Assembly (NCBI RefSeq): GCF_003461245.1
Contig: NZ_QTWS01000017.1
Location: 19,204-83,203 of the forward strand
Length of the DNA: 64,000 bases
Direction: 5' to 3'
Source: Blautia sp. AF19-10LB
GTDB taxonomy: Bacteria > Bacillota > Clostridia > Lachnospirales > Lachnospiraceae
Shown: one piece after another, positions 1 through 64,000 of the stretch
Layout of the letters: every line of letters begins with the position of its first letter
Position numbering within the stretch: position 1 is the stretch's first letter
The notes under the pieces: generated by a model
What the model was told of the DNA's origin: nothing
Seen by the model: the letters and a program-made list of their open reading frames with translations, nothing else
The model's database searches: none
Program-made: the position numbers and the translations under genes

Positions 1-411
1 AAAGACATGATCAACAAAAAACAACTGCAGTCTGATTTCTATATTGCGTCTGCTGCGACGAGTACGGAGGAGATCTGGAATGGAATCGGGAATCCGGTTT
101 ATCCGCCGGCGCAGAGAGAGCTTGCAAAGCATGGGATTTCCTGTGAGGGCAAGCGGGCGGTGCAGCTTAAGAAATCGGATTATGATAAATATCATTATCT
201 GATCGGGATGGAAGGCGTGAACAGGAGAAACATGCTGCGGATCCTTGGCAGTGATCCGGAACACAAAGTAAGTCTTCTGCTGGATTATTCAGACCGGCCG
301 AGGGATATTGCAGATCCGTGGTATACGGGAAACTTTGAGCTGACATACAGAGATATTGTAGAAGGATGCGAGGGATTTCTGGAATATCTGAGGCGCAAAG
401 GCTCTATATAA
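1..411 (+). CDS. Low-molecular-weight protein-tyrosine phosphatase, 5'-truncated by the window edge
   Basis: The reading frame is open from the first base (Lys-Asp then the Met at 7), so the first visible ATG is internal and the gene begins upstream of the window. LMW-PTPs hydrolyse phosphotyrosine in the cytoplasm through an N-terminal CX5R loop, which would lie in the missing part. The visible region matches the rest of the fold, including the C-terminal ADPWYTGNFE stretch that holds the general-acid aspartate and the YLIGMEGVNRRN segment. The gene ends with TAA at 409-411. A LMW-PTP is clear from this conserved half; the physiological substrate cannot be told. Confidence 0.85.
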   Translation, partial: KDMINKKQLQSDFYIASAATSTEEIWNGIGNPVYPPAQRELAKHGISCEGKRAVQLKKSDYDKYHYLIGMEGVNRRNMLRILGSDPEHKVSLLLDYSDRPRDIADPWYTGNFELTYRDIVEGCEGFLEYLRRKGSI

Positions 412-529
412 AATAAACAGTAATATTTGTCAGTATGCAGAATGGACAAATACCTTCGAAATAAGTTTAGATTCTTTTTTATTCAACGACATTCAACATC
501 GACGGGGAGAATTTGTCGATGAAAACTTC

Positions 530-558
530 TTTACACACATTTCAAATCTGTATATACT
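530..558 (+). promoter_or_regulatory. Sigma-A-type promoter for the DUF5688-like gene
   Basis: TTTACA (530-535) and TATACT (553-558) are separated by 17 bp, a near-consensus vegetative promoter. It would start a transcript near 565, upstream of the hairpin at 578-601 and the gene at 661. An inverted repeat ATCGAC/GTCGAT (498-503 and 515-520) lies just upstream and could be a regulator site. Confidence 0.6.
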
Positions 559-577
559 GTTCATACAGCAACTCTTA

Positions 578-606
578 AAAGGGAGCAGTCAGGCTCCCTT
601 TCTATC
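578..606 (+). terminator. Hairpin with T-rich tail in the leader of the DUF5688-like gene
   Basis: AAAGGGAGC (578-586) pairs perfectly with GCTCCCTTT (593-601) around a 6-base loop and is followed by a T-rich tract. It looks like an intrinsic terminator for the upstream phosphatase gene. It also lies downstream of the promoter at 530-558, so it could act as an attenuator in that leader. Confidence 0.55.
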
Positions 607-660
607 TATCATTTATCAGGGGCGTTCGCCCGAACATTCAGAAAGACGAGGAAATTAAAT

Positions 661-1587
661 ATGGAAATGACATACGAAAGTTTTGTAGAAACACTTCGTT
701 CAGAGTTACTTGAAGCGACAGGATACGATGAGGAGATGATCTGTTATAAGCAGGAAACGGAATATCCACCTACATCGGGGGATCGGCTTCTATTGAAGAG
801 ACAGCGGAATGAGGAAATCATGGAAGTCTGTGCGTTGTATGTGCAGGACCTGTTCAGGGAATATCAAAATGGCTGGAGCATGGAAGCGATTGTGCGGGAG
901 ATCGTTGAGCGGCTGGATGCGATCGCAAGATCAGAATGTTTTCAGCGCTCCAGAAATCTTGAGGATTATGATAAGATAAAAGAGGACTTGTTTATCCGTC
1001 TTTTAAATATAGAAAAAAATCAGGTAGAACTTGAAGACTGTATTTACAGAACGATTGGCGACATTGCACTGGTGCTTTACGCGAGAATGGGAGAACTGAA
1101 TGGCAGCAGTGCAAGCATCAAGATTAAACGACACATGTTGGAAAAGTGGGAGCAGGAGCCAAAACAGGTTTTTGAGGAAGCTTTGCTGAATACATATTTT
1201 ATTTCGCCACCAAGGATCTATTGCTGGGAAAAGCTGATTTTTGATCCGGATTATGCAGGAGAGAATTTCATGAACCTGTTATGTGATTACAAGCTGAAGA
1301 AAGATGTACTGGGGAACTGTCTCAGTACGACAATCCGGACGAATGGAGCTGTGGCAATTTTTCTGCCCGGTGTGGCAGAGCGGATCGGGCAGCTGATGGG
1401 GGGAGGATTTTATATGGTGTTTACCAGCATTCATGAGGTGATGATCCACAATGAAAAGAGTGCAGATCCGGAAGAATTGAAAAAGGTTCTGGAGGATACC
1501 GTGAATGAAACGACTCCGCCAGAAGATTTTCTGACATATCAGATTTATCATTATGATCTTGAGACAGGATCATTTAGTGTCTTGTGA
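661..1587 (+). CDS. DUF5688-like protein of unknown function
   Basis: A 308-residue soluble protein with no signal peptide or membrane helix. The N-terminal region (MTYESFVETLRSELLEATGY) and the following LLLKRQRNEEIMEVCALYV stretch resemble the uncharacterised DUF5688 family that is common in Lachnospiraceae, often in several copies per genome. The start at 661 has a GAGG-containing ribosome site 8-12 bases upstream. It stands alone behind its own promoter, and the next gene follows after about 70 bp. No catalytic motif can be picked out. The family assignment is from memory of the sequence style, and no function is known. Confidence 0.65.
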   Translation: MEMTYESFVETLRSELLEATGYDEEMICYKQETEYPPTSGDRLLLKRQRNEEIMEVCALYVQDLFREYQNGWSMEAIVREIVERLDAIARSECFQRSRNLEDYDKIKEDLFIRLLNIEKNQVELEDCIYRTIGDIALVLYARMGELNGSSASIKIKRHMLEKWEQEPKQVFEEALLNTYFISPPRIYCWEKLIFDPDYAGENFMNLLCDYKLKKDVLGNCLSTTIRTNGAVAIFLPGVAERIGQLMGGGFYMVFTSIHEVMIHNEKSADPEELKKVLEDTVNETTPPEDFLTYQIYHYDLETGSFSVL

Positions 1588-1656
1588 TACAAACGACAGT
1601 GCCAAATGCCGGGTGGATGCATATAATATTAAGAAAGGATTTCTGGAGGAAAGACT

Positions 1657-2421
1657 TTGGCGTATAAAATTGTGCTGGATGCAGGCCATGGTGGTACAGA
1701 CCCAGGTGCTATATATAAGGAAAGAAAAGAAAAAGATGATAATCTGGAATTGACGCTGGCAGTGGGCAAGATCCTGGAAGACAATGGGATAGATGTGGTG
1801 TATACTAGAACTACAGATATTTATCAGACACCTTTTGAGAAAGCGAAGATTGCAAACGAGGCGGGTGCAGATTATTTTATTTCTTTCCATAGAAACAGCA
1901 GCCCGGAGGAGAATCAGTATCAGGGAGTAGAAGTGCTGGTATATGATAAGAGTGGAATCAAATATGATATGGCGCAGAATATTGTGGGAGCCCTGGGTGA
2001 ACTTGGATTCAAAGAACTGGGGGTCAATGCGCGGCCGGGTCTTGTCGTTCTTCGTAAGACCAGGATGCCGGCACTTCTGGTGGAGACAGGATTTCTGAAT
2101 TCAGATGAGGACAATAAGCTGTATGACGAGAAACAGAAGGAAATTGCGGAGGCGATCGCGACATCTATTCTTGGAACCCTGAATGATGAGACGATAGAAC
2201 AGCCATTGTATTATCGGGTTCAGACAGGAGTTTTCCGGCGTCGCGAAAATGCAGACAGGATGCTGTATCAGCTGACAGATCAGGGATTTCCTGCATTTTT
2301 GCTCTATGAAGGTGATCTGTATAAGGTTCAGGTAGGAGCTTTTCAGCAGATCGGCAATGCGATCCAGATGGAACAGAGACTCCGGGACGCGGGATACAGT
2401 ACGATAATCGTTACAAAATAA
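1657..2421 (+). CDS. N-acetylmuramoyl-L-alanine amidase (Amidase_3) with C-terminal SPOR domain
   Basis: This enzyme would cut the amide bond between MurNAc and the peptide stem of peptidoglycan. The Amidase_3 zinc-site motifs are present: DAGHGGTDPGA near residue 8 (His plus the following Glu region), SFHRNSS near residue 75 and VETGFLNSDEDN near residue 140 (catalytic Glu). The usual HAN in the second motif is HRN here. Residues about 185-254 form a SPOR-type repeat pair (YYRVQTGVF and YKVQVGAF) that binds glycan strands. There is no signal peptide, so export is unclear. The start is TTG at 1657, set by GGAGGA at 1645-1650; no better ATG exists. It is probably co-transcribed with the YdcF gene 20 bp downstream. 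Confidence 0.88.
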   Translation: MAYKIVLDAGHGGTDPGAIYKERKEKDDNLELTLAVGKILEDNGIDVVYTRTTDIYQTPFEKAKIANEAGADYFISFHRNSSPEENQYQGVEVLVYDKSGIKYDMAQNIVGALGELGFKELGVNARPGLVVLRKTRMPALLVETGFLNSDEDNKLYDEKQKEIAEAIATSILGTLNDETIEQPLYYRVQTGVFRRRENADRMLYQLTDQGFPAFLLYEGDLYKVQVGAFQQIGNAIQMEQRLRDAGYSTIIVTK

Positions 2422-2441
2422 AACACAGACAGGAGAAATTT

Positions 2442-3032
2442 ATGTACGAGAAATTTTTGGAGGAAGTAGGAAACTTTGTTTTTATGGAGAATCAGCCGGA
2501 ATCGGCGGATATTATTTTTGTTCCGGGAAACAGTTACCCTTATATGGCAGAAAAAGCGGCAGAGCTTTATCGACTGGGGCTGGCGCCGATGGTTCTTCCA
2601 AGTGGAAGATACAGTATTTCTGCAGGAAAGTTTTCCGGAGTGACAGGAGAGGCAGAGAAATATAATGGAGCCTACCAGACGGAATGGGAATTCCTGAAGG
2701 ATGTACTGATGAAAAACGGCGTGCCGGAGAATGCCGTTTTAAGGGAAGACGAGGCAACTTTTACATGGCAGAATGCACTTTTTTCGAGAAAAGTGACAGA
2801 TCAGGCCGGATTAAAAGTGAAAAAAGCAATTTTGTGCTGCAAGAATTATCATGCCAGAAGAGCATTTATGTATTATCAGAGGGCGTATCCGGAAACAGAA
2901 TTTCTGGTATGCCCTTGCTCTGTGGATGAAATTACAAAAGAAAACTGGAAACTGACTCAGCATGGAATTGATGAAGTGCTGGCAGAGATAAAACGAATTG
3001 TCAGCCAATTTCAGATAATGATGCAAAAATAA
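2442..3032 (+). CDS. YdcF family protein (DUF218)
   Basis: A 196-residue protein with the DUF218/YdcF layout. An N-terminal strand ADIIFVPGNSYPYMAEKAAELYRLG is followed by an acidic TEWEFLKDVLMKNGVPENAVLRED segment and a NYHARRAFMYYQRAYP motif, typical of the family. YdcF-type proteins have a Rossmann-like fold and are linked to cell-envelope and S-adenosylmethionine binding in E. coli; the reaction is not settled. No membrane helix is present, so this is a short cytoplasmic version. GGAG-type spacing (AGGAGAAATTT before ATG) supports the start. It sits 20 bp behind the amidase gene, suggesting one transcript. Confidence 0.8.
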   Translation: MYEKFLEEVGNFVFMENQPESADIIFVPGNSYPYMAEKAAELYRLGLAPMVLPSGRYSISAGKFSGVTGEAEKYNGAYQTEWEFLKDVLMKNGVPENAVLREDEATFTWQNALFSRKVTDQAGLKVKKAILCCKNYHARRAFMYYQRAYPETEFLVCPCSVDEITKENWKLTQHGIDEVLAEIKRIVSQFQIMMQK

Positions 3033-3092
3033 ATCCCATAATTTGTAAATTCTAAAAATAATTTAGGGGTGTCGAAAAAAGCAGAACTGTGA

Positions 3093-3098
3093 TATAAT
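3093..3098 (+). promoter_or_regulatory. Candidate -10 element upstream of the surface protein gene
   Basis: TATAAT at 3093-3098 is a perfect -10 hexamer, but the -35 position 17 bp upstream (TGTCGA, 3070-3075) is weak. The 316-bp stretch 3033-3348 between the YdcF gene and the surface protein is AT-rich and otherwise shows no gene; a leader of about 240 bases would result. Confidence 0.35.
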
Positions 3099-3348
3099 AC
3101 GTGTGTCGTAAAAGAAAATATTATGTTACGAAATATTTACAAAAAGGTAAAAGGTTGGTATATTGAAGTTTGGCATATCTTGAAAAAAGTAATGTCAGAA
3201 TATTTGAATTAAATTTACTTATAGATAGAATATAACTGAGCGGATTTTATGGACGGGCAATGAAATGAATTATAACATAAGCACATCTGGTCAGGATAAA
3301 TTGTTGATCATTTATATAATGTTTAGAATAGATTGAGGTAGAATAATT

Positions 3349-5046
3349 ATGAAAAATAATAATAAAAATATGCATCTTTTTGCAATTGCAGCTCTTGCAG
3401 CAACTCTTATGGCAGGACAGGTTTCAGTTTCACCGGCTTATGCTGAGAGCACATCTGTGCAGTTAAGCAGTCTGATCCCGGATAACGTGACCGTAGAACA
3501 GCCAATGCCGCTTTCTGATATTTCACTTCCGGACAGTGAGTATGGAACACTTTCCTGGGTAGATTCATCCAGCGTGCCGTCTGAAAGGGTGCAGTCGTAT
3601 GATGTCGTATTCAAACCATACGATTCTTCTGTGTTGTCAAAAATTTCCGGATGGGATGGAGAATCTGACGCAATTTACAGCACTGTGACAGTGGTTGTAA
3701 GTGGAATGGAATCAAATTCAGAGGAATCTGATGAGTGGAATGAAGATTCTTCGGAGAATTATGACGAAAATTATAACGATTCCGAAACAGAAAATGACGA
3801 AAATCAGGATAATTATGACGAAAACCAGGATTCTTCCGACGCAAATGAGGGGCAGAAGGAAGATTCAGCAGAGGATGACCAGAAAGCAGCACCAGAAGTA
3901 ACAGCAGCTCCGGCTGAAGAAGAAAGCTCTGAGAAAGAAGCAGAAATCACTGAGGAGCCGTCAGAAGAAGCTGATGGTGAGTCAGAAACAACCAAAACAG
4001 ATACAAAGGAAGAGCAGAAATCCGAAGAAAACAACAAAACAGAAGATACTGCCGAAGAAGATGCGAAGGTCACTCCATCTGAAACACCGGAGGTAACTGA
4101 GACACCAGAAGTAACAGAAACACCGGAGGTAACTGAGACACCAGAAGTAACAGAAACACCGGAAACAACCGAGACACCAGAGGCAACAGTGACTCCGGAA
4201 GCTGACAAGGACAATATCTTTGATGGTGCAGACAAGGATATCAAAGAGGATAACCGTTCTACAGATTTTGAGGAAGATCTGACTGATGCTCAGAAGGCAG
4301 CACTTGCTGAAGAAAATCACAGTACAAATGGAATTACCGTATCAGGAATCGACCTGCCGTACTATGTTCAGTTCCGTGTTGCCAGTGGAGATGATTATGA
4401 ATTTACCAATGAATCTGAGGCAAATGTCTTCCAGTCCTACGAGTTTGAACTGTGGGATCTCAAGAATGATACAGAATATGAGGTTCCGGATGGAGAATAC
4501 GTCAGTGTGACAGTTCCGGTTAAAGCCGGCTACAGCTATACGATCGAACATCTTCTGGACAGCGGAGCAATGGAAACAATTGTGCCGAGTGTAGATGGAA
4601 GTACCATGATTTTCAGCACACATTCTTTCAGTCCGTTTGGAATTGCAGGAAGTAAGACTCTGGTTGGTGAGAAAATTGAGGAAGATGGCTACGACACAGC
4701 AGTAGTGACAGAAACTCCGGATGCTGCCGGTTCAGCGGATCTCACACCAGTAGCAGATGATACAAATGATTCAGCAGCCGCTGATACAGCAGATACAACT
4801 ACGACTACAGACAGTTCAGCGGCAGATACCACGAATACAGAAGTTACATCTGCACCGGAGGACAGTACTGCACAGACTTCTTCAGATTCTTCTGACGAAG
4901 ATGAGAACAGTGAGGAAGATAACAGTAGTTCTGTTAAAGCGGTACATACAGGAGATACGACCAGCATTCTTCCATTTGTGATCCTTGCAATTGCAGCAGC
5001 AGCTATCGTTGGTGTGATCGTTTATCTGAGAAAAAGAAAAAAATAA
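3349..5046 (+). CDS. Secreted acidic surface protein with TPEVTE repeats and a non-LPXTG-type cell-wall anchor
   Basis: A 565-residue exported protein of unknown role. Residues 1-32 form a signal peptide ending in SPAYA. A compact N-terminal region follows, then a long Asp/Glu/Ser/Asn-rich linker (about 125-320) containing TPEVTE repeats. A second folded region lies around 330-445 (from NGITVSGIDLPYYVQF to HSFSPFGIAG), then another Ser/Thr/Asp-rich linker. The C-terminus has HTGDTTSILPF, a hydrophobic helix and the RKRKK tail, the layout of a sortase-anchored protein, but the motif is HTGD rather than LPXTG. A wall-attached stalk protein is inferred. No close functional relative is recognised. 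It stands alone with its own leader. Confidence 0.75.
   Translation: MKNNNKNMHLFAIAALAATLMAGQVSVSPAYAESTSVQLSSLIPDNVTVEQPMPLSDISLPDSEYGTLSWVDSSSVPSERVQSYDVVFKPYDSSVLSKISGWDGESDAIYSTVTVVVSGMESNSEESDEWNEDSSENYDENYNDSETENDENQDNYDENQDSSDANEGQKEDSAEDDQKAAPEVTAAPAEEESSEKEAEITEEPSEEADGESETTKTDTKEEQKSEENNKTEDTAEEDAKVTPSETPEVTETPEVTETPEVTETPEVTETPETTETPEATVTPEADKDNIFDGADKDIKEDNRSTDFEEDLTDAQKAALAEENHSTNGITVSGIDLPYYVQFRVASGDDYEFTNESEANVFQSYEFELWDLKNDTEYEVPDGEYVSVTVPVKAGYSYTIEHLLDSGAMETIVPSVDGSTMIFSTHSFSPFGIAGSKTLVGEKIEEDGYDTAVVTETPDAAGSADLTPVADDTNDSAAADTADTTTTTDSSAADTTNTEVTSAPEDSTAQTSSDSSDEDENSEEDNSSSVKAVHTGDTTSILPFVILAIAAAAIVGVIVYLRKRKK
4081..4188 (+). repeat. 36-bp tandem repeat inside the surface protein gene
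   Basis: Bases 4081-4116 and 4117-4152 are identical 36-bp units encoding ETPEVTETPEVT, and 4153-4188 is a diverged third unit. The unit is in frame, so copy number changes would lengthen or shorten the stalk without breaking the gene. This is a coding repeat, not a CRISPR array. Confidence 0.9.
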
Positions 5047-5110
5047 TAAATAAATCCGAGGGAATATACAGGTGATCCTTTCATATAATCTATATGGGAG
5101 GGTTGCCTGC

Positions 5111-5461
5111 ATGAAAATAAAAGCAGTACTCAGATCTTTGTTTCTGGCGTATGCGCTGACAGGAATATGTCTTTTGCTTCTTGCATTTCTTGTATTCCAG
5201 ATGGATATCGGGACAGGTCCGGTCACGGTTGGGATTATCGTGATTTATGTGATCTCCTGCATGGCTGGTGGATTTCTGGCGGGAAAGATCACCAGGAGAG
5301 AGAAATACCGCTGGGGCGCCCTGGTAGGTCTCTCTTATTTCATACTTTTGGGAACTGTTTCTTTTATTGTGAGCGGAAGCTGGGATATGAGCCCGGGACA
5401 TATGATAACAACGCTTTGTATGTGCCTTGGAGGAGGTACTCTTGGAGGCATGCTATCTTAA
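5111..5461 (+). CDS. TIGR04086-like small membrane protein
   Basis: A 116-residue protein with four predicted membrane helices (about residues 8-28, 37-57, 68-88 and 95-113) and a short charged loop KITRREKYRW. It resembles TIGR04086 proteins, which in Clostridia lie next to the SCIFF peptide gene; the function is not known. An upstream in-frame ATG at 5072 is open, but GGGAGGG at 5096-5102 places the start at 5111 with 8-base spacing. It ends 76 bp before scfA and lies upstream of the scfA promoter, so it may be transcribed separately. Position next to scfA is the main clue to its role. Confidence 0.75.
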   Translation: MKIKAVLRSLFLAYALTGICLLLLAFLVFQMDIGTGPVTVGIIVIYVISCMAGGFLAGKITRREKYRWGALVGLSYFILLGTVSFIVSGSWDMSPGHMITTLCMCLGGGTLGGMLS

Positions 5462-5492
5462 GAAAAAAATGCTTTTAATTGAGCAGGATTTA

Positions 5493-5501
5493 TGCTATAC
5501 T
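5493..5501 (+). promoter_or_regulatory. Extended -10 promoter for the scfA operon
   Basis: TGC followed by TATACT (5496-5501) is an extended -10 element 36 bp upstream of scfA. The -35 region 17 bp upstream is only T-rich (TTTTAA at 5473-5478), which is tolerated with an extended -10. Confidence 0.5.
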
Positions 5502-5537
5502 ATGCCCAGATAACTATACATAAGGAGGTATGATAAT

Positions 5538-5678
5538 ATGGAACATATCAAAACATTGAATACAAAGAATCTGCAGAACACAGTGAAAAAAGGTGGATGT
5601 GGTGAATGTCAGACATCTTGCCAGTCTGCTTGCAAAACTTCCTGTACTGTAGGAAATCAGAGCTGCGAGAACAAATAA
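5538..5678 (+). CDS. scfA: SCIFF ranthipeptide precursor (six-cysteine peptide)
   Basis: A 46-residue peptide read directly from the DNA. It starts at the ATG after TAAGGAGG (5521-5528) and has cysteines at 21, 24, 28, 32, 36 and 43, the six Cys in about 45 residues that define SCIFF. The leader half (MEHIKTLNTKNLQNTVKKGG) is Cys-free. In Clostridium thermocellum the CteB maturase makes a thioether between Cys32 and Thr37 of this peptide; both residues are present here at the same positions. It is followed by a hairpin and then the radical SAM maturase gene, the universal SCIFF pairing. The peptide is a ribosomally made, modified natural product whose biological role remains open. Confidence 0.93.
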   Translation: MEHIKTLNTKNLQNTVKKGGCGECQTSCQSACKTSCTVGNQSCENK

Positions 5679-5700
5679 AGCAAGTTCAAAGCAATCAGTT

Positions 5701-5730
5701 AAGCAGCGGAGTGAAATCCGCTGCTTATTC
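5701..5730 (+). terminator. Hairpin between scfA and scfB (likely partial terminator)
   Basis: AAGCAGCGGA (5701-5710) pairs perfectly with TCCGCTGCTT (5717-5726) around a 6-base loop, followed by ATTCTTAT. The weak T-tract suggests partial termination or transcript stabilisation. That would give more peptide than maturase message, as is usual for RiPP operons (inference). Confidence 0.7.
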
Positions 5731-5772
5731 TTATGATTAAAAAGTTTTTATAATGAAAGGATTTTCAGAGAG

Positions 5773-7137
5773 ATGAGTCTGATTCACAGATATCAGAACA
5801 ATGGATACAATATTGTTCTGGACATAAACAGTGGATGCATCCATCTGGTAGACCTGGTTACATACGAAGTGCTTCCATATATGGAAGAAGGATTGAACGC
5901 AGAGGAAATTGTTTCCAAATTAAAGGATCGTTTCCCGGAAGAAGATATCCGTACTTCTGTTTCCGAGTGCGAGAAACTTAGGGAGCAGGGAATGCTCTTT
6001 ACCAGAGATGCATATGAGAATGTAATAGAAGAATTTACCAAGAATCGACAGACCGTAGTTAAGGCTCTGTGCCTGCACATTGCCCATGACTGTAATCTGG
6101 CCTGTCGATATTGTTTTGCCGAAGAAGGAGAATATCACGGAAGACGTGCGCTGATGTCCTTCGAGGTTGGAAAGAAAGCACTGGATTTCCTGATCGCAAA
6201 TTCCGGTTCAAGAAGAAACCTGGAAGTTGATTTCTTTGGCGGTGAGCCGCTGATGAACTGGCAGGTGGTCAAGGACCTGGTTGCCTACGGAAGAGAACAG
6301 GAGAAACTTCATAATAAAAAGTTCCGTTTCACACTTACCACGAATGGTGTCCTTCTCAACGACGAAGTGATGGAGTTCTGTAACCGTGAGATGGGAAATG
6401 TTGTTCTCAGCGTAGATGGCCGTAAGGAAGTACATGACTTCATGCGTCCGTTCCGCAAGGGAGCCGGAAGCTATGACCTGGTCATTCCGAAATTCCAGAA
6501 ATTCGCAGAATCCAGAAATCAGGACAAGTATTATGTAAGAGGTACTTTTACTCATCATAATCTTGATTTCTCCAATGACGTTCTGCATCTGGCAGATCTC
6601 GGATTCAAGCAGATCTCTGTAGAGCCTGTAGTTGCGGCTGACACAGAGGATTATGCGATCAGAGAAGAAGATATCCCGCAGATCAAGGAAGAATATGATA
6701 AACTGGCAAAGGAAATGATCGCCAGGGAAAAGGCCGGCAAGGGCTTCAATTTCTTCCACTTTATGATCGACCTTACCGGTGGTCCTTGTGTGTACAAGCG
6801 TCTGTCCGGATGTGGTTCAGGAACCGAATATCTGGCGGTAACTCCGTGGGGCGATTTTTATCCATGTCATCAGTTTGTTGGTGAGGAACAGTTCCTTATG
6901 GGAAATGTGGACGAGGGAATCACAAGACCGGAGATCCGCTGCGATTTCAGCAAATGTAATGTATATACAAAGGAATCCTGCAAGGACTGCTTTGCAAGAT
7001 TTTACTGCAGTGGCGGATGTGCTGCCAATGCTTATCATTTCCAGAAAGATATTAATGGCAATTATGATATCGGATGCGAACTTCAGCGTAAGAGAGTGGA
7101 GTGCGCGATCATGATAAAGGCCGCATTAGCGGAATAA
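5773..7137 (+). CDS. scfB: SCIFF maturase, radical SAM/SPASM thioether synthase
   Basis: This enzyme would use S-adenosylmethionine and iron-sulfur clusters to install a Cys-to-Thr alpha-carbon thioether in the SCIFF peptide. Residues 1-85 look like a PqqD-type peptide-recognition domain. The radical SAM cluster motif CX3CX2C is C107, C111 and C114 (DCNLACRYC), followed by FFGGEP and a conserved TTNG strand. The C-terminal SPASM region has the Cys pattern GPCVYKR, CGSG, YPCHQF, CNVY, CKDCFARFYCSGGC and IGCELQ, fitting two auxiliary clusters. Its 454-residue length is normal. AAAGG (5756-5760) precedes the ATG at 5773. It lies between scfA and secDF, the usual clostridial order. Confidence 0.93.
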   Translation: MSLIHRYQNNGYNIVLDINSGCIHLVDLVTYEVLPYMEEGLNAEEIVSKLKDRFPEEDIRTSVSECEKLREQGMLFTRDAYENVIEEFTKNRQTVVKALCLHIAHDCNLACRYCFAEEGEYHGRRALMSFEVGKKALDFLIANSGSRRNLEVDFFGGEPLMNWQVVKDLVAYGREQEKLHNKKFRFTLTTNGVLLNDEVMEFCNREMGNVVLSVDGRKEVHDFMRPFRKGAGSYDLVIPKFQKFAESRNQDKYYVRGTFTHHNLDFSNDVLHLADLGFKQISVEPVVAADTEDYAIREEDIPQIKEEYDKLAKEMIAREKAGKGFNFFHFMIDLTGGPCVYKRLSGCGSGTEYLAVTPWGDFYPCHQFVGEEQFLMGNVDEGITRPEIRCDFSKCNVYTKESCKDCFARFYCSGGCAANAYHFQKDINGNYDIGCELQRKRVECAIMIKAALAE

Positions 7138-7161
7138 AATAATTCAGGAAAGGAAAGAACG

Positions 7162-9588
7162 ATGAAGAAAAACAGAGCAATCGTTGCGCTGCTCCTGACC
7201 GCCATTATCACAGTCTTTCTGTGTTACACGGCTGGGATTGGCCTCGGACCAACAGGAACCGGTGCAGCAAAGAACATCAAGACCGGTCTGGACCTGTCAG
7301 GTGGTGTCAGCATTACCTATCAGGCAAAAGACAGCAACCCAAGTGCTGAAGACATGTCAGATACTGTATACAAGCTCCAGAAGCGTGTAGAACAGTACAG
7401 TACAGAAGCACAGGTGTACAAAGAAGGAAGCGACCGTATTGCAGTAGAAATCCCAGGAGTAACAGATGCAGACCAGATCCTCAATGATCTTGGTAAACCT
7501 GGTTCTCTGTGTTTTATCACACAGACAGACGATGACGGTAATGCAAACTTCTCAAGCACAGGAAGCGGTTATGCGCTTGCAAGAAGTCTGGATGAGATCC
7601 GCGAAGCAGGATCAGTAGTACTGGAAGGTACAGATGTGAAGGATGCCCAGGGAGGCGCTTTCCAGTCTGACAAAAACAGTTCCAGAGAATATGCTGTCAG
7701 CCTGACTCTTACAGATGAAGGTAAGACGAAATTTGCAGAAGCAACAGAAGCAAATGTCGGAAAACAGATTGCAATCGTTTATGATAACCAGATCTTAAGT
7801 GCTCCGAAGGTAAATGAAGCAATCACCGGAGGACAGGCACAGATCACCGGTATGTCAGGTGTAGAAGAAGCACAGAATCTTGCTTCCTATATCCGCATCG
7901 GTTCTCTGAGTATCGAACTTGAAGAACTCCGTTCCAGCGTAGTAGCAGCACAGCTTGGTGAGGAAGCAATTTCCACCAGCGTTATGGCAGGTTTGATCGG
8001 ACTTGTGATCGTCATCATCTTTATGATCCTGATGTATCGTGTTCCTGGTGTGGTTGCAGGTGTAGCACTGGTTCTGTATACAGCGATCGTGCTGATCACA
8101 CTGAATGCATTTGATATTACACTTACTCTTCCAGGTATCGCGGGTATCATCCTTGGTATCGGTATGGCGGTGGATGCCAACGTTATCATTTACGCACGTA
8201 TCCAGGAGGAGATCGCAGCAGGAAGCTCCGTGAGAACTTCCATCAAAGCAGGTTTTGCCAAAGCGTTCAGCGCAATCCTTGATGGTAATGTTACAACTCT
8301 GATCGCGGCACTGGTCCTGATGTGGTTAGGTTCCGGTACGGTTAAGGGATTTGCATACACACTGGCTATTGGTATCGTAGTTTCTATGTTTACCGCACTG
8401 GTTGTGTCAAGACTGATCGTAAATGCACTGTATGCAGTAGGTGTCCGTGATCCGAAATTCTACGGAAGTGCAAAACAGCGTAAATTTGTTGATTTTGTTG
8501 GAAAGCGTAAAGTATTTTTCATTATTTCCATTATCCTGATCCTGAGCGGTCCGGTTGCAATGGTGGTTCATCATCAGACTGGCGGAACAGCATTAAACTA
8601 TGCACTTGACTTCTCCGGTGGTACAGCTACAACAGTAACATTCAACGAAGATATGGATATCAAGCAGATCGATTTTGAAGTTACACCAGTTGTAGAAGAG
8701 GTTACAGGAGACAAGAATGTACAGCCGACCAAGGTATCTGGAACAAATCAGGTAGTGATCAAGACACGTACTCTGTCACAGGAAGAACGTGAGAAACTGG
8801 ATCAGGCTCTGGTTGAGAACTTCGATGTAGATGACAGCCTGATCACAACAGAAAGTATTTCTGCTACTGTAAGTTCTGAGATGAGAAGAGATGCGATCGT
8901 TGCAGTTCTTGTTGCAACACTCTGCATGCTGGTATACATCTGGTTCCGTTTCAAGGATATCCGTTTTGCGAGCAGTGCGGTCCTTGCACTTCTCCATGAC
9001 GTTCTGGTTGTTCTTGCATTCTATGCGATCTCCAGAATTTCTGTAGGTAATACCTTTATTGCCTGCATGCTGACAATCGTTGGTTATTCTATTAACGCAA
9101 CGATCGTCATCTTTGACCGAATCCGTGAGAACATGCATGGAAGAAAGAATCCGGATAATCTGGAGCAGATCGTAAACGATAGTATCACACAGACACTGAC
9201 AAGAAGTATTTATACTTCCTTTACAACCTTCGTAATGGTTGCAGTACTGTACATCCTTGGAGTATCCTCCATCCGTGAGTTTGCAGCTCCTCTGATGGCA
9301 GGTGTGATCTGCGGTGCATATTCTTCTGTATGCATTACAGGTGCACTGTGGCTGGTAATGAAGCGCCGCCAGGGCAAAGCCGTGGCACAGGCAGCGCTGG
9401 CTGGCAAGACAGCAGGTTCCAGCAAATCTTCTACAAAACAGCCGACCAATACAGCACAGAACAATCAGCCTTCCAAGAAGGATAAGAATCAGCCGAAGAA
9501 GAAAAACCGCAAGAGAGTTGCAGAACGTCTCGCAGCTCAGGAAGCAGCGGCAAAAGAAGCGGCAGATAACGAAAACAAAACAGAATAA
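7162..9588 (+). CDS. secDF: Fused SecDF protein-export membrane protein
   Basis: SecDF uses the proton gradient to pull secreted proteins out of the SecYEG channel. The first half (to about residue 430) is SecD: a first helix, the TGLDLSGGVSITYQ strand, the P1 head and five C-terminal helices including GIAGIILGIGMAVDANVIIYARI. The second half is SecF, starting near RKFVDFVGKRKVFF, with LDFSGGT and SINATIVIFDRIREN motifs. SecD and SecF are fused in one 808-residue chain, as in many Firmicutes. The last 65 residues are Lys/Gln/Ala-rich and probably cytosolic. AGGAAAGGAAAG precedes the ATG. It follows scfB by 24 bp, so SCIFF maturation and SecDF share a transcript. Confidence 0.95.
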   Translation: MKKNRAIVALLLTAIITVFLCYTAGIGLGPTGTGAAKNIKTGLDLSGGVSITYQAKDSNPSAEDMSDTVYKLQKRVEQYSTEAQVYKEGSDRIAVEIPGVTDADQILNDLGKPGSLCFITQTDDDGNANFSSTGSGYALARSLDEIREAGSVVLEGTDVKDAQGGAFQSDKNSSREYAVSLTLTDEGKTKFAEATEANVGKQIAIVYDNQILSAPKVNEAITGGQAQITGMSGVEEAQNLASYIRIGSLSIELEELRSSVVAAQLGEEAISTSVMAGLIGLVIVIIFMILMYRVPGVVAGVALVLYTAIVLITLNAFDITLTLPGIAGIILGIGMAVDANVIIYARIQEEIAAGSSVRTSIKAGFAKAFSAILDGNVTTLIAALVLMWLGSGTVKGFAYTLAIGIVVSMFTALVVSRLIVNALYAVGVRDPKFYGSAKQRKFVDFVGKRKVFFIISIILILSGPVAMVVHHQTGGTALNYALDFSGGTATTVTFNEDMDIKQIDFEVTPVVEEVTGDKNVQPTKVSGTNQVVIKTRTLSQEEREKLDQALVENFDVDDSLITTESISATVSSEMRRDAIVAVLVATLCMLVYIWFRFKDIRFASSAVLALLHDVLVVLAFYAISRISVGNTFIACMLTIVGYSINATIVIFDRIRENMHGRKNPDNLEQIVNDSITQTLTRSIYTSFTTFVMVAVLYILGVSSIREFAAPLMAGVICGAYSSVCITGALWLVMKRRQGKAVAQAALAGKTAGSSKSSTKQPTNTAQNNQPSKKDKNQPKKKNRKRVAERLAAQEAAAKEAADNENKTE

Positions 9589-9601
9589 TCAATAAATAAA
9601 C

Positions 9602-9645
9602 CATATTCCCGGGCAGGATATCTGTTCCGGGAATATGTATTTTAT
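9602..9645 (+). terminator. Intrinsic terminator after secDF
   Basis: CATATTCCCGG (9602-9612) and CCGGGAATATG (9627-9637) form an 11-bp stem with a 14-base loop, followed by TATTTTAT. It ends the scfA-scfB-secDF transcript. Confidence 0.75.
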
Positions 9646-9671
9646 GGAAGAAGACACAGGGAGAAAGAACT

Positions 9672-11384
9672 ATGGGAAAATGGGTAGTCTGCGCGAAACG
9701 TGCAGATTTTCAGAAGATCAGCCAGGAATTCGGGATCGATCCGGTGATCGCAAGACTGATCAGGAACAGGGATGTAGAAGGAACAGAAAATATCCGTTCC
9801 TATCTTTATGGGACATTAAAGGAACTTCCATCACCGTGGCTTTTGAAAGACATGGACAAAGCAGTGGAGATCCTTCAGGAAAAAATAAAAGAACACAGAA
9901 AAATCAGGATTATCGGGGATTATGATATAGACGGCGTTACCTCGACCTGCATTCTGCTCAAAGGATTCCAGAGACTGGGGGCGGATGCGGACACCTATAT
10001 TCCGGACAGGATCAAAGATGGATATGGAATCCATGAACAGCTTATCCAGAAAGCAGTGGAGGATGGGATTGACACGATCGTCACCTGTGATAATGGAATT
10101 GCAGCTTCGGCAGAGATCGCGGATGCAAAGGAACGTGGCCTGACGGTAGTTATCACTGACCACCATGACATTCCATTCCAAGAGACAGAAAATGGAAAAG
10201 AATGGATCATACCGCCGGCAGATGCGGTGATCAATCCGAAACAGGCAGACTGCGCATATCCGAACAAAAACCTCTGCGGGGCAGTCGTTGCATGGAAACT
10301 GATCTGGGCATTATATGAAAAAAATGGAATCTCACAAAGTGAAGTTCTGGATTTTACAGAACTGGCAGCTGTTGCGACCGTTGGCGATGTCATGGATCTG
10401 CAGGGAGAAAACAGGATCATCGTAAAAGAAGGTCTGAGACAGCTTTCGGCGACACATACACCGGGACTTCGGGCACTGATCCGTGCGAATAATCTGGATG
10501 GTGCGGAGATCACGGCATATCATGTAGGTTTTGTGCTTGGACCATGCATCAATGCCAGCGGACGTCTTGACACGGCTGCGAGGTCACTGGAACTTCTCTG
10601 CGAAACAAACGAAGAAAAGGCAGCAGAGCTGGCGGGAGATCTTCTTGCCCTGAACCAGAGCAGAAAGGCAATGACAGAAAAAGGAAAAGAAGAAGCCATC
10701 CGCCTGATCGAAGAGACGGGCTTAAATGAGGACCGTGTGCTGGTGGTCTATCTTCCGGACTGTCACGAAAGTCTTGCAGGTATCATTGCGGGCAGGATTC
10801 GTGAAAAGTATCATAAACCGGTCTTTGTTCTCACAAAGGGTGAAAACTCTGTCAAGGGAAGCGGCCGTTCCATAGAAGCGTATTCAATGTACGAAGAAAT
10901 GGTCAAATGCGGAGATCTTCTGATCCAGTTTGGCGGACATCCGATGGCAGCAGGACTTTCTATCGAAGAAAAAAATGTTGAACTGTTCCGAAAACAGCTG
11001 AATGCAAACTGTACTCTTACAGAAGAAGAACTCCGTCCAAAGATTGTGATCGATGTGCCAATGCCGGTTTCTTATCTTTCCAGGGAACTTACAGAGCAGT
11101 TAAAAATTCTGGAGCCGTTTGGCAAAGGAAACACCAAGCCGATTTTTGCACAAAAGGGGTTACGGGTTTTAAACTTAAGGATTTTTGGGAAGAATCAGAA
11201 TGTGGCAAAGATGAAACTGGAGGATCAGACCGGCATGCAGATGGATGCGGTATACTTCGGAGAAGCGGAGAAATTTGCGGATTTTGTACGGCAGCAGGAG
11301 GAGATTTCCGTGACATATTACCCGGAGATCAATGTATATCAGGGACGTGAAACCCTGCAGGTTGTCATTCGCAACTACTGTTAA
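9672..11384 (+). CDS. recJ: Single-stranded-DNA exonuclease RecJ
   Basis: RecJ degrades single-stranded DNA 5' to 3' in recombination and base-excision repair. The DHH-family motifs are present: GDYDIDGVTST near residue 82, TCDNGI, TDHHD near residue 160, and the DHHA1 segment FGGHPMAAGLS near residue 420. The C-terminal OB-like domain runs from about residue 455 to 570. At 570 residues it is close to the E. coli enzyme and lacks the long C-terminal extension of Bacillus RecJ. The start at 9672 follows GGGAGA. It directly follows the secDF terminator, and its own promoter is not obvious. Confidence 0.94.
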   Translation: MGKWVVCAKRADFQKISQEFGIDPVIARLIRNRDVEGTENIRSYLYGTLKELPSPWLLKDMDKAVEILQEKIKEHRKIRIIGDYDIDGVTSTCILLKGFQRLGADADTYIPDRIKDGYGIHEQLIQKAVEDGIDTIVTCDNGIAASAEIADAKERGLTVVITDHHDIPFQETENGKEWIIPPADAVINPKQADCAYPNKNLCGAVVAWKLIWALYEKNGISQSEVLDFTELAAVATVGDVMDLQGENRIIVKEGLRQLSATHTPGLRALIRANNLDGAEITAYHVGFVLGPCINASGRLDTAARSLELLCETNEEKAAELAGDLLALNQSRKAMTEKGKEEAIRLIEETGLNEDRVLVVYLPDCHESLAGIIAGRIREKYHKPVFVLTKGENSVKGSGRSIEAYSMYEEMVKCGDLLIQFGGHPMAAGLSIEEKNVELFRKQLNANCTLTEEELRPKIVIDVPMPVSYLSRELTEQLKILEPFGKGNTKPIFAQKGLRVLNLRIFGKNQNVAKMKLEDQTGMQMDAVYFGEAEKFADFVRQQEEISVTYYPEINVYQGRETLQVVIRNYC

Positions 11385-11429
11385 AAGTCGAAAATCCCTG
11401 TATTTTCACGACTCTTGTCGGGTTAGACA

Positions 11430-11458
11430 TTGATTCCATCAAAAAAAAGTGATATACT
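11430..11458 (+). promoter_or_regulatory. Promoter for the apt-rel operon
   Basis: TTGATT (11430-11435) and TATACT (11453-11458) are spaced 17 bp apart, 40 bp upstream of the apt start codon. Confidence 0.7.
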
Positions 11459-11498
11459 GATTACCTAGATTTATACAAAAAGTCGGAGGTACGCATAT

Positions 11499-12023
11499 AT
11501 GAAAAGAGTAGAGGATTATGTAAGAAGCATTCCGGATTTTCCGGAACCGGGCATTATTTTTCGTGATATAACAAGTGTTCTTCAGGATGCGGATGGTTTA
11601 CAGCTTGCAATTGATTCCATGCAGGCCTGTCTTAAGGATACAGAGGTAGATGTGATCGCAGGAACAGAATCCAGAGGATTTATCTTTGGCGTGCCGATTG
11701 CATACAATCTTCACAAACCATTTGTACCGATCCGTAAGAAGGGCAAACTTCCGTGCGAAACTGTCTCACAGAGCTATGATCTGGAATATGGCAGTGCCAC
11801 GATCGAGATGCATAAGGATTCCATCAAACCAGGACAGAAGGTTGCAATCGTAGATGACCTGATCGCAACAGGCGGTACTATCGAAGCTGCGATCAAACTG
11901 GTAGAGGAACTTGGCGGCGAAGTAGTCAAGGTTGTTTTCCTTATGGAACTTGCCGGACTGAAAGGCAGAGAAAAACTTGCAGGCTATGATGTAGCTTCTG
12001 TCATCAAATACGATGGCAAATAA
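11499..12023 (+). CDS. apt: Adenine phosphoribosyltransferase
   Basis: The enzyme joins adenine to PRPP to give AMP, a purine salvage step in the cytoplasm. The protein is 174 residues, the normal length. The PRPP-binding motif VAIVDDLIATGGTIEAA is at about residues 114-130, and the start region SIPDFPEPGIIFRDIT is characteristic of Apt. CGGAGG precedes the ATG by 9 bases. The next gene is the (p)ppGpp synthetase/hydrolase, 65 bp downstream, a common clostridial pairing of purine salvage with the stringent response that probably shares the promoter at 11430-11458. Confidence 0.95.
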   Translation: MKRVEDYVRSIPDFPEPGIIFRDITSVLQDADGLQLAIDSMQACLKDTEVDVIAGTESRGFIFGVPIAYNLHKPFVPIRKKGKLPCETVSQSYDLEYGSATIEMHKDSIKPGQKVAIVDDLIATGGTIEAAIKLVEELGGEVVKVVFLMELAGLKGREKLAGYDVASVIKYDGK

Positions 12024-12088
12024 TGTAGAAGTAACCCGATAAGAAGCACAGATACAAAATCTAAACGATGGCAGGCAGGTGGGAGAGA

Positions 12089-14422
12089 ATGGCAGAGAAG
12101 AAACAAAATGCACAGCCTGAGAAGAATCTGGATCAGGTAGAAAAAGAAAAACTGGAATCTGTAAAACGGGCAGATGCGGCAGTAAAATCCATGAATGATT
12201 TTACAAGCCCGGAAGTCTTATACGATGAGCTGATCTCCAGCGTAAAGAAATATCATCCTTCTACGGATATTTCTATGATAGAGAAGGCATACGAAGTTGC
12301 AAGAGAGGCACATAAGGATCAGAAGCGAAAGTCAGGAGAGCCGTATATCATTCATCCGCTGTGCGTTGCGATCATCCTTGCCGATCTCGAACTGGACAAG
12401 GAAACAATTGTTGCAGGTCTTCTTCATGATTCTGTAGAAGATACCTGGATGACCTGCGAGGAACTGGAGAAGGAATTTGGCGCAGAGGTTGCGCTTCTTG
12501 TAGATGGTGTAACAAAACTGGGACAGTTGAGCTATTCCTCAGACAAGGTAGAACAGCAGGCAGAGAACCTTCGTAAGATGTTTCTTGCCATGGCAAAGGA
12601 TATCCGTGTAATCCTGATCAAACTTGCTGACCGACTTCATAATATGCGTACCCTGCAGTATATGAGACCGGAGAAACAGCAGGAAAAGGCAAGAGAGACC
12701 ATGGACATCTATGCACCGATCGCCATGCGTCTTGGTATTTCCAAGATCAAGGTGGAGCTGGATGACCTGTCACTGAAATATCTCAAACCGGATGTATATT
12801 ATGATCTTGTGGACAAGGTCGCTCTTCGTAAGAGTGAACGCCAGAAATTTGTCAATAATATCGTAAGCCAGGTCAAGCAGCATATGGACGATGCCGGAAT
12901 CAAGGCACAGGTGGATGGAAGAATCAAGCATTTCTTCAGTATTTACAAGAAGATGGTCAATCAGGACAAGACGATCGATCAGATTTATGATCTGTTTGCA
13001 GTCCGTATTCTGGTAGATACAGTCAAGGACTGTTATGCAGCCCTTGGCGTCATCCATGAGATGTACAAACCGATCCCGGGCAGATTCAAGGATTACATTG
13101 CCATGCCGAAGCCAAATATGTACCAGTCCCTGCATACCACACTGATCGGACCAAATGGACAGCCATTTGAGATCCAGATCCGTACTTTCGAAATGCACAA
13201 GACAGCAGAATATGGTATCGCTGCACACTGGAAATATAAGGAATCTTCCGATGGCAAACTGCCGGTAGATAAGCGCGAGGAGGAGAAGCTGAACTGGCTC
13301 CGTCAGATCCTTGAATGGCAGAAGGACATGTCCGATAACAGGGAGTTCATGAGCCTTCTCAAGAATGACCTGGACCTTTTTGCGGACAGTGTTTACTGCT
13401 TTACTCCGCAGGGAGATGTCAAGACTCTGCCGAATGGTTCCACACCGATCGATTTTGCGTACAGTGTACACAGTGCGGTAGGAAACCGTATGGTAGGTGC
13501 GAGAGTAAACGGCAAGCTTGTCCCGATCGAGTATCAGATCAAGAATGGTGACCGTATTGAGATCATCACTTCGATGAATTCCCAGGGACCGAGCCGTGAC
13601 TGGCTCAAGATCGTCAAGAGTACACAGGCAAAGAACAAGATCAATCAGTGGTTCAAGAAAGAACTTAAAGAAGACAATATCCTCAAGGGCAAGGAAATGC
13701 TGACACAGTATGCGAAGTCCAAGGGATATAAGATCAGTAATTATACCAAATCACAGTTTCTGGAATCTGTTATGCGCAAGTATGGTTTCCGTGACTGGGA
13801 TTCTGTGCTGGCAGCAATCGGACATGGCGGACTTAAGGAAGGCCAGGTCTTCAATAAACTACTGGAAGCTTATGAGAAGGAAAATCAGAAGCATCTTACT
13901 GATGAGCAGGTCCTTGAGGCGGCCGGTGAACAGCAGGAGAAGCTTCATATAACCAAGAACAAGGGCGGAATCGTAGTAAAGGGTATCCATGATGTTGCAG
14001 TCCGTTTTTCCAAGTGCTGCAGTCCGATTCCGGGAGATGAGATCGTAGGTTTTGTCACAAGAGGCCGTGGAATCACGATCCACAGGACGGACTGTGTAAA
14101 CGTTCTGAACATGTCAGAGACAGACCGTTCCCGTCTGATCGAGGCAGAATGGCAGCCAACAGAGAACAAAAGCTCTGAGAAATATATGGCAGATATTCAG
14201 GTATTTGCCAATAACCGTACAGGTCTTCTGGTAGACCTTTCTAAAGTGTTCACAGAACGTAAGATTGATATGCGAACGATCAACAGCCGTACCAACAAGC
14301 AGGAGAAAGCCACAATTTCCATCAGCTTTGAGATCGGAAGCAAGGAAGAACTGGCGTCTCTCATTGAGAAACTCCGTCAGATCGAGAGCGTACTTGATGT
14401 AGAACGTGGAACTCCAGGCTGA
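12089..14422 (+). CDS. rel: Bifunctional (p)ppGpp synthetase/hydrolase (RSH family)
   Basis: This protein makes and degrades (p)ppGpp in the stringent response. Domain order is HD hydrolase (HDSVEDT near residue 113), synthetase (RFKDYIAMPKPNMYQSLHT near residue 332), TGS (FTPQGDVKTLPNGSTPIDFAY near 440) and a C-terminal ACT domain (last 80 residues). The intact HD motif and the RFKD form of the synthetase loop, as opposed to EFDD in RelA, indicate that both activities are kept. An upstream in-frame ATG at 12068 lacks a ribosome site. The ATG at 12089 follows AGGTGGGAG closely and is preferred, giving 777 residues. The MBL gene follows 26 bp downstream. Confidence 0.94.
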   Translation: MAEKKQNAQPEKNLDQVEKEKLESVKRADAAVKSMNDFTSPEVLYDELISSVKKYHPSTDISMIEKAYEVAREAHKDQKRKSGEPYIIHPLCVAIILADLELDKETIVAGLLHDSVEDTWMTCEELEKEFGAEVALLVDGVTKLGQLSYSSDKVEQQAENLRKMFLAMAKDIRVILIKLADRLHNMRTLQYMRPEKQQEKARETMDIYAPIAMRLGISKIKVELDDLSLKYLKPDVYYDLVDKVALRKSERQKFVNNIVSQVKQHMDDAGIKAQVDGRIKHFFSIYKKMVNQDKTIDQIYDLFAVRILVDTVKDCYAALGVIHEMYKPIPGRFKDYIAMPKPNMYQSLHTTLIGPNGQPFEIQIRTFEMHKTAEYGIAAHWKYKESSDGKLPVDKREEEKLNWLRQILEWQKDMSDNREFMSLLKNDLDLFADSVYCFTPQGDVKTLPNGSTPIDFAYSVHSAVGNRMVGARVNGKLVPIEYQIKNGDRIEIITSMNSQGPSRDWLKIVKSTQAKNKINQWFKKELKEDNILKGKEMLTQYAKSKGYKISNYTKSQFLESVMRKYGFRDWDSVLAAIGHGGLKEGQVFNKLLEAYEKENQKHLTDEQVLEAAGEQQEKLHITKNKGGIVVKGIHDVAVRFSKCCSPIPGDEIVGFVTRGRGITIHRTDCVNVLNMSETDRSRLIEAEWQPTENKSSEKYMADIQVFANNRTGLLVDLSKVFTERKIDMRTINSRTNKQEKATISISFEIGSKEELASLIEKLRQIESVLDVERGTPG

Positions 14423-14448
14423 TGAACGATATATAGGAGAAAGAGTGC

Positions 14449-15078
14449 ATGAAAAAACTGGAATTACAAAAATGCATTGTCGGAAGTGTATACACAAACT
14501 GCTACTTCCTCAAAAATAAAGAAAATGGTGAACTGCTGATCGTGGATCCGGGAGATGCGGCGGATACGATCGAGCGCAAAGTTTCCGAGATGCAGGGCAA
14601 GCCTGTCGGAATCCTTCTGACGCATGGTCATTTTGATCATATCATGGCAGCAGATGAGGTAAGAAAGAAATACAATATTCCAATCTATGCAAGTGAAAAA
14701 GAAGAGACAACACTTCTGAATCCGAAGGTGAATCTGTCAGTGTTTGGTCATGGAAGCTGTACACTGGATGCGGATGTTTATCTTAAGGATCTTCAGACCG
14801 TAGAACTGGCCGGATTTTCAGTACAGATGATCGAGACACCGGGACATACTGTTGGAAGCTGCTGTTATTATCTCAAGGATGAGGGTGTGCTTTTCAGTGG
14901 CGACACCGTATTTCAGGGATCAGTAGGAAGAACGGATTTTCCGGAGGGCAGCACAGCAGCAATCGTCAGAAGCCTTCATCGTCTTCTGGATGCACTGCCG
15001 GATGAGACAGAGGTATATCCGGGGCATGATGCATCGACAACAATCGGTTATGAAAAGAGGTACAATCCATTTGTATAA
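14449..15078 (+). CDS. MBL-fold hydrolase of the glyoxalase II type
   Basis: A 209-residue metallo-beta-lactamase-fold hydrolase with the zinc motif THGHFDHI at about residues 60-67, a further His in ETPGHTVGS and the Asp in FSGDTVF, closing with YPGHDAST. Proteins of this size in Clostridia are annotated as glyoxalase II-like, and related small MBL proteins hydrolyse thioesters such as S-lactoylglutathione; the substrate here is unknown. The start follows AGGAGA. Its stop codon lies inside the start region of hemZ, so the two are translationally coupled in the rel-MBL-hemZ-HD-hisS-aspS run. Confidence 0.85.
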   Translation: MKKLELQKCIVGSVYTNCYFLKNKENGELLIVDPGDAADTIERKVSEMQGKPVGILLTHGHFDHIMAADEVRKKYNIPIYASEKEETTLLNPKVNLSVFGHGSCTLDADVYLKDLQTVELAGFSVQMIETPGHTVGSCCYYLKDEGVLFSGDTVFQGSVGRTDFPEGSTAAIVRSLHRLLDALPDETEVYPGHDASTTIGYEKRYNPFV

Positions 15079-16600
15079 GATTGATATACTTTTTCTTGAT
15101 AAAGAATTTGAACATGATATTTATGAACTGATCCGTGCTTTTTATCCAGGAAGTGAAATCACTTCTTCCTATGATGAGAGAAAGGAAGGCTGTGATCTTT
15201 ATTTCCGGATCGAAAAGCAGGATGAGTCCTGCATGATCCGCTATGAGGATCATGAGAACAAAGGTGTGACAAGTGCAGAATTTGTAGAAGGGCAGTCTTC
15301 GGATGCCCTTGTTTCTTGTTCGGCGTCAGAAGATGCTGATGCGAAAGAACAGGCACATGCAATCCGTAAAGAACGCAAGGACATCGTGAAACTGGCACTG
15401 TACAGGTTATTGGTCAGCCTGACGGGCAAAACCCTTCCATGGGGAAACCTGACCGGGATCCGTCCGGCGAAGCTGGCAATGGGACTTATTGAGTCCGGAA
15501 TGAAAAACACAGAAGCAGCGCAGGAAATGAGAGACCGCTACATGGTCAGCCCCCAGAAAACTGCACTGGCGATCACGATCGCAAACAGAGAGCGGGAAAT
15601 CCTGAAGGACATTGATTATGAGAATGGTTACAGTCTTTATGTCGGAATCCCGTTCTGCCCGAGTATCTGCCTTTACTGTTCTTTCAGCTCTTATCCGCTG
15701 AAACAGTGGAAGGACAGGGTAGATCTGTATCTTGAGGCTTTGTGTAAAGAAATCAAAGCTGTCTCTGAGATTATGAGACAAAAGGGTAAAAAACTGGACA
15801 CTGTCTACATCGGAGGCGGAACACCGACTACTCTGGAACCAGAACAGCTGAAAGTCCTGTTTGATTCCCTTATGGAACATTTTGACTGCGAGCACCTTGT
15901 GGAATTTACGATCGAGGCAGGAAGACCGGACAGTATCACCAGAGAAAAACTGATGATGATCCGAAATTACCCTGTCACGAGGATTTCTGTAAATCCACAG
16001 ACCATGAACCAGGAGACACTGGATATCATCGGACGCAGACATACGGTACAGGAAACAGAGCAGGCGTTTAAACTTGCAAGAGAGTGTGGCTTTGATAATA
16101 TCAATATGGACCTGATCGTGGGACTTCCAGGTGAGGACAAAGCGATGGTGGAGCATACATTAGAGGAAGTCAGACGGCTTGCACCTGACAGCCTGACGGT
16201 ACATTCCCTGGCGGTAAAGAGAGCAGCGCGCCTGAATATGTTCAAAGACAAATATCAGGAAATGACGTTTGAGAACAACCAGGAGATCATGGATATGACC
16301 ATGAAAACAGCCTATGAAATGGAAATGGGACCTTATTATCTGTACAGACAGAAGAATATGAAGGGTAATTTTGAAAATGTAGGCTATGCAAAGGTTGACA
16401 AAGCCGGGATTTACAATATACTAATTATGGAAGAAAAACAGCCGATCATTGCCCTTGGCGCAGGCGGCTCATCCAAACTGGTCTTTGACCATGGCAGACG
16501 CATCGAGCGTGCAGAGAATGTCAAAGACGTAACTAATTATATTTCCCGTATCGATGAAATGATAGAAAGAAAACGTGCAGGAATACAGAAATGGCTCTAG
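15050..16600 (+). CDS. hemZ: Coproporphyrinogen dehydrogenase HemZ (radical SAM)
   Basis: HemZ-type enzymes are radical SAM relatives of HemN and are named for oxygen-independent coproporphyrinogen III oxidation. Many anaerobes carry HemZ without a full haem pathway, so the real substrate is unproven. The cluster motif is PFCPSICLYCSF (CX3CX2C) near residue 200, followed by YIGGGTPTTL and the family's ISVNPQTMNQ and MDLIVGLPGED motifs. The N-terminal 180 residues are the HemZ-specific extension. The ATG at 15050 overlaps the MBL gene by 29 bp and has no clear ribosome site. A TTG at 15071 lies 10 bases after AGAGG and is an equally plausible start. Confidence 0.88.
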   Translation: MKRGTIHLYKIDILFLDKEFEHDIYELIRAFYPGSEITSSYDERKEGCDLYFRIEKQDESCMIRYEDHENKGVTSAEFVEGQSSDALVSCSASEDADAKEQAHAIRKERKDIVKLALYRLLVSLTGKTLPWGNLTGIRPAKLAMGLIESGMKNTEAAQEMRDRYMVSPQKTALAITIANREREILKDIDYENGYSLYVGIPFCPSICLYCSFSSYPLKQWKDRVDLYLEALCKEIKAVSEIMRQKGKKLDTVYIGGGTPTTLEPEQLKVLFDSLMEHFDCEHLVEFTIEAGRPDSITREKLMMIRNYPVTRISVNPQTMNQETLDIIGRRHTVQETEQAFKLARECGFDNINMDLIVGLPGEDKAMVEHTLEEVRRLAPDSLTVHSLAVKRAARLNMFKDKYQEMTFENNQEIMDMTMKTAYEMEMGPYYLYRQKNMKGNFENVGYAKVDKAGIYNILIMEEKQPIIALGAGGSSKLVFDHGRRIERAENVKDVTNYISRIDEMIERKRAGIQKWL

Positions 16601-16616
16601 GCAGGAGGTATATACG

Positions 16617-17183
16617 TTGGAAATGACACAAGAAGAAGAGATAAAGTCCCCGGACAGGCTTCTGGAATTTGATCTGTCTGCCGAACTGAATCACGGAATT
16701 GCGGTCAGTAATCTTGCGTATGCGGTAGCGAAGGAGCTGGGGCAGGATGAGGAGTTCTGTTATCAGCTTGCCATTGCAGGAATACTTCATGATATTGGCA
16801 AACTGAAACTTACAGGATACATTAACGGACAGGAAAACGATCCGCTTCTGATCGAGGAACTGAAATATGTCAGGATGCATTCGACACTTGGTTATGAAGA
16901 ACTGAAAGATCAGGATTATTCGGAAACAGTTCTTCAGAGTATCCTTTATCACCATGAGAATTATGACGGAAGTGGATATCCATCCAATCTGTCCGGTGAC
17001 AGTATTCCCCTGGGCGCCAGGATCCTGAGAGTCTGTGATGTATATGCAGCACTGATCTCAGACAGACCTTACCGCAAGGCATTTGATGTAAGCAGTGTGA
17101 TAGAGCTGATGATCGATGAGATCAAAAACTTTGATATGGAAGTTTTTCTTGCATTTCAGAGAGTGGTACATGATAACAAATAA
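16617..17183 (+). CDS. HD-GYP-like phosphohydrolase
   Basis: A 188-residue protein that is almost all HD domain. It has the metal motif HDIGKL, the HHENYDGSGYP signature typical of HD-GYP cyclic-di-GMP phosphodiesterases, and the DVYAALISDRPYR helix. No input domain is attached. Cyclic dinucleotide or nucleotide hydrolysis is likely but not proven. The frame is open upstream to 16575, but AGGAGG at 16603-16608 points to the TTG at 16617 (8-base spacing); an ATG at 16623 is the alternative. It sits between hemZ and hisS with gaps of only 16 and 12 bp, so it is part of the same operon. Confidence 0.8.
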   Translation: MEMTQEEEIKSPDRLLEFDLSAELNHGIAVSNLAYAVAKELGQDEEFCYQLAIAGILHDIGKLKLTGYINGQENDPLLIEELKYVRMHSTLGYEELKDQDYSETVLQSILYHHENYDGSGYPSNLSGDSIPLGARILRVCDVYAALISDRPYRKAFDVSSVIELMIDEIKNFDMEVFLAFQRVVHDNK

Positions 17184-17195
17184 CAGGAGGACAGC

Positions 17196-18446
17196 ATGGC
17201 ATTAAAGAAAAAACCGGTAACCGGTATGAAAGATATTTTACCAAAGGAAATGGAGATCCGTAATTATGTGATGAACATGATCCGTGAAACTTACGGCAAA
17301 TTCGGATTTACAGCAATTGAGACTCCGTGCGTGGAGCACATCGAGAATCTCAGCAGCAAACAGGGTGGGGAAAATGAGAAACTGATCTTCAAGATCCTCA
17401 AACGTGGAGAAAAACTGAAACTTGATACAGCAGAGTGTGAGGCAGATCTGGTAGACTCCGGACTTCGTTATGACCTGACTGTACCGCTTTCCAGATATTA
17501 TTCCAACAATGCCAGCCAGCTTCCGGCACCATTCAAGGCACTGCAGATGGGAAATGTATGGAGAGCAGACCGTCCGCAGAGAGGCCGTTTCCGTCAGTTC
17601 ATGCAGTGTGACATCGATATTCTTGGTGAGTCCACATACCTTGCAGAGATCGAGCTGGTCATGGCGACTACCACACTGCTTGGCAAACTGGATTTCCATA
17701 ACTTCACGATCCGTATCAACGACAGAAAGATCCTCAAGGCTATGGCACAGTACAGCGGCTTCCCGGAAGAAAGCTTTGATACTGTATTTATCATTCTTGA
17801 CAAGATGGACAAGATCGGTCTTGAAGGCGTAGCAGAAGAACTCGAAAAAGAAGGCTTCAGCAAAGAAAGCATTGATACATACCTTAGTATGTTCAAAGAA
17901 ATCACTTCTGACATTGAGGGCGTACGCTACTGCAAGGAGAAACTGAAAGATGTCCTTGATCCGAAGGTTGCAGAAGATCTGGAAACTATCATCACAGCAG
18001 TAGATTCTGTAAAGAACGCAGATTTCAAGATCTCCTTCGATCCGACTCTGGTTCGTGGAATGTCTTACTACACAGGTCCAATCTTTGAGATCGCAATGGA
18101 TGAATTTGGCGGCTCTGTCGGCGGCGGCGGACGTTATGATGAGATGATCGGTAAATTTACAGGTCAGAATACATCTGCATGTGGATTTTCCATCGGATTT
18201 GAGAGAATCGTTATGCTGCTTCTGGAGAGAGGATATGAGATCCCGACAAGCGCAGCCAAGAAAGCATATCTGATCGAGAAAAACATGCCGGCAGACAAAC
18301 TTCTTCCAATTCTGAAACAGGCAGAAGAAGAGCGTAAGAACGGCGTTCAGGTCAATATTTCTATCATGAAGAAAAACAAGAAATTCCAGAAGGAACAGAT
18401 GACCGCAGAAGGATATACAGAATTTGTAGAATTCTTTAATAAATAA
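17196..18446 (+). CDS. hisS: Histidyl-tRNA synthetase
   Basis: A class II synthetase that charges tRNA-His. It has 416 residues, a normal length. Motifs seen include the N-terminal PVTGMKDILPKE, YDLTVPLSRYY, motif 2 VWRADRPQRGRFRQFMQCDID, the histidine-specific LVRGMSYYTGPIFE and motif 3 with GGGGRYD and SIGFERI. AACAGGAGGACAGC places the ATG at 17196. It is followed 27 bp later by aspS, the widespread hisS-aspS pair of Firmicutes. Confidence 0.97.
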   Translation: MALKKKPVTGMKDILPKEMEIRNYVMNMIRETYGKFGFTAIETPCVEHIENLSSKQGGENEKLIFKILKRGEKLKLDTAECEADLVDSGLRYDLTVPLSRYYSNNASQLPAPFKALQMGNVWRADRPQRGRFRQFMQCDIDILGESTYLAEIELVMATTTLLGKLDFHNFTIRINDRKILKAMAQYSGFPEESFDTVFIILDKMDKIGLEGVAEELEKEGFSKESIDTYLSMFKEITSDIEGVRYCKEKLKDVLDPKVAEDLETIITAVDSVKNADFKISFDPTLVRGMSYYTGPIFEIAMDEFGGSVGGGGRYDEMIGKFTGQNTSACGFSIGFERIVMLLLERGYEIPTSAAKKAYLIEKNMPADKLLPILKQAEEERKNGVQVNISIMKKNKKFQKEQMTAEGYTEFVEFFNK

Positions 18447-18473
18447 TATAAATGCTTCAAAAGGAGAAAAATC

Positions 18474-20270
18474 ATGGCTGAAAGTATGAAAGGTCTGCAC
18501 AGGACATGCCGATGTGCAGAAGTAACAAACGATATGGTCGGCAGCAAAGTAACTCTGATGGGATGGGTTCAGAAGGCCCGCAACAAAGGTGGACTTGTCT
18601 TTGTTGATCTTCGTGACCGTTCCGGAATCATGCAGGTTATTTTTGAAAATGGCGGCATTGATGAAGAGGGATTCGAAAAAGCCGGCAAACTGAGAAGTGA
18701 GTTTGTGATCGCAGTTACAGGTACTGTTGAGAACCGTGGCGGCGCTGTAAATGAAAACCTTGCTACAGGTGCACTCGAACTTCGTGCAGAATCCTTAAGA
18801 ATCCTGGCAGAGTCCGATGTTCCGCCTTTCCCGATCGAGGAAAACAGCAAGACAAAAGACGAGATCCGTCTGAAATACCGTTACCTTGACCTGAGAAGAC
18901 CGGACCTTCAGAGAAATCTGATGATGAAGAGCAAAGTTATGATGCTCACCCGTAAATTCTTCACAGACGAAGGATTCCTTGAAGTTGAGACACCAATGCT
19001 TGGTAAGAGTACACCGGAAGGTGCAAGAGATTACCTTGTTCCGTCCAGGATCCATCCAGGTTCTTTCTACGGACTTCCACAGTCTCCGCAGCTTTACAAA
19101 CAGCTTCTGATGTGCTCTGGATATGACCGTTATATCCAGATCGCACGCTGCTTCCGTGATGAGGACCTTCGTGCGGACCGTCAGCCGGAATTTACGCAGA
19201 TCGATATGGAGCTTTCTTTCGTAGATGTTGATGATGTCATCGACGTAAATGAGAGATTCCTTGCATACCTGTTCAAAGAAGTTCTTGATGTAGATGTTAA
19301 ACTTCCGATCCAGAGAATCACCTGGCAGGAAGCTATGGACCGTTTCGGTTCTGACAAGCCGGATATGCGTTTTGGAATGGAACTGCATGACGTAAGCGAA
19401 GTAGTTAAGGATTGCGGATTTGTAGTATTCAAGGGTGCTCTTGAGGCAGGCGGAAGTGTTCGTGGTATCAACGCAGAAGGCCAGGGCAGCATGCCGCGTA
19501 AGAAGATCGACAAACTCGTTGAGTTTGCAAAGACTTATGGTGCAAAAGGTCTTGCTTACATCGCGATCGCAGAAGACGGCACCCGCAAATCTTCTTTCGC
19601 CAAATTTATGACAGAAGAAGAGATGGATGCACTTGTTCAGGCTATGGAAGGTAAGCCGGGGGACCTGCTTCTCTTTGCAGCAGACAAGAACAAAGTTGTA
19701 TACGATGTTCTCGGAGCTCTCCGTGTAGAACTTGCAAAACAGATGGATCTTCTTGATAAGAATGAATATCGTTTCGTATGGGTAACAGAGTTCCCGCTTC
19801 TTGAGTGGAACGAAGAAGAAAACCGTTACACAGCAATGCACCATCCATTCACCATGCTGATGGATGAAGATATCCCGCTGATCGAGAGCGGAGATCTTGG
19901 AAAGATCCGTGCAAAAGCATACGATATCGTACTGAATGGTAACGAGATCGGTGGTGGTAGTGTTCGAATCCACCAGAATGATATCCAGGAGAAGATGTTT
20001 GAGATGCTTGGCTTCACCAAAGAAGCTGCTTATGAACAGTTCGGATTCCTCCTGAATGCATTCAAATACGGAGTTCCGCCTCACGCTGGACTGGCTTACG
20101 GACTTGACCGTCTCGTAATGCTGATGGCAAAAGTTGACAGCATCCGTGACGTCATCGCCTTCCCGAAGGTAAAAGATGCTTCCTGCCTGATGACAGAATC
20201 GCCGAGCAGAGTAAGCGAGCAGCAGCTTGAAGAACTTGGACTTGAGACAGCTCCGGAAGAAGCTGAATAA
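18474..20270 (+). CDS. aspS: Aspartyl-tRNA synthetase
   Basis: A class IIb synthetase of the long bacterial type, 598 residues. It begins with an OB-fold anticodon-binding domain (MGWVQKARNKGGLVFVDLRDR), then the catalytic core with RYRYLDLRR, the QSPQLYKQLLM substrate loop and motif 2 FRDEDLRADRQPEFTQIDME. The bacterial GAD insertion lies at about residues 290-410, and motif 3 is GLAYGLDRLVMLM. Whether it is discriminating (Asp only) or non-discriminating cannot be judged by eye. AGGAG precedes the ATG. It ends the operon at the terminator at 20283-20329. Confidence 0.97.
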   Translation: MAESMKGLHRTCRCAEVTNDMVGSKVTLMGWVQKARNKGGLVFVDLRDRSGIMQVIFENGGIDEEGFEKAGKLRSEFVIAVTGTVENRGGAVNENLATGALELRAESLRILAESDVPPFPIEENSKTKDEIRLKYRYLDLRRPDLQRNLMMKSKVMMLTRKFFTDEGFLEVETPMLGKSTPEGARDYLVPSRIHPGSFYGLPQSPQLYKQLLMCSGYDRYIQIARCFRDEDLRADRQPEFTQIDMELSFVDVDDVIDVNERFLAYLFKEVLDVDVKLPIQRITWQEAMDRFGSDKPDMRFGMELHDVSEVVKDCGFVVFKGALEAGGSVRGINAEGQGSMPRKKIDKLVEFAKTYGAKGLAYIAIAEDGTRKSSFAKFMTEEEMDALVQAMEGKPGDLLLFAADKNKVVYDVLGALRVELAKQMDLLDKNEYRFVWVTEFPLLEWNEEENRYTAMHHPFTMLMDEDIPLIESGDLGKIRAKAYDIVLNGNEIGGGSVRIHQNDIQEKMFEMLGFTKEAAYEQFGFLLNAFKYGVPPHAGLAYGLDRLVMLMAKVDSIRDVIAFPKVKDASCLMTESPSRVSEQQLEELGLETAPEEAE

Positions 20271-20282
20271 TTAATTATATAC

Positions 20283-20329
20283 AAAAACTCCCGCCAGCCT
20301 GTGATATAAAGGTCTGGCAGGAGTTTTTT
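20283..20329. terminator. Bidirectional terminator between aspS and the convergent lipoprotein gene
   Basis: AAAACTCCCGCCAG and CTGGCAGGAGTTTTTT form a stem with a single C-A mismatch and runs of A and T on the two sides. It can therefore end transcription from aspS (+) and from the minus-strand lipoprotein gene. Confidence 0.8.
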
Positions 20330-20350
20330 GATCTGGAGAAGGACGAAAGT

Positions 20351-21649
20351 TTATTCTTCGTAGGAACTGTCATCGGATGCAGTGTCATCTTCATAATTAT
20401 CAGCATTTGCGTCATCATCCGAAAAATCGTAGCCGGAATCGAAATCTTCTTCATCGATATATTCGGAAGAATCAGACAGTGTTTCGTCAGATGGTTCGGA
20501 GTTACTTTCATCATTTGAAAGTTCGCTGTTTTCATCGGGGACAGGTGTGGTGCTGAGCGTTCCAAATATAGCATTTCCGATGGCTTCACTGTTTTCCAGG
20601 AGTTTCCAGGATGCACCGTCGTTGGTAAGATGAAAAGTAACAGAAGAAGTGACGGTATCTGTGTTTTCCTTAATGCTGTTAAGGAGAAGTTCCAGAGAAT
20701 GCTCATATCTTTTGGAAGAACCATCAATGACGGCATCAACAGAGGAGAGATAAGTATCCCGGCTGCTCTGATAATCAGAAAGTATGGATGCACTGTCAAA
20801 AGTTGTAATTTCTGTAGTTACGACAGCATTGTAACTTTGAATATTGCAACTGGTGATCTGATAATCAAGAGTTTTGTGAACCTGATCGACAAGAGCTGAT
20901 GCAATGGAATTCTTGGCAGAATCTGAAGTGTTCAAAAGACTTTCCAGACCAAGATAATTTCCCATTTGTTTAGAATCCATGGTTTTGAGGGTATCTAAAT
21001 AGACGGACAGTGTTTCTTCTGGAGACATGAGATCACTGTCGGACAGATAAGTCATAAGACCGCCGACAAGATCATTTTCCAGAGAATGGGTCCGTATGAT
21101 CTCCCATTCCTGTTTGGAAGTACCCTTGTCTGTGAGCCTGATGGTACATTCCGTTTCCATAGTTTCATAGTGATTCTGCTTCAACAGATCATCAAGGATC
21201 AGATAACGGTCCTCCATGGAAGTTGTAGTTTCTTCGGTGTCTGCTGAATCAGAACTGGCTGCCTTGAGGATTGCTGCTTTGAGGGAAGCTTCGGCGTAAT
21301 CGGAAGCTAAGGTCTGAGCATCTATGGTAGTCAGCTTTATCTTTGCTGTGGCTTCTTTTTTATCTTCGTCGACGTCAAGATCAAGAATTTGATAATCAAA
21401 ATCCTGAAAGAAGAGAGAAAAAACTTCTTCTACTTCCTGGGAAAGAGAAGTTTCCGTCGTTGCGTCGGGGAACAGTTCTTTATAGGATACATATTTCTGG
21501 GCAGTATCGGAGTCCAGATTCTTGAGGAGATTCAGTTCGTTGCTGATCACTGTTTTTACATCGGTTTTATCGAGGTGGGAACAGCCGCCAAAACAGACAA
21601 CTGCAAGGATAAAAACGAAAAGAGAGATCAGATTTTTGGCAATCTTCAT
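20351..21649 (-). CDS. Lipoprotein of unknown function
   Basis: A 432-residue exported lipoprotein. Residues 1-24 form a signal sequence with the lipobox FGGC. The mature part has two related regions (roughly 30-190 and 215-365) of helix-rich sequence in which phrases such as LASDYAEASLKAAI and ILSDYQSSRDTYL recur. This is a repeated-domain layout seen in clostridial lipoproteins of the DUF5105 kind (tentative). The C-terminal 60 residues are a Ser/Asp/Glu-rich tail. The frame is open to 21712, but GAAAGGA with 9-base spacing picks the Met at 21649. It is convergent to aspS and divergent from the exporter operon. Confidence 0.7.
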   Translation of the reverse strand: MKIAKNLISLFVFILAVVCFGGCSHLDKTDVKTVISNELNLLKNLDSDTAQKYVSYKELFPDATTETSLSQEVEEVFSLFFQDFDYQILDLDVDEDKKEATAKIKLTTIDAQTLASDYAEASLKAAILKAASSDSADTEETTTSMEDRYLILDDLLKQNHYETMETECTIRLTDKGTSKQEWEIIRTHSLENDLVGGLMTYLSDSDLMSPEETLSVYLDTLKTMDSKQMGNYLGLESLLNTSDSAKNSIASALVDQVHKTLDYQITSCNIQSYNAVVTTEITTFDSASILSDYQSSRDTYLSSVDAVIDGSSKRYEHSLELLLNSIKENTDTVTSSVTFHLTNDGASWKLLENSEAIGNAIFGTLSTTPVPDENSELSNDESNSEPSDETLSDSSEYIDEEDFDSGYDFSDDDANADNYEDDTASDDSSYEE

Positions 21650-21683
21650 AAGTATCTTTCCTTTCAAAAAAATATTCTTATAC

Positions 21684-21712
21684 ATTTTACCAAAAATCAG
21701 CTCAAAAGTCAA
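21684..21712 (-). promoter_or_regulatory. Promoter for the minus-strand lipoprotein gene
   Basis: On the minus strand TTGACT (plus 21707-21712) and TAAAAT (plus 21684-21689) are separated by 17 bp, 35 bp upstream of the start codon. Confidence 0.7.
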
Positions 21713-21809
21713 AAAAATGGATATTTTACTCTGTTTTTGGAAAGAAAACGTGAAAAAAATGTGAAAATCTTAATGATTTTGTGGAAGACTTTCTTTTTTG
21801 GAAACAATC

Positions 21810-21818
21810 TGCTATGAT
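21810..21818 (+). promoter_or_regulatory. Extended -10 promoter for the exporter operon
   Basis: TGC followed by TATGAT (21813-21818) is an extended -10 about 130 bp upstream of the first adaptor gene. The -35 position is T-rich but poor. The intergenic stretch 21650-21948 also holds the divergent promoter at 21684-21712. Confidence 0.4.
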
Positions 21819-21948
21819 AGGTAAGATAAAAAAGTAGCTGTTACAGAATTGTAGCAGTAATCATGTAACATAAATTAAGAAACAAAAAACGACAGGAATA
21901 TGTCAGAATGTCCGATGGCGAAGGGCTGTAAGGAGGAAACTTCATATT

Positions 21949-23394
21949 ATGAAAAAAAGAATTCTGATCCTTTTGGGGATCCTGATAATAGGAGGAGGCG
22001 CAGCGGGAGTCTGCTGGAAAACAGGAGTGTTTGGACAGCAGGAAGTCAGCGGAGATGTTATATATGTAACACTGATCAGTGAGATCAATGGAGATGCTGC
22101 AGGTGTATCCAACAGATATGCAGGCACGGTAGAACCGCAGGAAACGGTTGAGGTGGAACTGGAGAGTGGAAGATCTGTCAAGGAAGTCCAGGTCAAGACA
22201 GGAGACCAGGTCAAAAAAGGACAGCTTTTGTTTGAATATGATCTCAGCAGTATTCAGGACAGCCTGGAGGAAGCGCAGCTGGAACTGGACCGTCTCAAGA
22301 ATGAGGAGTCCAGCCTGAATGATCAGATTGCTACTCTCGAAAAAGAAAAGAAACAGGCATCTCAGGACAATCAGCTGTCTTATACAATTGAAATTGAGAC
22401 AAACAAAATGAATCTCAAAAAAAATGAATATAATCAGAAAAGCAAGCAGGCAGAAATTGATAAACTGCAGAGCGCAACAGGTAATACTGAGGTGAGAAGT
22501 TCGATTGATGGTGTAATTCAGAAGATTGACACATCTAAATTATCAACAGATGATGGAGACAGTCTGGATGACAGTGCTAACGATATGTCTTCTTCTTCTG
22601 ATACAGGAAGTGGAAGCAGCAATGCATTTATTACGATTCTGAGTACTGGTTCGTACAGAGTCAAAGGAACTGTAAATGAACTGAATATCCAGAACATTGT
22701 AGAAGGAGAACCGGTAATTGTCCGGTCTCGTGTGGACAGCAGTCAGATCTGGCATGGGACCATGGGTACTATTGATAAGGACAGTGCAACTACCAACAGT
22801 AGCAGCAACAGCTTCGGTATGATGGATGCAAGTGGAGATTCCCAGACTTCTTCAAGTACCTATCCATTTTATGTGAATCTTGATTCTTCTGACGGTCTCA
22901 TGCTTGGACAGCATGTTTACATAGAAAATGACGAAGGACAGGAAGATCAGAAAGCAGGCCTGTGGCTGAGTGAAGTGTATATTTCAGATACAGATACTGA
23001 CCAGCCGTATGTCTGGGCAATGGGTAAGGACAAGAAACTTGAGAAGCGCAGCGTGATTCTTGGACAGTATGATGAAGAACTGGGAGAATATGAGATCGCA
23101 GACGGACTTACGAAGGATGATTATATTGCTTACCCGGCAGAAAATCTCAAAGAGGGAATGGCAACGACCAAAAACAGAGAAGAAGCTGTTGAGTCAGATA
23201 ATGTAGATATGGAGCCTGTTTCTGATATGAGTTCTGATGAACTTCCGGCAGATGATAATATGGATAGCATTGACTACGGGTATGACGGAACAGACGACAC
23301 CATGATAAGTGATTACGATACGGGTGATATGACCGATGGCGATCTCCCGGACGAAGATCTGGTCCCGATACAGGATGATACGGAGGCAGAGTAA
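21949..23394 (+). CDS. HlyD/MacA-like efflux adaptor protein (first of two)
   Basis: A 481-residue membrane-anchored adaptor. It has an N-terminal helix, a biotinyl-lipoyl half (VEVELESGRSVKEVQVKTGDQVKKGQ), a coiled-coil hairpin (about residues 100-180) and the second lipoyl half (NTEVRSSIDGVIQKID). A beta-barrel region follows, interrupted by Ser/Asp-rich linkers, and a long acidic C-terminal tail. In Gram-positives such proteins link an ABC exporter to the outside. GGAGGAAACTTCATATT precedes the ATG. Its TAA overlaps the ATPase start by one base, so it heads a four-gene operon. The exported substrate is unknown. Confidence 0.85.
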   Translation: MKKRILILLGILIIGGGAAGVCWKTGVFGQQEVSGDVIYVTLISEINGDAAGVSNRYAGTVEPQETVEVELESGRSVKEVQVKTGDQVKKGQLLFEYDLSSIQDSLEEAQLELDRLKNEESSLNDQIATLEKEKKQASQDNQLSYTIEIETNKMNLKKNEYNQKSKQAEIDKLQSATGNTEVRSSIDGVIQKIDTSKLSTDDGDSLDDSANDMSSSSDTGSGSSNAFITILSTGSYRVKGTVNELNIQNIVEGEPVIVRSRVDSSQIWHGTMGTIDKDSATTNSSSNSFGMMDASGDSQTSSSTYPFYVNLDSSDGLMLGQHVYIENDEGQEDQKAGLWLSEVYISDTDTDQPYVWAMGKDKKLEKRSVILGQYDEELGEYEIADGLTKDDYIAYPAENLKEGMATTKNREEAVESDNVDMEPVSDMSSDELPADDNMDSIDYGYDGTDDTMISDYDTGDMTDGDLPDEDLVPIQDDTEAE

Positions 23395-24074
23395 TGATCT
23401 TGGAATTAAAAGGAATCTATAAGGATTACCAGCAGGGCAAAATGAGCGTTCCGGTACTGAAAGATATCAACTTTTCCATGGAAGAGGGAGAATATGTGGC
23501 AATCATGGGACCGTCCGGTTCAGGCAAGACAACACTTATGAATATCATAGGATGTCTTGACAAACCGACAAAGGGAGAATTTTTTCTGGATGGTCAGGAG
23601 ATTGGAACCTGTTCCGAAAATGACATGTCAGATATCCGTCTGAACAAGATCGGTTTTGTTTTTCAGAGTTTTCATCTTCTTCCGCGGCAGTCAGCAGCAG
23701 CAAATGTGGAACTTCCGCTTAACTATGCCAAAGTTCCAAAGAAAGAACGCAGACAGAGAGCCCTCAAAGCACTGGATCGTGTAGGACTTGCTGATCGAGT
23801 TGACTTTAAGCCGAACCAGCTTTCCGGAGGACAGATGCAGAGAGTGGCGATCGCCAGGGCAATCGTAAACAGTCCGAAACTGCTTCTTGCAGATGAACCC
23901 ACAGGAGCACTGGACAGTAAGTCCGGAGCACAGGTCATGGAGCTTTTTCAGAAGTTAAATGATGAGGGGGTAACAGTCCTGATGATCACGCATGATCCGG
24001 AAATCGCAGCACATGCGAAACGTGTAGTAACGATCCGTGACGGTGAACTCAGGGAAAAAGAGGTGAATTCATGA
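23394..24074 (+). CDS. MacB-type ABC exporter ATPase
   Basis: A 226-residue nucleotide-binding subunit of the MacB/LolD family. It has Walker [11 protein letters not shown]-loop [10 protein letters not shown], the signature [15 protein letters not shown] and Walker [13 protein letters not shown] followed by the switch His in ITHDPEIA. It would power the MacB-like permease encoded two genes downstream. It overlaps the first adaptor by one base and the second adaptor by four (ATGA), which indicates tight translational coupling. Both the family assignment and activity look secure. Confidence 0.93.
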
Positions 24075-26035
24075 AGAAAAAAATCATCATAGGAGTTCTG
24101 ATCGCTGCATTGATAGCGGGCGGTACTGCCGGTGGTGCAGTTTATTACAGAAAATCACATCAGAGTGAAGTGTCAGTTGTAAGTGTGGACAGCCTGGCGA
24201 GTCAGTATTATACGGATGATACCAGCTTGGAGGGAAATATCGCTACAAGTGCAGTTCAAAGTATTACCATAGACAAAGACATGATCGTTCAGGATGTTTA
24301 TGTATCAAAAGGCGATACAGTAAAAAAAGGAGACAAACTGGTTTCTTTTGATATGACACTGGTGCAGATGGAACTCAAGATCGCGAAACTGAAGCAGGAA
24401 CAGCAGGAACAAAATCTGGCAAAGGCACAGAAACGACTTGCGAGTCTTCAGAATGGAGGTCCTGTTGAGGAAAGCGATGCAGGCAGTGATTCTCTGAATG
24501 CAGACCAGCCATCGGACACAGATACAAGCAGCACCGGAGATGAGCTGGCTTCGGCTGGAAGTTCCCTGAACGGAGTTTATCTGGCAGCAGTAATGAATCC
24601 AATTCTGGCGGCAGCCATGCTGGAAAGCACAGCTTCGACCGAGGATTTTACGGATACGCAGCAGGAAGCTTCCTCTGAGGAAGCAGATACGAGCGCAGAT
24701 GTGGATTTTGGTTCTGATGATACAGGGGAAGATGATACGGAACCTACGCCGATTCCTGAACAAACAGAAACACCGGAAGAGACACCGATACCAACACCAA
24801 CGGAAACACCGGGAGCAGATCAGCCGCAGGACGATTTTGTGGATGATGTAAAAATTGTGGATATAGCACCAGGTGAGAATAAAGATAAACTGATGGATGG
24901 AGAATCACAGTTTGTGAAGATCCTGAATGATGAAACAGAACCTATTACCGGAACTGGTACAAAGGATGATCCGTTTGTGTTCCTGTGTGACTCGTCCGAA
25001 GGATATGTAGTTGCAAAAGGTTCTTTCCTTAACAAAATGGCACAGTTTAACAGTGACGGTACAAGAGATGCGGGAAAGACAGGATACTGGTATCAGCTGG
25101 AATTTCATCAGAATAATCAGGTGGCAGATTATCAGGACAGAAAGTCATCCTGTATTGGGTATTATCTCATTGATGGAAATCTTCTTGACAAACGTGTAGA
25201 TAATGATTCGGAAATTGAATATACACTGGATGGTGCAAGTCAGTATGAGGATGAATTACCAGATGATGGTGGAGATTATGATAATGCGGATGATTCAGGA
25301 AACGCTTCAATTACCAGAGATGAAGCAATCAAAATCCAGAAATCAAGAATTCAGAGTCTGAGTCTGGATATTCGGGAAAGCAAACTGAATATCAGTAAAC
25401 TGGAAAAGAAGGTTCAGAAAGAAACGATTTACAGCAGACTGGATGGAACTGTGGCAAAGGTTGGAGATTCCACAACTTCATCTTCTGATGGAAGCACTTT
25501 TATGACAGTTAAGAGCAAAGAAGGATACTATGTTAAAGGAACGGTAAGTGAACTGATGCTGGATCAGATAAAGGAAGGCACAGAATTGAAATGTTCCACT
25601 TCAAATGGTGACTTTAATGCAAAGGTGGCATACGTGTCCGAGTATCCTGTTTCGGGCGATTCTTCCTATTATGGAAGTGGAAATCCGAATGCTTCTTACT
25701 ACGAATATACAGCTACTATAGAGGACAGTTCCGTTAAAGTATCAGATGACGACTGGCTTACGGTTATGCTGGCAGGAAATGTGGTCAGCAATGGAATTGT
25801 TCTGGACAGAGCATTTGTCCGCACTGAAAATGGAGTCAGCTATGTCTACAAGGATGATAATGGTGTGCTGAAAAAACAGATTCTGAAAGTGGGAGGCAAT
25901 GTAAACAGTGGATACAGTGTTCTCGTAACAGGAGGAATCACCAGAGAAGACAAAATTGCTTTTCCTTATGGCGATGATGTTGCAGATGGTGTCAAAACAA
26001 AAGAAGTTTCAGCAGACGAAATGTATGGCTACTAG
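24071..26035 (+). CDS. HlyD/MacA-like efflux adaptor with a large inserted domain (second of two)
   Basis: A 654-residue adaptor with an N-terminal helix, a first lipoyl half ([24 protein letters not shown]) and a coiled-coil strand. A roughly 280-residue insertion (about 125-410) precedes the returning coiled coil, the second lipoyl half ([14 protein letters not shown]) and the barrel. The insertion contains Ser/Asp-rich linkers, a TP-rich stretch and a compact segment ([19 protein letters not shown] to [11 protein letters not shown]) that looks folded and unlike the first adaptor. The permease follows 14 bp downstream. Having two adaptors around one ATPase is unusual, and the insertion is not assigned to any domain I recognise. 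Confidence 0.85.
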
Positions 26036-26049
26036 GAAGGTGGGAATTT

Positions 26050-27306
26050 ATGCTTGAAAATATCAGAATATCCATTCAGGGAATCTGGTCTCACAAAATG
26101 CGATCCTTTCTGACAATGCTTGGTATCATTATCGGTATTGCCTCCATTATTGCAATCGTTTCAACTTTGAAGGGAACAAATGAACAGATCAAGGAAGACC
26201 TGATCGGTGCGGGTAATAACACGGTTTCCATTACGCTTAATTATGGAGACAGTGCTTATGACCAGGATTACGGAATGAGTGATGGGAAAGCTGCACCGCT
26301 TCTTTCAGATGAACAGAAAGAAGAAGTACGGAAACTGGATCATGTAGAGAATGCGACATTTTTTTACAGTCGTTCTTATGCGAGCAACGTTTATTATCAG
26401 AATGTCAGTTTCCAGGGCGGAAGCATTTATGGAATAGACATGGAGTATCTGGAAACTCGCGGGTATATGGTCAGAGCGGGTAGAGGTTTTGTACAGAAAG
26501 ATCTCAATGAGATGAGAAAGGTCGTTCTTGTGGATGATAATGCAGCAGAGAATCTGTTTGCAGGAGAGAACCCGGTAGGTAAGACGATTGAGATTGGATC
26601 AGAACCGTTTACCGTTGTCGGGGTTGTTCAGCAGAGTGACGACTATCTTCCGAACATCAAGACGATTGACGAGTTCAATGAATATTATCAGACCATCATG
26701 GGAACAGTTATGATCCCGGAAACCACCTGGCCGACAGCTTTTCAGTTTGACGAGCCGCAGAATGCAGTGATCCGTGCGGATTCTACAGACAATATGAGTT
26801 CTGCCGGAAATGCAGCAGCGGAAGTTATGAATCAGGGAATTGATACAAATTCTTCCAAGTTCAAATACAAGGCTGACGATGTGATGCAGCAGGTAAGAAA
26901 TATGCAGAAACTCAGCGAAAGCACCAATACACAGCTGATCTGGATCGCAAGTATTTCTCTGCTGGTAGGAGGTATCGGTGTTATGAACATCATGCTGGTA
27001 TCTGTCACAGAGCGAACGAGTGAGATCGGTCTAAAGAAAGCGATCGGAGCAAGAAAAAAGGTCATTCTTTTCCAGTTTCTGACAGAAGCGGCCATGCTGA
27101 CAAGTATTGGCGGTATCATTGGAGTTATTGTCGGAATTGTCCTGTCGAAAGTGGTCTCCAAGCTTTCGGGAGCACCGACGGCGATCAGTATTCCGGCGAT
27201 CATCGGATCAGTAATATTTTCCATGCTGATCGGAGTTATCTTTGGACTGCTCCCATCTGTTAAGGCAGCAGACCTGAACCCGATCGATGCACTGCGAAGT
27301 GAATAA
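26050..27306 (+). CDS. MacB-like ABC exporter permease
   Basis: A 418-residue permease with the MacB topology. One N-terminal helix ([19 protein letters not shown]) is followed by a large extracellular MacB_PCD domain (about 45-270) and three C-terminal helices beginning near [24 protein letters not shown]. The [21 protein letters not shown] loop between helices 2 and 3 is the FtsX-family signature. The protein ends in the NPIDALRSE motif typical of MacB permeases. AGGAAGGTGGG precedes the ATG. It is the last gene of the exporter operon, closed by the terminator at 27349-27385. Antimicrobial or peptide export is possible but unproven. Confidence 0.92.
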
Positions 27307-27317
27307 GTCAAAAATCT

Positions 27318-27344
27318 GTTACTGTGAACGGAGTGAACAGTAAC
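27318..27344 (+). repeat. 27-bp dispersed palindromic repeat, copy 1
   Basis: GTTACTGT (27318-27325) and ACAGTAAC (27337-27344) form an 8-bp stem around an 11-base loop. The entire 27-bp sequence occurs again, base for base, at 61110-61136 beside the TnpB element. It lies between the permease stop codon and its terminator. Confidence 0.85.
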
Positions 27345-27385
27345 AAAAAACCTCTATGGTTCCCGGGAACCATAGAGGTTTTTTT
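27345..27385 (+). terminator. Strong intrinsic terminator after the exporter operon
   Basis: CCTCTATGGTTC (27351-27362) pairs perfectly with GAACCATAGAGG (27367-27378) across a CCGG loop. It is flanked by AAAAAA before and TTTTTTT after, so it would work in both directions. Confidence 0.9.
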
Positions 27386-27424
27386 ATATAAAATGTAAAA
27401 AATATCCGGCTTTTATATTTTTAA

Positions 27425-27453
27425 TTGAGATACCGGGTGAGATGTGCTAAACT
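27425..27453 (+). promoter_or_regulatory. Promoter for degV-argS
   Basis: TTGAGA (27425-27430) and TAAACT (27448-27453) lie 17 bp apart with a TGC extension before the -10. Confidence 0.65.
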
Positions 27454-27530
27454 ATAAACAGTATGCAATGATTCAATAAGGATATGAGTATTGTTATCTG
27501 AAAACAGAAAAACACATGAGGAGATACAGT

Positions 27531-28403
27531 ATGGGAAAAATTGCGATTGTAACAGACAGTAACAGTGGCATTACACAGGATGAAGGACGAGAGCTTGGAA
27601 TTTCTGTCCTCCCGATGCCTTTTTATATTAATGATGTTATGTATCTTGAGGGGATCACACTTTCTCAGGAAGAATTTTATGAGAAGCTCAAGAACGATGA
27701 AGCAATCTCTACTTCACAGCCAGGCCCGGCAGAAGTCTGCGGACTGTGGGACAATCTTCTGGAGGAGTATGATGAGGTTGTGCACATTCCGATGTCCAGC
27801 GGATTAAGTGCAGCATGCGATACTGCAACAGCACTTTCCAGAGAATATGGCGGCAAAGTACAGGTTGTCAACAACCAGAGGATTTCCGTAACACAGCGTC
27901 AGTCCGTTCTGGATGCACTGGCACTGCGTGATGTAGGCAAGACAGCCGCAGAGATCAAAGAAGTTCTCGAAGCGGAAAAAATGGAATCCAGCATCTACAT
28001 CACACTGGAAACACTGAAATATCTCAAAAAAGGCGGCAGGATCACTCCGGCAGCAGCAGCGATCGGAACTGTTCTCAACCTGAAACCGGTTCTTCAGATC
28101 CAGGGAGAGAAATTGGATGCCTATGCCAAGGTAAGAGGTAAGAAACAGGCAAAGAAAGTCATGCTCAAAGCAATGAGAGAAGACTGGGACAGCCGTTTTA
28201 AGGAATATGCAGAAGCAGGAGAAATGTGCCTCCAGATGGCATATACAGGAAACAAAGAAGAAGCAGAGGAATTCAAGAATGAAGTTCAGGCAGCATTCCC
28301 GGGTCTGGACATCCATATGGATCCGCTTTCTTTAAGTGTAGCCTGCCACATCGGACACGGAGCACTCGCCGTAGCCTGCTCCAAAAAAGTAACTGTAAAA
28401 TAA
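27531..28403 (+). CDS. DegV family fatty-acid-binding protein
   Basis: A 290-residue DegV protein. Members such as FakB bind a fatty acid and present it to the kinase FakA for phospholipid synthesis; many others have no assigned ligand. The family landmarks are the N-terminal IAIVTDSNSGI, TSQPGP at about residue 62, PMSSGLSAAC near residue 90 and YLKKGGRI near residue 160. The frame is open from 27516, but GAGGAGA (27518-27524) sets the ATG at 27531. It is followed by argS after 12 bp and likely co-transcribed. No fakA is nearby, so the partner is unknown. Confidence 0.9.
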   Translation: MGKIAIVTDSNSGITQDEGRELGISVLPMPFYINDVMYLEGITLSQEEFYEKLKNDEAISTSQPGPAEVCGLWDNLLEEYDEVVHIPMSSGLSAACDTATALSREYGGKVQVVNNQRISVTQRQSVLDALALRDVGKTAAEIKEVLEAEKMESSIYITLETLKYLKKGGRITPAAAAIGTVLNLKPVLQIQGEKLDAYAKVRGKKQAKKVMLKAMREDWDSRFKEYAEAGEMCLQMAYTGNKEEAEEFKNEVQAAFPGLDIHMDPLSLSVACHIGHGALAVACSKKVTVK

Positions 28404-28415
28404 GGAGATATGATA

Positions 28416-30182
28416 ATGAAAAAACTTATGGAATTAATGGCAGAGGAACTTGCTTCTGCTTTTGAAAAAGCCGGATATGATCCGTCATACGGCAAAGTAA
28501 CCGTTTCCAACCGTCCTGACTTATGTGAATATCAGTGCAACGGAGCAATGGCAGGAGCCAAAGCTTACAAGAAAGCACCGTTCATGATCGCAGATGATGT
28601 AGTTGTATATCTCAAGGACAGCAAGATCTTTTCTATGGCAGAGGTTGTAAAACCAGGTTTTATCAACCTCAGAGTCAGAGAAGAATTCCTTGCAGACTAC
28701 CTTAAGGAAATGGAAGCAGACCCGAAATACTCTGTCAGGACTGCAGAGACACCAAAGACCATCATCATCGACTACGGCGGACCGAACGTAGCAAAACCGC
28801 TCCACGTAGGACATCTTCGTTCCGCGATCATCGGAGAGAGTATCAAACGTATCGGCAGATATGTAGGACACAAGGTGATCGGTGACGTACATCTCGGTGA
28901 CTGGGGACTCCAGATGGGACTTATCATCACAGAACTCAAACACCGCAAACCGGAGCTTGTTTACTTTGACGACAGCTATCAGGGAGAATACCCGCAGGAA
29001 GCACCGTTCACCATCAGCGAACTGGAAGAGATCTATCCATGTGCAAGCGGTAAATCCAAAGTAGATGAGGAATACCGTAACGAGGCACTTGAGGCAACAC
29101 ATCAGTTACAGCAGGGCAAACCAGGCTACATGGCTCTCTGGAACCACATCATGCAGGTTTCCGTAACTGACCTCAAGAGAAACTACAGCAATTTAAATGT
29201 ATCCTTCGACCTCTGGAAAAAGGAATCCGACGCACAGCCATACATCCCGGATATGGTCCAGATGATGAAAGACCAGGGCTTCGCATACGAAGATCAGGGA
29301 GCACTCGTTGTAGATGTCAAAGAAGACACAGACACCAAAGAAATCCCGCCATGCATGCTTCTCAAATCCGACGGAGCATCCCTTTATACAACAACAGACC
29401 TTGCAACGATCGTAGAACGAGTAAAACTCTTCGATCCGGATGAGATCCTCTACGTCGTAGACAAACGCCAGGAACTCCACTTCATCCAGGTATTCCGCTG
29501 CGCAAGAAAGACCGGTCTCGTAAAACCAGAGACAGAACTTTCCTTCCTTGGCTTCGGTACCATGAACGGAAAAGACGGCAAACCATTCAAGACAAGAGAC
29601 GGCGGCGTTATGCGTCTTGAAAACCTGATCGCAGACATCGACGAAGAAATGTTCCACAAGATTGTCGAAAACAGAAGCGTCAAAGACCAGGATGCGCAGG
29701 AAACAGCCAAAGTAGTAGGCCTCTCCGCAATCAAATACGGTGACCTCTCCAACCAGGCAACCAAAGACTACGTCTTCGACATCGACCGCTTCACCTCCTT
29801 CGAAGGAAACACAGGTCCGTACATCCTCTACACAATTGTACGAATCAAATCCATCCTGAACCGTTACAAAGAAGAAGGCGGAAACCTCGAATCCGGAGAA
29901 CTCCTCCCGGCAGTAAACACCAGCCAGAAAAACCTCATGCTGGAACTGACCAAATTCGGAAGCACCATCGAAAACGCCTTCGAAGAAAAAGCACCACACA
30001 AAATCTGCGCTTACATCTACGAAGTCTCCAACGCCTTCAACAGCTTCTACCACGAGACCAAGATCCTGAGCGAAGAAAACCAGGGCCAGAAAGAATCCTT
30101 CCTCAAACTCCTGAGCCTCACCAAAAACATCCTCGAAACCAGCATCGACCTCCTGGGCTTCTCAGCCCCAGACCGCATGTAA
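28416..30182 (+). CDS. argS: Arginyl-tRNA synthetase
   Basis: A class I synthetase of 588 residues that charges tRNA-Arg. The N-terminal Add1 domain is followed by the HIGH-type motif PLHVGHLRSAIIGES near residue 130, VHLGDWGLQMG, and the ArgRS-specific GKPFKTRDGGVMRLENL in place of a standard KMSKS. The C-terminal DALR anticodon-binding domain ends in LLGFSAPDRM. AAGGAG at 28402-28407 fits the ATG at 28416 better than the one at 28410. Codon choice drifts along the gene: the last third uses C-ending codons almost exclusively, unlike the first third. It is co-transcribed with degV. Confidence 0.96.
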   Translation: MKKLMELMAEELASAFEKAGYDPSYGKVTVSNRPDLCEYQCNGAMAGAKAYKKAPFMIADDVVVYLKDSKIFSMAEVVKPGFINLRVREEFLADYLKEMEADPKYSVRTAETPKTIIIDYGGPNVAKPLHVGHLRSAIIGESIKRIGRYVGHKVIGDVHLGDWGLQMGLIITELKHRKPELVYFDDSYQGEYPQEAPFTISELEEIYPCASGKSKVDEEYRNEALEATHQLQQGKPGYMALWNHIMQVSVTDLKRNYSNLNVSFDLWKKESDAQPYIPDMVQMMKDQGFAYEDQGALVVDVKEDTDTKEIPPCMLLKSDGASLYTTTDLATIVERVKLFDPDEILYVVDKRQELHFIQVFRCARKTGLVKPETELSFLGFGTMNGKDGKPFKTRDGGVMRLENLIADIDEEMFHKIVENRSVKDQDAQETAKVVGLSAIKYGDLSNQATKDYVFDIDRFTSFEGNTGPYILYTIVRIKSILNRYKEEGGNLESGELLPAVNTSQKNLMLELTKFGSTIENAFEEKAPHKICAYIYEVSNAFNSFYHETKILSEENQGQKESFLKLLSLTKNILETSIDLLGFSAPDRM

Positions 30183-30187
30183 AGTTT

Positions 30188-30296
30188 CCGTCCCTCACCT
30201 TTCCCCTTTTGTTCACACAAAGCGTGGTCGAAAAAGGGGGAGCCCGAGGGGGAAAAAACGGCCTTCGCAACTTCGAGTGCGTTCCCCCTCGGACGG
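30188..30296 (+). other. Nested inverted repeats between argS and the kinase gene
   Basis: Three complementary pairs are nested here. CCGTCC (30188-30193) pairs with GGACGG (30291-30296). CCCCTTTT (30203-30210) pairs with AAAAGGGG (30232-30239). CCGAGGGGGAA (30244-30254) pairs with TTCCCCCTCGG (30282-30292). The outer and last pairs share two bases, so they compete. The result is a two-armed, possibly three-way-junction structure of 109 nt with no open gene, which may be a small structured RNA, a terminator complex or a miniature inverted-repeat element. Confidence 0.5.
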
Positions 30297-30324
30297 TTTT
30301 GGAAAATTAGAAAGGAGAATAAAT

Positions 30325-31560
30325 ATAGATTTAACAGGCAAAATTCTAAAAAACCGCTACTGCATCATATCCAAGATAGGAGAGGGCGGGGAGGGAACCA
30401 CTTACCTCTCCCGCGATATGGACCTGGGCACCTTCTGGACCATCAAACAACTCCCCATCTCAAAGAAAACCGAAGCAAAACTTCTAAAACATCTCAACCA
30501 CCCATCCCTCCCAAGAATGACAGACTACACCGAACAAGACGATTCCTGCTACCTCGTCATGGAATACATCAAAGGCAAATCCCTTGAATCCCATCTAAAA
30601 GAATCTTATCAATTTTCTTTTGACCAAATCTTAACGATCACCCATACAATTCTTCAAATTTTTCAATACCTGCATTCACAAAAACCCCCCATTTATTATG
30701 GCGACTTAAAACCAGACAACTTAATCTTAGATGAAAATGGAAAAATCTACCTCATAGATTTTGGAAGCGCCCTGTGCAGTTACAAAACTGCAAGAAAAAC
30801 GATAAAGGGAACAAAAGGCTACGCCGCTCCGGAACAATACGAAGGCATCCTGACCGCACCCAGCGATTTCTACGCCCTCGGCAAAACACTGCAAAAACTT
30901 TGCGGAAAAAAGAAATACCACTATTATATCCGCTCCCCGCAATTCGCAAAATTCATTCACAAATGCTGCCGCCAGGACCCGGACAAACGCTGGCAGAATG
31001 CAGAAGAAGCAGAAAAATATCTTGCAAAGATCAATTGGAAACCATTCTCCCTGAAATCCGTCCTGGTTCCGGTCTGTGCTGCACTCCTCACCCTCCTGGC
31101 AGTTATCCACGGCGCAGAACAGCAGCCGGTACTTCCAGAATTCCAGAACGCACTGGCAGCCGTGACAGCCAGATTTTATAGCATGGAATATCAAAGCAGC
31201 GATAAAAAATCCAGAGAACTTTTCTGCCTGGATACGGAACACAGATTACAGCAGATGCTCAAACTCTACAGAAAAAGTGAAGAGCAGATCCGCCTCCTGG
31301 AATTACTGGCGTGGAACGGAGAACTGCTTGGCAAAGCAAACAAAGCAGAGTTTTATTACAGACAGCTGATCACATACGAACCGGAATACGGAGCAGGCTA
31401 TCTGGAGTTTGGAAACTTTCTCAACAGACAGGGGCGATATGAACAGAGTATGGAGGTATACAGAGAATGGGAAAAACAGACATCAGAAAAGAAAACAGAC
31501 AACAGTCGGATAACACAGAATCAGATAGAAGCATGGAAAAAAGAAGCATCCTCAAAATAA
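30325..31560 (+). CDS. Membrane-anchored Ser/Thr protein kinase with TPR-like tail
   Basis: The kinase domain covers about residues 5-240: glycine loop IGEGGEGTTY, the lysine of WTIKQL, the catalytic loop YYGDLKPDN (Tyr-Gly-Asp instead of His-Arg-Asp), DFGSA and APEQYEG. A membrane helix (SVLVPVCAALLTLLAVI) at about 255-272 and a helical TPR-like tail outside the membrane follow. The best ribosome site, AAAGGAG (30311-30317), has no ATG, GTG or TTG at proper spacing; the in-frame codon there is ATA at 30325. The only standard start is a GTG at 30277 inside a hairpin with no ribosome site. It overlaps the next gene by 94 bp. Phosphorylation targets are unknown. Confidence 0.8.
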   Translation: MDLTGKILKNRYCIISKIGEGGEGTTYLSRDMDLGTFWTIKQLPISKKTEAKLLKHLNHPSLPRMTDYTEQDDSCYLVMEYIKGKSLESHLKESYQFSFDQILTITHTILQIFQYLHSQKPPIYYGDLKPDNLILDENGKIYLIDFGSALCSYKTARKTIKGTKGYAAPEQYEGILTAPSDFYALGKTLQKLCGKKKYHYYIRSPQFAKFIHKCCRQDPDKRWQNAEEAEKYLAKINWKPFSLKSVLVPVCAALLTLLAVIHGAEQQPVLPEFQNALAAVTARFYSMEYQSSDKKSRELFCLDTEHRLQQMLKLYRKSEEQIRLLELLAWNGELLGKANKAEFYYRQLITYEPEYGAGYLEFGNFLNRQGRYEQSMEVYREWEKQTSEKKTDNSRITQNQIEAWKKEASSK

Positions 31561-32435
31561 AAAAGAACTTTCTGGCAGGAGTTTCGCTGTTGATATTTTT
31601 ACTGCTCGCAGTAAAGGTTGTCCAGGCAATCGAACTGGGCGGCTTTGATGTTGATATGGGAACAGGAAGTTTCGAGGATGATTCCAGTTGGGATCAGGAA
31701 GAAACCACAGGCGGGACGACATCGTCCGACAATGATAATTATGACAGTAACAACAATTGGAGCAACACAGAAGATTCCTGGAATACAGGAGACGATTCCT
31801 CTGGCGCAGGTGCAGGAAGTTACACGACAGGAAACACCAATACCGCACAGCCAGAAACAGACTGGAACGATTTTTTCTCAGCAGACTCGTATGAAGATGG
31901 AACTTCAAACAACAACACCGTGTCTCAAAATAACAGCTCAGAAACCGCCAGGGCCGCAGACCATCAGAACAGTAATGATACCCTTTACAATATTGAAAAT
32001 ACAGAACAACAGATCGCAGACATATCTCCAACACCAATTCCTTCCCCCACACCAACAATGACACCAATCCCATCCATCAGTCCCACTCCAACCCCGGTCT
32101 CAGAAATCCAGAAAAATATCCTGACAGTTCCACAAAAAGAAGAAGAGCTTACCGAAGAAGAATGCCGCCAGAAAACGCAGCTCATTTACTGCAGAAAAGA
32201 GATCCGGAATGCAGCAGAGGCAGAAATCATCCCGGATCGATCACGTGTGATCGCAGTTGTCTCGATCCGGATAAATGGAAAAGAAGCAGACTGGCACTGG
32301 AGGAGCAGCAGGATCCTGCTGAAACTGAACCCACAGGAAATGCAGACAGAAATCGAGACAGCCATAATGTGCAGGAAAGAATTGTCGTGGACGGAAGCAA
32401 AAAAGAATGCTATACTAACGTATAATATTTTTTGA
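31467..32435 (+). CDS. Exported single-pass protein with low-complexity linker, partner of the kinase gene
   Basis: A 322-residue protein. A charged cytosolic N-terminus is followed by one membrane helix (FLAGVSLLIFLLLAVKVVQAI, about residues 36-55), a long Asn/Ser/Thr/Asp-rich stretch, a Pro-Thr-Ile-Pro repeat (about 185-215) and a compact C-terminal region of about 100 residues. No known domain is recognised. GGAGG at 31452-31456 supports the ATG at 31467, which lies within the kinase gene in another frame; an internal Met at 31533 is less well placed. The long overlap implies coordinated synthesis with the kinase, so it may be its substrate or sensor (inference). Confidence 0.6.
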   Translation: MGKTDIRKENRQQSDNTESDRSMEKRSILKIKKNFLAGVSLLIFLLLAVKVVQAIELGGFDVDMGTGSFEDDSSWDQEETTGGTTSSDNDNYDSNNNWSNTEDSWNTGDDSSGAGAGSYTTGNTNTAQPETDWNDFFSADSYEDGTSNNNTVSQNNSSETARAADHQNSNDTLYNIENTEQQIADISPTPIPSPTPTMTPIPSISPTPTPVSEIQKNILTVPQKEEELTEEECRQKTQLIYCRKEIRNAAEAEIIPDRSRVIAVVSIRINGKEADWHWRSSRILLKLNPQEMQTEIETAIMCRKELSWTEAKKNAILTYNIF

Positions 32436-32450
32436 CAATGGAGGAAATTT

Positions 32451-33098
32451 ATGTATAAAGCAATTTTTTTTGATCTGGATGGAACACTGACAGAGTCTGG
32501 CGAGGGAATCACCAAATCCGTTCAGTATGCACTGGAAAAGATCGGAAAACCAGAAGAAGACCTGGAGAAACTGAAAGTCTTTGTCGGACCGCCGCTCATG
32601 GAACAGTTCATGAAATACGCCGGTGTGGACGAGGCTACTGGACGCAAGGCAGTAGAATTTTACAGAGAACGATATGAAGTAAAGGGAATTTACGAGAATC
32701 ATCCATATGAGGGTGTGGAGGAGATGCTTCAGGAACTGAAACGCAAAGGTTACATTCTGGCAGTCGCTTCCTCAAAACCAGAGTACTATGTAACGCAGAT
32801 CCTTGATTATTTCAAGCTGAGTTCTTATTTTGATGTGGTTGTAGGAAGTGAAATGAACGGTGCCAGAACAAGCAAATCAGAGGTGATCGAGGAAGCATTG
32901 AAACGCATCAACATGAGCGATAAACGAAACGAAGTTCTCATGGTAGGTGATAAAGAGCACGATGTTCTTGGCGCGCGTGCGGCAGGACTTGACTGTGTGG
33001 CAGTTGCATATGGTTATGGAACACAGGAAGAACTGACAGAGGCGAATCCTCTCAAGATCGTTGATTCTGTCGATGAACTGCTTCATTTTTTCGACTGA
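32451..33098 (+). CDS. HAD-family phosphatase, phosphoglycolate phosphatase-like
   Basis: A 215-residue HAD hydrolase of the Gph/YjjG/PpaX kind. It has motif I FFDLDGTLTESG (nucleophile Asp9 and Asp11), an alpha-helical C1 cap (residues 15-85), motif II in AVASSKPE, and motifs III/IV in VLMVGDKEHDVLGARAAG. It would remove phosphate from a small metabolite or pyrophosphate; the substrate cannot be told from sequence. GGAGG lies 8 bases before the ATG. Its stop codon is only 5 bases upstream of the apparent N-terminus of the CPBP protease, so the two are probably coupled. Confidence 0.88.
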   Translation: MYKAIFFDLDGTLTESGEGITKSVQYALEKIGKPEEDLEKLKVFVGPPLMEQFMKYAGVDEATGRKAVEFYRERYEVKGIYENHPYEGVEEMLQELKRKGYILAVASSKPEYYVTQILDYFKLSSYFDVVVGSEMNGARTSKSEVIEEALKRINMSDKRNEVLMVGDKEHDVLGARAAGLDCVAVAYGYGTQEELTEANPLKIVDSVDELLHFFD

Positions 33099-33103
33099 GC
33101 CCT

Positions 33104-33931
33104 CTGCGTAAACAAAGCCGCATCCACCGGATATGGAGAGTTCTTTATCCATGCGGAATCCATTTTCTGATCTCACAGATCATAGGGTATGCAGGAATCT
33201 GGCTTGCGATGCAGCTTTTGGGCGAAGGGGGAACGGAGGCTTATTATAATAATGCGATCCTGCTCACAGGGCTTACCGGACTTATCACTATGATTCCCTG
33301 TCTGTACTTTTACAAGAAGGACTGTCGGGCGAGAATAGCCGGCGGGCTGGTAACAGGACAGAAACCGAATCGGTTAAGCATTGGCGAATGCGGACTGATC
33401 CTGGTCATGGGAGCTGGTTTTGCGCAGTTTGCAAATATGTTCGTCAATATGATAGGTTCCTTTCTCAATGCAGAGGAATATCAGGAGACGATGAGCCAGT
33501 TGACGGATGGCAAGAGCATGTTTTTCCTGATCGTGTGCATGGGAATCATAGCACCACTTGCGGAGGAGATCGTGTTCCGCTGGCTGATCTATCTGAGACT
33601 CCGGGATTATATGCGCTCCGGTGAGGCGATCGTGATCTCCGGTCTGTTCTTTGGCATTTATCATGGAAATCTGGTGCAGGGTGTCTATGCAAGTATACTC
33701 GGATGTCTTTTCGCGTATTTTCTTGAACAGACAGGCAGCCTGTGGACAAGTGTCCTGCTCCACATGGGTGCCAATATATGGTCGCTGGTCCTTCCTGAAC
33801 TGGCGGCATGGCTGCTTGATAGATATCCGATGGGAATTGCCGTGATGCTGGTTCTGCTTCTGACTGGAATGTGCGCCGGGATCAGCTATTTCCGAAACCG
33901 TACGGATACAGAACAGCGAAGGATCATATAA
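33104..33931 (+). CDS. CPBP-family intramembrane protease; start codon unclear
   Basis: A multi-pass membrane protein of the CPBP (CAAX protease/bacteriocin-processing) family. The motifs are EEIVFRWLIYLRLR (catalytic EExxxR), FGIYHGNLVQG and LLHMGANIW. The first standard start codon is the ATG at 33209, but it would remove a first helix. Reading upstream in the same frame gives RIHRIWRVLYPCGIHFLISQ and more hydrophobic sequence, which looks like a genuine N-terminus. The only candidate start that far up is a CTG at 33104, 5 bases after the HAD stop, without a clear ribosome site. Either a rare start, a frameshift or coupling is involved. The function may be immunity or membrane-protein processing. 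Confidence 0.75.
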   Translation: MRKQSRIHRIWRVLYPCGIHFLISQIIGYAGIWLAMQLLGEGGTEAYYNNAILLTGLTGLITMIPCLYFYKKDCRARIAGGLVTGQKPNRLSIGECGLILVMGAGFAQFANMFVNMIGSFLNAEEYQETMSQLTDGKSMFFLIVCMGIIAPLAEEIVFRWLIYLRLRDYMRSGEAIVISGLFFGIYHGNLVQGVYASILGCLFAYFLEQTGSLWTSVLLHMGANIWSLVLPELAAWLLDRYPMGIAVMLVLLLTGMCAGISYFRNRTDTEQRRII

Positions 33932-33938
33932 GAAAAAG

Positions 33939-33977
33939 AAACTTCTGGAATGAGATTTTATTCCGGGAGTTTTTTTA
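33939..33977 (+). terminator. Intrinsic terminator after the CPBP gene
   Basis: AACTTCTGGAAT and ATTCCGGGAGTT form a 12-bp stem with G-U pairs around an 8-base loop, followed by TTTTTTT. Confidence 0.8.
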
Positions 33978-34027
33978 TTGCCCGAACGGCTCAAACCGGC
34001 TTTGTGGAAATTTTAGATTTGAAAGTA

Positions 34028-34056
34028 TTGTCTGAAAGGCATGGATATGCTAGAAT
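34028..34056 (+). promoter_or_regulatory. Promoter for the GntR-ABC operon
   Basis: TTGTCT (34028-34033) and TAGAAT (34051-34056) are 17 bp apart with TGC before the -10. YtrA-type regulators usually repress their own promoter, so operators are expected nearby. Confidence 0.65.
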
Positions 34057-34116
34057 GAGCGTATTAAAACAATTAGTACACTATATACACATAGAAAATG
34101 CAGGAAAGGAGGACCT

Positions 34117-34488
34117 ATGATCGTTTTAGACTATCAGGACAGGCGGCCGTTGTACGAACAGGTAACAGAGAAATTCCGGACGCTGATCTATCAGGGCGCA
34201 CTGCCGGCTGATTCCAGACTTCCATCTGTACGGCAGCTGGCAATAGAACTGTCGGTCAACCCAAACACGATCCAGAGAGCGTATATGACGCTGGAGCAGG
34301 AAGGACTGATCTACCCGGTGAAAGGCAAGGGGAATTTCGTGGCAGACACACAGAAGATACAGGAAAAATACAAAGAAGATTTTCGCAGCGAATTTCTCGA
34401 ACTGGTAAAGCGAGGCTGTCGAAGTGGATTTGAAGAAAAGGAACTGCTCACATTAGTACAGAGAGGGTACAAGGAGGAACAGAAATGA
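34117..34488 (+). CDS. GntR-family regulator, YtrA subfamily
   Basis: A 123-residue regulator with a winged-helix GntR domain (residues 10-78; RLPSVRQLAIELSVNPNTIQRAY is the recognition region) and only a short C-terminal helix. This small size defines the YtrA subfamily, which controls adjacent ABC transporters and often responds to cell-envelope antibiotics. GAAAGGAGGACCT precedes the ATG. The ABC ATPase gene starts inside its stop codon (ATGA overlap). Autorepression of the operon is the family norm. Confidence 0.92.
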   Translation: MIVLDYQDRRPLYEQVTEKFRTLIYQGALPADSRLPSVRQLAIELSVNPNTIQRAYMTLEQEGLIYPVKGKGNFVADTQKIQEKYKEDFRSEFLELVKRGCRSGFEEKELLTLVQRGYKEEQK

Positions 34489-35387
34489 TAGAGATCAGAG
34501 AGTGCAGCAAGGCATTTGGAGCACTTCAGGCGGTCAATAACGTTTCCATGGATATTGGAGAGAGGGAAGTGTTCGGACTGGTTGGAAGCAATGGAGCAGG
34601 AAAAAGTACCCTGCTTCGAATGGTAGCAGGAATCCTGAAGCCAGATAAAGGCAGCATCACCGTTGACGATATGGAAGTCTATGACAATGAAACTGCGAAA
34701 GAGCTGTTTTTTTACATATCTGATGACTGCTATTTTCCGACAAATTTTACACCGGCAGATATGGCGGCTTTTTACAGGCTTCATTATCCGAAGTTTGAGA
34801 TCCAGCGTTTTTCCAAACTGATGCGGCAGTTCCGGCTTGATGAGAAACAGCGGATCAGCAGTTTTTCGAAAGGAATGAAGAAGCTGCTCATGGTACTTCT
34901 GGGAATCAGTGCAGGAACGAAATATCTTCTCTGCGATGAAACTTTTGACGGACTGGATCCGGTGGTGCGGCAGGGTGTCAAGAGCCTTTTTGCAGCAGAG
35001 ATCCTGAGCCGGGAATTCACACCGGTCCTCGCATCACATAACTTGAGGGAACTCGAGGATATCTGTGACCATGTGGGTCTTTTGCATAAGGGCGGCATGA
35101 TCCTCAGTAAAGATCTGGAAGACATGAAATTCCATATCCACAAGATCCAGTGTGTATTACAGGATAAGAAACTGGAAGACGCACTCAGGAAAGAACTGGA
35201 TGTCCTCAAAATCGATCATCAGGGATCCCTCACGCTTATCACTGCAAGGGGGACAAGGACAGAGATCATGCACAGGATCCAGGAAAAAAATCCACTGTTC
35301 TGCGAGGTACTTCCACTGAGTCTGGAAGAAATTTTTATCAGTGAAACGGAGGTGGCTGGTTATGAGATCCAGAATCTTTTCTTCTAA
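34485..35387 (+). CDS. ABC transporter ATPase of the YtrB type
   Basis: A 300-residue nucleotide-binding protein. Walker A is GSNGAGKST at about residues 37-45. The signature region is degenerate (ISSFSKGMKKLLMVLLGIS), Walker B is YLLCDETFDGLDP, and the switch His lies in VLASHNLRELED. The last 90 residues are an extra domain typical of antibiotic or peptide exporters of this kind. It works with the large permease encoded next, whose start lies inside this gene. Regulation by the preceding YtrA-like repressor is expected. The substrate is unknown. Confidence 0.9.
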   Translation: MIEIRECSKAFGALQAVNNVSMDIGEREVFGLVGSNGAGKSTLLRMVAGILKPDKGSITVDDMEVYDNETAKELFFYISDDCYFPTNFTPADMAAFYRLHYPKFEIQRFSKLMRQFRLDEKQRISSFSKGMKKLLMVLLGISAGTKYLLCDETFDGLDPVVRQGVKSLFAAEILSREFTPVLASHNLRELEDICDHVGLLHKGGMILSKDLEDMKFHIHKIQCVLQDKKLEDALRKELDVLKIDHQGSLTLITARGTRTEIMHRIQEKNPLFCEVLPLSLEEIFISETEVAGYEIQNLFF

Positions 35388-37563
35388 ATATATCAAAACG
35401 GTATCCAAAGGACAGGCATGGATACCGGCGTTTCTGACACTTGGATTTATCCTGGCATTTCCGGTGATAGGACTGGAGAAACTGGGATCCTGGAGAAATC
35501 TGGGATATACGCAGGATCAGATCACACTTTTGTATTATCGTTTGTGGAAGGATGGATTTGTCCTGACAGGAATGGCTGTTGCGATGGCGGCAGGATTTAT
35601 GAATGCAGTAAATGGATTCCTGTATCTGTATTCCAGAAAGAAAACGAATTTTTATCACAGTCTTCCAATGAAACGGTCAGAACTTTTTGCAGAAAAGGCA
35701 GTAATGGGACTGATCTACTATCTGGTGTCATATATCGTTATAGAATTTCTGACAGTCTGTGTTGGGGCAGCGAGGGGGCTTTTCAGCCTGGAACTTATGG
35801 GAATGGCAGTAAAAATGCTGTGCCTTCACCTGCTCGTTTATCTGATGATCTACTTCAGCGTTGTACTGGTCTTATGTATAACGGGAAATATGCTGATGGG
35901 AATCCTGACTTTGGGTGGAATATATCTGTACGGGATCGCACTGGAACTTGTCCTGGCGGCATGCGGACTTACTTTTCTGGATACTTTTATAGATAAGAGA
36001 TATGGGATCATGGCATTTCTTTTGAAGGATGCTTCGCCTGCGGCATTTGCGTTCAGTCTGGCAGATGCCTACTCAGCCGGACACGCGGCGAAATATCTTG
36101 TGGCACTTGTGATCCTTATCGTTGTACTGGCAGTTCTTTCCTGGATCGCCTATGAAAAAAGACCTTCTGAGGCAGCAGGAAGATCCATGGTATACAGATG
36201 GGTAGCAGTACTGGTGAAATTTATGGTCGTGATCCCGACAGGACTGGCAGTGGGCTGGATCTTTTATCCGCAGGCAGATGGAAGGACAAAACTGATCTGG
36301 TGGGTGTTCGGCCTGATCCTGGGAACGGTACTTTCACATGGTATGATAGAAATTATCTACCATATGAGCTTCCAGAAATTTTTTGCAAAAAAAATGCAGC
36401 TTGTACTGGCAGGAGTGCTTGTGTTCGGATGTGCGATGATCTATCAGAAAGACCTTCTTCATTTTGACAGCTATCTTCCGAAACAGGAGGAGCTTGCATC
36501 TGTGAATATCAGTAACGGATATGATCAGGATTATTATGCTCATATAGAGAAAGCAGCAGATGGAGAATTTTATGATCTGACAGATAATTATAACTGGTAC
36601 GATCCGGCAAATGCTCTGACAGGGGCAGACGGGATCGGAGACGAGACATACGAGGCTCTTGAAAATATCGTGAAAGACAGCCTGAATGTTGATAAAGCAA
36701 AAAAGAGATCTTATTTTATCTCTGTGAAATATACATTGAAATCCGGGCGTGTTGTATGCAGAGGTTACTGGGCTGATGTGAAGAATCTGAGAACTCTCAT
36801 GAAAGGATTGTACGCAGAAGAAAATCTCAAAGAGAAAAAATACGAATTTCTGGATCTGGATGAAAAATATCTGACGACCATAGGAATGACAGATGCATGT
36901 GGAATGGGGTACAGTATCTTCCAGAATGATGACAGACAGAAACAGGAACTTCTCGATGCACTGAAAAAAGACATCGAGTCCGCATCAGCAGAAGATATGA
37001 TGGAAGAAATAATAATCCAGCTTGACTTTAATTATGCACTTCCGGTCAGAAGTAATATCAACAGTCTTGTGCCGGGCAAGAACAATGAAGAAGTTACGTA
37101 TGTGGACTGGAACCTTGGAGTTCCACCTTCTTTCAAAAATACACTTGCAATTCTTAAGAAAACAGGATATCCTCTGACAATAGAAGAACTGGATATCAAC
37201 AAGATCTCACTGACTTATTATGAAGAGGAAAACATTTCCGAACAGGAAGAGTTTTTTTATACGAAACCAGAGGAAATAAAAGCAATCCAGAATGCACTGG
37301 TCCTGGAACGGAATGCATATGCGGGCGGTGATACGGAGACAGTTTCCAATGTAGCTGTTGCCGTTTACATGGAACAGGGGGAGATGATGAATTCCCTGTT
37401 TCTAAAGAGAGCAGATGTACCAGATTTCGTACTGGACAAAATGCAGGAACTTGGAATCAGCCCGGAGTTTTCTGATAACAGTGACGATGACGGAGATACA
37501 ATGACAACCTACCAGAAGACCATAAACAGTTCGGGCAGGTGGCTCGCCTGGTTTGGAAAGTGA
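35362..37563 (+). CDS. ABC transporter permease with large C-terminal extracytoplasmic region
   Basis: A 733-residue permease. The first 360 residues hold about ten hydrophobic helices, with a KTNFYHSLPMKRSELF loop typical of YtrC/YtrD-like permeases. The remaining 350 residues (from YQKDLLHFDSYLPKQEEL) are soluble and would face outside. The frame opens at a GTG (35341), but GGAGG at 35348-35352 sets the ATG at 35362, overlapping the ATPase gene by 26 bp. The pseudouridine synthase gene follows 19 bp downstream but is probably functionally separate. A role in envelope-stress or antibiotic response is inferred from the YtrA context. Confidence 0.85.
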   Translation: MRSRIFSSKYIKTVSKGQAWIPAFLTLGFILAFPVIGLEKLGSWRNLGYTQDQITLLYYRLWKDGFVLTGMAVAMAAGFMNAVNGFLYLYSRKKTNFYHSLPMKRSELFAEKAVMGLIYYLVSYIVIEFLTVCVGAARGLFSLELMGMAVKMLCLHLLVYLMIYFSVVLVLCITGNMLMGILTLGGIYLYGIALELVLAACGLTFLDTFIDKRYGIMAFLLKDASPAAFAFSLADAYSAGHAAKYLVALVILIVVLAVLSWIAYEKRPSEAAGRSMVYRWVAVLVKFMVVIPTGLAVGWIFYPQADGRTKLIWWVFGLILGTVLSHGMIEIIYHMSFQKFFAKKMQLVLAGVLVFGCAMIYQKDLLHFDSYLPKQEELASVNISNGYDQDYYAHIEKAADGEFYDLTDNYNWYDPANALTGADGIGDETYEALENIVKDSLNVDKAKKRSYFISVKYTLKSGRVVCRGYWADVKNLRTLMKGLYAEENLKEKKYEFLDLDEKYLTTIGMTDACGMGYSIFQNDDRQKQELLDALKKDIESASAEDMMEEIIIQLDFNYALPVRSNINSLVPGKNNEEVTYVDWNLGVPPSFKNTLAILKKTGYPLTIEELDINKISLTYYEEENISEQEEFFYTKPEEIKAIQNALVLERNAYAGGDTETVSNVAVAVYMEQGEMMNSLFLKRADVPDFVLDKMQELGISPEFSDNSDDDGDTMTTYQKTINSSGRWLAWFGK

Positions 37564-37582
37564 GACAGAATGAGGAGTGATT

Positions 37583-38374
37583 ATGGCAAAAGCAGTAAGA
37601 CTGGATAAATTTCTTGCGGATGCAGGGAAGGGAACCAGAAGTGAAGTAAAGAAATTTATACAGAAAGGTCAGGTTCAGGTCAACGGAACACCGGCGAAGA
37701 AACCGGAGCTTAAAGTCGATCAGGACAAAGACGTAGTCGTGCTTGCAGGTGAGACGGTTGGTGCGGCACCGGAGTTTGTCTATTATCTTCTGAATAAGCC
37801 GGCGGGCTGCGTCAGTGCAACAGAAGACAGAAACGACAGAACTGTCATGGAATATGTACCATCTGACAGGAAGGGACTTTTTCCGGTAGGCCGTCTTGAC
37901 AAGGATACAGAAGGACTTCTCCTGATCACCGACGACGGAATGCTGGCGCACGAACTGCTTGCCCCGGGAAAACATGTGGACAAGACCTATTTTGTCAGAG
38001 TAGAGGGGAATGTGACACCGGAAGCAGTCGCGAAACTTGAAGAAGGCGTGGATATCGGAGAAGCGAAACTGACCATGCCGGCAAAAGCAGAAATCGTAGG
38101 CGGAAGCTTTGAAGAGACAGACGGATCTTTCGGACAGACAGCACGTGTCCGCAGAGAAAATCTCCCGGAAGTCTACACAGAACTCCATCTGACGATCCAC
38201 GAGGGCAAATTCCACCAGGTCAAACGGATGATGGAAGCAGTCGGAACACCGGTCATCTACCTCAAAAGGATCTCCATGGGAACTCTCACCCTCCCGGATG
38301 ATCTCAAAAAAGGCGAATGCCGTCCGCTGACAGAGAAAGAAGTAACAGAACTGAAAGAAAGCGTAAAATGTTAA
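37583..38374 (+). CDS. RsuA-type 16S rRNA pseudouridine synthase
   Basis: A 263-residue RsuA/RluB/RluE/RluF family enzyme. It has an N-terminal S4 RNA-binding domain (VRLDKFLADAGKGTRSEVKKFI), the catalytic motif GRLDKDTEGLLLITDDG (Asp nucleophile) near residue 100, and KFHQVKRMMEAVG at the C-terminus. It would convert a uridine in 16S rRNA to pseudouridine; the exact position (U516 in E. coli for RsuA) is inferred. GAGGAG at 37572-37577 places the ATG at 37583, not the upstream GTG at 37577. The last 150 bases use mostly C-ending codons. Confidence 0.9.
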   Translation: MAKAVRLDKFLADAGKGTRSEVKKFIQKGQVQVNGTPAKKPELKVDQDKDVVVLAGETVGAAPEFVYYLLNKPAGCVSATEDRNDRTVMEYVPSDRKGLFPVGRLDKDTEGLLLITDDGMLAHELLAPGKHVDKTYFVRVEGNVTPEAVAKLEEGVDIGEAKLTMPAKAEIVGGSFEETDGSFGQTARVRRENLPEVYTELHLTIHEGKFHQVKRMMEAVGTPVIYLKRISMGTLTLPDDLKKGECRPLTEKEVTELKESVKC

Positions 38375-38405
38375 AGAATCAGTAAAATTCATAAGAAAAA
38401 GTGCG

Positions 38406-38435
38406 AAAACCCTCTTTACACGGAGGGTTTTCTTA
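38406..38435 (+). terminator. Terminator between the pseudouridine synthase gene and rpsB
   Basis: AAAACCCTC (38406-38414) pairs with GAGGGTTTT (38423-38431) around an 8-base loop. The loop contains the TTTACA that also serves as the -35 box of the rpsB promoter. Confidence 0.85.
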
Positions 38436-38444
38436 TGCTATACT
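38415..38444 (+). promoter_or_regulatory. rpsB-tsf promoter, overlapping the upstream terminator
   Basis: TTTACA (38415-38420) and TATACT (38439-38444) are 18 bp apart, with TGC before the -10. Transcription would start near 38451, giving a 5' leader of about 135 nt. Confidence 0.75.
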
Positions 38445-38454
38445 CTAGAAGTTG

Positions 38455-38580
38455 CAATGTGCGTAAAGACGCACAAATAAAAAGTCACGTACAGAGATTC
38501 CGATGGATGGTGCCCTTACGGTGTGAGGTTGGGTCCGGATAGAAAGTGATCTGTGCGGAAGAATTTAACCAAAAAGGAGA
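38455..38580 (+). ncRNA. Structured 5' leader of rpsB-tsf, candidate ribosomal-protein autoregulatory RNA
   Basis: The leader contains a first hairpin GTGCGT-AAAG-ACGCAC (38459-38474). A larger domain follows, closed by CGTACAGA (38488-38495) with TCTGTGCG (38550-38557, one G-U pair) and with inner G/C-rich pairs such as GGA (38505-38507) with TCC (38534-38536). There is no open reading frame. Ribosomal-protein operons often have such leaders, bound by one of their own products, so control by S2 is the simplest idea. I do not recognise it as a specific named family. Confidence 0.55.
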
Positions 38581-38586
38581 AAAATC

Positions 38587-39315
38587 ATGAGCGTTATTTC
38601 AATGAAACAGCTTTTGGAAGCAGGTGTTCATTTCGGACATCAGACAAGAAGATGGAACCCTAAAATGGCTCCGTACATCTACACAGAAAGAAATGGTATC
38701 TATATCATCGACCTTCAGCAGTCTGTAGGTATGGTTGACGATGCTTACAATGCAGTAGCTGATATCGTAGCTAACGGCGGAAACATCCTTTTCGTTGGTA
38801 CTAAGAAACAGGCTCAGGACGCTATCAAAGTTGAAGCAGAGCGTTGCGGACAGTACTATGTAAACGAGAGATGGCTTGGTGGTATGCTTACAAACTTCAA
38901 GACAATCCAGAGCCGTATCGCAAGACTGAAACAGATCGAAGCTATGGAAGCTGACGGAACTTTCGAAGTACTTCCAAAGAAAGAAGTTATTGAATTAAGA
39001 AAAGAACTTGCTAAACTGCAGAAGAACCTTGGCGGTATCAAAGAGATGAAACGTCTCCCAGATGCAATTTTCATCGTTGACCCTAAGAAAGAGAGAATCT
39101 GCGTTCAGGAAGCTCATACATTAGGTATTCCGCTTATCGGTATCTGCGATACTAACTGTGATCCGGAAGAACTTGACTATGTAATCCCGGGTAACGATGA
39201 TGCTATCCGTGCCGTAAAACTGATCGTTTCCAAAATGGCAGACGCTGTTATCGAAGCAAATCAGGGAACAACAGAAGCTGAAGAAGCAGAAGTTGAGGAA
39301 GCTACAGAGGAATAA
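38587..39315 (+). CDS. rpsB: 30S ribosomal protein S2
   Basis: Ribosomal protein S2, 242 residues. It starts [27 protein letters not shown] and contains [31 protein letters not shown] and [26 protein letters not shown], all hallmarks of S2. The C-terminus is a short Glu/Ala-rich tail. AAAAGGAG lies 7-8 bases before the ATG. The gene begins a two-gene operon with tsf, the order conserved across bacteria, behind the structured leader. Confidence 0.98.
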
Positions 39316-39345
39316 TTAATTTAATAATTCCAGGAGGAAAATACA

Positions 39346-40284
39346 ATGGCTATTACAGCAGCTCAGGTAAAAGAATTAAGAGAAATGACTGGCGCCGGAA
39401 TGATGGATTGTAAGAAAGCTCTTACAGCTACAGAAGGTGACATGGATAAAGCAGTAGAATTCCTGCGTGAAAAAGGTCTTGCTACAGCTCAGAAGAAAGC
39501 AAGCCGTGTTGCAGCAGAAGGTCTTTGCAAGACTCTCGTTGCTGATGATGCTAAGAGCGCAGTTGTTGTAGAAGTTAACTCTGAGACAGACTTCGTTGCT
39601 AAGAACGAGAAATTCCAGAGCTATGTTGCAGATGTTGCAGCACAGGCACTTACTACTTCCGCAGCAGATATCGATGCTTTCCTTGCAGAAGCATGGGCAC
39701 TTGACACAACCAAGACTGTAAAAGAAGCTCTTGCAGCTCAGGTTGCAGTTATCGGTGAGAACATGAACATCAGAAGATTCGCTCAGGTGAAAGAAGAGAA
39801 CGGTTTCGTTGCTTCCTACACACATATGGGCGGAAAGATCGGCGTTCTTGTAGACGTTGAGACAGATGTTGTTAACGATGCAGTTAAAGAAATGGCAAGA
39901 AACGTAGCAATGCAGATCGCAGCTCTGAAACCGCAGTACACATGCGACAGCGAAGTAAGTGCTGAGTACATCGAGCATGAGAAAGAGATCCTTCTTGCTC
40001 AGATCCAGAACGATCCTAAGGAATCCCAGAAACCGGAGAAGGTTATCCAGGGTATGATCACTGGACGTATCAAGAAAGAACTCAAAGAAATCTGCCTTCT
40101 TGACCAGACATACGTTAAAGCAGAAGACGGAAAACAGTCCGTTGCTAAATACGTAGAAGAAGTTGCTAGAGCAAACGGCGCTAAGATCACAATCAAAGGT
40201 TTCGTTCGTTTCGAGACTGGAGAAGGTATCGAAAAACGCCAGGACGACTTCGCAGCTGAGGTTGCAGCACAGGCTGGTATGTAA
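39346..40284 (+). CDS. tsf: Elongation factor Ts
   Basis: EF-Ts recycles EF-Tu by releasing GDP during translation. It has 312 residues and begins with the UBA-like domain (VKELREMTGAGMMDCKKAL). The contact motif VVEVNSETDFVAKNEKF follows, and the second half carries the dimerisation-type core with NVAMQIAALKPQY. CCAGGAGG precedes the ATG. It ends the rpsB operon at the long terminator at 40323-40388. Codon use is that of a highly expressed gene, as for rpsB. Confidence 0.98.
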   Translation: MAITAAQVKELREMTGAGMMDCKKALTATEGDMDKAVEFLREKGLATAQKKASRVAAEGLCKTLVADDAKSAVVVEVNSETDFVAKNEKFQSYVADVAAQALTTSAADIDAFLAEAWALDTTKTVKEALAAQVAVIGENMNIRRFAQVKEENGFVASYTHMGGKIGVLVDVETDVVNDAVKEMARNVAMQIAALKPQYTCDSEVSAEYIEHEKEILLAQIQNDPKESQKPEKVIQGMITGRIKKELKEICLLDQTYVKAEDGKQSVAKYVEEVARANGAKITIKGFVRFETGEGIEKRQDDFAAEVAAQAGM

Positions 40285-40322
40285 TCTGTAAAGATTAGAT
40301 ATCTATCATAATTCAACTACTA

Positions 40323-40388
40323 AGAGGCCCTGAAAGCCTTATAGCACTCATTTGGGAGTGGTTATAAGGTTTTCGGGGCTTCTTTTTG
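40323..40388 (+). terminator. Long intrinsic terminator after tsf
   Basis: A stem of more than 20 bp with a few bulges runs from GAGGCCC (40324) and GCCTTATA to TATAAGG and GGGCTTC, capped by CACTC-ATTTGG-GAGTG, and is followed by TTTTT. It ends the highly expressed rpsB-tsf message. Confidence 0.9.
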
Positions 40389-40846
40389 TCTGAGGAGAGT
40401 ATCCCGGATTGTAATAACTGTCAATAGAGTCCACGCAAATGTCGATGGAAAATGACCTAAACTATAGTAATTACATACAAAGTCCACGAAATTACAGGAA
40501 CTGTATGACTTAAATAACAATAAGTATAAATCAAGCCTACGAAAACTTCTTAAATTGTATGACTCATATTATAATAAGTATAAGCTGGATCATTGAAAGC
40601 TTTAAAATTGGATGCTCAAAACATGAGTAAGCACAATTTGAGTCAATAATAGGAGTAAAATCAGATGACTTGAATGCCCGGTTGTTGGAAAATAAGTCGA
40701 TGAATAGTAAATAATTATTTTAATAATACTTGTGATTTTTGTATGTTTCTAAAAATGAAGGTAGTATAATAAATACAAAATAGGATAATATAAGTGAATA
40801 TTTTGTTCAGCGATTACTAATATTATGTATTATAGAGGACTGAAAT
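40389..40846 (+). other. 458-bp AT-rich gene-free stretch upstream of the zinc-ribbon nuclease
   Basis: No open frame with a ribosome site is seen. It contains the degenerate tandem repeats at 40428-40588. Near its right end is a good -10 hexamer TATAAT (40765-40770), with only a poorly spaced TTGTAT (40739-40744) upstream. Composition is clearly more AT-rich than the flanking rpsB-tsf operon, consistent with the border of acquired DNA. Confidence 0.6.
40428..40588 (+). repeat. Three degenerate tandem repeats of about 54 bp
   Basis: Units start near 40428, 40481 and 40535. Each begins with GTCCACG or GCCTACG, then A-rich sequence. A TGAC block follows (TATGACT in units 2 and 3), and units 2 and 3 also share an AATAAGTATAA block. 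Units 2 and 3 are the most alike and unit 1 is more diverged. The even 53-54-bp period argues against chance. Confidence 0.55.
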
Positions 40847-43249
40847 ATGGAAACAAAACATATAAGTGATGTACCAGAATTAATGAAACAGTGGAATTGG
40901 CAAAAAAATGCTGAGATGGGTATTGTTCCGGAAAATATTTCAATTGCTTCAAAGAAAAAAGTTTTCTGGAAATGTCATATTTGTGGCGGTGAATGGGAAA
41001 CAGCACCTCAGTATAGAAAAAGAAATGGGTGTCCATATTGTGCAAATTTTAAAGCACTTCCAGGTTTTAATGATCTTCAGACTCTTTTTCCAGATATTGC
41101 GGCAGAATGGGATATGCAAAAAAATAATTCTTTACGGCCACAAAATGTTACAAAAGGTTCAGGAAAAAAAGTATGGTGGATTTGTCCAAAAGGTCACTCT
41201 TATGATATGCCTATAATTTGTAGGGTAGAAGGGCAAAAATGTCCTTATTGTAATAATCGGAGAGTGCTCTTTGGGTTTAATGATTTAGAAACATTAAACC
41301 CTGCAATTTCTCAAACTTGGCATCCCATTTTGAATAATGGACTTACACCCAAAGAGGTGACTCCAGGCTCAAAAAAACAGGTGTGGTGGAAATGTGAAAA
41401 AGGACATGAATGGAGTGAGTCTGTAGTACAACGTTGCAGGAGTAAGGGATGCCCTGTTTGTCAAAATCGTAGAATTATCAAAGGAATAAATGATTTGGCA
41501 ACACTTCGTCCAGAGTTAAAAATGGAATGGGATAATGAGAAAAATGTTAGAAGTCCAGAAGAATATTCTTGTGGATCGAGAGCAGTAGTATGGTGGAAGT
41601 GTAAAAAAGGACATAGATGGAAAGCTGCGATATCAGACAGGAATAGAGGAAATAGCTGTCCTAAATGTGCTGAAGAGCGTAGAGTATCTTTTCCAGAAAA
41701 AGCAGTTTTGTATTATGTTGAAAAAGTTTTTACAGATGTGAAAGCCAACTATAAACCGGAATGGCTAGGATTGCAGGAATTAGATATTTATATACCTGAG
41801 TATAAAATTGCTATTGAATATGATGGGATATATGGCCATTCTAAATTAAGCGGTAATAAACGTGATGAAAAAAAGAATATTATATGTCAAGAAAATAGCA
41901 TAATACTTATACGTGTACGAGAACCAGGGTGTATGCAGCTTAATACTGATTCTATCAATTATATAATGGAGTCGCCCAAAGATATTGAGAAAGCGATTCA
42001 GTTTGTATTACAGAAATTAAATGAACTTACAAATGTAAATACTTTAGAGATACAATCAGACATTAATATTCTTAGAGACAGTACAGAAATCTATTCGTTG
42101 ATTGAGTATACTGAGAAAGAAAATTCGTTAAAAAATAAAGCACCAGAGATTGCGGCACTATGGCATCCTGTTCGAAATGGAACATTACTGCCGGAATCTG
42201 TATCTGTTGCGTCTTCAAAAAAAGTATGGTGGTATGGGAAATGTGGACATGAATGGCAAGGCTCTGTAGCTTATGAAGTATTAAGTGGAAAATGCCCATA
42301 TTGTACAGGAAAGAGGATTTTAAAAGGATTTAATGATCTTGCATCACAAAGACCGGAAATTGCACAGCAATGGGATTATAGAAAAAACGTTGAACATAAA
42401 CCGGAAAATGTAACTGTTGGAAGTGGGAAAAGTGTATGGTGGATTTGTGAAAAGGGGCATGAATGGAAGGCTGCGATTTGCAGTAGAACAAGGAAGGATA
42501 AAAAATGTGGATGTCCAATTTGCAGTAACCATAAATTATTGACGGGTTATAATGATGTCAGATCTAATGAAGAGTTATTAAAAAATTGGGATTATGAGAG
42601 AAATGAAGTGTCTCCGAAAAACGTTTGTATAGGTACTGCGAAACAATTTTATTGGAAATGTCATGAATGTGGCTATCAGTGGAAAGATAAAGTAATTAGT
42701 CAACGAAGTGGAAAAGGATGTCCTTGTTGTAACAAAAAGAAGCGCGTTAAGGCAGTACAAAAGACGTATATAAGAAAAGCCGGAGGTTCACTTGCAGAAC
42801 TTTATCCACAATTACTTTCTGAATGGGATTGGGATGCAAATAATGACCTTAATCCTTATGAAATTGTTCCTGGATATGGTAAGCATATTTGGTGGAACTG
42901 TTCAGTGTGTGGAAATAAATGGAAAGCCACTGGAATTATGCGAACTAGAAGAAATTCTACGGGATGTCCGGTATGCGCTAGAAAGAAACAAGCGAAATCC
43001 AGACAGAAAACGTTTTTACAAAGTGGAGTAAAGACTTTGAATCAAACAAATCCAGAGCTTGTAGTTGAGTGGAATTATGAGAAAAATGGAGATTTAAATC
43101 CTGAATTTATTACAGCTGGTTCTGGGAAAAGTGTTTGGTGGAAATGTAAAAATTGTGGATATGAATGGCAGGCAGAAGTAGTTGAGAGAGTACGAGGACG
43201 AAGAAAATGTAAACGGTGTAAAAATAACACAGAATTAAAGAAAGATTGA
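40847..43249 (+). CDS. Nine-zinc-ribbon (DUF4379-like) protein with a central Vsr/DUF559-like nuclease domain
   Basis: An 800-residue protein built of about 70-residue repeats of the DUF4379 probable zinc-ribbon type. Each has EWD(x)nKN, a PENVTxGSGKxVWWxC motif, KGHEW and a closing CPxC. Four copies cover residues 1-279 and five cover 432-800. Between them (280-431) lies a PD-(D/E)XK-like nuclease core: FPEKA with E284, LDIYIP with D313, IAIEYDGIYGHS with E324 and D326, then a helix and IILIRVRE. The ribbons probably read DNA or RNA and the core cuts it (inference). GAGGAC precedes the ATG. It is AT-rich compared with rpsB-tsf and stands alone in the accessory region. A defence or mobile-element role is plausible but not shown. 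Confidence 0.85.
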   Translation: METKHISDVPELMKQWNWQKNAEMGIVPENISIASKKKVFWKCHICGGEWETAPQYRKRNGCPYCANFKALPGFNDLQTLFPDIAAEWDMQKNNSLRPQNVTKGSGKKVWWICPKGHSYDMPIICRVEGQKCPYCNNRRVLFGFNDLETLNPAISQTWHPILNNGLTPKEVTPGSKKQVWWKCEKGHEWSESVVQRCRSKGCPVCQNRRIIKGINDLATLRPELKMEWDNEKNVRSPEEYSCGSRAVVWWKCKKGHRWKAAISDRNRGNSCPKCAEERRVSFPEKAVLYYVEKVFTDVKANYKPEWLGLQELDIYIPEYKIAIEYDGIYGHSKLSGNKRDEKKNIICQENSIILIRVREPGCMQLNTDSINYIMESPKDIEKAIQFVLQKLNELTNVNTLEIQSDINILRDSTEIYSLIEYTEKENSLKNKAPEIAALWHPVRNGTLLPESVSVASSKKVWWYGKCGHEWQGSVAYEVLSGKCPYCTGKRILKGFNDLASQRPEIAQQWDYRKNVEHKPENVTVGSGKSVWWICEKGHEWKAAICSRTRKDKKCGCPICSNHKLLTGYNDVRSNEELLKNWDYERNEVSPKNVCIGTAKQFYWKCHECGYQWKDKVISQRSGKGCPCCNKKKRVKAVQKTYIRKAGGSLAELYPQLLSEWDWDANNDLNPYEIVPGYGKHIWWNCSVCGNKWKATGIMRTRRNSTGCPVCARKKQAKSRQKTFLQSGVKTLNQTNPELVVEWNYEKNGDLNPEFITAGSGKSVWWKCKNCGYEWQAEVVERVRGRRKCKRCKNNTELKKD

Positions 43250-43337
43250 GAGATAATCAGATATATAAATACTGCGGATGTGCAAAGTAAAAATTTAATA
43301 TAGATATATTGAATTTTAGGAAAAACAATGCTACTAT

Positions 43338-43377
43338 AAAGCCAAAGCATATTTCTCTACAAATTCAAGGCTTTTTT
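43338..43377 (+). terminator. Weak terminator after the zinc-ribbon nuclease
   Basis: AAAGCC (43338-43343) pairs with GGCTTT (43369-43374) over a 25-base loop, followed by a further TTT. The remaining bases up to the Rpn-like gene are AT-rich with nothing else recognisable. Confidence 0.45.
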
Positions 43378-43514
43378 GCCGTCTGATTTTCTATATTCAC
43401 TTCAGAAATCCATGCTTTTAAATCCAATTAAAAAGAAAAGCAAGGGTTTGGAGTGCACTAAATAATAGTACGACACGTTCTTGATGCTCCTGCAAAAAAC
43501 AGGAGGTAATGCCT

Positions 43515-44294
43515 ATGACAAAAAGAAAGAACCATGAAACTGTTACAACGAAGAAAAAACAAATGAGCGGGAAGATGTTGCGGGCAAACAAGAAGTATAA
43601 AGATACAGTTTTTCGGATGCTGTTTTCTGATCGTGAAAATCTACTGTCACTTTACAATGCGATTAATGGAACTACATATGAAAATCCAGAGGCACTGGAA
43701 ATTGTAACGCTTGAGAATGCTATTTATATGGGGATGAAAAATGATCTGGCATTTATTGTAGACACGAATTTGTTTTTATATGAACATCAGTCAACCTATA
43801 ATCCGAATATGCCGTTGAGAGATTTATTGTACATATCCAGTGAGTATCAGAAATTGGTGGATCACAGATCATTGTATCCTTCGATTTTACAGAAGATACC
43901 GGCACCAAATTTTATTGTGTTTTATAATGGAACAAGAAAGAAGGAAGATCGGTGGGAAAATCTGCTGTCTGAAGCATTTGAACATTTGGAGGGAAAACCA
44001 AATCTGGAGCTGAGAGTAGTTACGCTGAATATCAATGAAAATCATAACCGAGAGTTAATGGAACAGTGCAAAATATTAAGAGAAGAAGAGGAAGAAAAGA
44101 AACTTCGAGAAGCAGAATATGAGGCTGGATATGACAGTGGAAGGCAGGACGGGTTAACAGAGGGAGAACTGCGAAAGGCGAAGGAAACTGCGGCAGAGCT
44201 TGCAAAGCTGGGAATGGCAAGCACGCAGATTGCAGATGTACTTAAAACAGAGGAAGCAGTTATTTTTCAATGGCTTGAGGAATGCGCAAAATAA
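43515..44294 (+). CDS. Rpn-family PD-(D/E)XK nuclease / putative transposase, apparently internally shortened
   Basis: A 259-residue member of the recombination-promoting nuclease (Rpn/PDDEXK_2) family that is abundant in Lachnospiraceae. It has NKKYKDTVFRMLFSDRENLLSLYNAINGT, the nuclease core KNDLAFIVDTNLFLYEHQST (Asp and Glu-x-Gln) and the PAPNFIVFYNGT segment. Full-length relatives continue after MEQCKILRE with about 60 more helical residues. Here the sequence jumps directly to EEEEEKKLREAEYEAGYDSGRQDG and a C-terminal KLGMASTQIADVLKTEE helix-turn-helix-like tail, suggesting an internal deletion. AGGAGG at 43501-43506 favours the ATG at 43515 over that at 43509. Confidence 0.82.
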   Translation: MTKRKNHETVTTKKKQMSGKMLRANKKYKDTVFRMLFSDRENLLSLYNAINGTTYENPEALEIVTLENAIYMGMKNDLAFIVDTNLFLYEHQSTYNPNMPLRDLLYISSEYQKLVDHRSLYPSILQKIPAPNFIVFYNGTRKKEDRWENLLSEAFEHLEGKPNLELRVVTLNINENHNRELMEQCKILREEEEEKKLREAEYEAGYDSGRQDGLTEGELRKAKETAAELAKLGMASTQIADVLKTEEAVIFQWLEECAK

Positions 44295-44620
44295 TTTGAT
44301 TGCGGATGTTTCTATCCTACACTTGCAGTCTATAACGCAGGTGCGGCACTGTATCGAATTTTCTTCAAAAAATCCGGTCAGCTACATTGGCACCTGAATC
44401 ATGAAACTGGATGTCAGCCTGCAGAAAAAGATCCTCCGGAGCGCAGTTCCAAACGGAGTGGAGATTCAAACAGGGAAAATGGAAGACATTCAAAGTAATA
44501 TAAAAAGTATAAGAAAAATACCTTGAAACCTGAGATTCAGAGTGCTAACATAATGGAAAGTACCTGGGACTTTATGAGGTCAGGGTATTTTTTATTTTAG
44601 TAAAAAAGGAAGAAAAACAA
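44295..44620 (+). other. 326-bp stretch between the Rpn-like gene and the AEC transporter
   Basis: Short open frames here lack ribosome sites and look like decayed coding DNA. One, with NAGAALYRIFFKKSGQLHW, could be a remnant. At the right end AAAATACCTTGA (44515-44526) pairs with TCAGGGTATTTT (44580-44591, one G-U), followed by more T residues, across a 53-base loop. It could be a terminator or a leader structure of the transporter gene. Confidence 0.4.
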
Positions 44621-45550
44621 ATGAAAGTTCTGGAAATCATATCGCCGGTACTGGTGATGATCATTCTTGGTATTTTATGCCGGAAATGGAAACTGCTGAA
44701 CAAGAACGGCATCGACAACATGAAAGCATTGGTCACAAACATCATGCTTCCGGTAGCAATTTTTCATGCACTGGCGACATCAGATTATGGAGCAGAAACG
44801 GCGAAACTGGTCGGGATCATGTTTATCATGCTTGTGGTATCTTTCAGTATCGGATTTCTTATGAAACCGCTCATGACCGAAAATTACCGCAAGTATCTGC
44901 CATTTATGGTCAGTGTGTATGAGGGCGGTTCGATGGCATATCCTCTGTACACAAGTCTCTGCGGACAGGAAAACCTGTCACAGATCGCAGTTCTTGATAT
45001 TGCGGGACTGCTTTTTGGATTCAGTATTTATATGGGAATGCTTGGACAGACCGAGAACGGTGAGAAGATCAATGTAAAAAATCTTGCAGTAAGCGCAGTA
45101 AAAACACCGGCATTTATCGCGAGTGTTCTGGGAATCATTGCGGGATTGACAGGCGTGATCAAACTTCTGCTTGCAAGCCCGGCAGGCGGGATTTATACAA
45201 GCGTGGAAAGTATTCTGACCACAGCTCTGACAGCGATCATCCTGATCGTGGTAGGTTTCAGCATGGAACTGACACCGGAACTTTTTGGTCCGTGTATCCG
45301 GACGATCGTGATGCGTATTGCTTTGCAGGCAGTTATGATCGTGGGTGTTCTCCTGGCGGTACATAGTTTTATCGGAAGTAATACACTGCTGGATCTTGCG
45401 GTGATCACCTATATGTCTGCACCGGCTACGTTCAGTATGCAGACTTTCCTCAAGAGAGAAGATGGAAGTGCGTATGTATCCACGACAAATTCACTGTATT
45501 GTATTGTGTCGATCGTGGTGTATATGATCCTTGCGTTTTTTACATATTAA
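44621..45550 (+). CDS. AEC (auxin efflux carrier)-family transporter
   Basis: A 309-residue membrane protein with about ten helices in two halves. It begins ISPVLVMIILGILCRKWKLLNKNGID and contains TNIMLPVAIFHAL, MAYPLYTSLCG and the C-terminal APATFSMQTFLKRE, all typical of the AEC family (Mem_trans). Bacterial members move organic acids such as malate or other small anions across the membrane; the substrate is not predictable. AGGAAG precedes the ATG. Its last bases and terminator reappear in altered form at 59761-59858. Confidence 0.9.
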   Translation: MKVLEIISPVLVMIILGILCRKWKLLNKNGIDNMKALVTNIMLPVAIFHALATSDYGAETAKLVGIMFIMLVVSFSIGFLMKPLMTENYRKYLPFMVSVYEGGSMAYPLYTSLCGQENLSQIAVLDIAGLLFGFSIYMGMLGQTENGEKINVKNLAVSAVKTPAFIASVLGIIAGLTGVIKLLLASPAGGIYTSVESILTTALTAIILIVVGFSMELTPELFGPCIRTIVMRIALQAVMIVGVLLAVHSFIGSNTLLDLAVITYMSAPATFSMQTFLKREDGSAYVSTTNSLYCIVSIVVYMILAFFTY

Positions 45551-45620
45551 AATAGAGAATACTTATAAACAAGTGCCATACGGAGCAAGAAAACCGTATG
45601 GCACTTGTTATATATATTGT
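45531..45620 (+). repeat. Left flanking direct repeat: 3' end of AEC gene plus terminator
   Basis: From TTGCGTTTTTTACATATTAA (45531-45550) through TAGAGAATA and the AAGTGCCATACGG/CCGTATGGCACTT hairpin (stem arms 45571-45583 and 45594-45606), this stretch aligns with 59761-59858. Most bases match, with one insertion of about 15 bp in the right copy. The hairpin followed by GTTATATAT is also the AEC terminator. Confidence 0.7.
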
Positions 45621-45679
45621 ATATAGTGAAAAAATAAGCTGAATATTACCGGCAAATGGAAGGAATCGCAATACCGAAC

Positions 45680-45856
45680 TCAGGCAGAATGGGGCATGCC
45701 GGAAGCAGGAAGAGGATTCTTGGAAGAAATCTGAAGTGAGGCATAAGCCTGTGCGACATCTGTGACAGTTATGTGTTCCAGTTTTTGAAGAAAGGCAGAG
45801 GAATCCTTTTGACTGGAGCTGAGATAGAGTAACTGATGAAATATATCAAATGTCAT
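45680..45856 (-). CDS. Small hypothetical protein (58 aa)
   Basis: A 58-residue minus-strand open frame starting MTFDIFHQLLYLSSSQKDSS. It has a strong ribosome site (AAGGAGG, 6 bases before the ATG) and ends GMPHSA before TGA. No membrane helix or known motif is seen; two amphipathic helices are likely. It is divergent from the AraC-type regulator gene and shares its intergenic region with the repeated AATAACGC sites, so it may be the regulator's target. It could also be the start of a longer, truncated gene. Confidence 0.5.
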   Translation of the reverse strand: MTFDIFHQLLYLSSSQKDSSAFLQKLEHITVTDVAQAYASLQISSKNPLPASGMPHSA

Positions 45857-45926
45857 AGCGATCCTCCTTTTTGAATGATGGTGAATAAGCAATCGTGTAT
45901 AAAGTGAAATCTAACGTTTTTATAAT

Positions 45927-45988
45927 AATAACGCTTATAACATAAGAAAAAAATAGAAATAACGCCATATATATGGTAAAATAACGCC
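45927..45988 (+). promoter_or_regulatory. Repeated AATAACGC sites upstream of the AraC-type regulator
   Basis: AATAACGC occurs at 45927-45934, 45958-45965 and 45980-45987. The last two extend to AAATAACGCCA and are 22 bp apart, two helical turns, as expected for direct-repeat half-sites of an AraC-family dimer. Confidence 0.45.
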
Positions 45989-46014
45989 AGAATAAATTAA
46001 ACTGGAGTGAGAAA

Positions 46015-46944
46015 ATGTTACTGGAAGATCTGATTATCACAGACACAAGCAAAGAAAATATGTTTGAATTACAGGAAAATTATCCATGCTGCAGCAGAGA
46101 TATGGTCATAACAGCGGGGAACAGCCGGGTTGTTCCCTGGCACTGGCATGAGGAACTGGAGATTCTTTATGTCCGAGAAGGGGAAATAGATTACTGGACA
46201 GCAGGAAACTGCATCCGTCTCAGGAAATCGGATGGTATTTTTATTAACACAAACGTGATGCATCAGGTGATTTTTCCGCAGGAAATGGAGGATGCCGGAA
46301 GCCAGGTCTTTATGTTCCGACCGGAATTTCTGGCAGAAGAAGGCAGCCTTTTACATAAAAAATATATCTGCCCTGTTTTGTATGATCACAAATTTCAGGC
46401 GGCGGTGCTGCGTCGAGAAAGTGAAATGCAGAGAAAAGTGCTGGAAGATATGCTGGAAATGGATCGAATCCAGGACAAAAAGGCATTCGGATATGAGATG
46501 GCATTTCGCAATAAGATAGCAGAGATGTGGATAGATTTTATCCACATGTTAGGCGTGGAACCGGAAACTGCCAAACTTCGTACTTCAGAAAAAGAAGAAC
46601 GTCTCAAAGAAATGCTGGCCTTTATTCATAAAGAATACAGAAATGAAATTTCCCTGAGCGATATTGCAGACGCTGCGAAAGTAAGCAAAAGAGAAGCACT
46701 TCGATGTTTTCAGGAAGAAATCCATATTTCACCGGGTGCTTATCTCAAAGACTACCGCCTGCAGATGGCGTGTACCATGCTGAGAAATACCTCTGAGACG
46801 ATCACGACAGTTTCTCAGAACTGCGGCTTTCATTCTGCCAGCTATTTCGGCAAAGTTTTCCGCAGCCAGATGGGATGTACACCGTATGAATTTAAGAATA
46901 AGACCGGAACCGGAAACAGAGAGGGAATTTCTGAAAAAAATTAG
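46015..46944 (+). CDS. AraC-family transcriptional regulator
   Basis: A 309-residue regulator. The N-terminal half is a cupin ligand-binding domain (VPWHWHEELEILYVREGEIDY, then MHQVIFP). The C-terminal 100 residues are the double helix-turn-helix domain (ISLSDIADAAKVSKREALRCFQE and TTVSQNCGFHSASYFGKVFRSQMGCTPYEF). Such proteins sense small molecules such as sugars or acids and activate nearby genes. TGGAGTGAG precedes the ATG. It is divergent from the 58-residue protein gene and convergent to the thiolase operon. It lies inside the repeat-flanked module, so it is a second candidate regulator beside the LacI protein. Confidence 0.92.
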   Translation: MLLEDLIITDTSKENMFELQENYPCCSRDMVITAGNSRVVPWHWHEELEILYVREGEIDYWTAGNCIRLRKSDGIFINTNVMHQVIFPQEMEDAGSQVFMFRPEFLAEEGSLLHKKYICPVLYDHKFQAAVLRRESEMQRKVLEDMLEMDRIQDKKAFGYEMAFRNKIAEMWIDFIHMLGVEPETAKLRTSEKEERLKEMLAFIHKEYRNEISLSDIADAAKVSKREALRCFQEEIHISPGAYLKDYRLQMACTMLRNTSETITTVSQNCGFHSASYFGKVFRSQMGCTPYEFKNKTGTGNREGISEKN

Positions 46945-47042
46945 TTTCCGGAAGATATTGTAGAACGTAATATGAAATTTGTGTCAGTTCTGTTATCAGA
47001 AACTACCACATTTATGTAGAGAACTGTACTGTCAGGGGCAAC

Positions 47043-47090
47043 AAAAAAGAGGCTGCCGCCTGGAAATGTCCAGTGCAACAGCCTCTTTTC
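47043..47090. terminator. Bidirectional terminator between the AraC gene and the thiolase operon
   Basis: AAAAGAGGCTG and CAGCCTCTTTT form an 11-bp stem with a 24-base loop, with A-rich and T-rich flanks. It serves the plus-strand regulator gene and the minus-strand operon. Confidence 0.8.
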
Positions 47091-47133
47091 TTTGTAGGAA
47101 TTTATCTGTGTAAAAAGGGGACGATTAAGAAGT

Positions 47134-48312
47134 TTAACATTTGGTGAAGTACATGGAGATACCCTGTCCGCCGCCAATGCACATACTGATCATGGCATCC
47201 TTCTTATCTGTTCTCATTAATTCATAGAGAACTTTTACGGTAAGCACACATCCGGTCGCACCGATTGGATGTCCAATGGAAATACCACCACCATAGATGT
47301 TTACTTTGTCTTTGTCAAGACCAAGGTCTCTTCTTACGGCATAAGCCTGGCTTGCAAATGCTTCGTTGATTTCAAACATATCAATATCTTTCAGATTGAT
47401 GTCGAGTTTTGATGCCAGCTTTTCACTGGAGAATTTTGGGGAGTAACCCATCAGTTCAGCATCGAAACCTGCTACTGCAAAATCAACAATTTTCAGTTTA
47501 GGAGTAACACCAAGTTCTTTTGCCTTGTCAGCAGACATAATTACAACTGCAGCTGCACCATCGTTAAGACTTGAAGAGTTGCCGGCGGTAACAGTGCCAC
47601 CTTTTACGAAACAAGGACGGAGTTTTGCCAGCTTTTCAAGAGTCTGACCTTCTCTTGGACCTTCATCTGTATCAAAAACAGTCACATTACCTTTTCGGTC
47701 TTTTAATTCAACCGGGAGAATTTCATCTTTGAATTTTCCCGCTTTGATAGCTGCCACAGCACGCTGATGACTTTCAAGAGCGAATTCGTCCTGTTCTTCT
47801 CTGGTTACATTATATTTTGATGCCACGTTTTCTGCGGTCACACCATTATGTTTTCCATCCAATGGCCAGGTCAGAATATCAATGACTCCATCCTCGAATG
47901 TTTTGTGACCCATACGTGCGCCCCAGCGGGCATCTTTTACATAATACGGAAGCTGAGAAATATTCTCTGCACCTCCGGCAACTACAACATCAGCCTGTCC
48001 AGTCTGGATTTCCATAACAGCATCTGCAATGGACTGAAGGGAAGAACCACACTGTCTGTTTACAGAATAAGCAGTTGTTTCTTTTGGCATGCCGGCTTTC
48101 AGACTGATCGCTCTTGCTACAAATCCATTTTCTGCAATCTGTCCTACCTGTCCGATGATAACCTCATCAACATCTGACAGCTGGATTCCTGCGCGGTTAA
48201 CTGCTTCTTTTACAACCATAGCTCCCATGTCAATAGCAGAAATACTTTTCAGGCTGCCACCGTAACTTCCTACAGGGAGACGTACACCACTTACAATTAC
48301 TACATCTTTCAT
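47134..48312 (-). CDS. Acetyl-CoA C-acetyltransferase (thiolase)
   Basis: A 392-residue thiolase that cleaves 3-ketoacyl-CoA with CoA (or condenses two acetyl-CoA). The active-site Cys is in NRQCGSSLQSI near residue 88, the His in NEAFASQAYA and GGGISIGHPIGATG near residue 350, and the second Cys in MCIGGGQGIS near the C-terminus. The N-terminus (MKDVVIVSGVRLPVGSYGGS) is typical of the biosynthetic/AtoB type. The frame is open upstream to 48369, but GGAGG with 8-base spacing selects 48312. It is the last gene of the four-gene minus-strand operon. Here the degradative direction is inferred from its partners. Confidence 0.95.
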   Translation of the reverse strand: MKDVVIVSGVRLPVGSYGGSLKSISAIDMGAMVVKEAVNRAGIQLSDVDEVIIGQVGQIAENGFVARAISLKAGMPKETTAYSVNRQCGSSLQSIADAVMEIQTGQADVVVAGGAENISQLPYYVKDARWGARMGHKTFEDGVIDILTWPLDGKHNGVTAENVASKYNVTREEQDEFALESHQRAVAAIKAGKFKDEILPVELKDRKGNVTVFDTDEGPREGQTLEKLAKLRPCFVKGGTVTAGNSSSLNDGAAAVVIMSADKAKELGVTPKLKIVDFAVAGFDAELMGYSPKFSSEKLASKLDINLKDIDMFEINEAFASQAYAVRRDLGLDKDKVNIYGGGISIGHPIGATGCVLTVKVLYELMRTDKKDAMISMCIGGGQGISMYFTKC

Positions 48313-48365
48313 TTTGAGTTCCTCCATATTTTTTATGACATAAATCAGCTGAAATTTTGACTTGC

Positions 48366-49109
48366 TCAAACGATCATTCCACCACCGACATTGATAACTT
48401 CTGAGGTGATATAGGCAGCCTCATCAGATGCAAGAAAGGCAACCATATTTCCTACGTCAGAAGGTTTACCTGCATATCCCATAGGGATTCTCTGCATCAT
48501 GCTGTCCCATGCGGCTCCATCATTTACTTCTTTCAGTTTAAGAGTCATATCGGTTTCAATGAATCCAGGGCAGATGGCATTGCATGTGATGCCTTTGCGG
48601 GCACTTTCTCGTGCGGCGGTTTTAGTGAGACCTACAACGCCTGCTTTGGCAGCGGCGTAATTAGCCTGTCCGATATTTCCAAGCCAGCTTCCGGAAGAAA
48701 TATTGATAATACGTCCGCTTCCCTGAGCACGCATGTGTTTCAGAGCTTCCTGGGTACCAAAGAATACGCCTGTAAGATCGACATCAATTACCATCTGCCA
48801 GTTTTCTACAGGCATTTTGTGAAGCATGCCATCACGGTTGATACCTGCATTGTTTACCATAATATCCAGCGTTCCATAAGTGTCAATGGCGTATTTTACC
48901 AGTGCATGTACTTCTTCCTGTTTGGAAACGTTTACAGCAAAAGCCGAAGCTGTCCCCCCTTTTGCAACGATTTCCGCAACTGTATCATCAGCAGGTGCCA
49001 TATCAGCGACAACTACTTTTGCACCTTCTTCTGCGAGTTTCATGGCAATTCCTTTTCCCAGACCACGTCCGGAACCTGTTACAATTGCTACTTTGTCTTT
49101 TAATCTCAT
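48366..49109 (-). CDS. Short-chain dehydrogenase/reductase (3-oxoacyl/acetoacetyl-CoA reductase-like)
   Basis: A 247-residue SDR. The NAD(P) motif is TGSGRGLGKGIA at about residues 11-22, NNAG near residue 87, catalytic Ser in INISSGSWLG, and YAAAK (Tyr-x-x-x-Lys) near residue 151. Overall it resembles FabG and PhaB-type acetoacetyl-CoA reductases. Next to a thiolase it would interconvert 3-hydroxyacyl-CoA and 3-ketoacyl-CoA. In this context oxidation of a (3R)-hydroxyacyl-CoA is the likely direction (inference). TAGGAGG precedes the ATG. Cofactor preference (NADP or NAD) cannot be settled by eye. Confidence 0.92.
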   Translation of the reverse strand: MRLKDKVAIVTGSGRGLGKGIAMKLAEEGAKVVVADMAPADDTVAEIVAKGGTASAFAVNVSKQEEVHALVKYAIDTYGTLDIMVNNAGINRDGMLHKMPVENWQMVIDVDLTGVFFGTQEALKHMRAQGSGRIINISSGSWLGNIGQANYAAAKAGVVGLTKTAARESARKGITCNAICPGFIETDMTLKLKEVNDGAAWDSMMQRIPMGYAGKPSDVGNMVAFLASDEAAYITSEVINVGGGMIV

Positions 49110-49148
49110 GATATAATCCTCCTAAATGATTTTTTTATGTTAAAAATT

Positions 49149-50732
49149 TTAATGGTTACGAATGATATCTTTCAGTCCGTAGGGTATTGCTTCAGAGAAA
49201 ATTGCCGGATTCATTTCTTTCAGATTTTCACTGATGATTGGTTTGAATTCCATCAGATCAAGAACCTGGGTCTGAAGGTCAATGCCAGGGGCAATTTCTG
49301 TAAGCACAAGTCCTTCTGGTCTGAGTTCAAATACAGCACGTTCTGTGATATAATGCATTTTCTGATGTTTTTCTCTGGCTATTTTTCCATTATAGGAAAT
49401 CTGTTGTACTTTATTTACAAATTTGATAAGACTGCCTTCTTTATTGATATGAAGCTGACCATTCTCAAACGAGCAGTCGAGACCCTTCCCTGTAAAAGAA
49501 GAGCAGAAGACAACATGTTTGGCATTGGTTGTTATATCGATAAAACCACCGGCTCCGGTAGGATTTGGACCGAGTCTGGTTGCATTGACATTTCCGTCCG
49601 GGTCAATTTCACCGGCACCCATGTAGGTGACATCTACGCCGGCACCATTATAGTAGTCAAACTGGTCATCGTGTCTTAAGAGTGCAAAATTGTTTTTGGC
49701 GATACCAAAATCAATACCACCCATAGGAATACCACCGTAAATACCTGATTCTACAGTGACAGTTACATCGTCGCCAACACCTTCTTCGGAGATGATCGGG
49801 CCGACAACATCATTGGGAATACCAGTTCCTACATTCAGTACATCGTTAACCTGAAGTTCCATGAGAGCACGTCGTCCAATGACTTTGCGGAGGTTCATAG
49901 GAAGTGCATCAGAATCGGAAACAGGAACTTTGATGTCTCCACAGTAGGCAGGATCAAATGCAAAACTGTGTGTCTGACGATGATCCTCTTCTGGATTCGG
50001 ACACATAACAACTGCGTCAATAAAGATTCCCGGAACAGTAACTCGCTTGCAGTGAAGAGTACCGGATTTTACTTTATATTTTGCCTGGGCGATAACTTTG
50101 CCGCCGAATTTCTTGCAGGCCATAACAGCGGAAAATACTTCCAGCTGCATTGCTTCTTCATCTGTGGTGAGGTTTCCCATTTCATCTACATAAGTTCCCC
50201 GGATAATACAGTAATCAAGTGGAATTGGCTTATAGCGCATGTATTCTTCACCATCAATTGTGACAACATCTACAATATCGGGTGCGTCTTTTGTAATGGC
50301 ATTCATTTTTCCACCATCAATACGCGGATCAATAAAAGTTCCAAGACCTACTTTGGTGATTTTTCCAGGTTCACCTCCTGCCATACTGCGGTACAGCTGA
50401 GCGAACTGTCCCTGAGGGATACAGTAGGCAAGGATTTTATTTTCTGAGATAAGTTTCATCATACGTGGCTGCAGACCCCAGTGTCCTCCGATGATACGGT
50501 ACAGCATTTCTTCATGTGAGAAATGCTGTATACCTCTGTCACGGTCGCTCTGTCCACAGGAGTGAACCAGTGTCAGATGGTTGGGACTTCCTGTTTCAAG
50601 GAAACGCTTTTCGATAGCTTTCAGAATAGTTTCAGATGCAGAAACCAGGGTCATGCCTATTGTTGCAATGGTACTGTCATCTTTTATCATAGCTGCGGCT
50701 TCTTCGCCGGTTACAAATTTTGGCTTTTTCAT
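49149..50732 (-). CDS. Acyl-CoA:carboxylate CoA-transferase (family I, fused subunits)
   Basis: A 527-residue CoA-transferase of the propionate/acetate CoA-transferase (Pct/YdiF) kind, with the alpha and beta halves fused. The catalytic Glu lies in VTVESGIYGGIPMGG near residue 325. The N-terminal region has the GTFIDPRIDGGKMN segment, and LNVGTGIPNDV opens the second half. It would move CoA from acetyl-CoA or another donor to a free carboxylic acid. CAGGAGG precedes the ATG. In this operon it offers a second way, beside the ligase, to activate the substrate or to recycle CoA. Confidence 0.92.
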   Translation of the reverse strand: MKKPKFVTGEEAAAMIKDDSTIATIGMTLVSASETILKAIEKRFLETGSPNHLTLVHSCGQSDRDRGIQHFSHEEMLYRIIGGHWGLQPRMMKLISENKILAYCIPQGQFAQLYRSMAGGEPGKITKVGLGTFIDPRIDGGKMNAITKDAPDIVDVVTIDGEEYMRYKPIPLDYCIIRGTYVDEMGNLTTDEEAMQLEVFSAVMACKKFGGKVIAQAKYKVKSGTLHCKRVTVPGIFIDAVVMCPNPEEDHRQTHSFAFDPAYCGDIKVPVSDSDALPMNLRKVIGRRALMELQVNDVLNVGTGIPNDVVGPIISEEGVGDDVTVTVESGIYGGIPMGGIDFGIAKNNFALLRHDDQFDYYNGAGVDVTYMGAGEIDPDGNVNATRLGPNPTGAGGFIDITTNAKHVVFCSSFTGKGLDCSFENGQLHINKEGSLIKFVNKVQQISYNGKIAREKHQKMHYITERAVFELRPEGLVLTEIAPGIDLQTQVLDLMEFKPIISENLKEMNPAIFSEAIPYGLKDIIRNH

Positions 50733-50757
50733 AATGTCCTCCTGTCATAGTGGTGCT

Positions 50758-52344
50758 TCAGAACATTTTCCGAATAGCACGTTTGTCTATCTTACCGTTA
50801 GGGGTAAGGGGAATTTCATCAGTAATGAGAATTCGCTTTGGAATTTTGTATTTTGCAATTTTTTTGTGCAGAAGTGCCTGGATTTTAGGTTCGTCCAGAT
50901 CACTTCCGGGACCAAGTTTTACAAGAGCCGCTGCGACTTCGCCGTAAACATCGTCCGGAATACCTACAACAGCTGCCTCATTTACTCCTTTTAACTTATA
51001 AATTTCATTTTCTACATCAAAGCTGCAGATTTTTTCACCTCCTCGGTTAATCATATCTTTTTTGCGATCCACTACGAACAGATAACCTTTTTCATTAAAA
51101 TATCCTAGATCTCCGGTTCCAAGCCATCCATCCTTCAGGGAAGGAGTATCTGTTTTATAGTAGGAAGTAAGTACCACATTGCCATGAATCCATATTTCTC
51201 CAATCTGACCGTCTTTCAGTGGGGCGCCATTGTCATCGCGTATTTCAAAAACAGTTCCGGGAACCGGAAAACCGGAAGAACCGATATAAGGACTGGTACT
51301 CGCATCACCAGGAAAAATAGTGGCTGGAGAGGTTGTTTCTGTCAGTCCATATACTGTATGAAAAACAGAATGAGGAAGCCAGTTGTGTATGGCGGTGAGT
51401 TTTTCTTTCGGCATGTTACTGCTTCCGCATGCAAACTGTTTCAGCGTCGGAAGAGATGGAAATAAATCTTTTTCTTCCAGAAGCATGGAAAAGACTGTAG
51501 GTGATGCGTGAAGAAAAGTAATATTATGCTCTTTTACACACTGAAGCACCCGCCTGGCATTAAATATTTTGTGTAAATATAAGGTTCCTCCGCAATGTAT
51601 GAACAGACCGAGTAGTGCAACCATTCCTGTAACGTGATAAATAGGTATGGGAATCACTGAAATGTCGTCAGCTGTGATGTTTAGGATTTTCTGATAAGTA
51701 GCTACTGCATTCATAATATTGTAGTTTTTGATCACAACGCCCTTGCTTTGAGAAGTTGTTCCCGATGTGAACATGATGATTGCGTCATCAAAGGAATCAT
51801 GGCAGACCGGACTTTCAGTTTCAGGAGAATGATAAGTAGCCAGTCCATAGCCTTTTTCAATATCAGAACAGGCGATGCGTCGAATTCCCTGAGTTTCAAA
51901 ATCTTCAAACCATTTATAGAAATCCTGATCGCAGATGATACAGCTCACATCAGCTTTTTCTACTAACGAGGATACTTCTTGCTTTTTGTATTTACTTGGG
52001 AGTGGAATAGTGACAGCGCCAAGTTTTAACAAAGCAAGAAACGATACACAGAATTCCAGACAGTTATACATCATCAGAGCAACGTGACTATTCCTGTGAA
52101 TATTCTGCTTTTGGTACAGATAAGAAGCAAAAGCGTCTGTCTTTGCCAGCAGATCTGTATAGGTACAGGAACGGTCATAATTGTCTACAATCGCTGTTTT
52201 GTCTGGAAACGACTGCGCTGTCTTACATAAAGCATCATACAGTGTTGTGGGAAGGCTGGTATAACATAGAATATCTGAACCAGGATTTAATGGTTCTAAT
52301 TGAAAATCGACCAACCCTTTCCATTTGTCTGTTCCAGAAAGCAT
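50758..52344 (-). CDS. Acyl-CoA ligase, ANL adenylate-forming superfamily
   Basis: A 528-residue acyl-CoA synthetase. The AMP-binding P-loop is IIMFTSGTTSQSKGV near residue 190, A5 is YGLTETTS near 337, and the hinge region is GTGDLGYFNEKGYLFVVDRKKDMINRGGEKI. The catalytic Lys lies in PLTPNGKIDKRAI at the C-terminus. It would activate a carboxylic acid with ATP and CoA; chain preference is unknown. AAGGAGG lies 8 bases before the ATG. It is the first gene of the minus-strand operon behind a good promoter and the first LacI-type operator. Confidence 0.92.
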   Translation of the reverse strand: MLSGTDKWKGLVDFQLEPLNPGSDILCYTSLPTTLYDALCKTAQSFPDKTAIVDNYDRSCTYTDLLAKTDAFASYLYQKQNIHRNSHVALMMYNCLEFCVSFLALLKLGAVTIPLPSKYKKQEVSSLVEKADVSCIICDQDFYKWFEDFETQGIRRIACSDIEKGYGLATYHSPETESPVCHDSFDDAIIMFTSGTTSQSKGVVIKNYNIMNAVATYQKILNITADDISVIPIPIYHVTGMVALLGLFIHCGGTLYLHKIFNARRVLQCVKEHNITFLHASPTVFSMLLEEKDLFPSLPTLKQFACGSSNMPKEKLTAIHNWLPHSVFHTVYGLTETTSPATIFPGDASTSPYIGSSGFPVPGTVFEIRDDNGAPLKDGQIGEIWIHGNVVLTSYYKTDTPSLKDGWLGTGDLGYFNEKGYLFVVDRKKDMINRGGEKICSFDVENEIYKLKGVNEAAVVGIPDDVYGEVAAALVKLGPGSDLDEPKIQALLHKKIAKYKIPKRILITDEIPLTPNGKIDKRAIRKMF

Positions 52345-52361
52345 TTGATTAACCTCCTTTT

Positions 52362-52379
52362 AAGAAAACGGTTTCGCTT
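52362..52379 (-). promoter_or_regulatory. LacI-type operator O1 at the acyl-CoA ligase promoter
   Basis: AAGAAAACGGTTTCGCTT is an imperfect palindrome centred on CG, matching the sites at 52535-52550 and 52581-52596. It lies just downstream of the predicted minus-strand transcription start, where a bound repressor would block elongation. Confidence 0.65.
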
Positions 52380-52387
52380 ATGTGAAC

Positions 52388-52416
52388 ATGATAATGTAAA
52401 AATAATGGAAAGTCAA
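52388..52416 (-). promoter_or_regulatory. Promoter of the minus-strand catabolic operon
   Basis: On the minus strand TTGACT (plus 52411-52416) and TATCAT (plus 52388-52393) are 17 bp apart. The start would be near 52381, next to operator O1. Confidence 0.75.
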
Positions 52417-52491
52417 TATGGAAAACATGCACAAAATAACCAAAAAATATTTGGTAAACAGGACGAATACGATAAAAAAGTATAAAAACTA

Positions 52492-52520
52492 TTGATTTTT
52501 GAACAATAGAACTGTATACT
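52492..52520 (+). promoter_or_regulatory. Promoter of the plus-strand lactonase/transport operon
   Basis: TTGATT (52492-52497) and TATACT (52515-52520) are 17 bp apart. Two LacI-type operators follow downstream. Confidence 0.75.
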
Positions 52521-52534
52521 CTGGTTATCAAAAC

Positions 52535-52550
52535 AAGAAACCGTTTTCTA
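52535..52550 (+). promoter_or_regulatory. LacI-type operator O2
   Basis: AAGAAACCGTTTTCTA is a near-palindrome around CG. It sits 14 bp after the -10 of the lactonase promoter. Confidence 0.65.
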
Positions 52551-52580
52551 AACAAAATTTTAGAAAAATGGAATCTTACT

Positions 52581-52596
52581 AAGAAAACGTTATCTT
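52581..52596 (+). promoter_or_regulatory. LacI-type operator O3
   Basis: AAGAAAACGTTATCTT is a 16-bp palindrome with one mismatch per arm pair. It is centred 46 bp from O2 and lies directly before the ribosome site of the lactonase gene. Confidence 0.6.
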
Positions 52597-52615
52597 AAAT
52601 AAAGGAGGTATTAGG

Positions 52616-53359
52616 ATGGCAAAATGGACAGTGCGGGCTATTCAGGTAGGAAGTATTGATCTGGATCGTTCAGCTATGACACATTTTAAAGGAAAAGGTG
52701 AACGTATTACAGTTCCGATCTGGTGTGCAGGGGCGACAGATGGAATACATAAGGTGATTGTAGATACGGGAATTCGTGATCTCGAAGAATACAGAAAAGC
52801 GGAACCTGGAGTAAAACAGACACCAGATCAGGTTACAACAGCTGCAATTAAGAGAGTCATGGGATGGGAACCTGATGACATTGATATTGTTATCAACACA
52901 CATCTTCACTGTGACCATAGCGGAAGTAACAGAGAATTTAAAAATGCTAAGTTCTACGTTCAGAAAAAAGAGTGGGAAGCTGCATTTAATCCTCTTGTGC
53001 CGGAGGCGCCTTTCTACGATAAACTTTGCTACGACAAGAATGCAGTTAATTATTTCCAGTGGAATTTCCTTGAGGGAGATACAGAAATCCTGCCAGGACT
53101 GAGAGTGATTACAACGCCAGGACATACAAGAGGACATCAGTCAGTAATGTTTGACACAAAGGACGGAGTTGTATGTGTTTCAGGTGATATCTGTAATGTG
53201 GCAGAAAATGTAAATGGTAATCTGGAGCCGAATATCGTGGTAATGGTTCCGGAAACATATGAAAGCTTTGAACGCATCCGACAGTTTGCACATTATATTC
53301 TGCCAGGACATGAACCGGCTATTGAGGATGGTTCTGACAAGTTTATAGCTGTTTTATAA
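52616..53359 (+). CDS. MBL-fold hydrolase resembling N-acyl homoserine lactonases
   Basis: A 247-residue metallo-beta-lactamase-fold enzyme with the two-zinc motif NTHLHCDHSGSN near residue 98. Further ligands are in TTPGHTRGHQSVMF, SGDICN (Asp) and ILPGHEPA. The spacing and the N-terminal region (IPVPIWCAGA-like stretch and VDTGI) match AHL-lactonase family proteins, which open lactone rings; many relatives have other ester or lactone substrates. AAAGGAGG precedes the ATG. It heads the plus-strand operon next to an ABC importer, so it may act on the imported compound. No signal peptide is present, so it is cytoplasmic. Confidence 0.85.
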   Translation: MAKWTVRAIQVGSIDLDRSAMTHFKGKGERITVPIWCAGATDGIHKVIVDTGIRDLEEYRKAEPGVKQTPDQVTTAAIKRVMGWEPDDIDIVINTHLHCDHSGSNREFKNAKFYVQKKEWEAAFNPLVPEAPFYDKLCYDKNAVNYFQWNFLEGDTEILPGLRVITTPGHTRGHQSVMFDTKDGVVCVSGDICNVAENVNGNLEPNIVVMVPETYESFERIRQFAHYILPGHEPAIEDGSDKFIAVL

Positions 53360-53417
53360 GAATATCTATTAGGGGAAAATAAAACTATACAAAACTATAT
53401 AATAAGGAGAAAACAAT

Positions 53418-54542
53418 ATGAAAAAAAGAGCATTGGCAATCGTTATGGCAGGTTTAATGGCAGTATCTATGAGCAGCGTATGTGCATATGCAAAAGACGA
53501 AGAAAAAGAAGCGAAAACAGAAGGATTCTACATTGGTCTGTCAAATGGTTACTGGGGAAATACCTGGCGTGCACAGATGGTAGAGGATTTTGAAAACAAG
53601 GCAGAAGAATATAAAGAAGAAGGTATTATTTCTGATTATATGATCTCCAACTCAAACAGTGACGCAACAGAGCAGCTGAACCAGATAAATGCAATGATCG
53701 ATTCAGGAGTTGATGCAATTCTTATTGATGCGGTATCTCCTACAACAATTAAATCCGCAGTTGAGAAAGCAAAAGCAAAAGGAATTCTCGTAGTGATTGC
53801 AAATGACCCGGCAGCTTATGAAGATACGATCTGTGTCTGTGGAGATAATTATACATGGCAGAAGATCCAGGCAATGTGGCTGATGGAACAGATCGAAGGA
53901 AAAGGCGATATCGTAAAGATTACTGGTGTATCTGGTAATGCGGCAGATACTATTCGTGAGCAGGCTAATGATGATATTCTGGCAGAATATCCAGATGTAA
54001 ATGTTCTTACTTCCGCACCTGGAAACTGGTCACAGACAGATGCACAGTCCGTTATGACGACATTTTTATCAAGCTACGACAGTATTGATGCGATTCTTGA
54101 ACAGGACGTAATGGCAGAAGGTGTTATCAAAGCATATGAAAATGCCGGTAAAGATATCCCGGTTATGACAGGAGATTACACAAAATCCTTCTTTGCAAAA
54201 TGGGCAGAAATGGAAGATCTTAATACAATTGGTGTTCCGTATGCACCAGGTAATGCAACTGTAGCACTTGAGGTAGCTGTGAGATTGCTTCAGGGAAAAG
54301 AAATCGATGAGGCTAATTTAGTTGCAAATCCAATGGATGAAAATCTGATTAATACAGTCATGGTAGCCCCGCCGTACGTTGTTACCAAGGAAGCACAGCC
54401 GGACGCTACGTGGATGGAAGGACTGGAAAATACAGAAGCTATTTCACTGGATGAAGCAATGGAACTGTTAAAAGATTCAGCTGATACGGCTGCATTAGAC
54501 GGTTATATGTCAGACGAAGCTGTCGACAAATTATTCAAATAA
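53418..54542 (+). CDS. Ribose-type ABC importer, substrate-binding protein
   Basis: A 374-residue extracytoplasmic binding protein of the Peripla_BP_4 (ribose/xylose) class. It has a signal sequence of about 25 residues (MKKRALAIVMAGLMAVSMSS then VCAYA). The mature protein has FYIGLSNGYWGNTWRAQM and a repeated IDSGVDAILIDAVSPTTIKSAVEKAKAKGI domain. The Cys in the leader is not in a good lipobox (VC preceded by SS), so this may be a freely secreted or signal-peptidase-I-processed protein, which is unusual for a Gram-positive SBP. TAAGGAG precedes the ATG. It is followed by a hairpin and the ATPase gene. Confidence 0.88.
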   Translation: MKKRALAIVMAGLMAVSMSSVCAYAKDEEKEAKTEGFYIGLSNGYWGNTWRAQMVEDFENKAEEYKEEGIISDYMISNSNSDATEQLNQINAMIDSGVDAILIDAVSPTTIKSAVEKAKAKGILVVIANDPAAYEDTICVCGDNYTWQKIQAMWLMEQIEGKGDIVKITGVSGNAADTIREQANDDILAEYPDVNVLTSAPGNWSQTDAQSVMTTFLSSYDSIDAILEQDVMAEGVIKAYENAGKDIPVMTGDYTKSFFAKWAEMEDLNTIGVPYAPGNATVALEVAVRLLQGKEIDEANLVANPMDENLINTVMVAPPYVVTKEAQPDATWMEGLENTEAISLDEAMELLKDSADTAALDGYMSDEAVDKLFK

Positions 54543-54554
54543 AGAAACCGTATT

Positions 54555-54597
54555 CAGGGACTGGCGGTAGTTGATGCCTCCGCCAGTCCTGTTTTTA
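54555..54597 (+). terminator. Hairpin between the binding protein and ATPase genes (attenuator)
   Basis: GGACTGGCGG (54558-54567) pairs with CCGCCAGTCC (54580-54589), extended by CAG/CTG with a bulge, and is followed by TTTTT. Partial termination here would yield more binding protein than membrane components. A degenerate operator-like AAGAAACCGTATTC lies just before it at 54542-54555. Confidence 0.7.
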
Positions 54598-54625
54598 ATA
54601 TAGACAGGATACAGGAGGAGGCAAT

Positions 54626-56116
54626 ATGGGGCTTATTTTTCAAAATATATCAAAAAAATATGGTGCTGTTGTAGCAATAAAACACGCTGAAATGGAAATT
54701 GAAAATGGAGAAGTCAGGGCTATTTTAGGTGGAAATGGATCTGGAAAGTCGACACTGGCAAAAGCTCTGGGTGGACTGATAAGTAAAAATTCCGGAGAAA
54801 TTATTTTTGACGGACAATCGATTGATTTCAAATCACCGAAAGAAGCGAAAAAAAATCATGTAATAATGACAAGCCAGGAACTGAGTCTGTTCGGAAATCT
54901 GACGGTAGAAGAAAATATCTGCATATGTGACGTACCTTTAAAAGGCATTTTTACAGATAAAAAAAGAATTAAAGAAAAGTCGCTGGAAATTTTAAAGGTG
55001 ATGAAATTAGAAAACATTGCGACAAAAAAAGTAGAAGATCTTGCACCAAACCAGCAGTATATGGTAGAACTTGCCAAAGCACTGGTTCAGGAACCAAAAC
55101 TTCTTATTATTGATGAGATCACGTCAGCTTTATACAGAGAAGATGTAGAAATCGTTGATGATATTATAAAAGATCTGAAGAAAAAGGGATGTATGGTTTT
55201 ATTTATTTCGCATCGTATGTCAGAATTATATGCTATGTGTGACAGTGTCACGATTATGAAAAACGGAGAGACCCTCGGTACTTATCCGATGCAGGAAAAA
55301 ACGGAAAGTGAGTTACTTTCTCTGATGGTAGGATCAAAAGTAGAGACTGGCAGACAACATAAAAACCGTCAGGCAAAGAGTGAAAAAGATATATTGATCA
55401 AAGCACCACACATAAAAATTCCTTCCTATGGAACAGAGGAAAGTCTGGAGATCAGAAAGGGAGAGATTATAGGTGTTGCAGGACTGCAGGGACATGGTCA
55501 GACCGATCTTGTCAATTCGCTGTATGGTAACCTGGGAGAAATAAAAATCATCATCGATGGCAAAGAGGTTTCTATTCATAATTCCAGACAGGCAGTTTCA
55601 AATGGATTTGCATTTATTTCCGGCGACAGGGAACGGGATGGAACATTCCAGGAGCGTAATCTGGCTGAGAATCTTGCAGCAGTGAAAGAACTGGTCAAGC
55701 ATGAAAAAATCGGTGATTCCAGGTCTGTTCTGGACAGCTTTAATGTTAAATACGATAATCCGGGACAGCTGATTACTGCATTGAGCGGTGGTAACCAGCA
55801 GAAAGTTGTTGTAGGACGGTGGTTAAGCACAAAGCCGCGGCTTCTTCTGGCAAATGACCCTACAAAAGGTATTGATGTTAAAGCAAGAACAGATCTTCAT
55901 AAAGAGTTTGTGAAACTTGCAGAAGAGGGAAATGCGGTAATCATGATTTCCAGTGATGATGATGAGCTGGTAAATGTTACATCTATGGCAGAATGTTCAA
56001 GGGTTATTGTTATGTATGAAGGGCATATTTCTGCAATTCTTGAGGGCGATGCTATTACAAGAGAGAACATTTCGGCGGCATCTATGCCGATTGAAGAAAA
56101 ACAAATGCAGGCATAA
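54626..56116 (+). CDS. Ribose-type ABC importer ATPase (two fused nucleotide-binding domains)
   Basis: A 496-residue RbsA/MglA-like ATPase. The first domain has Walker A GGNGSGKST near residue 35 and Walker B LLIIDEITSAL. Its signature is altered (DLAPNQQYMVELAKAL in place of LSVGQ). The second domain has the degenerate Walker A of this family (AGLQGHGQTDL) and a normal signature LSGGNQQKVVVGRWL. CAGGAGGAGG precedes the ATG. It works with the two permeases encoded next. The class imports pentoses, hexoses, autoinducer-2 and related polar molecules. Confidence 0.93.
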   Translation: MGLIFQNISKKYGAVVAIKHAEMEIENGEVRAILGGNGSGKSTLAKALGGLISKNSGEIIFDGQSIDFKSPKEAKKNHVIMTSQELSLFGNLTVEENICICDVPLKGIFTDKKRIKEKSLEILKVMKLENIATKKVEDLAPNQQYMVELAKALVQEPKLLIIDEITSALYREDVEIVDDIIKDLKKKGCMVLFISHRMSELYAMCDSVTIMKNGETLGTYPMQEKTESELLSLMVGSKVETGRQHKNRQAKSEKDILIKAPHIKIPSYGTEESLEIRKGEIIGVAGLQGHGQTDLVNSLYGNLGEIKIIIDGKEVSIHNSRQAVSNGFAFISGDRERDGTFQERNLAENLAAVKELVKHEKIGDSRSVLDSFNVKYDNPGQLITALSGGNQQKVVVGRWLSTKPRLLLANDPTKGIDVKARTDLHKEFVKLAEEGNAVIMISSDDDELVNVTSMAECSRVIVMYEGHISAILEGDAITRENISAASMPIEEKQMQA

Positions 56117-56137
56117 TTGAAAGGAGGATAAAATCAG

Positions 56138-57112
56138 ATGAACAAAGTAAAGAAACTGATGTCATGGAATGCATTTCCGGCATTATTATTGTTTGTAATA
56201 TTTCTTGGGATTAATGGAGTAATGACAGGTGGACTGAGTGTATCTTTTTTTCGATCCTTCATTTCCACTAATGCAGGTGCGATTTGTGTGGCAATCGGTG
56301 TAACTGCTACGATTCTTGTTGCAGGTACTGATATTTCTCTTGGTTCGATCGTGTCGCTGGTAAATGTGGTTATTGTTACTGCTTTTGAGAAAGGATTTTC
56401 TGTACCGCAGGCTGCATTGCTGGGGCTGTTGACTGCAGTTCTGTGTGGAATGTTCAATGGTTTTGTTGTAGGCATCATGAGAGTTAATCCGCTGCTGGCA
56501 ACATTTGCAACATCAATTGCATTTGCAGGAATTGCATTATGGATTTTGCCATATCCTGGTGGCTATATTGATTTCACTTTTGGTGACTGGTATCTGGGAA
56601 ATATGTTTGGTATTATTCCGACGCCGGTAGTATTGATAGCCATTCTTGTACTTATATGGATATTTGTAATGAAATTACCTGTGGGATTGCATATTTATGC
56701 GTTGGGTAAAGATGTAAAGAAGGCGTATGCATCAGGAATAAATGTTGCTGCGTTAAGATTTTTTGTGCATACATTTGCCGGTCTGGCGGCAGGAGTTGCC
56801 GGTATTTGTATAAGTGCCAATATATGTGCCGGAAGTCCGACAGTAGGATCTGCCATGAGTATGAATTCTATCGCAGCGGCAGTTATCGGCGGTGTTTCTC
56901 TGAATGGAGGAATCGGAGGAATATGGAGTGGTATTTTCGGCGCCTCTTTCCTGAGTATTCTGATTTCTATTGTCGTATCTGCAAATTTAAGTTCTATAGT
57001 ACAGAGCTTTATACAGGGACTGATCCTGCTGATTGGAGTTACAGTGTCTATTGCAGCATCAGATAAAGAAATCAAAACAAAAATAAAGAGAGCTATAGGA
57101 GGAAAGAGATGA
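56138..57112 (+). CDS. Ribose-type ABC importer permease 1
   Basis: A 324-residue BPD_transp_2 (RbsC-type) permease with about nine hydrophobic helices. It has the ATILVAGTDISLGSIVSL segment and the motif AAVIGGVSLNGGIGG with GAVSxL-like GIFGASFLSIL, which are the family signatures. GGAGG precedes the ATG by 12 bases. It overlaps the second permease by four bases (ATGA), so a heterodimeric channel is likely. Confidence 0.92.
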   Translation: MNKVKKLMSWNAFPALLLFVIFLGINGVMTGGLSVSFFRSFISTNAGAICVAIGVTATILVAGTDISLGSIVSLVNVVIVTAFEKGFSVPQAALLGLLTAVLCGMFNGFVVGIMRVNPLLATFATSIAFAGIALWILPYPGGYIDFTFGDWYLGNMFGIIPTPVVLIAILVLIWIFVMKLPVGLHIYALGKDVKKAYASGINVAALRFFVHTFAGLAAGVAGICISANICAGSPTVGSAMSMNSIAAAVIGGVSLNGGIGGIWSGIFGASFLSILISIVVSANLSSIVQSFIQGLILLIGVTVSIAASDKEIKTKIKRAIGGKR

Positions 57113-58065
57113 AAACACTGAAAAAGCTTAACAATCCATATCTTCCGGCAATTATAGGAACGGTTGCTCTTTTAATTCTTGGACAGTGTCTGAGCAAAGG
57201 TTTTCTGTCTATGAATAATATTTCAAGTATTTTGATGACAACGTCAATTCTTACACTTGCGTCAATTGGCCAGGCAGCGGTAATCATATCAGGTGACAGT
57301 GGGCTTGACATGTCTGTTGGTGCAATCATGTCTATGACAGCTCTCTTTGGTCCAATGATAAATGTAGGATCTGGCGTAGCCTCATTTATTTTAATGATTC
57401 CTGCTGTTATGCTTATGGGAGCTGTTGTCGGCGCAATTAATGGCACCGGAGTTCAAATGTTAAAGGTTGTTCCGCTGGTTATGACGCTGATTATGTCAAA
57501 TGTTGTAGATGGCTTTTCAATCATGGTTACAAAAGGGCAGCCATCTGTTATGGTAGGAAAGGAATTACAGGGAATCTCAAAAACATTAGTAGGTCCACTG
57601 AGAATCCTGCCAACAGTAGTGCTCATTGTTTTGATCTTACTGGAAGTTCTGTTCCTGAGAAGAAGCCGCTATGGAAGAAGTCTGTTTCTGGCAGGTAATA
57701 ATAGAAATGCGGCAAATCTCTGTGGTATCAACAGTAAAAAGATAATTATCCTGGCGTATGTGTTTGGTGGAGCTATGGCGGGATTTGCAGGGCTTATGCT
57801 GGTTGGATATGCAGGAACGGCACAGATGAATATGGCAAGCAGCTATACAATGCTTTCTGTTGCAGCAGTAGTTATTGGTGGAACCAAACTGACAGGTGGA
57901 AAAGGTACATTCATTGGAGGTGCTCTTGGTGCTTTGGTGCTGGTACTTATTACAAATATTCTTCAGGCATTAAATATGGCCGCAGGATTAAGATCTCTGA
58001 TCCAGGGAATTATTCTGATCGTGATTCTGATGATGAACAGCAGAGCACCTAAGCTTCGACAGTAA
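57109..58065 (+). CDS. Ribose-type ABC importer permease 2
   Basis: A 318-residue RbsC-type permease. It has the AAVIISGDSGLDMSVGAIMS segment, FLRRSRYGRSLFLAGNNRNAANLCGI (the cytoplasmic EAA-like coupling loop) and VAAVVIGGTKLTGGKGT. It pairs with permease 1; importers with two different permeases in this class include LsrCD (autoinducer-2). GGAGG precedes the ATG. The LacI gene follows after 78 bp. Confidence 0.92.
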   Translation: MKTLKKLNNPYLPAIIGTVALLILGQCLSKGFLSMNNISSILMTTSILTLASIGQAAVIISGDSGLDMSVGAIMSMTALFGPMINVGSGVASFILMIPAVMLMGAVVGAINGTGVQMLKVVPLVMTLIMSNVVDGFSIMVTKGQPSVMVGKELQGISKTLVGPLRILPTVVLIVLILLEVLFLRRSRYGRSLFLAGNNRNAANLCGINSKKIIILAYVFGGAMAGFAGLMLVGYAGTAQMNMASSYTMLSVAAVVIGGTKLTGGKGTFIGGALGALVLVLITNILQALNMAAGLRSLIQGIILIVILMMNSRAPKLRQ

Positions 58066-58143
58066 TGATAAATATTATTACCAGAATATCTATTGCGAAA
58101 AGAAAGTGCATGATGTAAAATTGAAGAGAAAAGGAGAAAATGC

Positions 58144-59160
58144 ATGAAGAATGGAAAGTATGGCATTTCAGATGTTGCAGAGATGTTAGGCGTTTCAAAA
58201 TCAACAGTTTCTCGCGTAATCAATGGAAATGAAGGTGTCGGTCCGGAACTTCGTAAAAAAGTGATGGACTTTATCAATGAAATAGGATATCAGCCAAATA
58301 CGATAGCCCAGAGTTTAAGTAAGGGACGGATGAACATAGTGGCATTGATACTGGGAGATATTCGAAATCCGTTTTATGCAGATTTGACATTTAATATTCA
58401 GAGGATTCTTAACGACAATGGTTATATGGTAATGGTTCTGAACAGTGAATATAACATTGATAGAGAACTGGAATTTTTGAAATTAACAGAGCAATTTAAT
58501 TTTGCAGGTTTGATTTTGATAACGGCACAGGAAAAAGCAATAGAAGAGAGACTGAAAAATATGGAAATGCCAAAGGTGCTTGTTAATCGTATTCTACCAT
58601 ATTATACAGGAGATTCGGTGTTAATTGATAATTTTCAGGCAGGATATCAGGCAACTATGCATCTGATTGAACTGGGACACCGTCACATAGGCTTTATCAA
58701 AGGACCGGGGGTATCTTCTGCATCCAGTCAGCGCTTTGCAGGTTACCGACAGGTACTTGAGAATTATGGCTTTTCTTTTGATGAGAAATGTGTGTTTGAG
58801 AGCGATCTGAAATTAGAAACAGGACGGGCGCTGGCACAGCAATTTTTAGAAATAAAAGAGCGTCCAAGTGCGATGGTTGTGGTAAACGATATGACTGCAA
58901 TCGGTTTTATGGATGGCTGCAGGAAAGCGGGAATCCGTATTCCTGAAGAGTTGTCAATCATAAGTTTTGATGATATTGCAATGGCGTCAATGTATGGTAT
59001 CGAACTGACGACGATAAGCCAGCATGTAGATGAAATGGGTGAAAAAGCAGCACATTTGATGTTGAAACAGTTAAATGACAAAGATGCGAAAACAGAGCGT
59101 ATTATTATGGAGCCAACTTTGATTGTAAGAAAAACAACCTGTGAATGTTCTGAGATTTGA
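58144..59160 (+). CDS. LacI-family repressor, likely regulator of the catabolic module
   Basis: A 338-residue LacI/GalR regulator. The N-terminal helix-turn-helix is ISDVAEMLGVSKSTVSRVINGNEGV with the hinge YQPNTIAQSLSKGRM. The C-terminal periplasmic-binding-like ligand domain has VALILGDIRNPFYADLTF and SIISFDDIAMASMYGIELTTI. AGGAG lies 7 bases before the ATG. It sits in the same operon as the importer. The three operators in the divergent promoter region have the LacI-type CG-centred shape, so this protein is their natural candidate ligand. The inducer would be the imported substrate or a pathway intermediate. Confidence 0.95.
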   Translation: MKNGKYGISDVAEMLGVSKSTVSRVINGNEGVGPELRKKVMDFINEIGYQPNTIAQSLSKGRMNIVALILGDIRNPFYADLTFNIQRILNDNGYMVMVLNSEYNIDRELEFLKLTEQFNFAGLILITAQEKAIEERLKNMEMPKVLVNRILPYYTGDSVLIDNFQAGYQATMHLIELGHRHIGFIKGPGVSSASSQRFAGYRQVLENYGFSFDEKCVFESDLKLETGRALAQQFLEIKERPSAMVVVNDMTAIGFMDGCRKAGIRIPEELSIISFDDIAMASMYGIELTTISQHVDEMGEKAAHLMLKQLNDKDAKTERIIMEPTLIVRKTTCECSEI

Positions 59161-59229
59161 AAAGTTTGCCAGTTGGAGAGATTCACTGGCGGCAGTTTGC
59201 AAATTCTATATGGAAAGTGGTGGAAATAA

Positions 59230-59703
59230 GTGCATAGAATGAAACGGGTAGAGGATTCCCGTACGGAGAATACATTTCTGATCATGAATAAACATATCAA
59301 CTGTTATGGACGTCTCTTTGGTGGAGTGCTGATGCAGTGGATTGATGAGATGGCGGGGATTGTAGCTCGCCGTCATGCCGGTACGATTGTTACAACAGCC
59401 TGTGTAGATAACCTGAATTTTAAAGCAGGTGCTTATCTGGGAGATGTGGTTGTGCTGATCGGAAAACTGACCTATGTAGGCAGGACCTCTATGGAAGTAC
59501 GAATTGATACTTATGTGGAGGAGTCGGATGGAACACGCAGGATGATTAACAGAGCTTATGAAGTTATGGTGGCATTGGATGAGGACGACAACAAAGTGGA
59601 CGTACCGGGTCTTATCGTAGAGACAGAGTCTGAAAAGGCAGAATGGGAAGGCGGAGAAAAGCGATATACACTACGGAAGGAAAGGCGAAGAGAAGGATAC
59701 TGA
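59230..59703 (+). CDS. Acyl-CoA thioesterase, hotdog fold (YciA/BACH-like)
   Basis: A 157-residue hotdog-fold thioesterase of the YciA/cytosolic acyl-CoA hydrolase type. It has MNKHINCYGRLFGGVLMQWIDEMAGIVARRHAG, with the catalytic Asp region, and ACVDNLNFKAGAYLGDVVVL. It would release CoA from acyl-CoAs, perhaps to protect the CoA pool of the pathway. The GTG at 59230 has GGTGG 6 bases upstream; the ATG at 59239 is 15 bases away and less likely. It is the last gene of the module, followed by a perfect terminator. Confidence 0.9.
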   Translation: MHRMKRVEDSRTENTFLIMNKHINCYGRLFGGVLMQWIDEMAGIVARRHAGTIVTTACVDNLNFKAGAYLGDVVVLIGKLTYVGRTSMEVRIDTYVEESDGTRRMINRAYEVMVALDEDDNKVDVPGLIVETESEKAEWEGGEKRYTLRKERRREGY

Positions 59704-59711
59704 TGTTAATG

Positions 59712-59760
59712 AAGCCTGAGGCTATCTATCATATTATGGCAGATAGCCTCAGGCTTGTTC
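59712..59760 (+). terminator. Strong terminator at the right end of the module
   Basis: AAGCCTGAGGCTATCT (59712-59727) and AGATAGCCTCAGGCTT (59741-59756) are perfectly complementary over 16 bp with a 13-base loop, then GTTC. Confidence 0.85.
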
Positions 59761-59858
59761 TTGCATTTTTACATATTAAAATAGAGAATATAGAATATAG
59801 CAATTATAAGTAAGTGTCATACAGAGCAGTAGAAAATCGTATGGCACTTTTATTGTAT
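59761..59858 (+). repeat. Right flanking direct repeat of the AEC 3' end and terminator
   Basis: TTGCATTTTTACATATTAA, TAGAGAATA and AAGTGTCATAC...CGTATGGCACTT align in the same order and orientation with 45531-45620. There is an extra block of about 15 bp (near 59791-59807) and a few substitutions that the stem partly compensates with G-U pairs. No AEC gene precedes this copy; only the terminal part is present. Confidence 0.7.
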
Positions 59859-59889
59859 CTCAAGTAAGCAACGTGAGTGTGTTCAATGA

Positions 59890-59918
59890 TTGACAGCAAA
59901 AGCAGGGTTTGCTACACT
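59890..59918 (+). promoter_or_regulatory. Consensus promoter for the gamma carbonic anhydrase-like gene
   Basis: TTGACA (59890-59895) and TACACT (59913-59918) are 17 bp apart with TGC before the -10. Confidence 0.8.
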
Positions 59919-59960
59919 AAAAACATATTGGCAGAATTGCAGAAGTCAGAGGAAGATACA

Positions 59961-60464
59961 ATGAATTATAGAAGTGTAAAAATATCAGAAGATGCGAGAA
60001 TTTCAAAGCAGTCTGTGCTCGCAGGGGATGTGACGATTGGGAGAGACAGCTGTGTGTTTTATTTTGCGGTGATCCGTGGCGACGAGGCTCCGGTTGTGAT
60101 TGGAGATGAGTCGAATATTCAGGAGAATTGTACAATTCATGTAAGCCGTAACATGCCGGTTCATATTGGAAATAATGTCACTGTAGGGCACAATGCAGTG
60201 ATCCATGGCTGTACGATCGGAGACAGAAGCCTGATCGGGATGGGGGCAGTGATCCTTGATGGTGCAAAGATCGGAAACGACTGTATCATTGGAGCCGGAA
60301 GCCTTGTGACAAAGAATACCGTGATACCGGATGGCTCCCTTGTGATGGGCAGTCCGGCAAAAATTAAACGAAATCTTGCCTGGGAAGAAAAATTGAGAAA
60401 CCTTGAAAATAGCAAAAGATATGTGAATGTCTCCAGAGAGATGCAGGAACAGGGAGTATTATAA
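59961..60464 (+). CDS. Gamma-class carbonic anhydrase-like hexapeptide-repeat protein
   Basis: A 167-residue left-handed beta-helix protein of the YrdA/PaaY/CaiE kind. Hexapeptide turns run from residue 12 to 140 (SVLAGDVTIGRDS, IGDESNIQENCTIHV, IGNNVTVGHNAVIHGCTIGDRSLIGMG and IGNDCIIGAGS). Metal-binding histidines fit HVSRN, GHN and IHG. Some members are zinc carbonic anhydrases; others are thioesterases or acyltransferase-like. The frame is open upstream to 59877, but GAGGAAG at 59949-59955 selects the ATG at 59961. It lies just outside the module and the GNAT gene follows 37 bp later. Confidence 0.88.
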   Translation: MNYRSVKISEDARISKQSVLAGDVTIGRDSCVFYFAVIRGDEAPVVIGDESNIQENCTIHVSRNMPVHIGNNVTVGHNAVIHGCTIGDRSLIGMGAVILDGAKIGNDCIIGAGSLVTKNTVIPDGSLVMGSPAKIKRNLAWEEKLRNLENSKRYVNVSREMQEQGVL

Positions 60465-60501
60465 GAAACTATTATAATTTACAGAGAGTGAGGAAAAATG
60501 C

Positions 60502-60990
60502 ATGTCCTGTACAATAAGAAAAGCCACACCGCAGGATCTTCCGAGAATCCGGGAGATCTACGAGATGGCAAGACAGTTTATGAGAAAAAACGGTAACCAT
60601 TCACAGTGGGGTAAAGGTGACGAACCGGAAGCTCTGATCGAGGAAGATATCCGCCAGGGAAATCTGTATGTACTGGAGGAAGCGAGTATTCATGCAGTAT
60701 TTGCCTTTATTATAGGAGAAGATCCGACCTATCTGGAGATAGAAGAAGGAAACTGGAAGTCAGAGGAACCTTATGCTGCCGTGCATCGGGTAGCCAGCGA
60801 CGGAACCGTGCAGGGTGTCATCGGTCATGTCATGGATTACTGTAGCGCACAGGTACCACATCTTCGGATCGACACACATAAGGATAACAAAGTAATGCAG
60901 CACGTACTGGAAAAATACGGTTTCGTAAGCTGCGGCATCGTGCATGTCCGGGATGGAAGCCCGCGCATTGCATATGAACTGCTCCCGTAA
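60502..60990 (+). CDS. GNAT-family N-acetyltransferase
   Basis: A 162-residue acetyltransferase of the GNAT superfamily. It opens IRKATPQDLPRIREIYEMARQFMRKNGNHSQW, typical of a small clostridial GNAT subfamily, and closes with LRIDTHKDNKVMQHVLEKYGFVSCGIVHV, which carries the end of the acetyl-CoA fold. The Arg/Gln-x-x-Gly-x-Gly motif is not clearly visible: VGH-like VQGVIGHVMD takes its place, so CoA binding may be unusual. The substrate is unknown. GAGGAAAAATGC precedes the ATG. Confidence 0.88.
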   Translation: MSCTIRKATPQDLPRIREIYEMARQFMRKNGNHSQWGKGDEPEALIEEDIRQGNLYVLEEASIHAVFAFIIGEDPTYLEIEEGNWKSEEPYAAVHRVASDGTVQGVIGHVMDYCSAQVPHLRIDTHKDNKVMQHVLEKYGFVSCGIVHVRDGSPRIAYELLP

Positions 60991-61262
60991 TATGTCATAA
61001 TATGTTAAAAAAACGTTATTTGCGTTACAGGTAGTATCCCGCGAGGTGTTTTGCCATGAATATGGCAAAATCCCATCACCGAAGGTGATTTGGAATGGAT
61101 TTTGACCAAGTTACTGTGAACGGAGTGAACAGTAACCCTTTGAGCATATCTGCTCGAATAATTCATAAAAACACTTGTTCCTATAAAACAAATATATTAT
61201 AATAAAAAAGAACAATATGTTCGTAGAAATAAAATCAATCCGTCAGTATATAGAAAGTCAGG
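60991..61262 (+). other. Left side of the TnpB element, with hairpins and repeat copy 2
   Basis: This gene-free stretch contains TTTTGCCAT-GAAT-ATGGCAAAA (61050-61071) and TCACC-GAA-GGTGA (61077-61089) hairpins, then the 27-bp repeat copy at 61110-61136. IS200/IS605-type elements carry subterminal hairpins at their left end, so this is a candidate left end; no exact boundary can be drawn. Confidence 0.45.
61110..61136 (+). repeat. 27-bp dispersed palindromic repeat, copy 2
   Basis: Identical to 27318-27344: an 8-bp stem GTTACTGT/ACAGTAAC around 11 bases. Two perfect copies 33.8 kb apart, one beside a transposon gene, imply a mobile or dispersed short repeat. Confidence 0.85.
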
Positions 61263-62367
61263 GTGAGAAAAATAAACCGGGTAGTAAAAATAAGAATCTA
61301 TCCAAATAAAGAACAGATATCTCAGATAGAGAAAACAATCGGCTGCTGCCGTTTCCTTTATAATCAGATGCTTGCGGATAAGATCAGTTATTACCAGAAA
61401 GAAAAAAAGATGCTGAAAAATACACCGGCCGGATATAAAAAAGAATATCCATGGCTGAAAGAAGCAGATTCTCTTGCACTGGCAAATGTGCAGAGGAACC
61501 TGGAAGGAGCCTTCCGGAAATTTTTTCGGGAACCGAAAGTGGGATTCCCAAATTACAAATCAAAAAAATTCCCGGAAATCTTATACAATAAATATGATAA
61601 ATGGAAATATCTGCCTGCAGGAAAAGTCTCTGAAACTACCAAAGATGACACCCATAAAAATAAAACTTCACCGTTCGATACCGGAAGGGTGGAAACTAAA
61701 ATCAGTGACTGTAAGCAGGGAACCAACCGGAAAATATTTTGCAAGTCTGTTGTTCGACTGTGAAAACCAAACAGCGGAGAAAAGACAGGCAGAAAAATTT
61801 CTGGGGATTGATTTTGCCATGCATGGGCTGTGTGTGTTTTCTACCGGTGAAAGAGCTGGATATCCGATGTTCTACCGGAGTGCTGAGAAAAAGCTTGCCC
61901 GGGAACAGAGGAAACTTTCCAGATGCGAAAAGGGCAGCAGGAACTATCAAAAACAGAGGAAAAGGGTTGCATTATGTCATGAAAGGATAAAGAACCAGAG
62001 GAAAGATTTCCATCATAAGCTCAGTCATGACCTTGCGGAGAAGTATGATGCGGTATGTGTGGAAGATCTGAACCTGAAAGGGATAGCCGGAGGTCTGCAC
62101 TTTGGAAAAAGGATACAGGATAACGGATATGGGCAGTTCCTTTCGATGCTTGGATATAAGCTGGAAGAACGTGGGAAATATCTTATAAAAGTAGACCGTT
62201 ATTTTGCATCCAGTAAGATATGCAGCGTATGTGGGAATAAGAAGAAAGAACTGGTTTTGTCAGAACGGACATACATATGTGAATGTGGAAACCGGATGGA
62301 CCGGGATGTGAATGCAGCTGTCAATATCCTGGAAGAAGGAAAAAAGATATATAAAAAGTGTGCGTAG
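61263..62367 (+). pseudogene. tnpB: TnpB-type RNA-guided nuclease gene broken by a single-base frameshift
   Basis: The first frame (61263 on) encodes the TnpB N-terminus (IRIYPNKEQISQIEKTIGCC) up to VGFPNYKSKK. At the A7 run 61562-61568 the homology moves to the +1 frame, which continues KSYTINMINGN and KLPKMTPIKIKLHR. It then carries RuvC-I GIDFAMHGL, RuvC-II CVEDLNLKGIAG, the zinc finger CSVCGN...YICECGN and RuvC-III DRDVNAAVNIL. With six A residues instead of seven the frame would be whole. All three catalytic acids remain, so the lesion is recent, a sequencing error, or corrected by slippage. No TnpA (Y1 transposase) gene is nearby. Confidence 0.88.
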
Positions 62368-62510
62368 CGGCACATAGAAAAATCTGTAACCAGATAAAAA
62401 AGAACCGCGGGACACGCGGGGATAGCCTGTTTTAGCTTTGCCCTGAAGGGTGATCGAGCAGGAAGCCTCCACTTCAAAATCTGTAAGATTTAAGTGGTGG
62501 GAGCATGTCA
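62342..62510 (+). ncRNA. Candidate omega-RNA / right end of the TnpB element
   Basis: TnpB guide RNAs end at the right end of the element, overlapping the 3' end of tnpB. Here the gene's end is followed by hairpins CCGCGGGACACGCGG and GCCTGTTTTAGC. A terminal stem CCACTT (62468-62473) pairs with AAGTGG (62492-62497) around AAATCTGTAAGATTT and ends in TGGGAGCATG. That final hairpin is typical of such right ends; the following host sequence would be the guide. Exact RNA ends are inferred. Confidence 0.55.
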
Positions 62511-62587
62511 CAGGAACATAATGTCAGAGGCGGCATGACCGCCGGTAATTTTTACAAATTGTTTTATGGGGAAGTTGAGGTGGAAAA

Positions 62588-63937
62588 ATGGAACAGCAAC
62601 AGCATATGTTCACGAATCGCATGATCCGGAATCTACTTATTCCGGTCGTGCTGGAACAGTTGTTGAACTCGATCATGGGAACTGCGGATACCATGATGGT
62701 GAGTAATGTCGGTTCGGCGGCAATCTCGGCGGTATCGCTGGTGGATTCCATCAATGTGCTCGTCATTCAGGCATTTTCCGCACTGGCAGCAGGCGGTGCG
62801 ATCGTCTGTGCACAGTATATCGGGCAGAGAAACAAAGAAAAAGCAAATGAATCTGCAAGACAGGTGTTGTTTATCATCACAGCCATTTCAGTAGCGGTGA
62901 GTCTGATCTGCCTTGTTTTCCAGAAACCACTTCTGAGACTGATCTTTGGCTCAGTCGAAGCGGAAGTTATGAGGGCATCAGAAGTTTATTTCTTTTATAC
63001 AGCCCTGTCCTTCCCGTTTATCGCGGCGTATGATTCAGCAGCATCTATTTTCCGTGCGCAGGACAATACCAGAGGTCCTATGACCATTTCCATGATCTCC
63101 AATGTGATGAATATCGCCGGAAATGCCATTATGATCTGGGTTTTCCACATGGGAGTAGCAGGTGCGGCACTTTCTACACTGATCTCCCGTATTTTCTGTG
63201 CGGTAGTAGTACTGATCCAGCTTCGAAAAGAAAGGGAAGGTCAGGAGATCGTAGTACGTGATTATTTCAAGATCCGTCCGAACTGGTCCATGATAAAAAG
63301 AATCCTCGGAATCGGAATTCCATCTGGTGTCGAAAACAGTATGTTCCAGCTCGGCAAACTGGCAATCCAGTCTACGGTTTCTACTCTTGGAACTGCGGCG
63401 ATCGCAGCACAGGCGATGACGAACATTCTGGAAAACCTGAATGGTATCGCAGCAATCGGTGTGGGGGTAGGTCTGATGACGATTGTCGGTCAGTGTCTCG
63501 GCGCAGGAAGAAAAGACGAGGCAGTCTACTACATAAAGAAGCTCTGCGTAATTGCAGAAATCGTAGTACTGACAAGCTGCCTGATCGTATTTGCACTGAC
63601 AAAACCAGTCACGATCCTTGGAGGCATGGAAAAAGAAAGTGCAGATATGTGTTTCCATATGGTGATGTGGATCACGATCATGAAACCGCTTGTATGGACC
63701 ATGGCATTTGTTCCGGGGTATGGGCTCCGTGCGGCAGGAGATGTGAAATTTTCCATGATCACATCCTGCTGTACGATGTGGGCATGCAGATTCTGCCTCT
63801 GTGTATTTCTGATCAGAGTCATGGGTTTTGGTCCGATGGGCGTCTGGATCGGAATGTTCGCAGACTGGACTGTCCGCAGTATTATTTTTACCTGGAGATT
63901 CCACAGTCGCAAATGGCTGCAGCATAAAGTAATATAG
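62588..63937 (+). CDS. MATE-family multidrug/sodium antiporter
   Basis: A 449-residue exporter with 12 predicted helices in two MatE halves. The N-terminal half starts NRMIRNLLIPVVLEQLLNSIMGTADTMMVSNVG, and the second half near IKRILGIGIPSGVENSMFQLG is its pseudo-repeat. MATE proteins export drugs or metabolites in exchange for Na+ or H+. GAGGTGG lies about 5 bases before the ATG. It begins just after the TnpB right end and may have lost or gained regulation through that insertion. The last 63 bases of the window after its stop show nothing recognisable. Confidence 0.93.
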   Translation: MEQQQHMFTNRMIRNLLIPVVLEQLLNSIMGTADTMMVSNVGSAAISAVSLVDSINVLVIQAFSALAAGGAIVCAQYIGQRNKEKANESARQVLFIITAISVAVSLICLVFQKPLLRLIFGSVEAEVMRASEVYFFYTALSFPFIAAYDSAASIFRAQDNTRGPMTISMISNVMNIAGNAIMIWVFHMGVAGAALSTLISRIFCAVVVLIQLRKEREGQEIVVRDYFKIRPNWSMIKRILGIGIPSGVENSMFQLGKLAIQSTVSTLGTAAIAAQAMTNILENLNGIAAIGVGVGLMTIVGQCLGAGRKDEAVYYIKKLCVIAEIVVLTSCLIVFALTKPVTILGGMEKESADMCFHMVMWITIMKPLVWTMAFVPGYGLRAAGDVKFSMITSCCTMWACRFCLCVFLIRVMGFGPMGVWIGMFADWTVRSIIFTWRFHSRKWLQHKVI

Positions 63938-64000
63938 AGAGTATAATTTAACCTATTGTGCTACTTCAAATAAATTATATGAAAACCTGTAAATGCGCAA

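What the first reader, a model, noticed from the sequence alone, without database searches (positions are those of the whole stretch)
45531..59858. Complete catabolic module bracketed by direct repeats of the AEC gene's end
The terminal 20 bases of the AEC gene plus its terminator (45531-45620) recur at 59761-59858 in the same orientation. TTGC(A/G)TTTTT(T)ACATATTAA, TAGAGAATA and the AAGTGYCATAC/CGTATGGCACTT arms match, and one copy has an extra block of about 15 bp. Everything between forms one functional unit: two divergent operons, two regulators and terminators at both ends. This fits insertion or exchange at the AEC terminator. The repeats are seen directly; the transfer event is inferred. 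No integrase is present, so homologous or site-specific capture by another element would be needed.
Basis: partly seen in the sequence, partly recalled or inferred. Interest (0 to 1): 0.7.

Follow-up and report, generated by a model that had tools for sequence, protein, structure and literature searches.

The report
Catabolic gene block swapped between Blautia
A Blautia-like gut bacterium carries a 14-kilobase block of genes, predicted to break down sugar acids, at a spot where two close relatives have none, and the mixed ancestry of the genes on both sides suggests that the block is swapped by ordinary DNA recombination rather than by mobility genes of its own.

Summary
The repeat is real. 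The AEC 3' end plus hairpin (45531-45612) recurs at 59761-59855, 70 of 81 aligned bases identical. The predicted empty site exists: Blautia sp. MSJ-19 (L001) and Marseille-P3087 (L002) have AEC, one hairpin, then gamma carbonic anhydrase (gCA), no module. The hairpin pattern occurs in 2 of 64 genus genomes, one place each, both at AEC.

Added: (1) Flanks are mosaic. The window is 2.5-2.6% from its sister L001 around tsf and in AEC 5', but 8.9% in AEC 3' and 13.3% in gCA, about as far as from L002. This suggests exchange of the whole block by homologous recombination in its neighbours; how the repeat arose stays open. L002 keeps about 100 bp of the module's left edge, so it probably lost an insert. 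(2) The ten-gene core sits at another place in one other Lachnospiraceae genome (67-89% aa); its ligase/CoA-transferase/dehydrogenase/thiolase genes have the order of a Klebsiella cluster built like the published deoxyribonate one. Predicted function: catabolism of a deoxyribonate-like lactone.

The parts
44621..45550 (+). AEC-family transporter (Mem_trans); its last 0.2 kb lies in the left recombination arm
   Evidence: Pfam PF03547; change point 45344/45346
45531..45612 (+). left repeat: AEC 3' end and terminator hairpin
45607..45707 (.). about 100 bp inside the left repeat, also present in module-free L002 (91%)
45680..45856 (-). small ORF, 58 aa; only its 3' tail remains in L002
   Evidence: 13 homologues
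46015..46944 (+). AraC-family regulator, accessory to the core
   Evidence: no match in the 29 kb around the G103 core; best 44% in 397 family genomes (at most 5 candidates scored per genome)
47134..48312 (-). thiolase (BktB-like)
   Evidence: 53.6% to the thiolase of the Klebsiella cluster
48366..49109 (-). SDR dehydrogenase (FabG-like)
49149..50732 (-). CoA-transferase (YdiF-like)
   Evidence: 58.7% to the CoA-transferase of the Klebsiella cluster
50758..52344 (-). acyl-CoA ligase (AMP-binding)
52364..52375 (.). LacI-type operator-like site
   Evidence: equivalent in L037
52537..52548 (.). LacI-type operator-like site
52583..52594 (.). LacI-type operator-like site, one mismatch
52616..53359 (+). 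metallo-beta-lactamase-fold enzyme, predicted lactonase
53418..54542 (+). ribose-type solute-binding protein
54626..56116 (+). ABC ATPase (two cassettes)
56138..57112 (+). ABC permease 1
57109..58065 (+). ABC permease 2
58144..59160 (+). LacI-family regulator
   Evidence: 74% in L036
59230..59703 (+). acyl-CoA thioesterase (4HBT), accessory; 87% relative at an unrelated place in G002, 58% on another contig of G103
59712..59756 (+). terminator hairpin after the thioesterase
   Evidence: (-32.2 kcal/mol for 59705-59770)
59761..59855 (+). right repeat: decayed AEC 3' end and hairpin
59888..60843 (.). right recombination arm: gCA (59961-60464) into the GNAT gene
   Evidence: change point 60843/60852, reached by 0 of 5000 permutations with MATE included, 104 of 5000 without

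Best explanation
An accessory catabolic block sits between two genes, AEC and gCA, that are neighbours in the close relatives, and is gained and lost among these closely related Blautia as one allele, by double homologous recombination in those genes. The repeats are probably a relic of how the block first landed beside AEC in some earlier lineage (a duplicated AEC end); they are not needed for transfer now. The core imports a sugar-acid lactone by a ribose-type ABC transporter, opens it with a metallo-lactonase, activates it to a CoA ester (ligase or CoA-transferase), oxidises the 3-hydroxyl (SDR) and cleaves it with thiolase to acetyl-CoA plus a shorter acyl-CoA; 2-deoxyribonate or its lactone is the leading substrate. 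LacI represses both divergent operons from shared operators. Shown: repeats, empty sites, mosaic flanks, a core conserved in one other genome, operator-like sites. Inferred: that recombination moved the block, its direction, the donor, the origin of the repeat, the substrate, the regulation.
For: Empty sites in L001 and L002. The lactonase has no close relative in any of the 64 genus genomes (16 of 64 have distant matches, best 39%). Affinity to sister L001 is lost on both sides: AEC change point 45344/45346 (20 of 5000 permutations as strong), right change point 60843/60852 (0 of 5000); distances to L001 2.6% in AEC 5', 8.9% AEC 3', 13.3% gCA, 5.2% GNAT, 7.1% MATE. Published precedent for integrase-free hotspots exchanged through flanking core genes: PMC5635113, passages read, one from the abstract. 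Function: the core is conserved in order at another locus in G103, with three equivalent operator-like sites. In the plasmid collection the top three of 634 records for the CoA-transferase are Klebsiella pneumoniae at 58.5-58.7%, the next 45.1% (10 listed); the same three records head the 1556 for the thiolase at 53.3-53.7%, the next 50.3% (60 listed). Two of them show the same four-gene order. K. michiganensis genetics assign a cluster of this composition and locus-tag order to deoxyribonate (PMC6365646, passages and section 13 read).
Against: Only two close relatives are available, and the pattern cannot say whether the window or L001 is the recombinant. A further change point lies at 39180/39231, in the gene before tsf (6 of 5000), so the neighbourhood is mosaic beyond this site; the gCA-GNAT stretch tested alone is weaker (104 of 5000). 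gCA may simply evolve fast. The neighbours are not genus-wide core genes: AEC at E <= 1e-60 in 10 of 64 genomes, gCA DNA in 8 of 64, and their adjacency was seen only in these three genomes. No donor with both module and matching flanks was found. The window holds no match to the Klebsiella glycerate kinase, SMP-30 lactonase or MFS transporters, so the substrate need not be the same. The ligase is only 38% identical to the Klebsiella one. Rows are ranked by coverage times identity; 2 of the 1556 thiolase records have a place at 60-80% identity that is not among the 60 listed, so Klebsiella is not shown to be the closest by identity alone. No K. michiganensis sequence was compared.
Confidence: 0.58

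Rival explanations
1. CIME-like remnant: the repeats are attL and attR of a site-specific element that integrated at the 3' end of AEC and lost, or borrowed, its integrase.
For: Direct repeats of about 85 bp beginning 20 bases before the AEC end, AEC left intact, single target copy in two relatives.
Against: No recombinase family among the 12 larger genes between the repeats; copies only 70 of 81 identical; the site motif gave 0 exact hits in viral contigs; L002 shares about 100 bp inside the left repeat; the change points lie outside the repeats.
Confidence: 0.17
2. The block is old in this small clade and was lost in L001 and L002, by deletion or by replacement with an empty allele; the window is native.
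For: L002 keeps a 100-bp remnant with the tail of the small ORF, which is full length in six of the seven homologues read; the left repeat is almost identical to L002 (78 of 80); the pattern at the left does not exclude L001 as the recombinant.
Against: No close lactonase relative in any of 64 genus genomes, so at least one gain is needed; on the right the window, not L001, is the most distinct (13.3 and 14.0% against 11.1%).
Confidence: 0.2
3. The second repeat arose by local duplication or end-joining during an illegitimate insertion, with no role for recombination of flanks.
For: The right copy starts directly behind the thioesterase terminator, and about 20 bp of AEC coding sequence is all that remains.
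Against: Does not explain the mosaic flanks.
Confidence: 0.1
4. The repeats are a common dispersed terminator and mean nothing.
For: Both copies fold as hairpins.
Against: The homology includes AEC coding sequence; hairpin pattern in 2 of 64 genus genomes, one place each; empty sites exist.
Confidence: 0.02

Closest known systems
Integrase-free HGT hotspots exchanged by homologous recombination in flanking core genes (Oliveira et al. 2017, PMC5635113, passages read)
   Same: Accessory block between genes shared with relatives, no mobility gene recognised inside, incongruent flanks
   Different: Three genomes only; the neighbours are not core across the genus; a direct repeat of the neighbour's 3' end is not mentioned in the passages read
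CIME, an element without integration or transfer genes that keeps attL and attR (PMC5704250, passages read)
   Same: Direct repeats including a gene's 3' end, no integrase recognised
   Different: No partner element or recombinase found; repeats diverged; the tract extends beyond the repeats
Deoxyribonate cluster of Klebsiella michiganensis (PMC6365646, section 13 and passages read)
   Same: Ligase, CoA-transferase, dehydrogenase, thiolase, in the same order in K. pneumoniae relatives, plus a lactonase
   Different: ABC transporter in place of MFS transporters, metallo-lactonase in place of SMP-30 type, no glycerate kinase in the window
AiiA-type AHL lactonases
   Same: Metallo-beta-lactamase fold; best solved-structure matches by sequence
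   Different: 126.5 bits against an AiiA cut-off of 375; sits in a catabolic cluster

Membership tests
Hotspot exchanged by flanking homologous recombination | Same flanking genes with and without the block in relatives | tested here: met
Hotspot exchanged by flanking homologous recombination | Incongruent ancestry of the flanking genes | tested here: met
   three genomes only, and one further change point at 39180/39231
Hotspot exchanged by flanking homologous recombination | Flanking genes are core genes | tested here: inconclusive
   present in 3 of 3 close genomes but AEC in 10 of 64 and gCA in 8 of 64 genus genomes; the species' own core is unknown
Hotspot exchanged by flanking homologous recombination | A donor carrying block and matching flanks | tested here: inconclusive
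CIME | attL and attR direct repeats including a gene end | tested here: inconclusive
   repeats present, 70 of 81 identical; recombination at them not shown
CIME | Related element with an integrase of the same specificity | tested here: inconclusive
   motif 0 exact hits in viral contigs; not surveyed more widely
Deoxyribonate CoA-pathway cluster | Ligase, CoA-transferase, dehydrogenase, thiolase together, homologous and in the same order | tested here: met
   against the K. pneumoniae cluster: 38, 59, 55, 54% identity; K. michiganensis sequences not compared
Deoxyribonate CoA-pathway cluster | Glycerate kinase in the cluster | tested here: not met
   no match in the window; rest of the genome not held
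Deoxyribonate CoA-pathway cluster | Growth on deoxyribonate requires the genes | not testable with these tools
   needs experiment
AiiA AHL lactonase | Curated family score | tested here: not met
   126.5 bits, cut-off 375

The most novel reading that the evidence does not exclude
A gut Lachnospiraceae version of the CoA-bound deoxyribonate pathway (ribose-type ABC importer, metallo-lactonase, LacI control) travels as an exchangeable allele at one chromosomal junction among Blautia, without any mobility gene, so strains differ in use of an oxidised DNA-sugar product.
Probability: 0.33. Interest if true: 0.55.

Novelty: new variant of a known kind. Interest (0 to 1): 0.42.

Why it matters
If true, it is a concrete, testable case in gut Firmicutes of a whole catabolic pathway exchanged by homologous recombination in its neighbours, and it assigns a probable substrate class to a cluster that domain names alone would suggest is for fatty acids or quorum quenching. 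Searches of the held library: deoxyribonate with Lachnospiraceae gave two papers with one mention each, listing only seen; deoxyribonate, lactonase, thiolase and CoA-transferase gave 36 papers holding at least three of the four terms, 10 listed, of which passages of two were read. I saw no report of such a cluster in Lachnospiraceae there, which is a limited search.

Tried and rejected
A dispersed terminator was rejected. A phage origin had no support: neither the site motif nor the lactonase (13 stretches matched a pattern, none encodes a relative) was found in viral contigs. Precise excision between the repeats as the origin of L002 was rejected, because L002 keeps sequence interior to the left repeat. 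Base composition did not set the module apart: 37-45% GC in 1-kb steps from 46 to 59 kb, 34-47% in the rest of 36-64 kb. Ketone-body and AHL-lactone catabolism were considered; the Klebsiella gene order made deoxyribonate the better lead. The small-ORF search in 397 family genomes found nothing, but the tool notes that without a positive control an empty answer shows nothing. AraC homologue contig lengths did not link AraC to the small ORF or to the lactonase. A 100-bp piece of L002 over its junction matched the window only at the two flanks and, best elsewhere, over 15 bp (E 0.005). Metabolite papers on deoxyribonic acid in the gut were listed, not read; a Blautia recombination search gave 18 papers, 8 listed, none read. 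Structure prediction was not run.

The family and order samples hold 397 and 392 genomes drawn from larger groups, so rarity is a statement about samples. The inside/outside comparison (39 of 127 informative sites shared with L001 inside, 294 of 449 outside) used boundaries chosen after looking; the permutation scans are the fairer test.
Full report
OBSERVATION. The left copy holds the last 20 bases of AEC, with its stop, and a hairpin; the right copy lies directly behind the thioesterase terminator. Without gap columns they agree at 70 of 81 bases. The local score of left against right is 81; the best of 3094 scores of the right copy against other window tiles, both strands, is 34. The right copy has lost one T, so it is not a usable AEC end, and its hairpin is weaker.

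EMPTY SITES. One scan of genome contigs with AEC gave five loci. In two, Blautia sp. MSJ-19 (L001) and Marseille-P3087 (L002), AEC is followed by one hairpin and then gCA, GNAT and MATE as in the window, without the module. The other three have AEC at 72-76% identity and no gCA match in the stretch held. Neither MSJ-19 (G001) nor P3087 (G002) has any lactonase relative at E <= 0.001. The hairpin pattern occurs at one place in each of these two genomes and in none of the other 62 genus genomes (exact arms only).

WHERE THE EXCHANGE HAPPENED. Around tsf and in AEC 5' the window is 2.5-2.6% from L001 and 6.4-6.9% from L002, so L001 is the sister. In AEC 3' (45361-45550) it is 8.9% from L001 and 7.9% from L002; in gCA 13.3% and 14.0%; in GNAT 5.2% and 7.6%; in MATE 7.1% and 14.8%. 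Permutation scans place change points at 45344/45346 (20 of 5000 as strong) and 60843/60852 (0 of 5000). Against a simple story: the scan of the tsf region plus AEC found its strongest break at 39180/39231, in the gene before tsf (6 of 5000), so this neighbourhood is generally mosaic, and gCA-GNAT tested alone is weaker (104 of 5000). AEC (10 of 64) and gCA (8 of 64) are not core across the genus. I read the flanks as arms of homologous recombination; which of window and L001 received foreign DNA is not settled.

THE REPEAT AND L002. The left copy matches L002 at 78 of 80 bases, and the next 101 bp, inside the module's left edge, match L002 at 91%. In L002 this ends inside the small ORF, which has 13 homologues; of seven read, six are full length with the same kind of C-terminus and one is frame-shifted. 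L002 therefore probably carried at least the left part of the insert and lost it, though the small ORF could also be an old neighbour of AEC. How the duplicate AEC end was first made is not resolved: site-specific integration, end-joining and local duplication all remain.

THE MODULE. The core is thiolase, SDR, CoA-transferase and ligase on the minus strand, and lactonase, binding protein, ATPase, two permeases and LacI on the plus strand. All ten occur in the same order in G103 at 67-89% identity, beside other genes (ORFs). AraC and the thioesterase did not match in those 29 kb (E <= 1e-10); thioesterase relatives lie at unrelated places in G002 (87%) and G103 (58%). One of 397 family genomes, one of 392 order genomes and one of 4 in its genus have the lactonase at 80%, each time G103. 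The divergent promoter holds three operator-like sites, two of them exact matches to GAAAACGNTTTC, with three equivalents in G103; single-mismatch matches also occur elsewhere in the window.

FUNCTION. Searching plasmid records, ranked by coverage times identity, the CoA-transferase found 634 records: three Klebsiella pneumoniae records at 58.5-58.7%, then 45.1% (10 listed). The thiolase found 1556 records, the same three on top at 53.3-53.7%, then 50.3%; two records have a place at 60-80% identity that is not among the 60 listed. In the two records opened, the genes run ligase, CoA-transferase, FabG, thiolase, MFS, SMP-30 lactonase, MFS, glycerate kinase, in one of them with an IS3-type transposase gene between thiolase and MFS. 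That is the composition, and by locus-tag numbers the order, reported for the K. [quoted passage not shown] The window has the first four in the same order (38, 59, 55 and 54% identity) plus a lactonase of another fold and a ribose-type importer. A related 3-hydroxy sugar acid is possible, and no glycerate kinase match lies in the window.

VERDICT. A real, accessory block, present here and absent in two close relatives; the transfer mechanism best fits a published model (PMC5635113, passages); the pathway is probably a new variant of a known one. The CIME definition was taken from passages of PMC5704250.

Noticed in passing
window 61263-62367: IS605-type TnpB (OrfB) carried in two overlapping frames between GNAT and MATE; no match at this place in L001 and L002.
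   Followed up: partly
window 40847-43249: 800-aa protein with nine DUF4379 treble-clef zinc-finger stretches; no match in the held stretches of L001 and L002.
   Followed up: no
L001 8503-9840: A second MATE-like gene (36%) lies before AEC in L001, so the tsf-AEC interval is variable too.
   Followed up: no
window about 39180-39231: A further change in affinity to L001 in the gene before tsf, suggesting another recombination tract.
   Followed up: no
window 45680-45856: 58-aa ORF with 13 homologues at 79-98% identity in public assemblies and no Pfam domain listed for them.
   Followed up: partly
L060 5305-5778: Thioesterase relative (87%) in Marseille-P3087 at an unrelated place; none found in MSJ-19.
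   Followed up: partly
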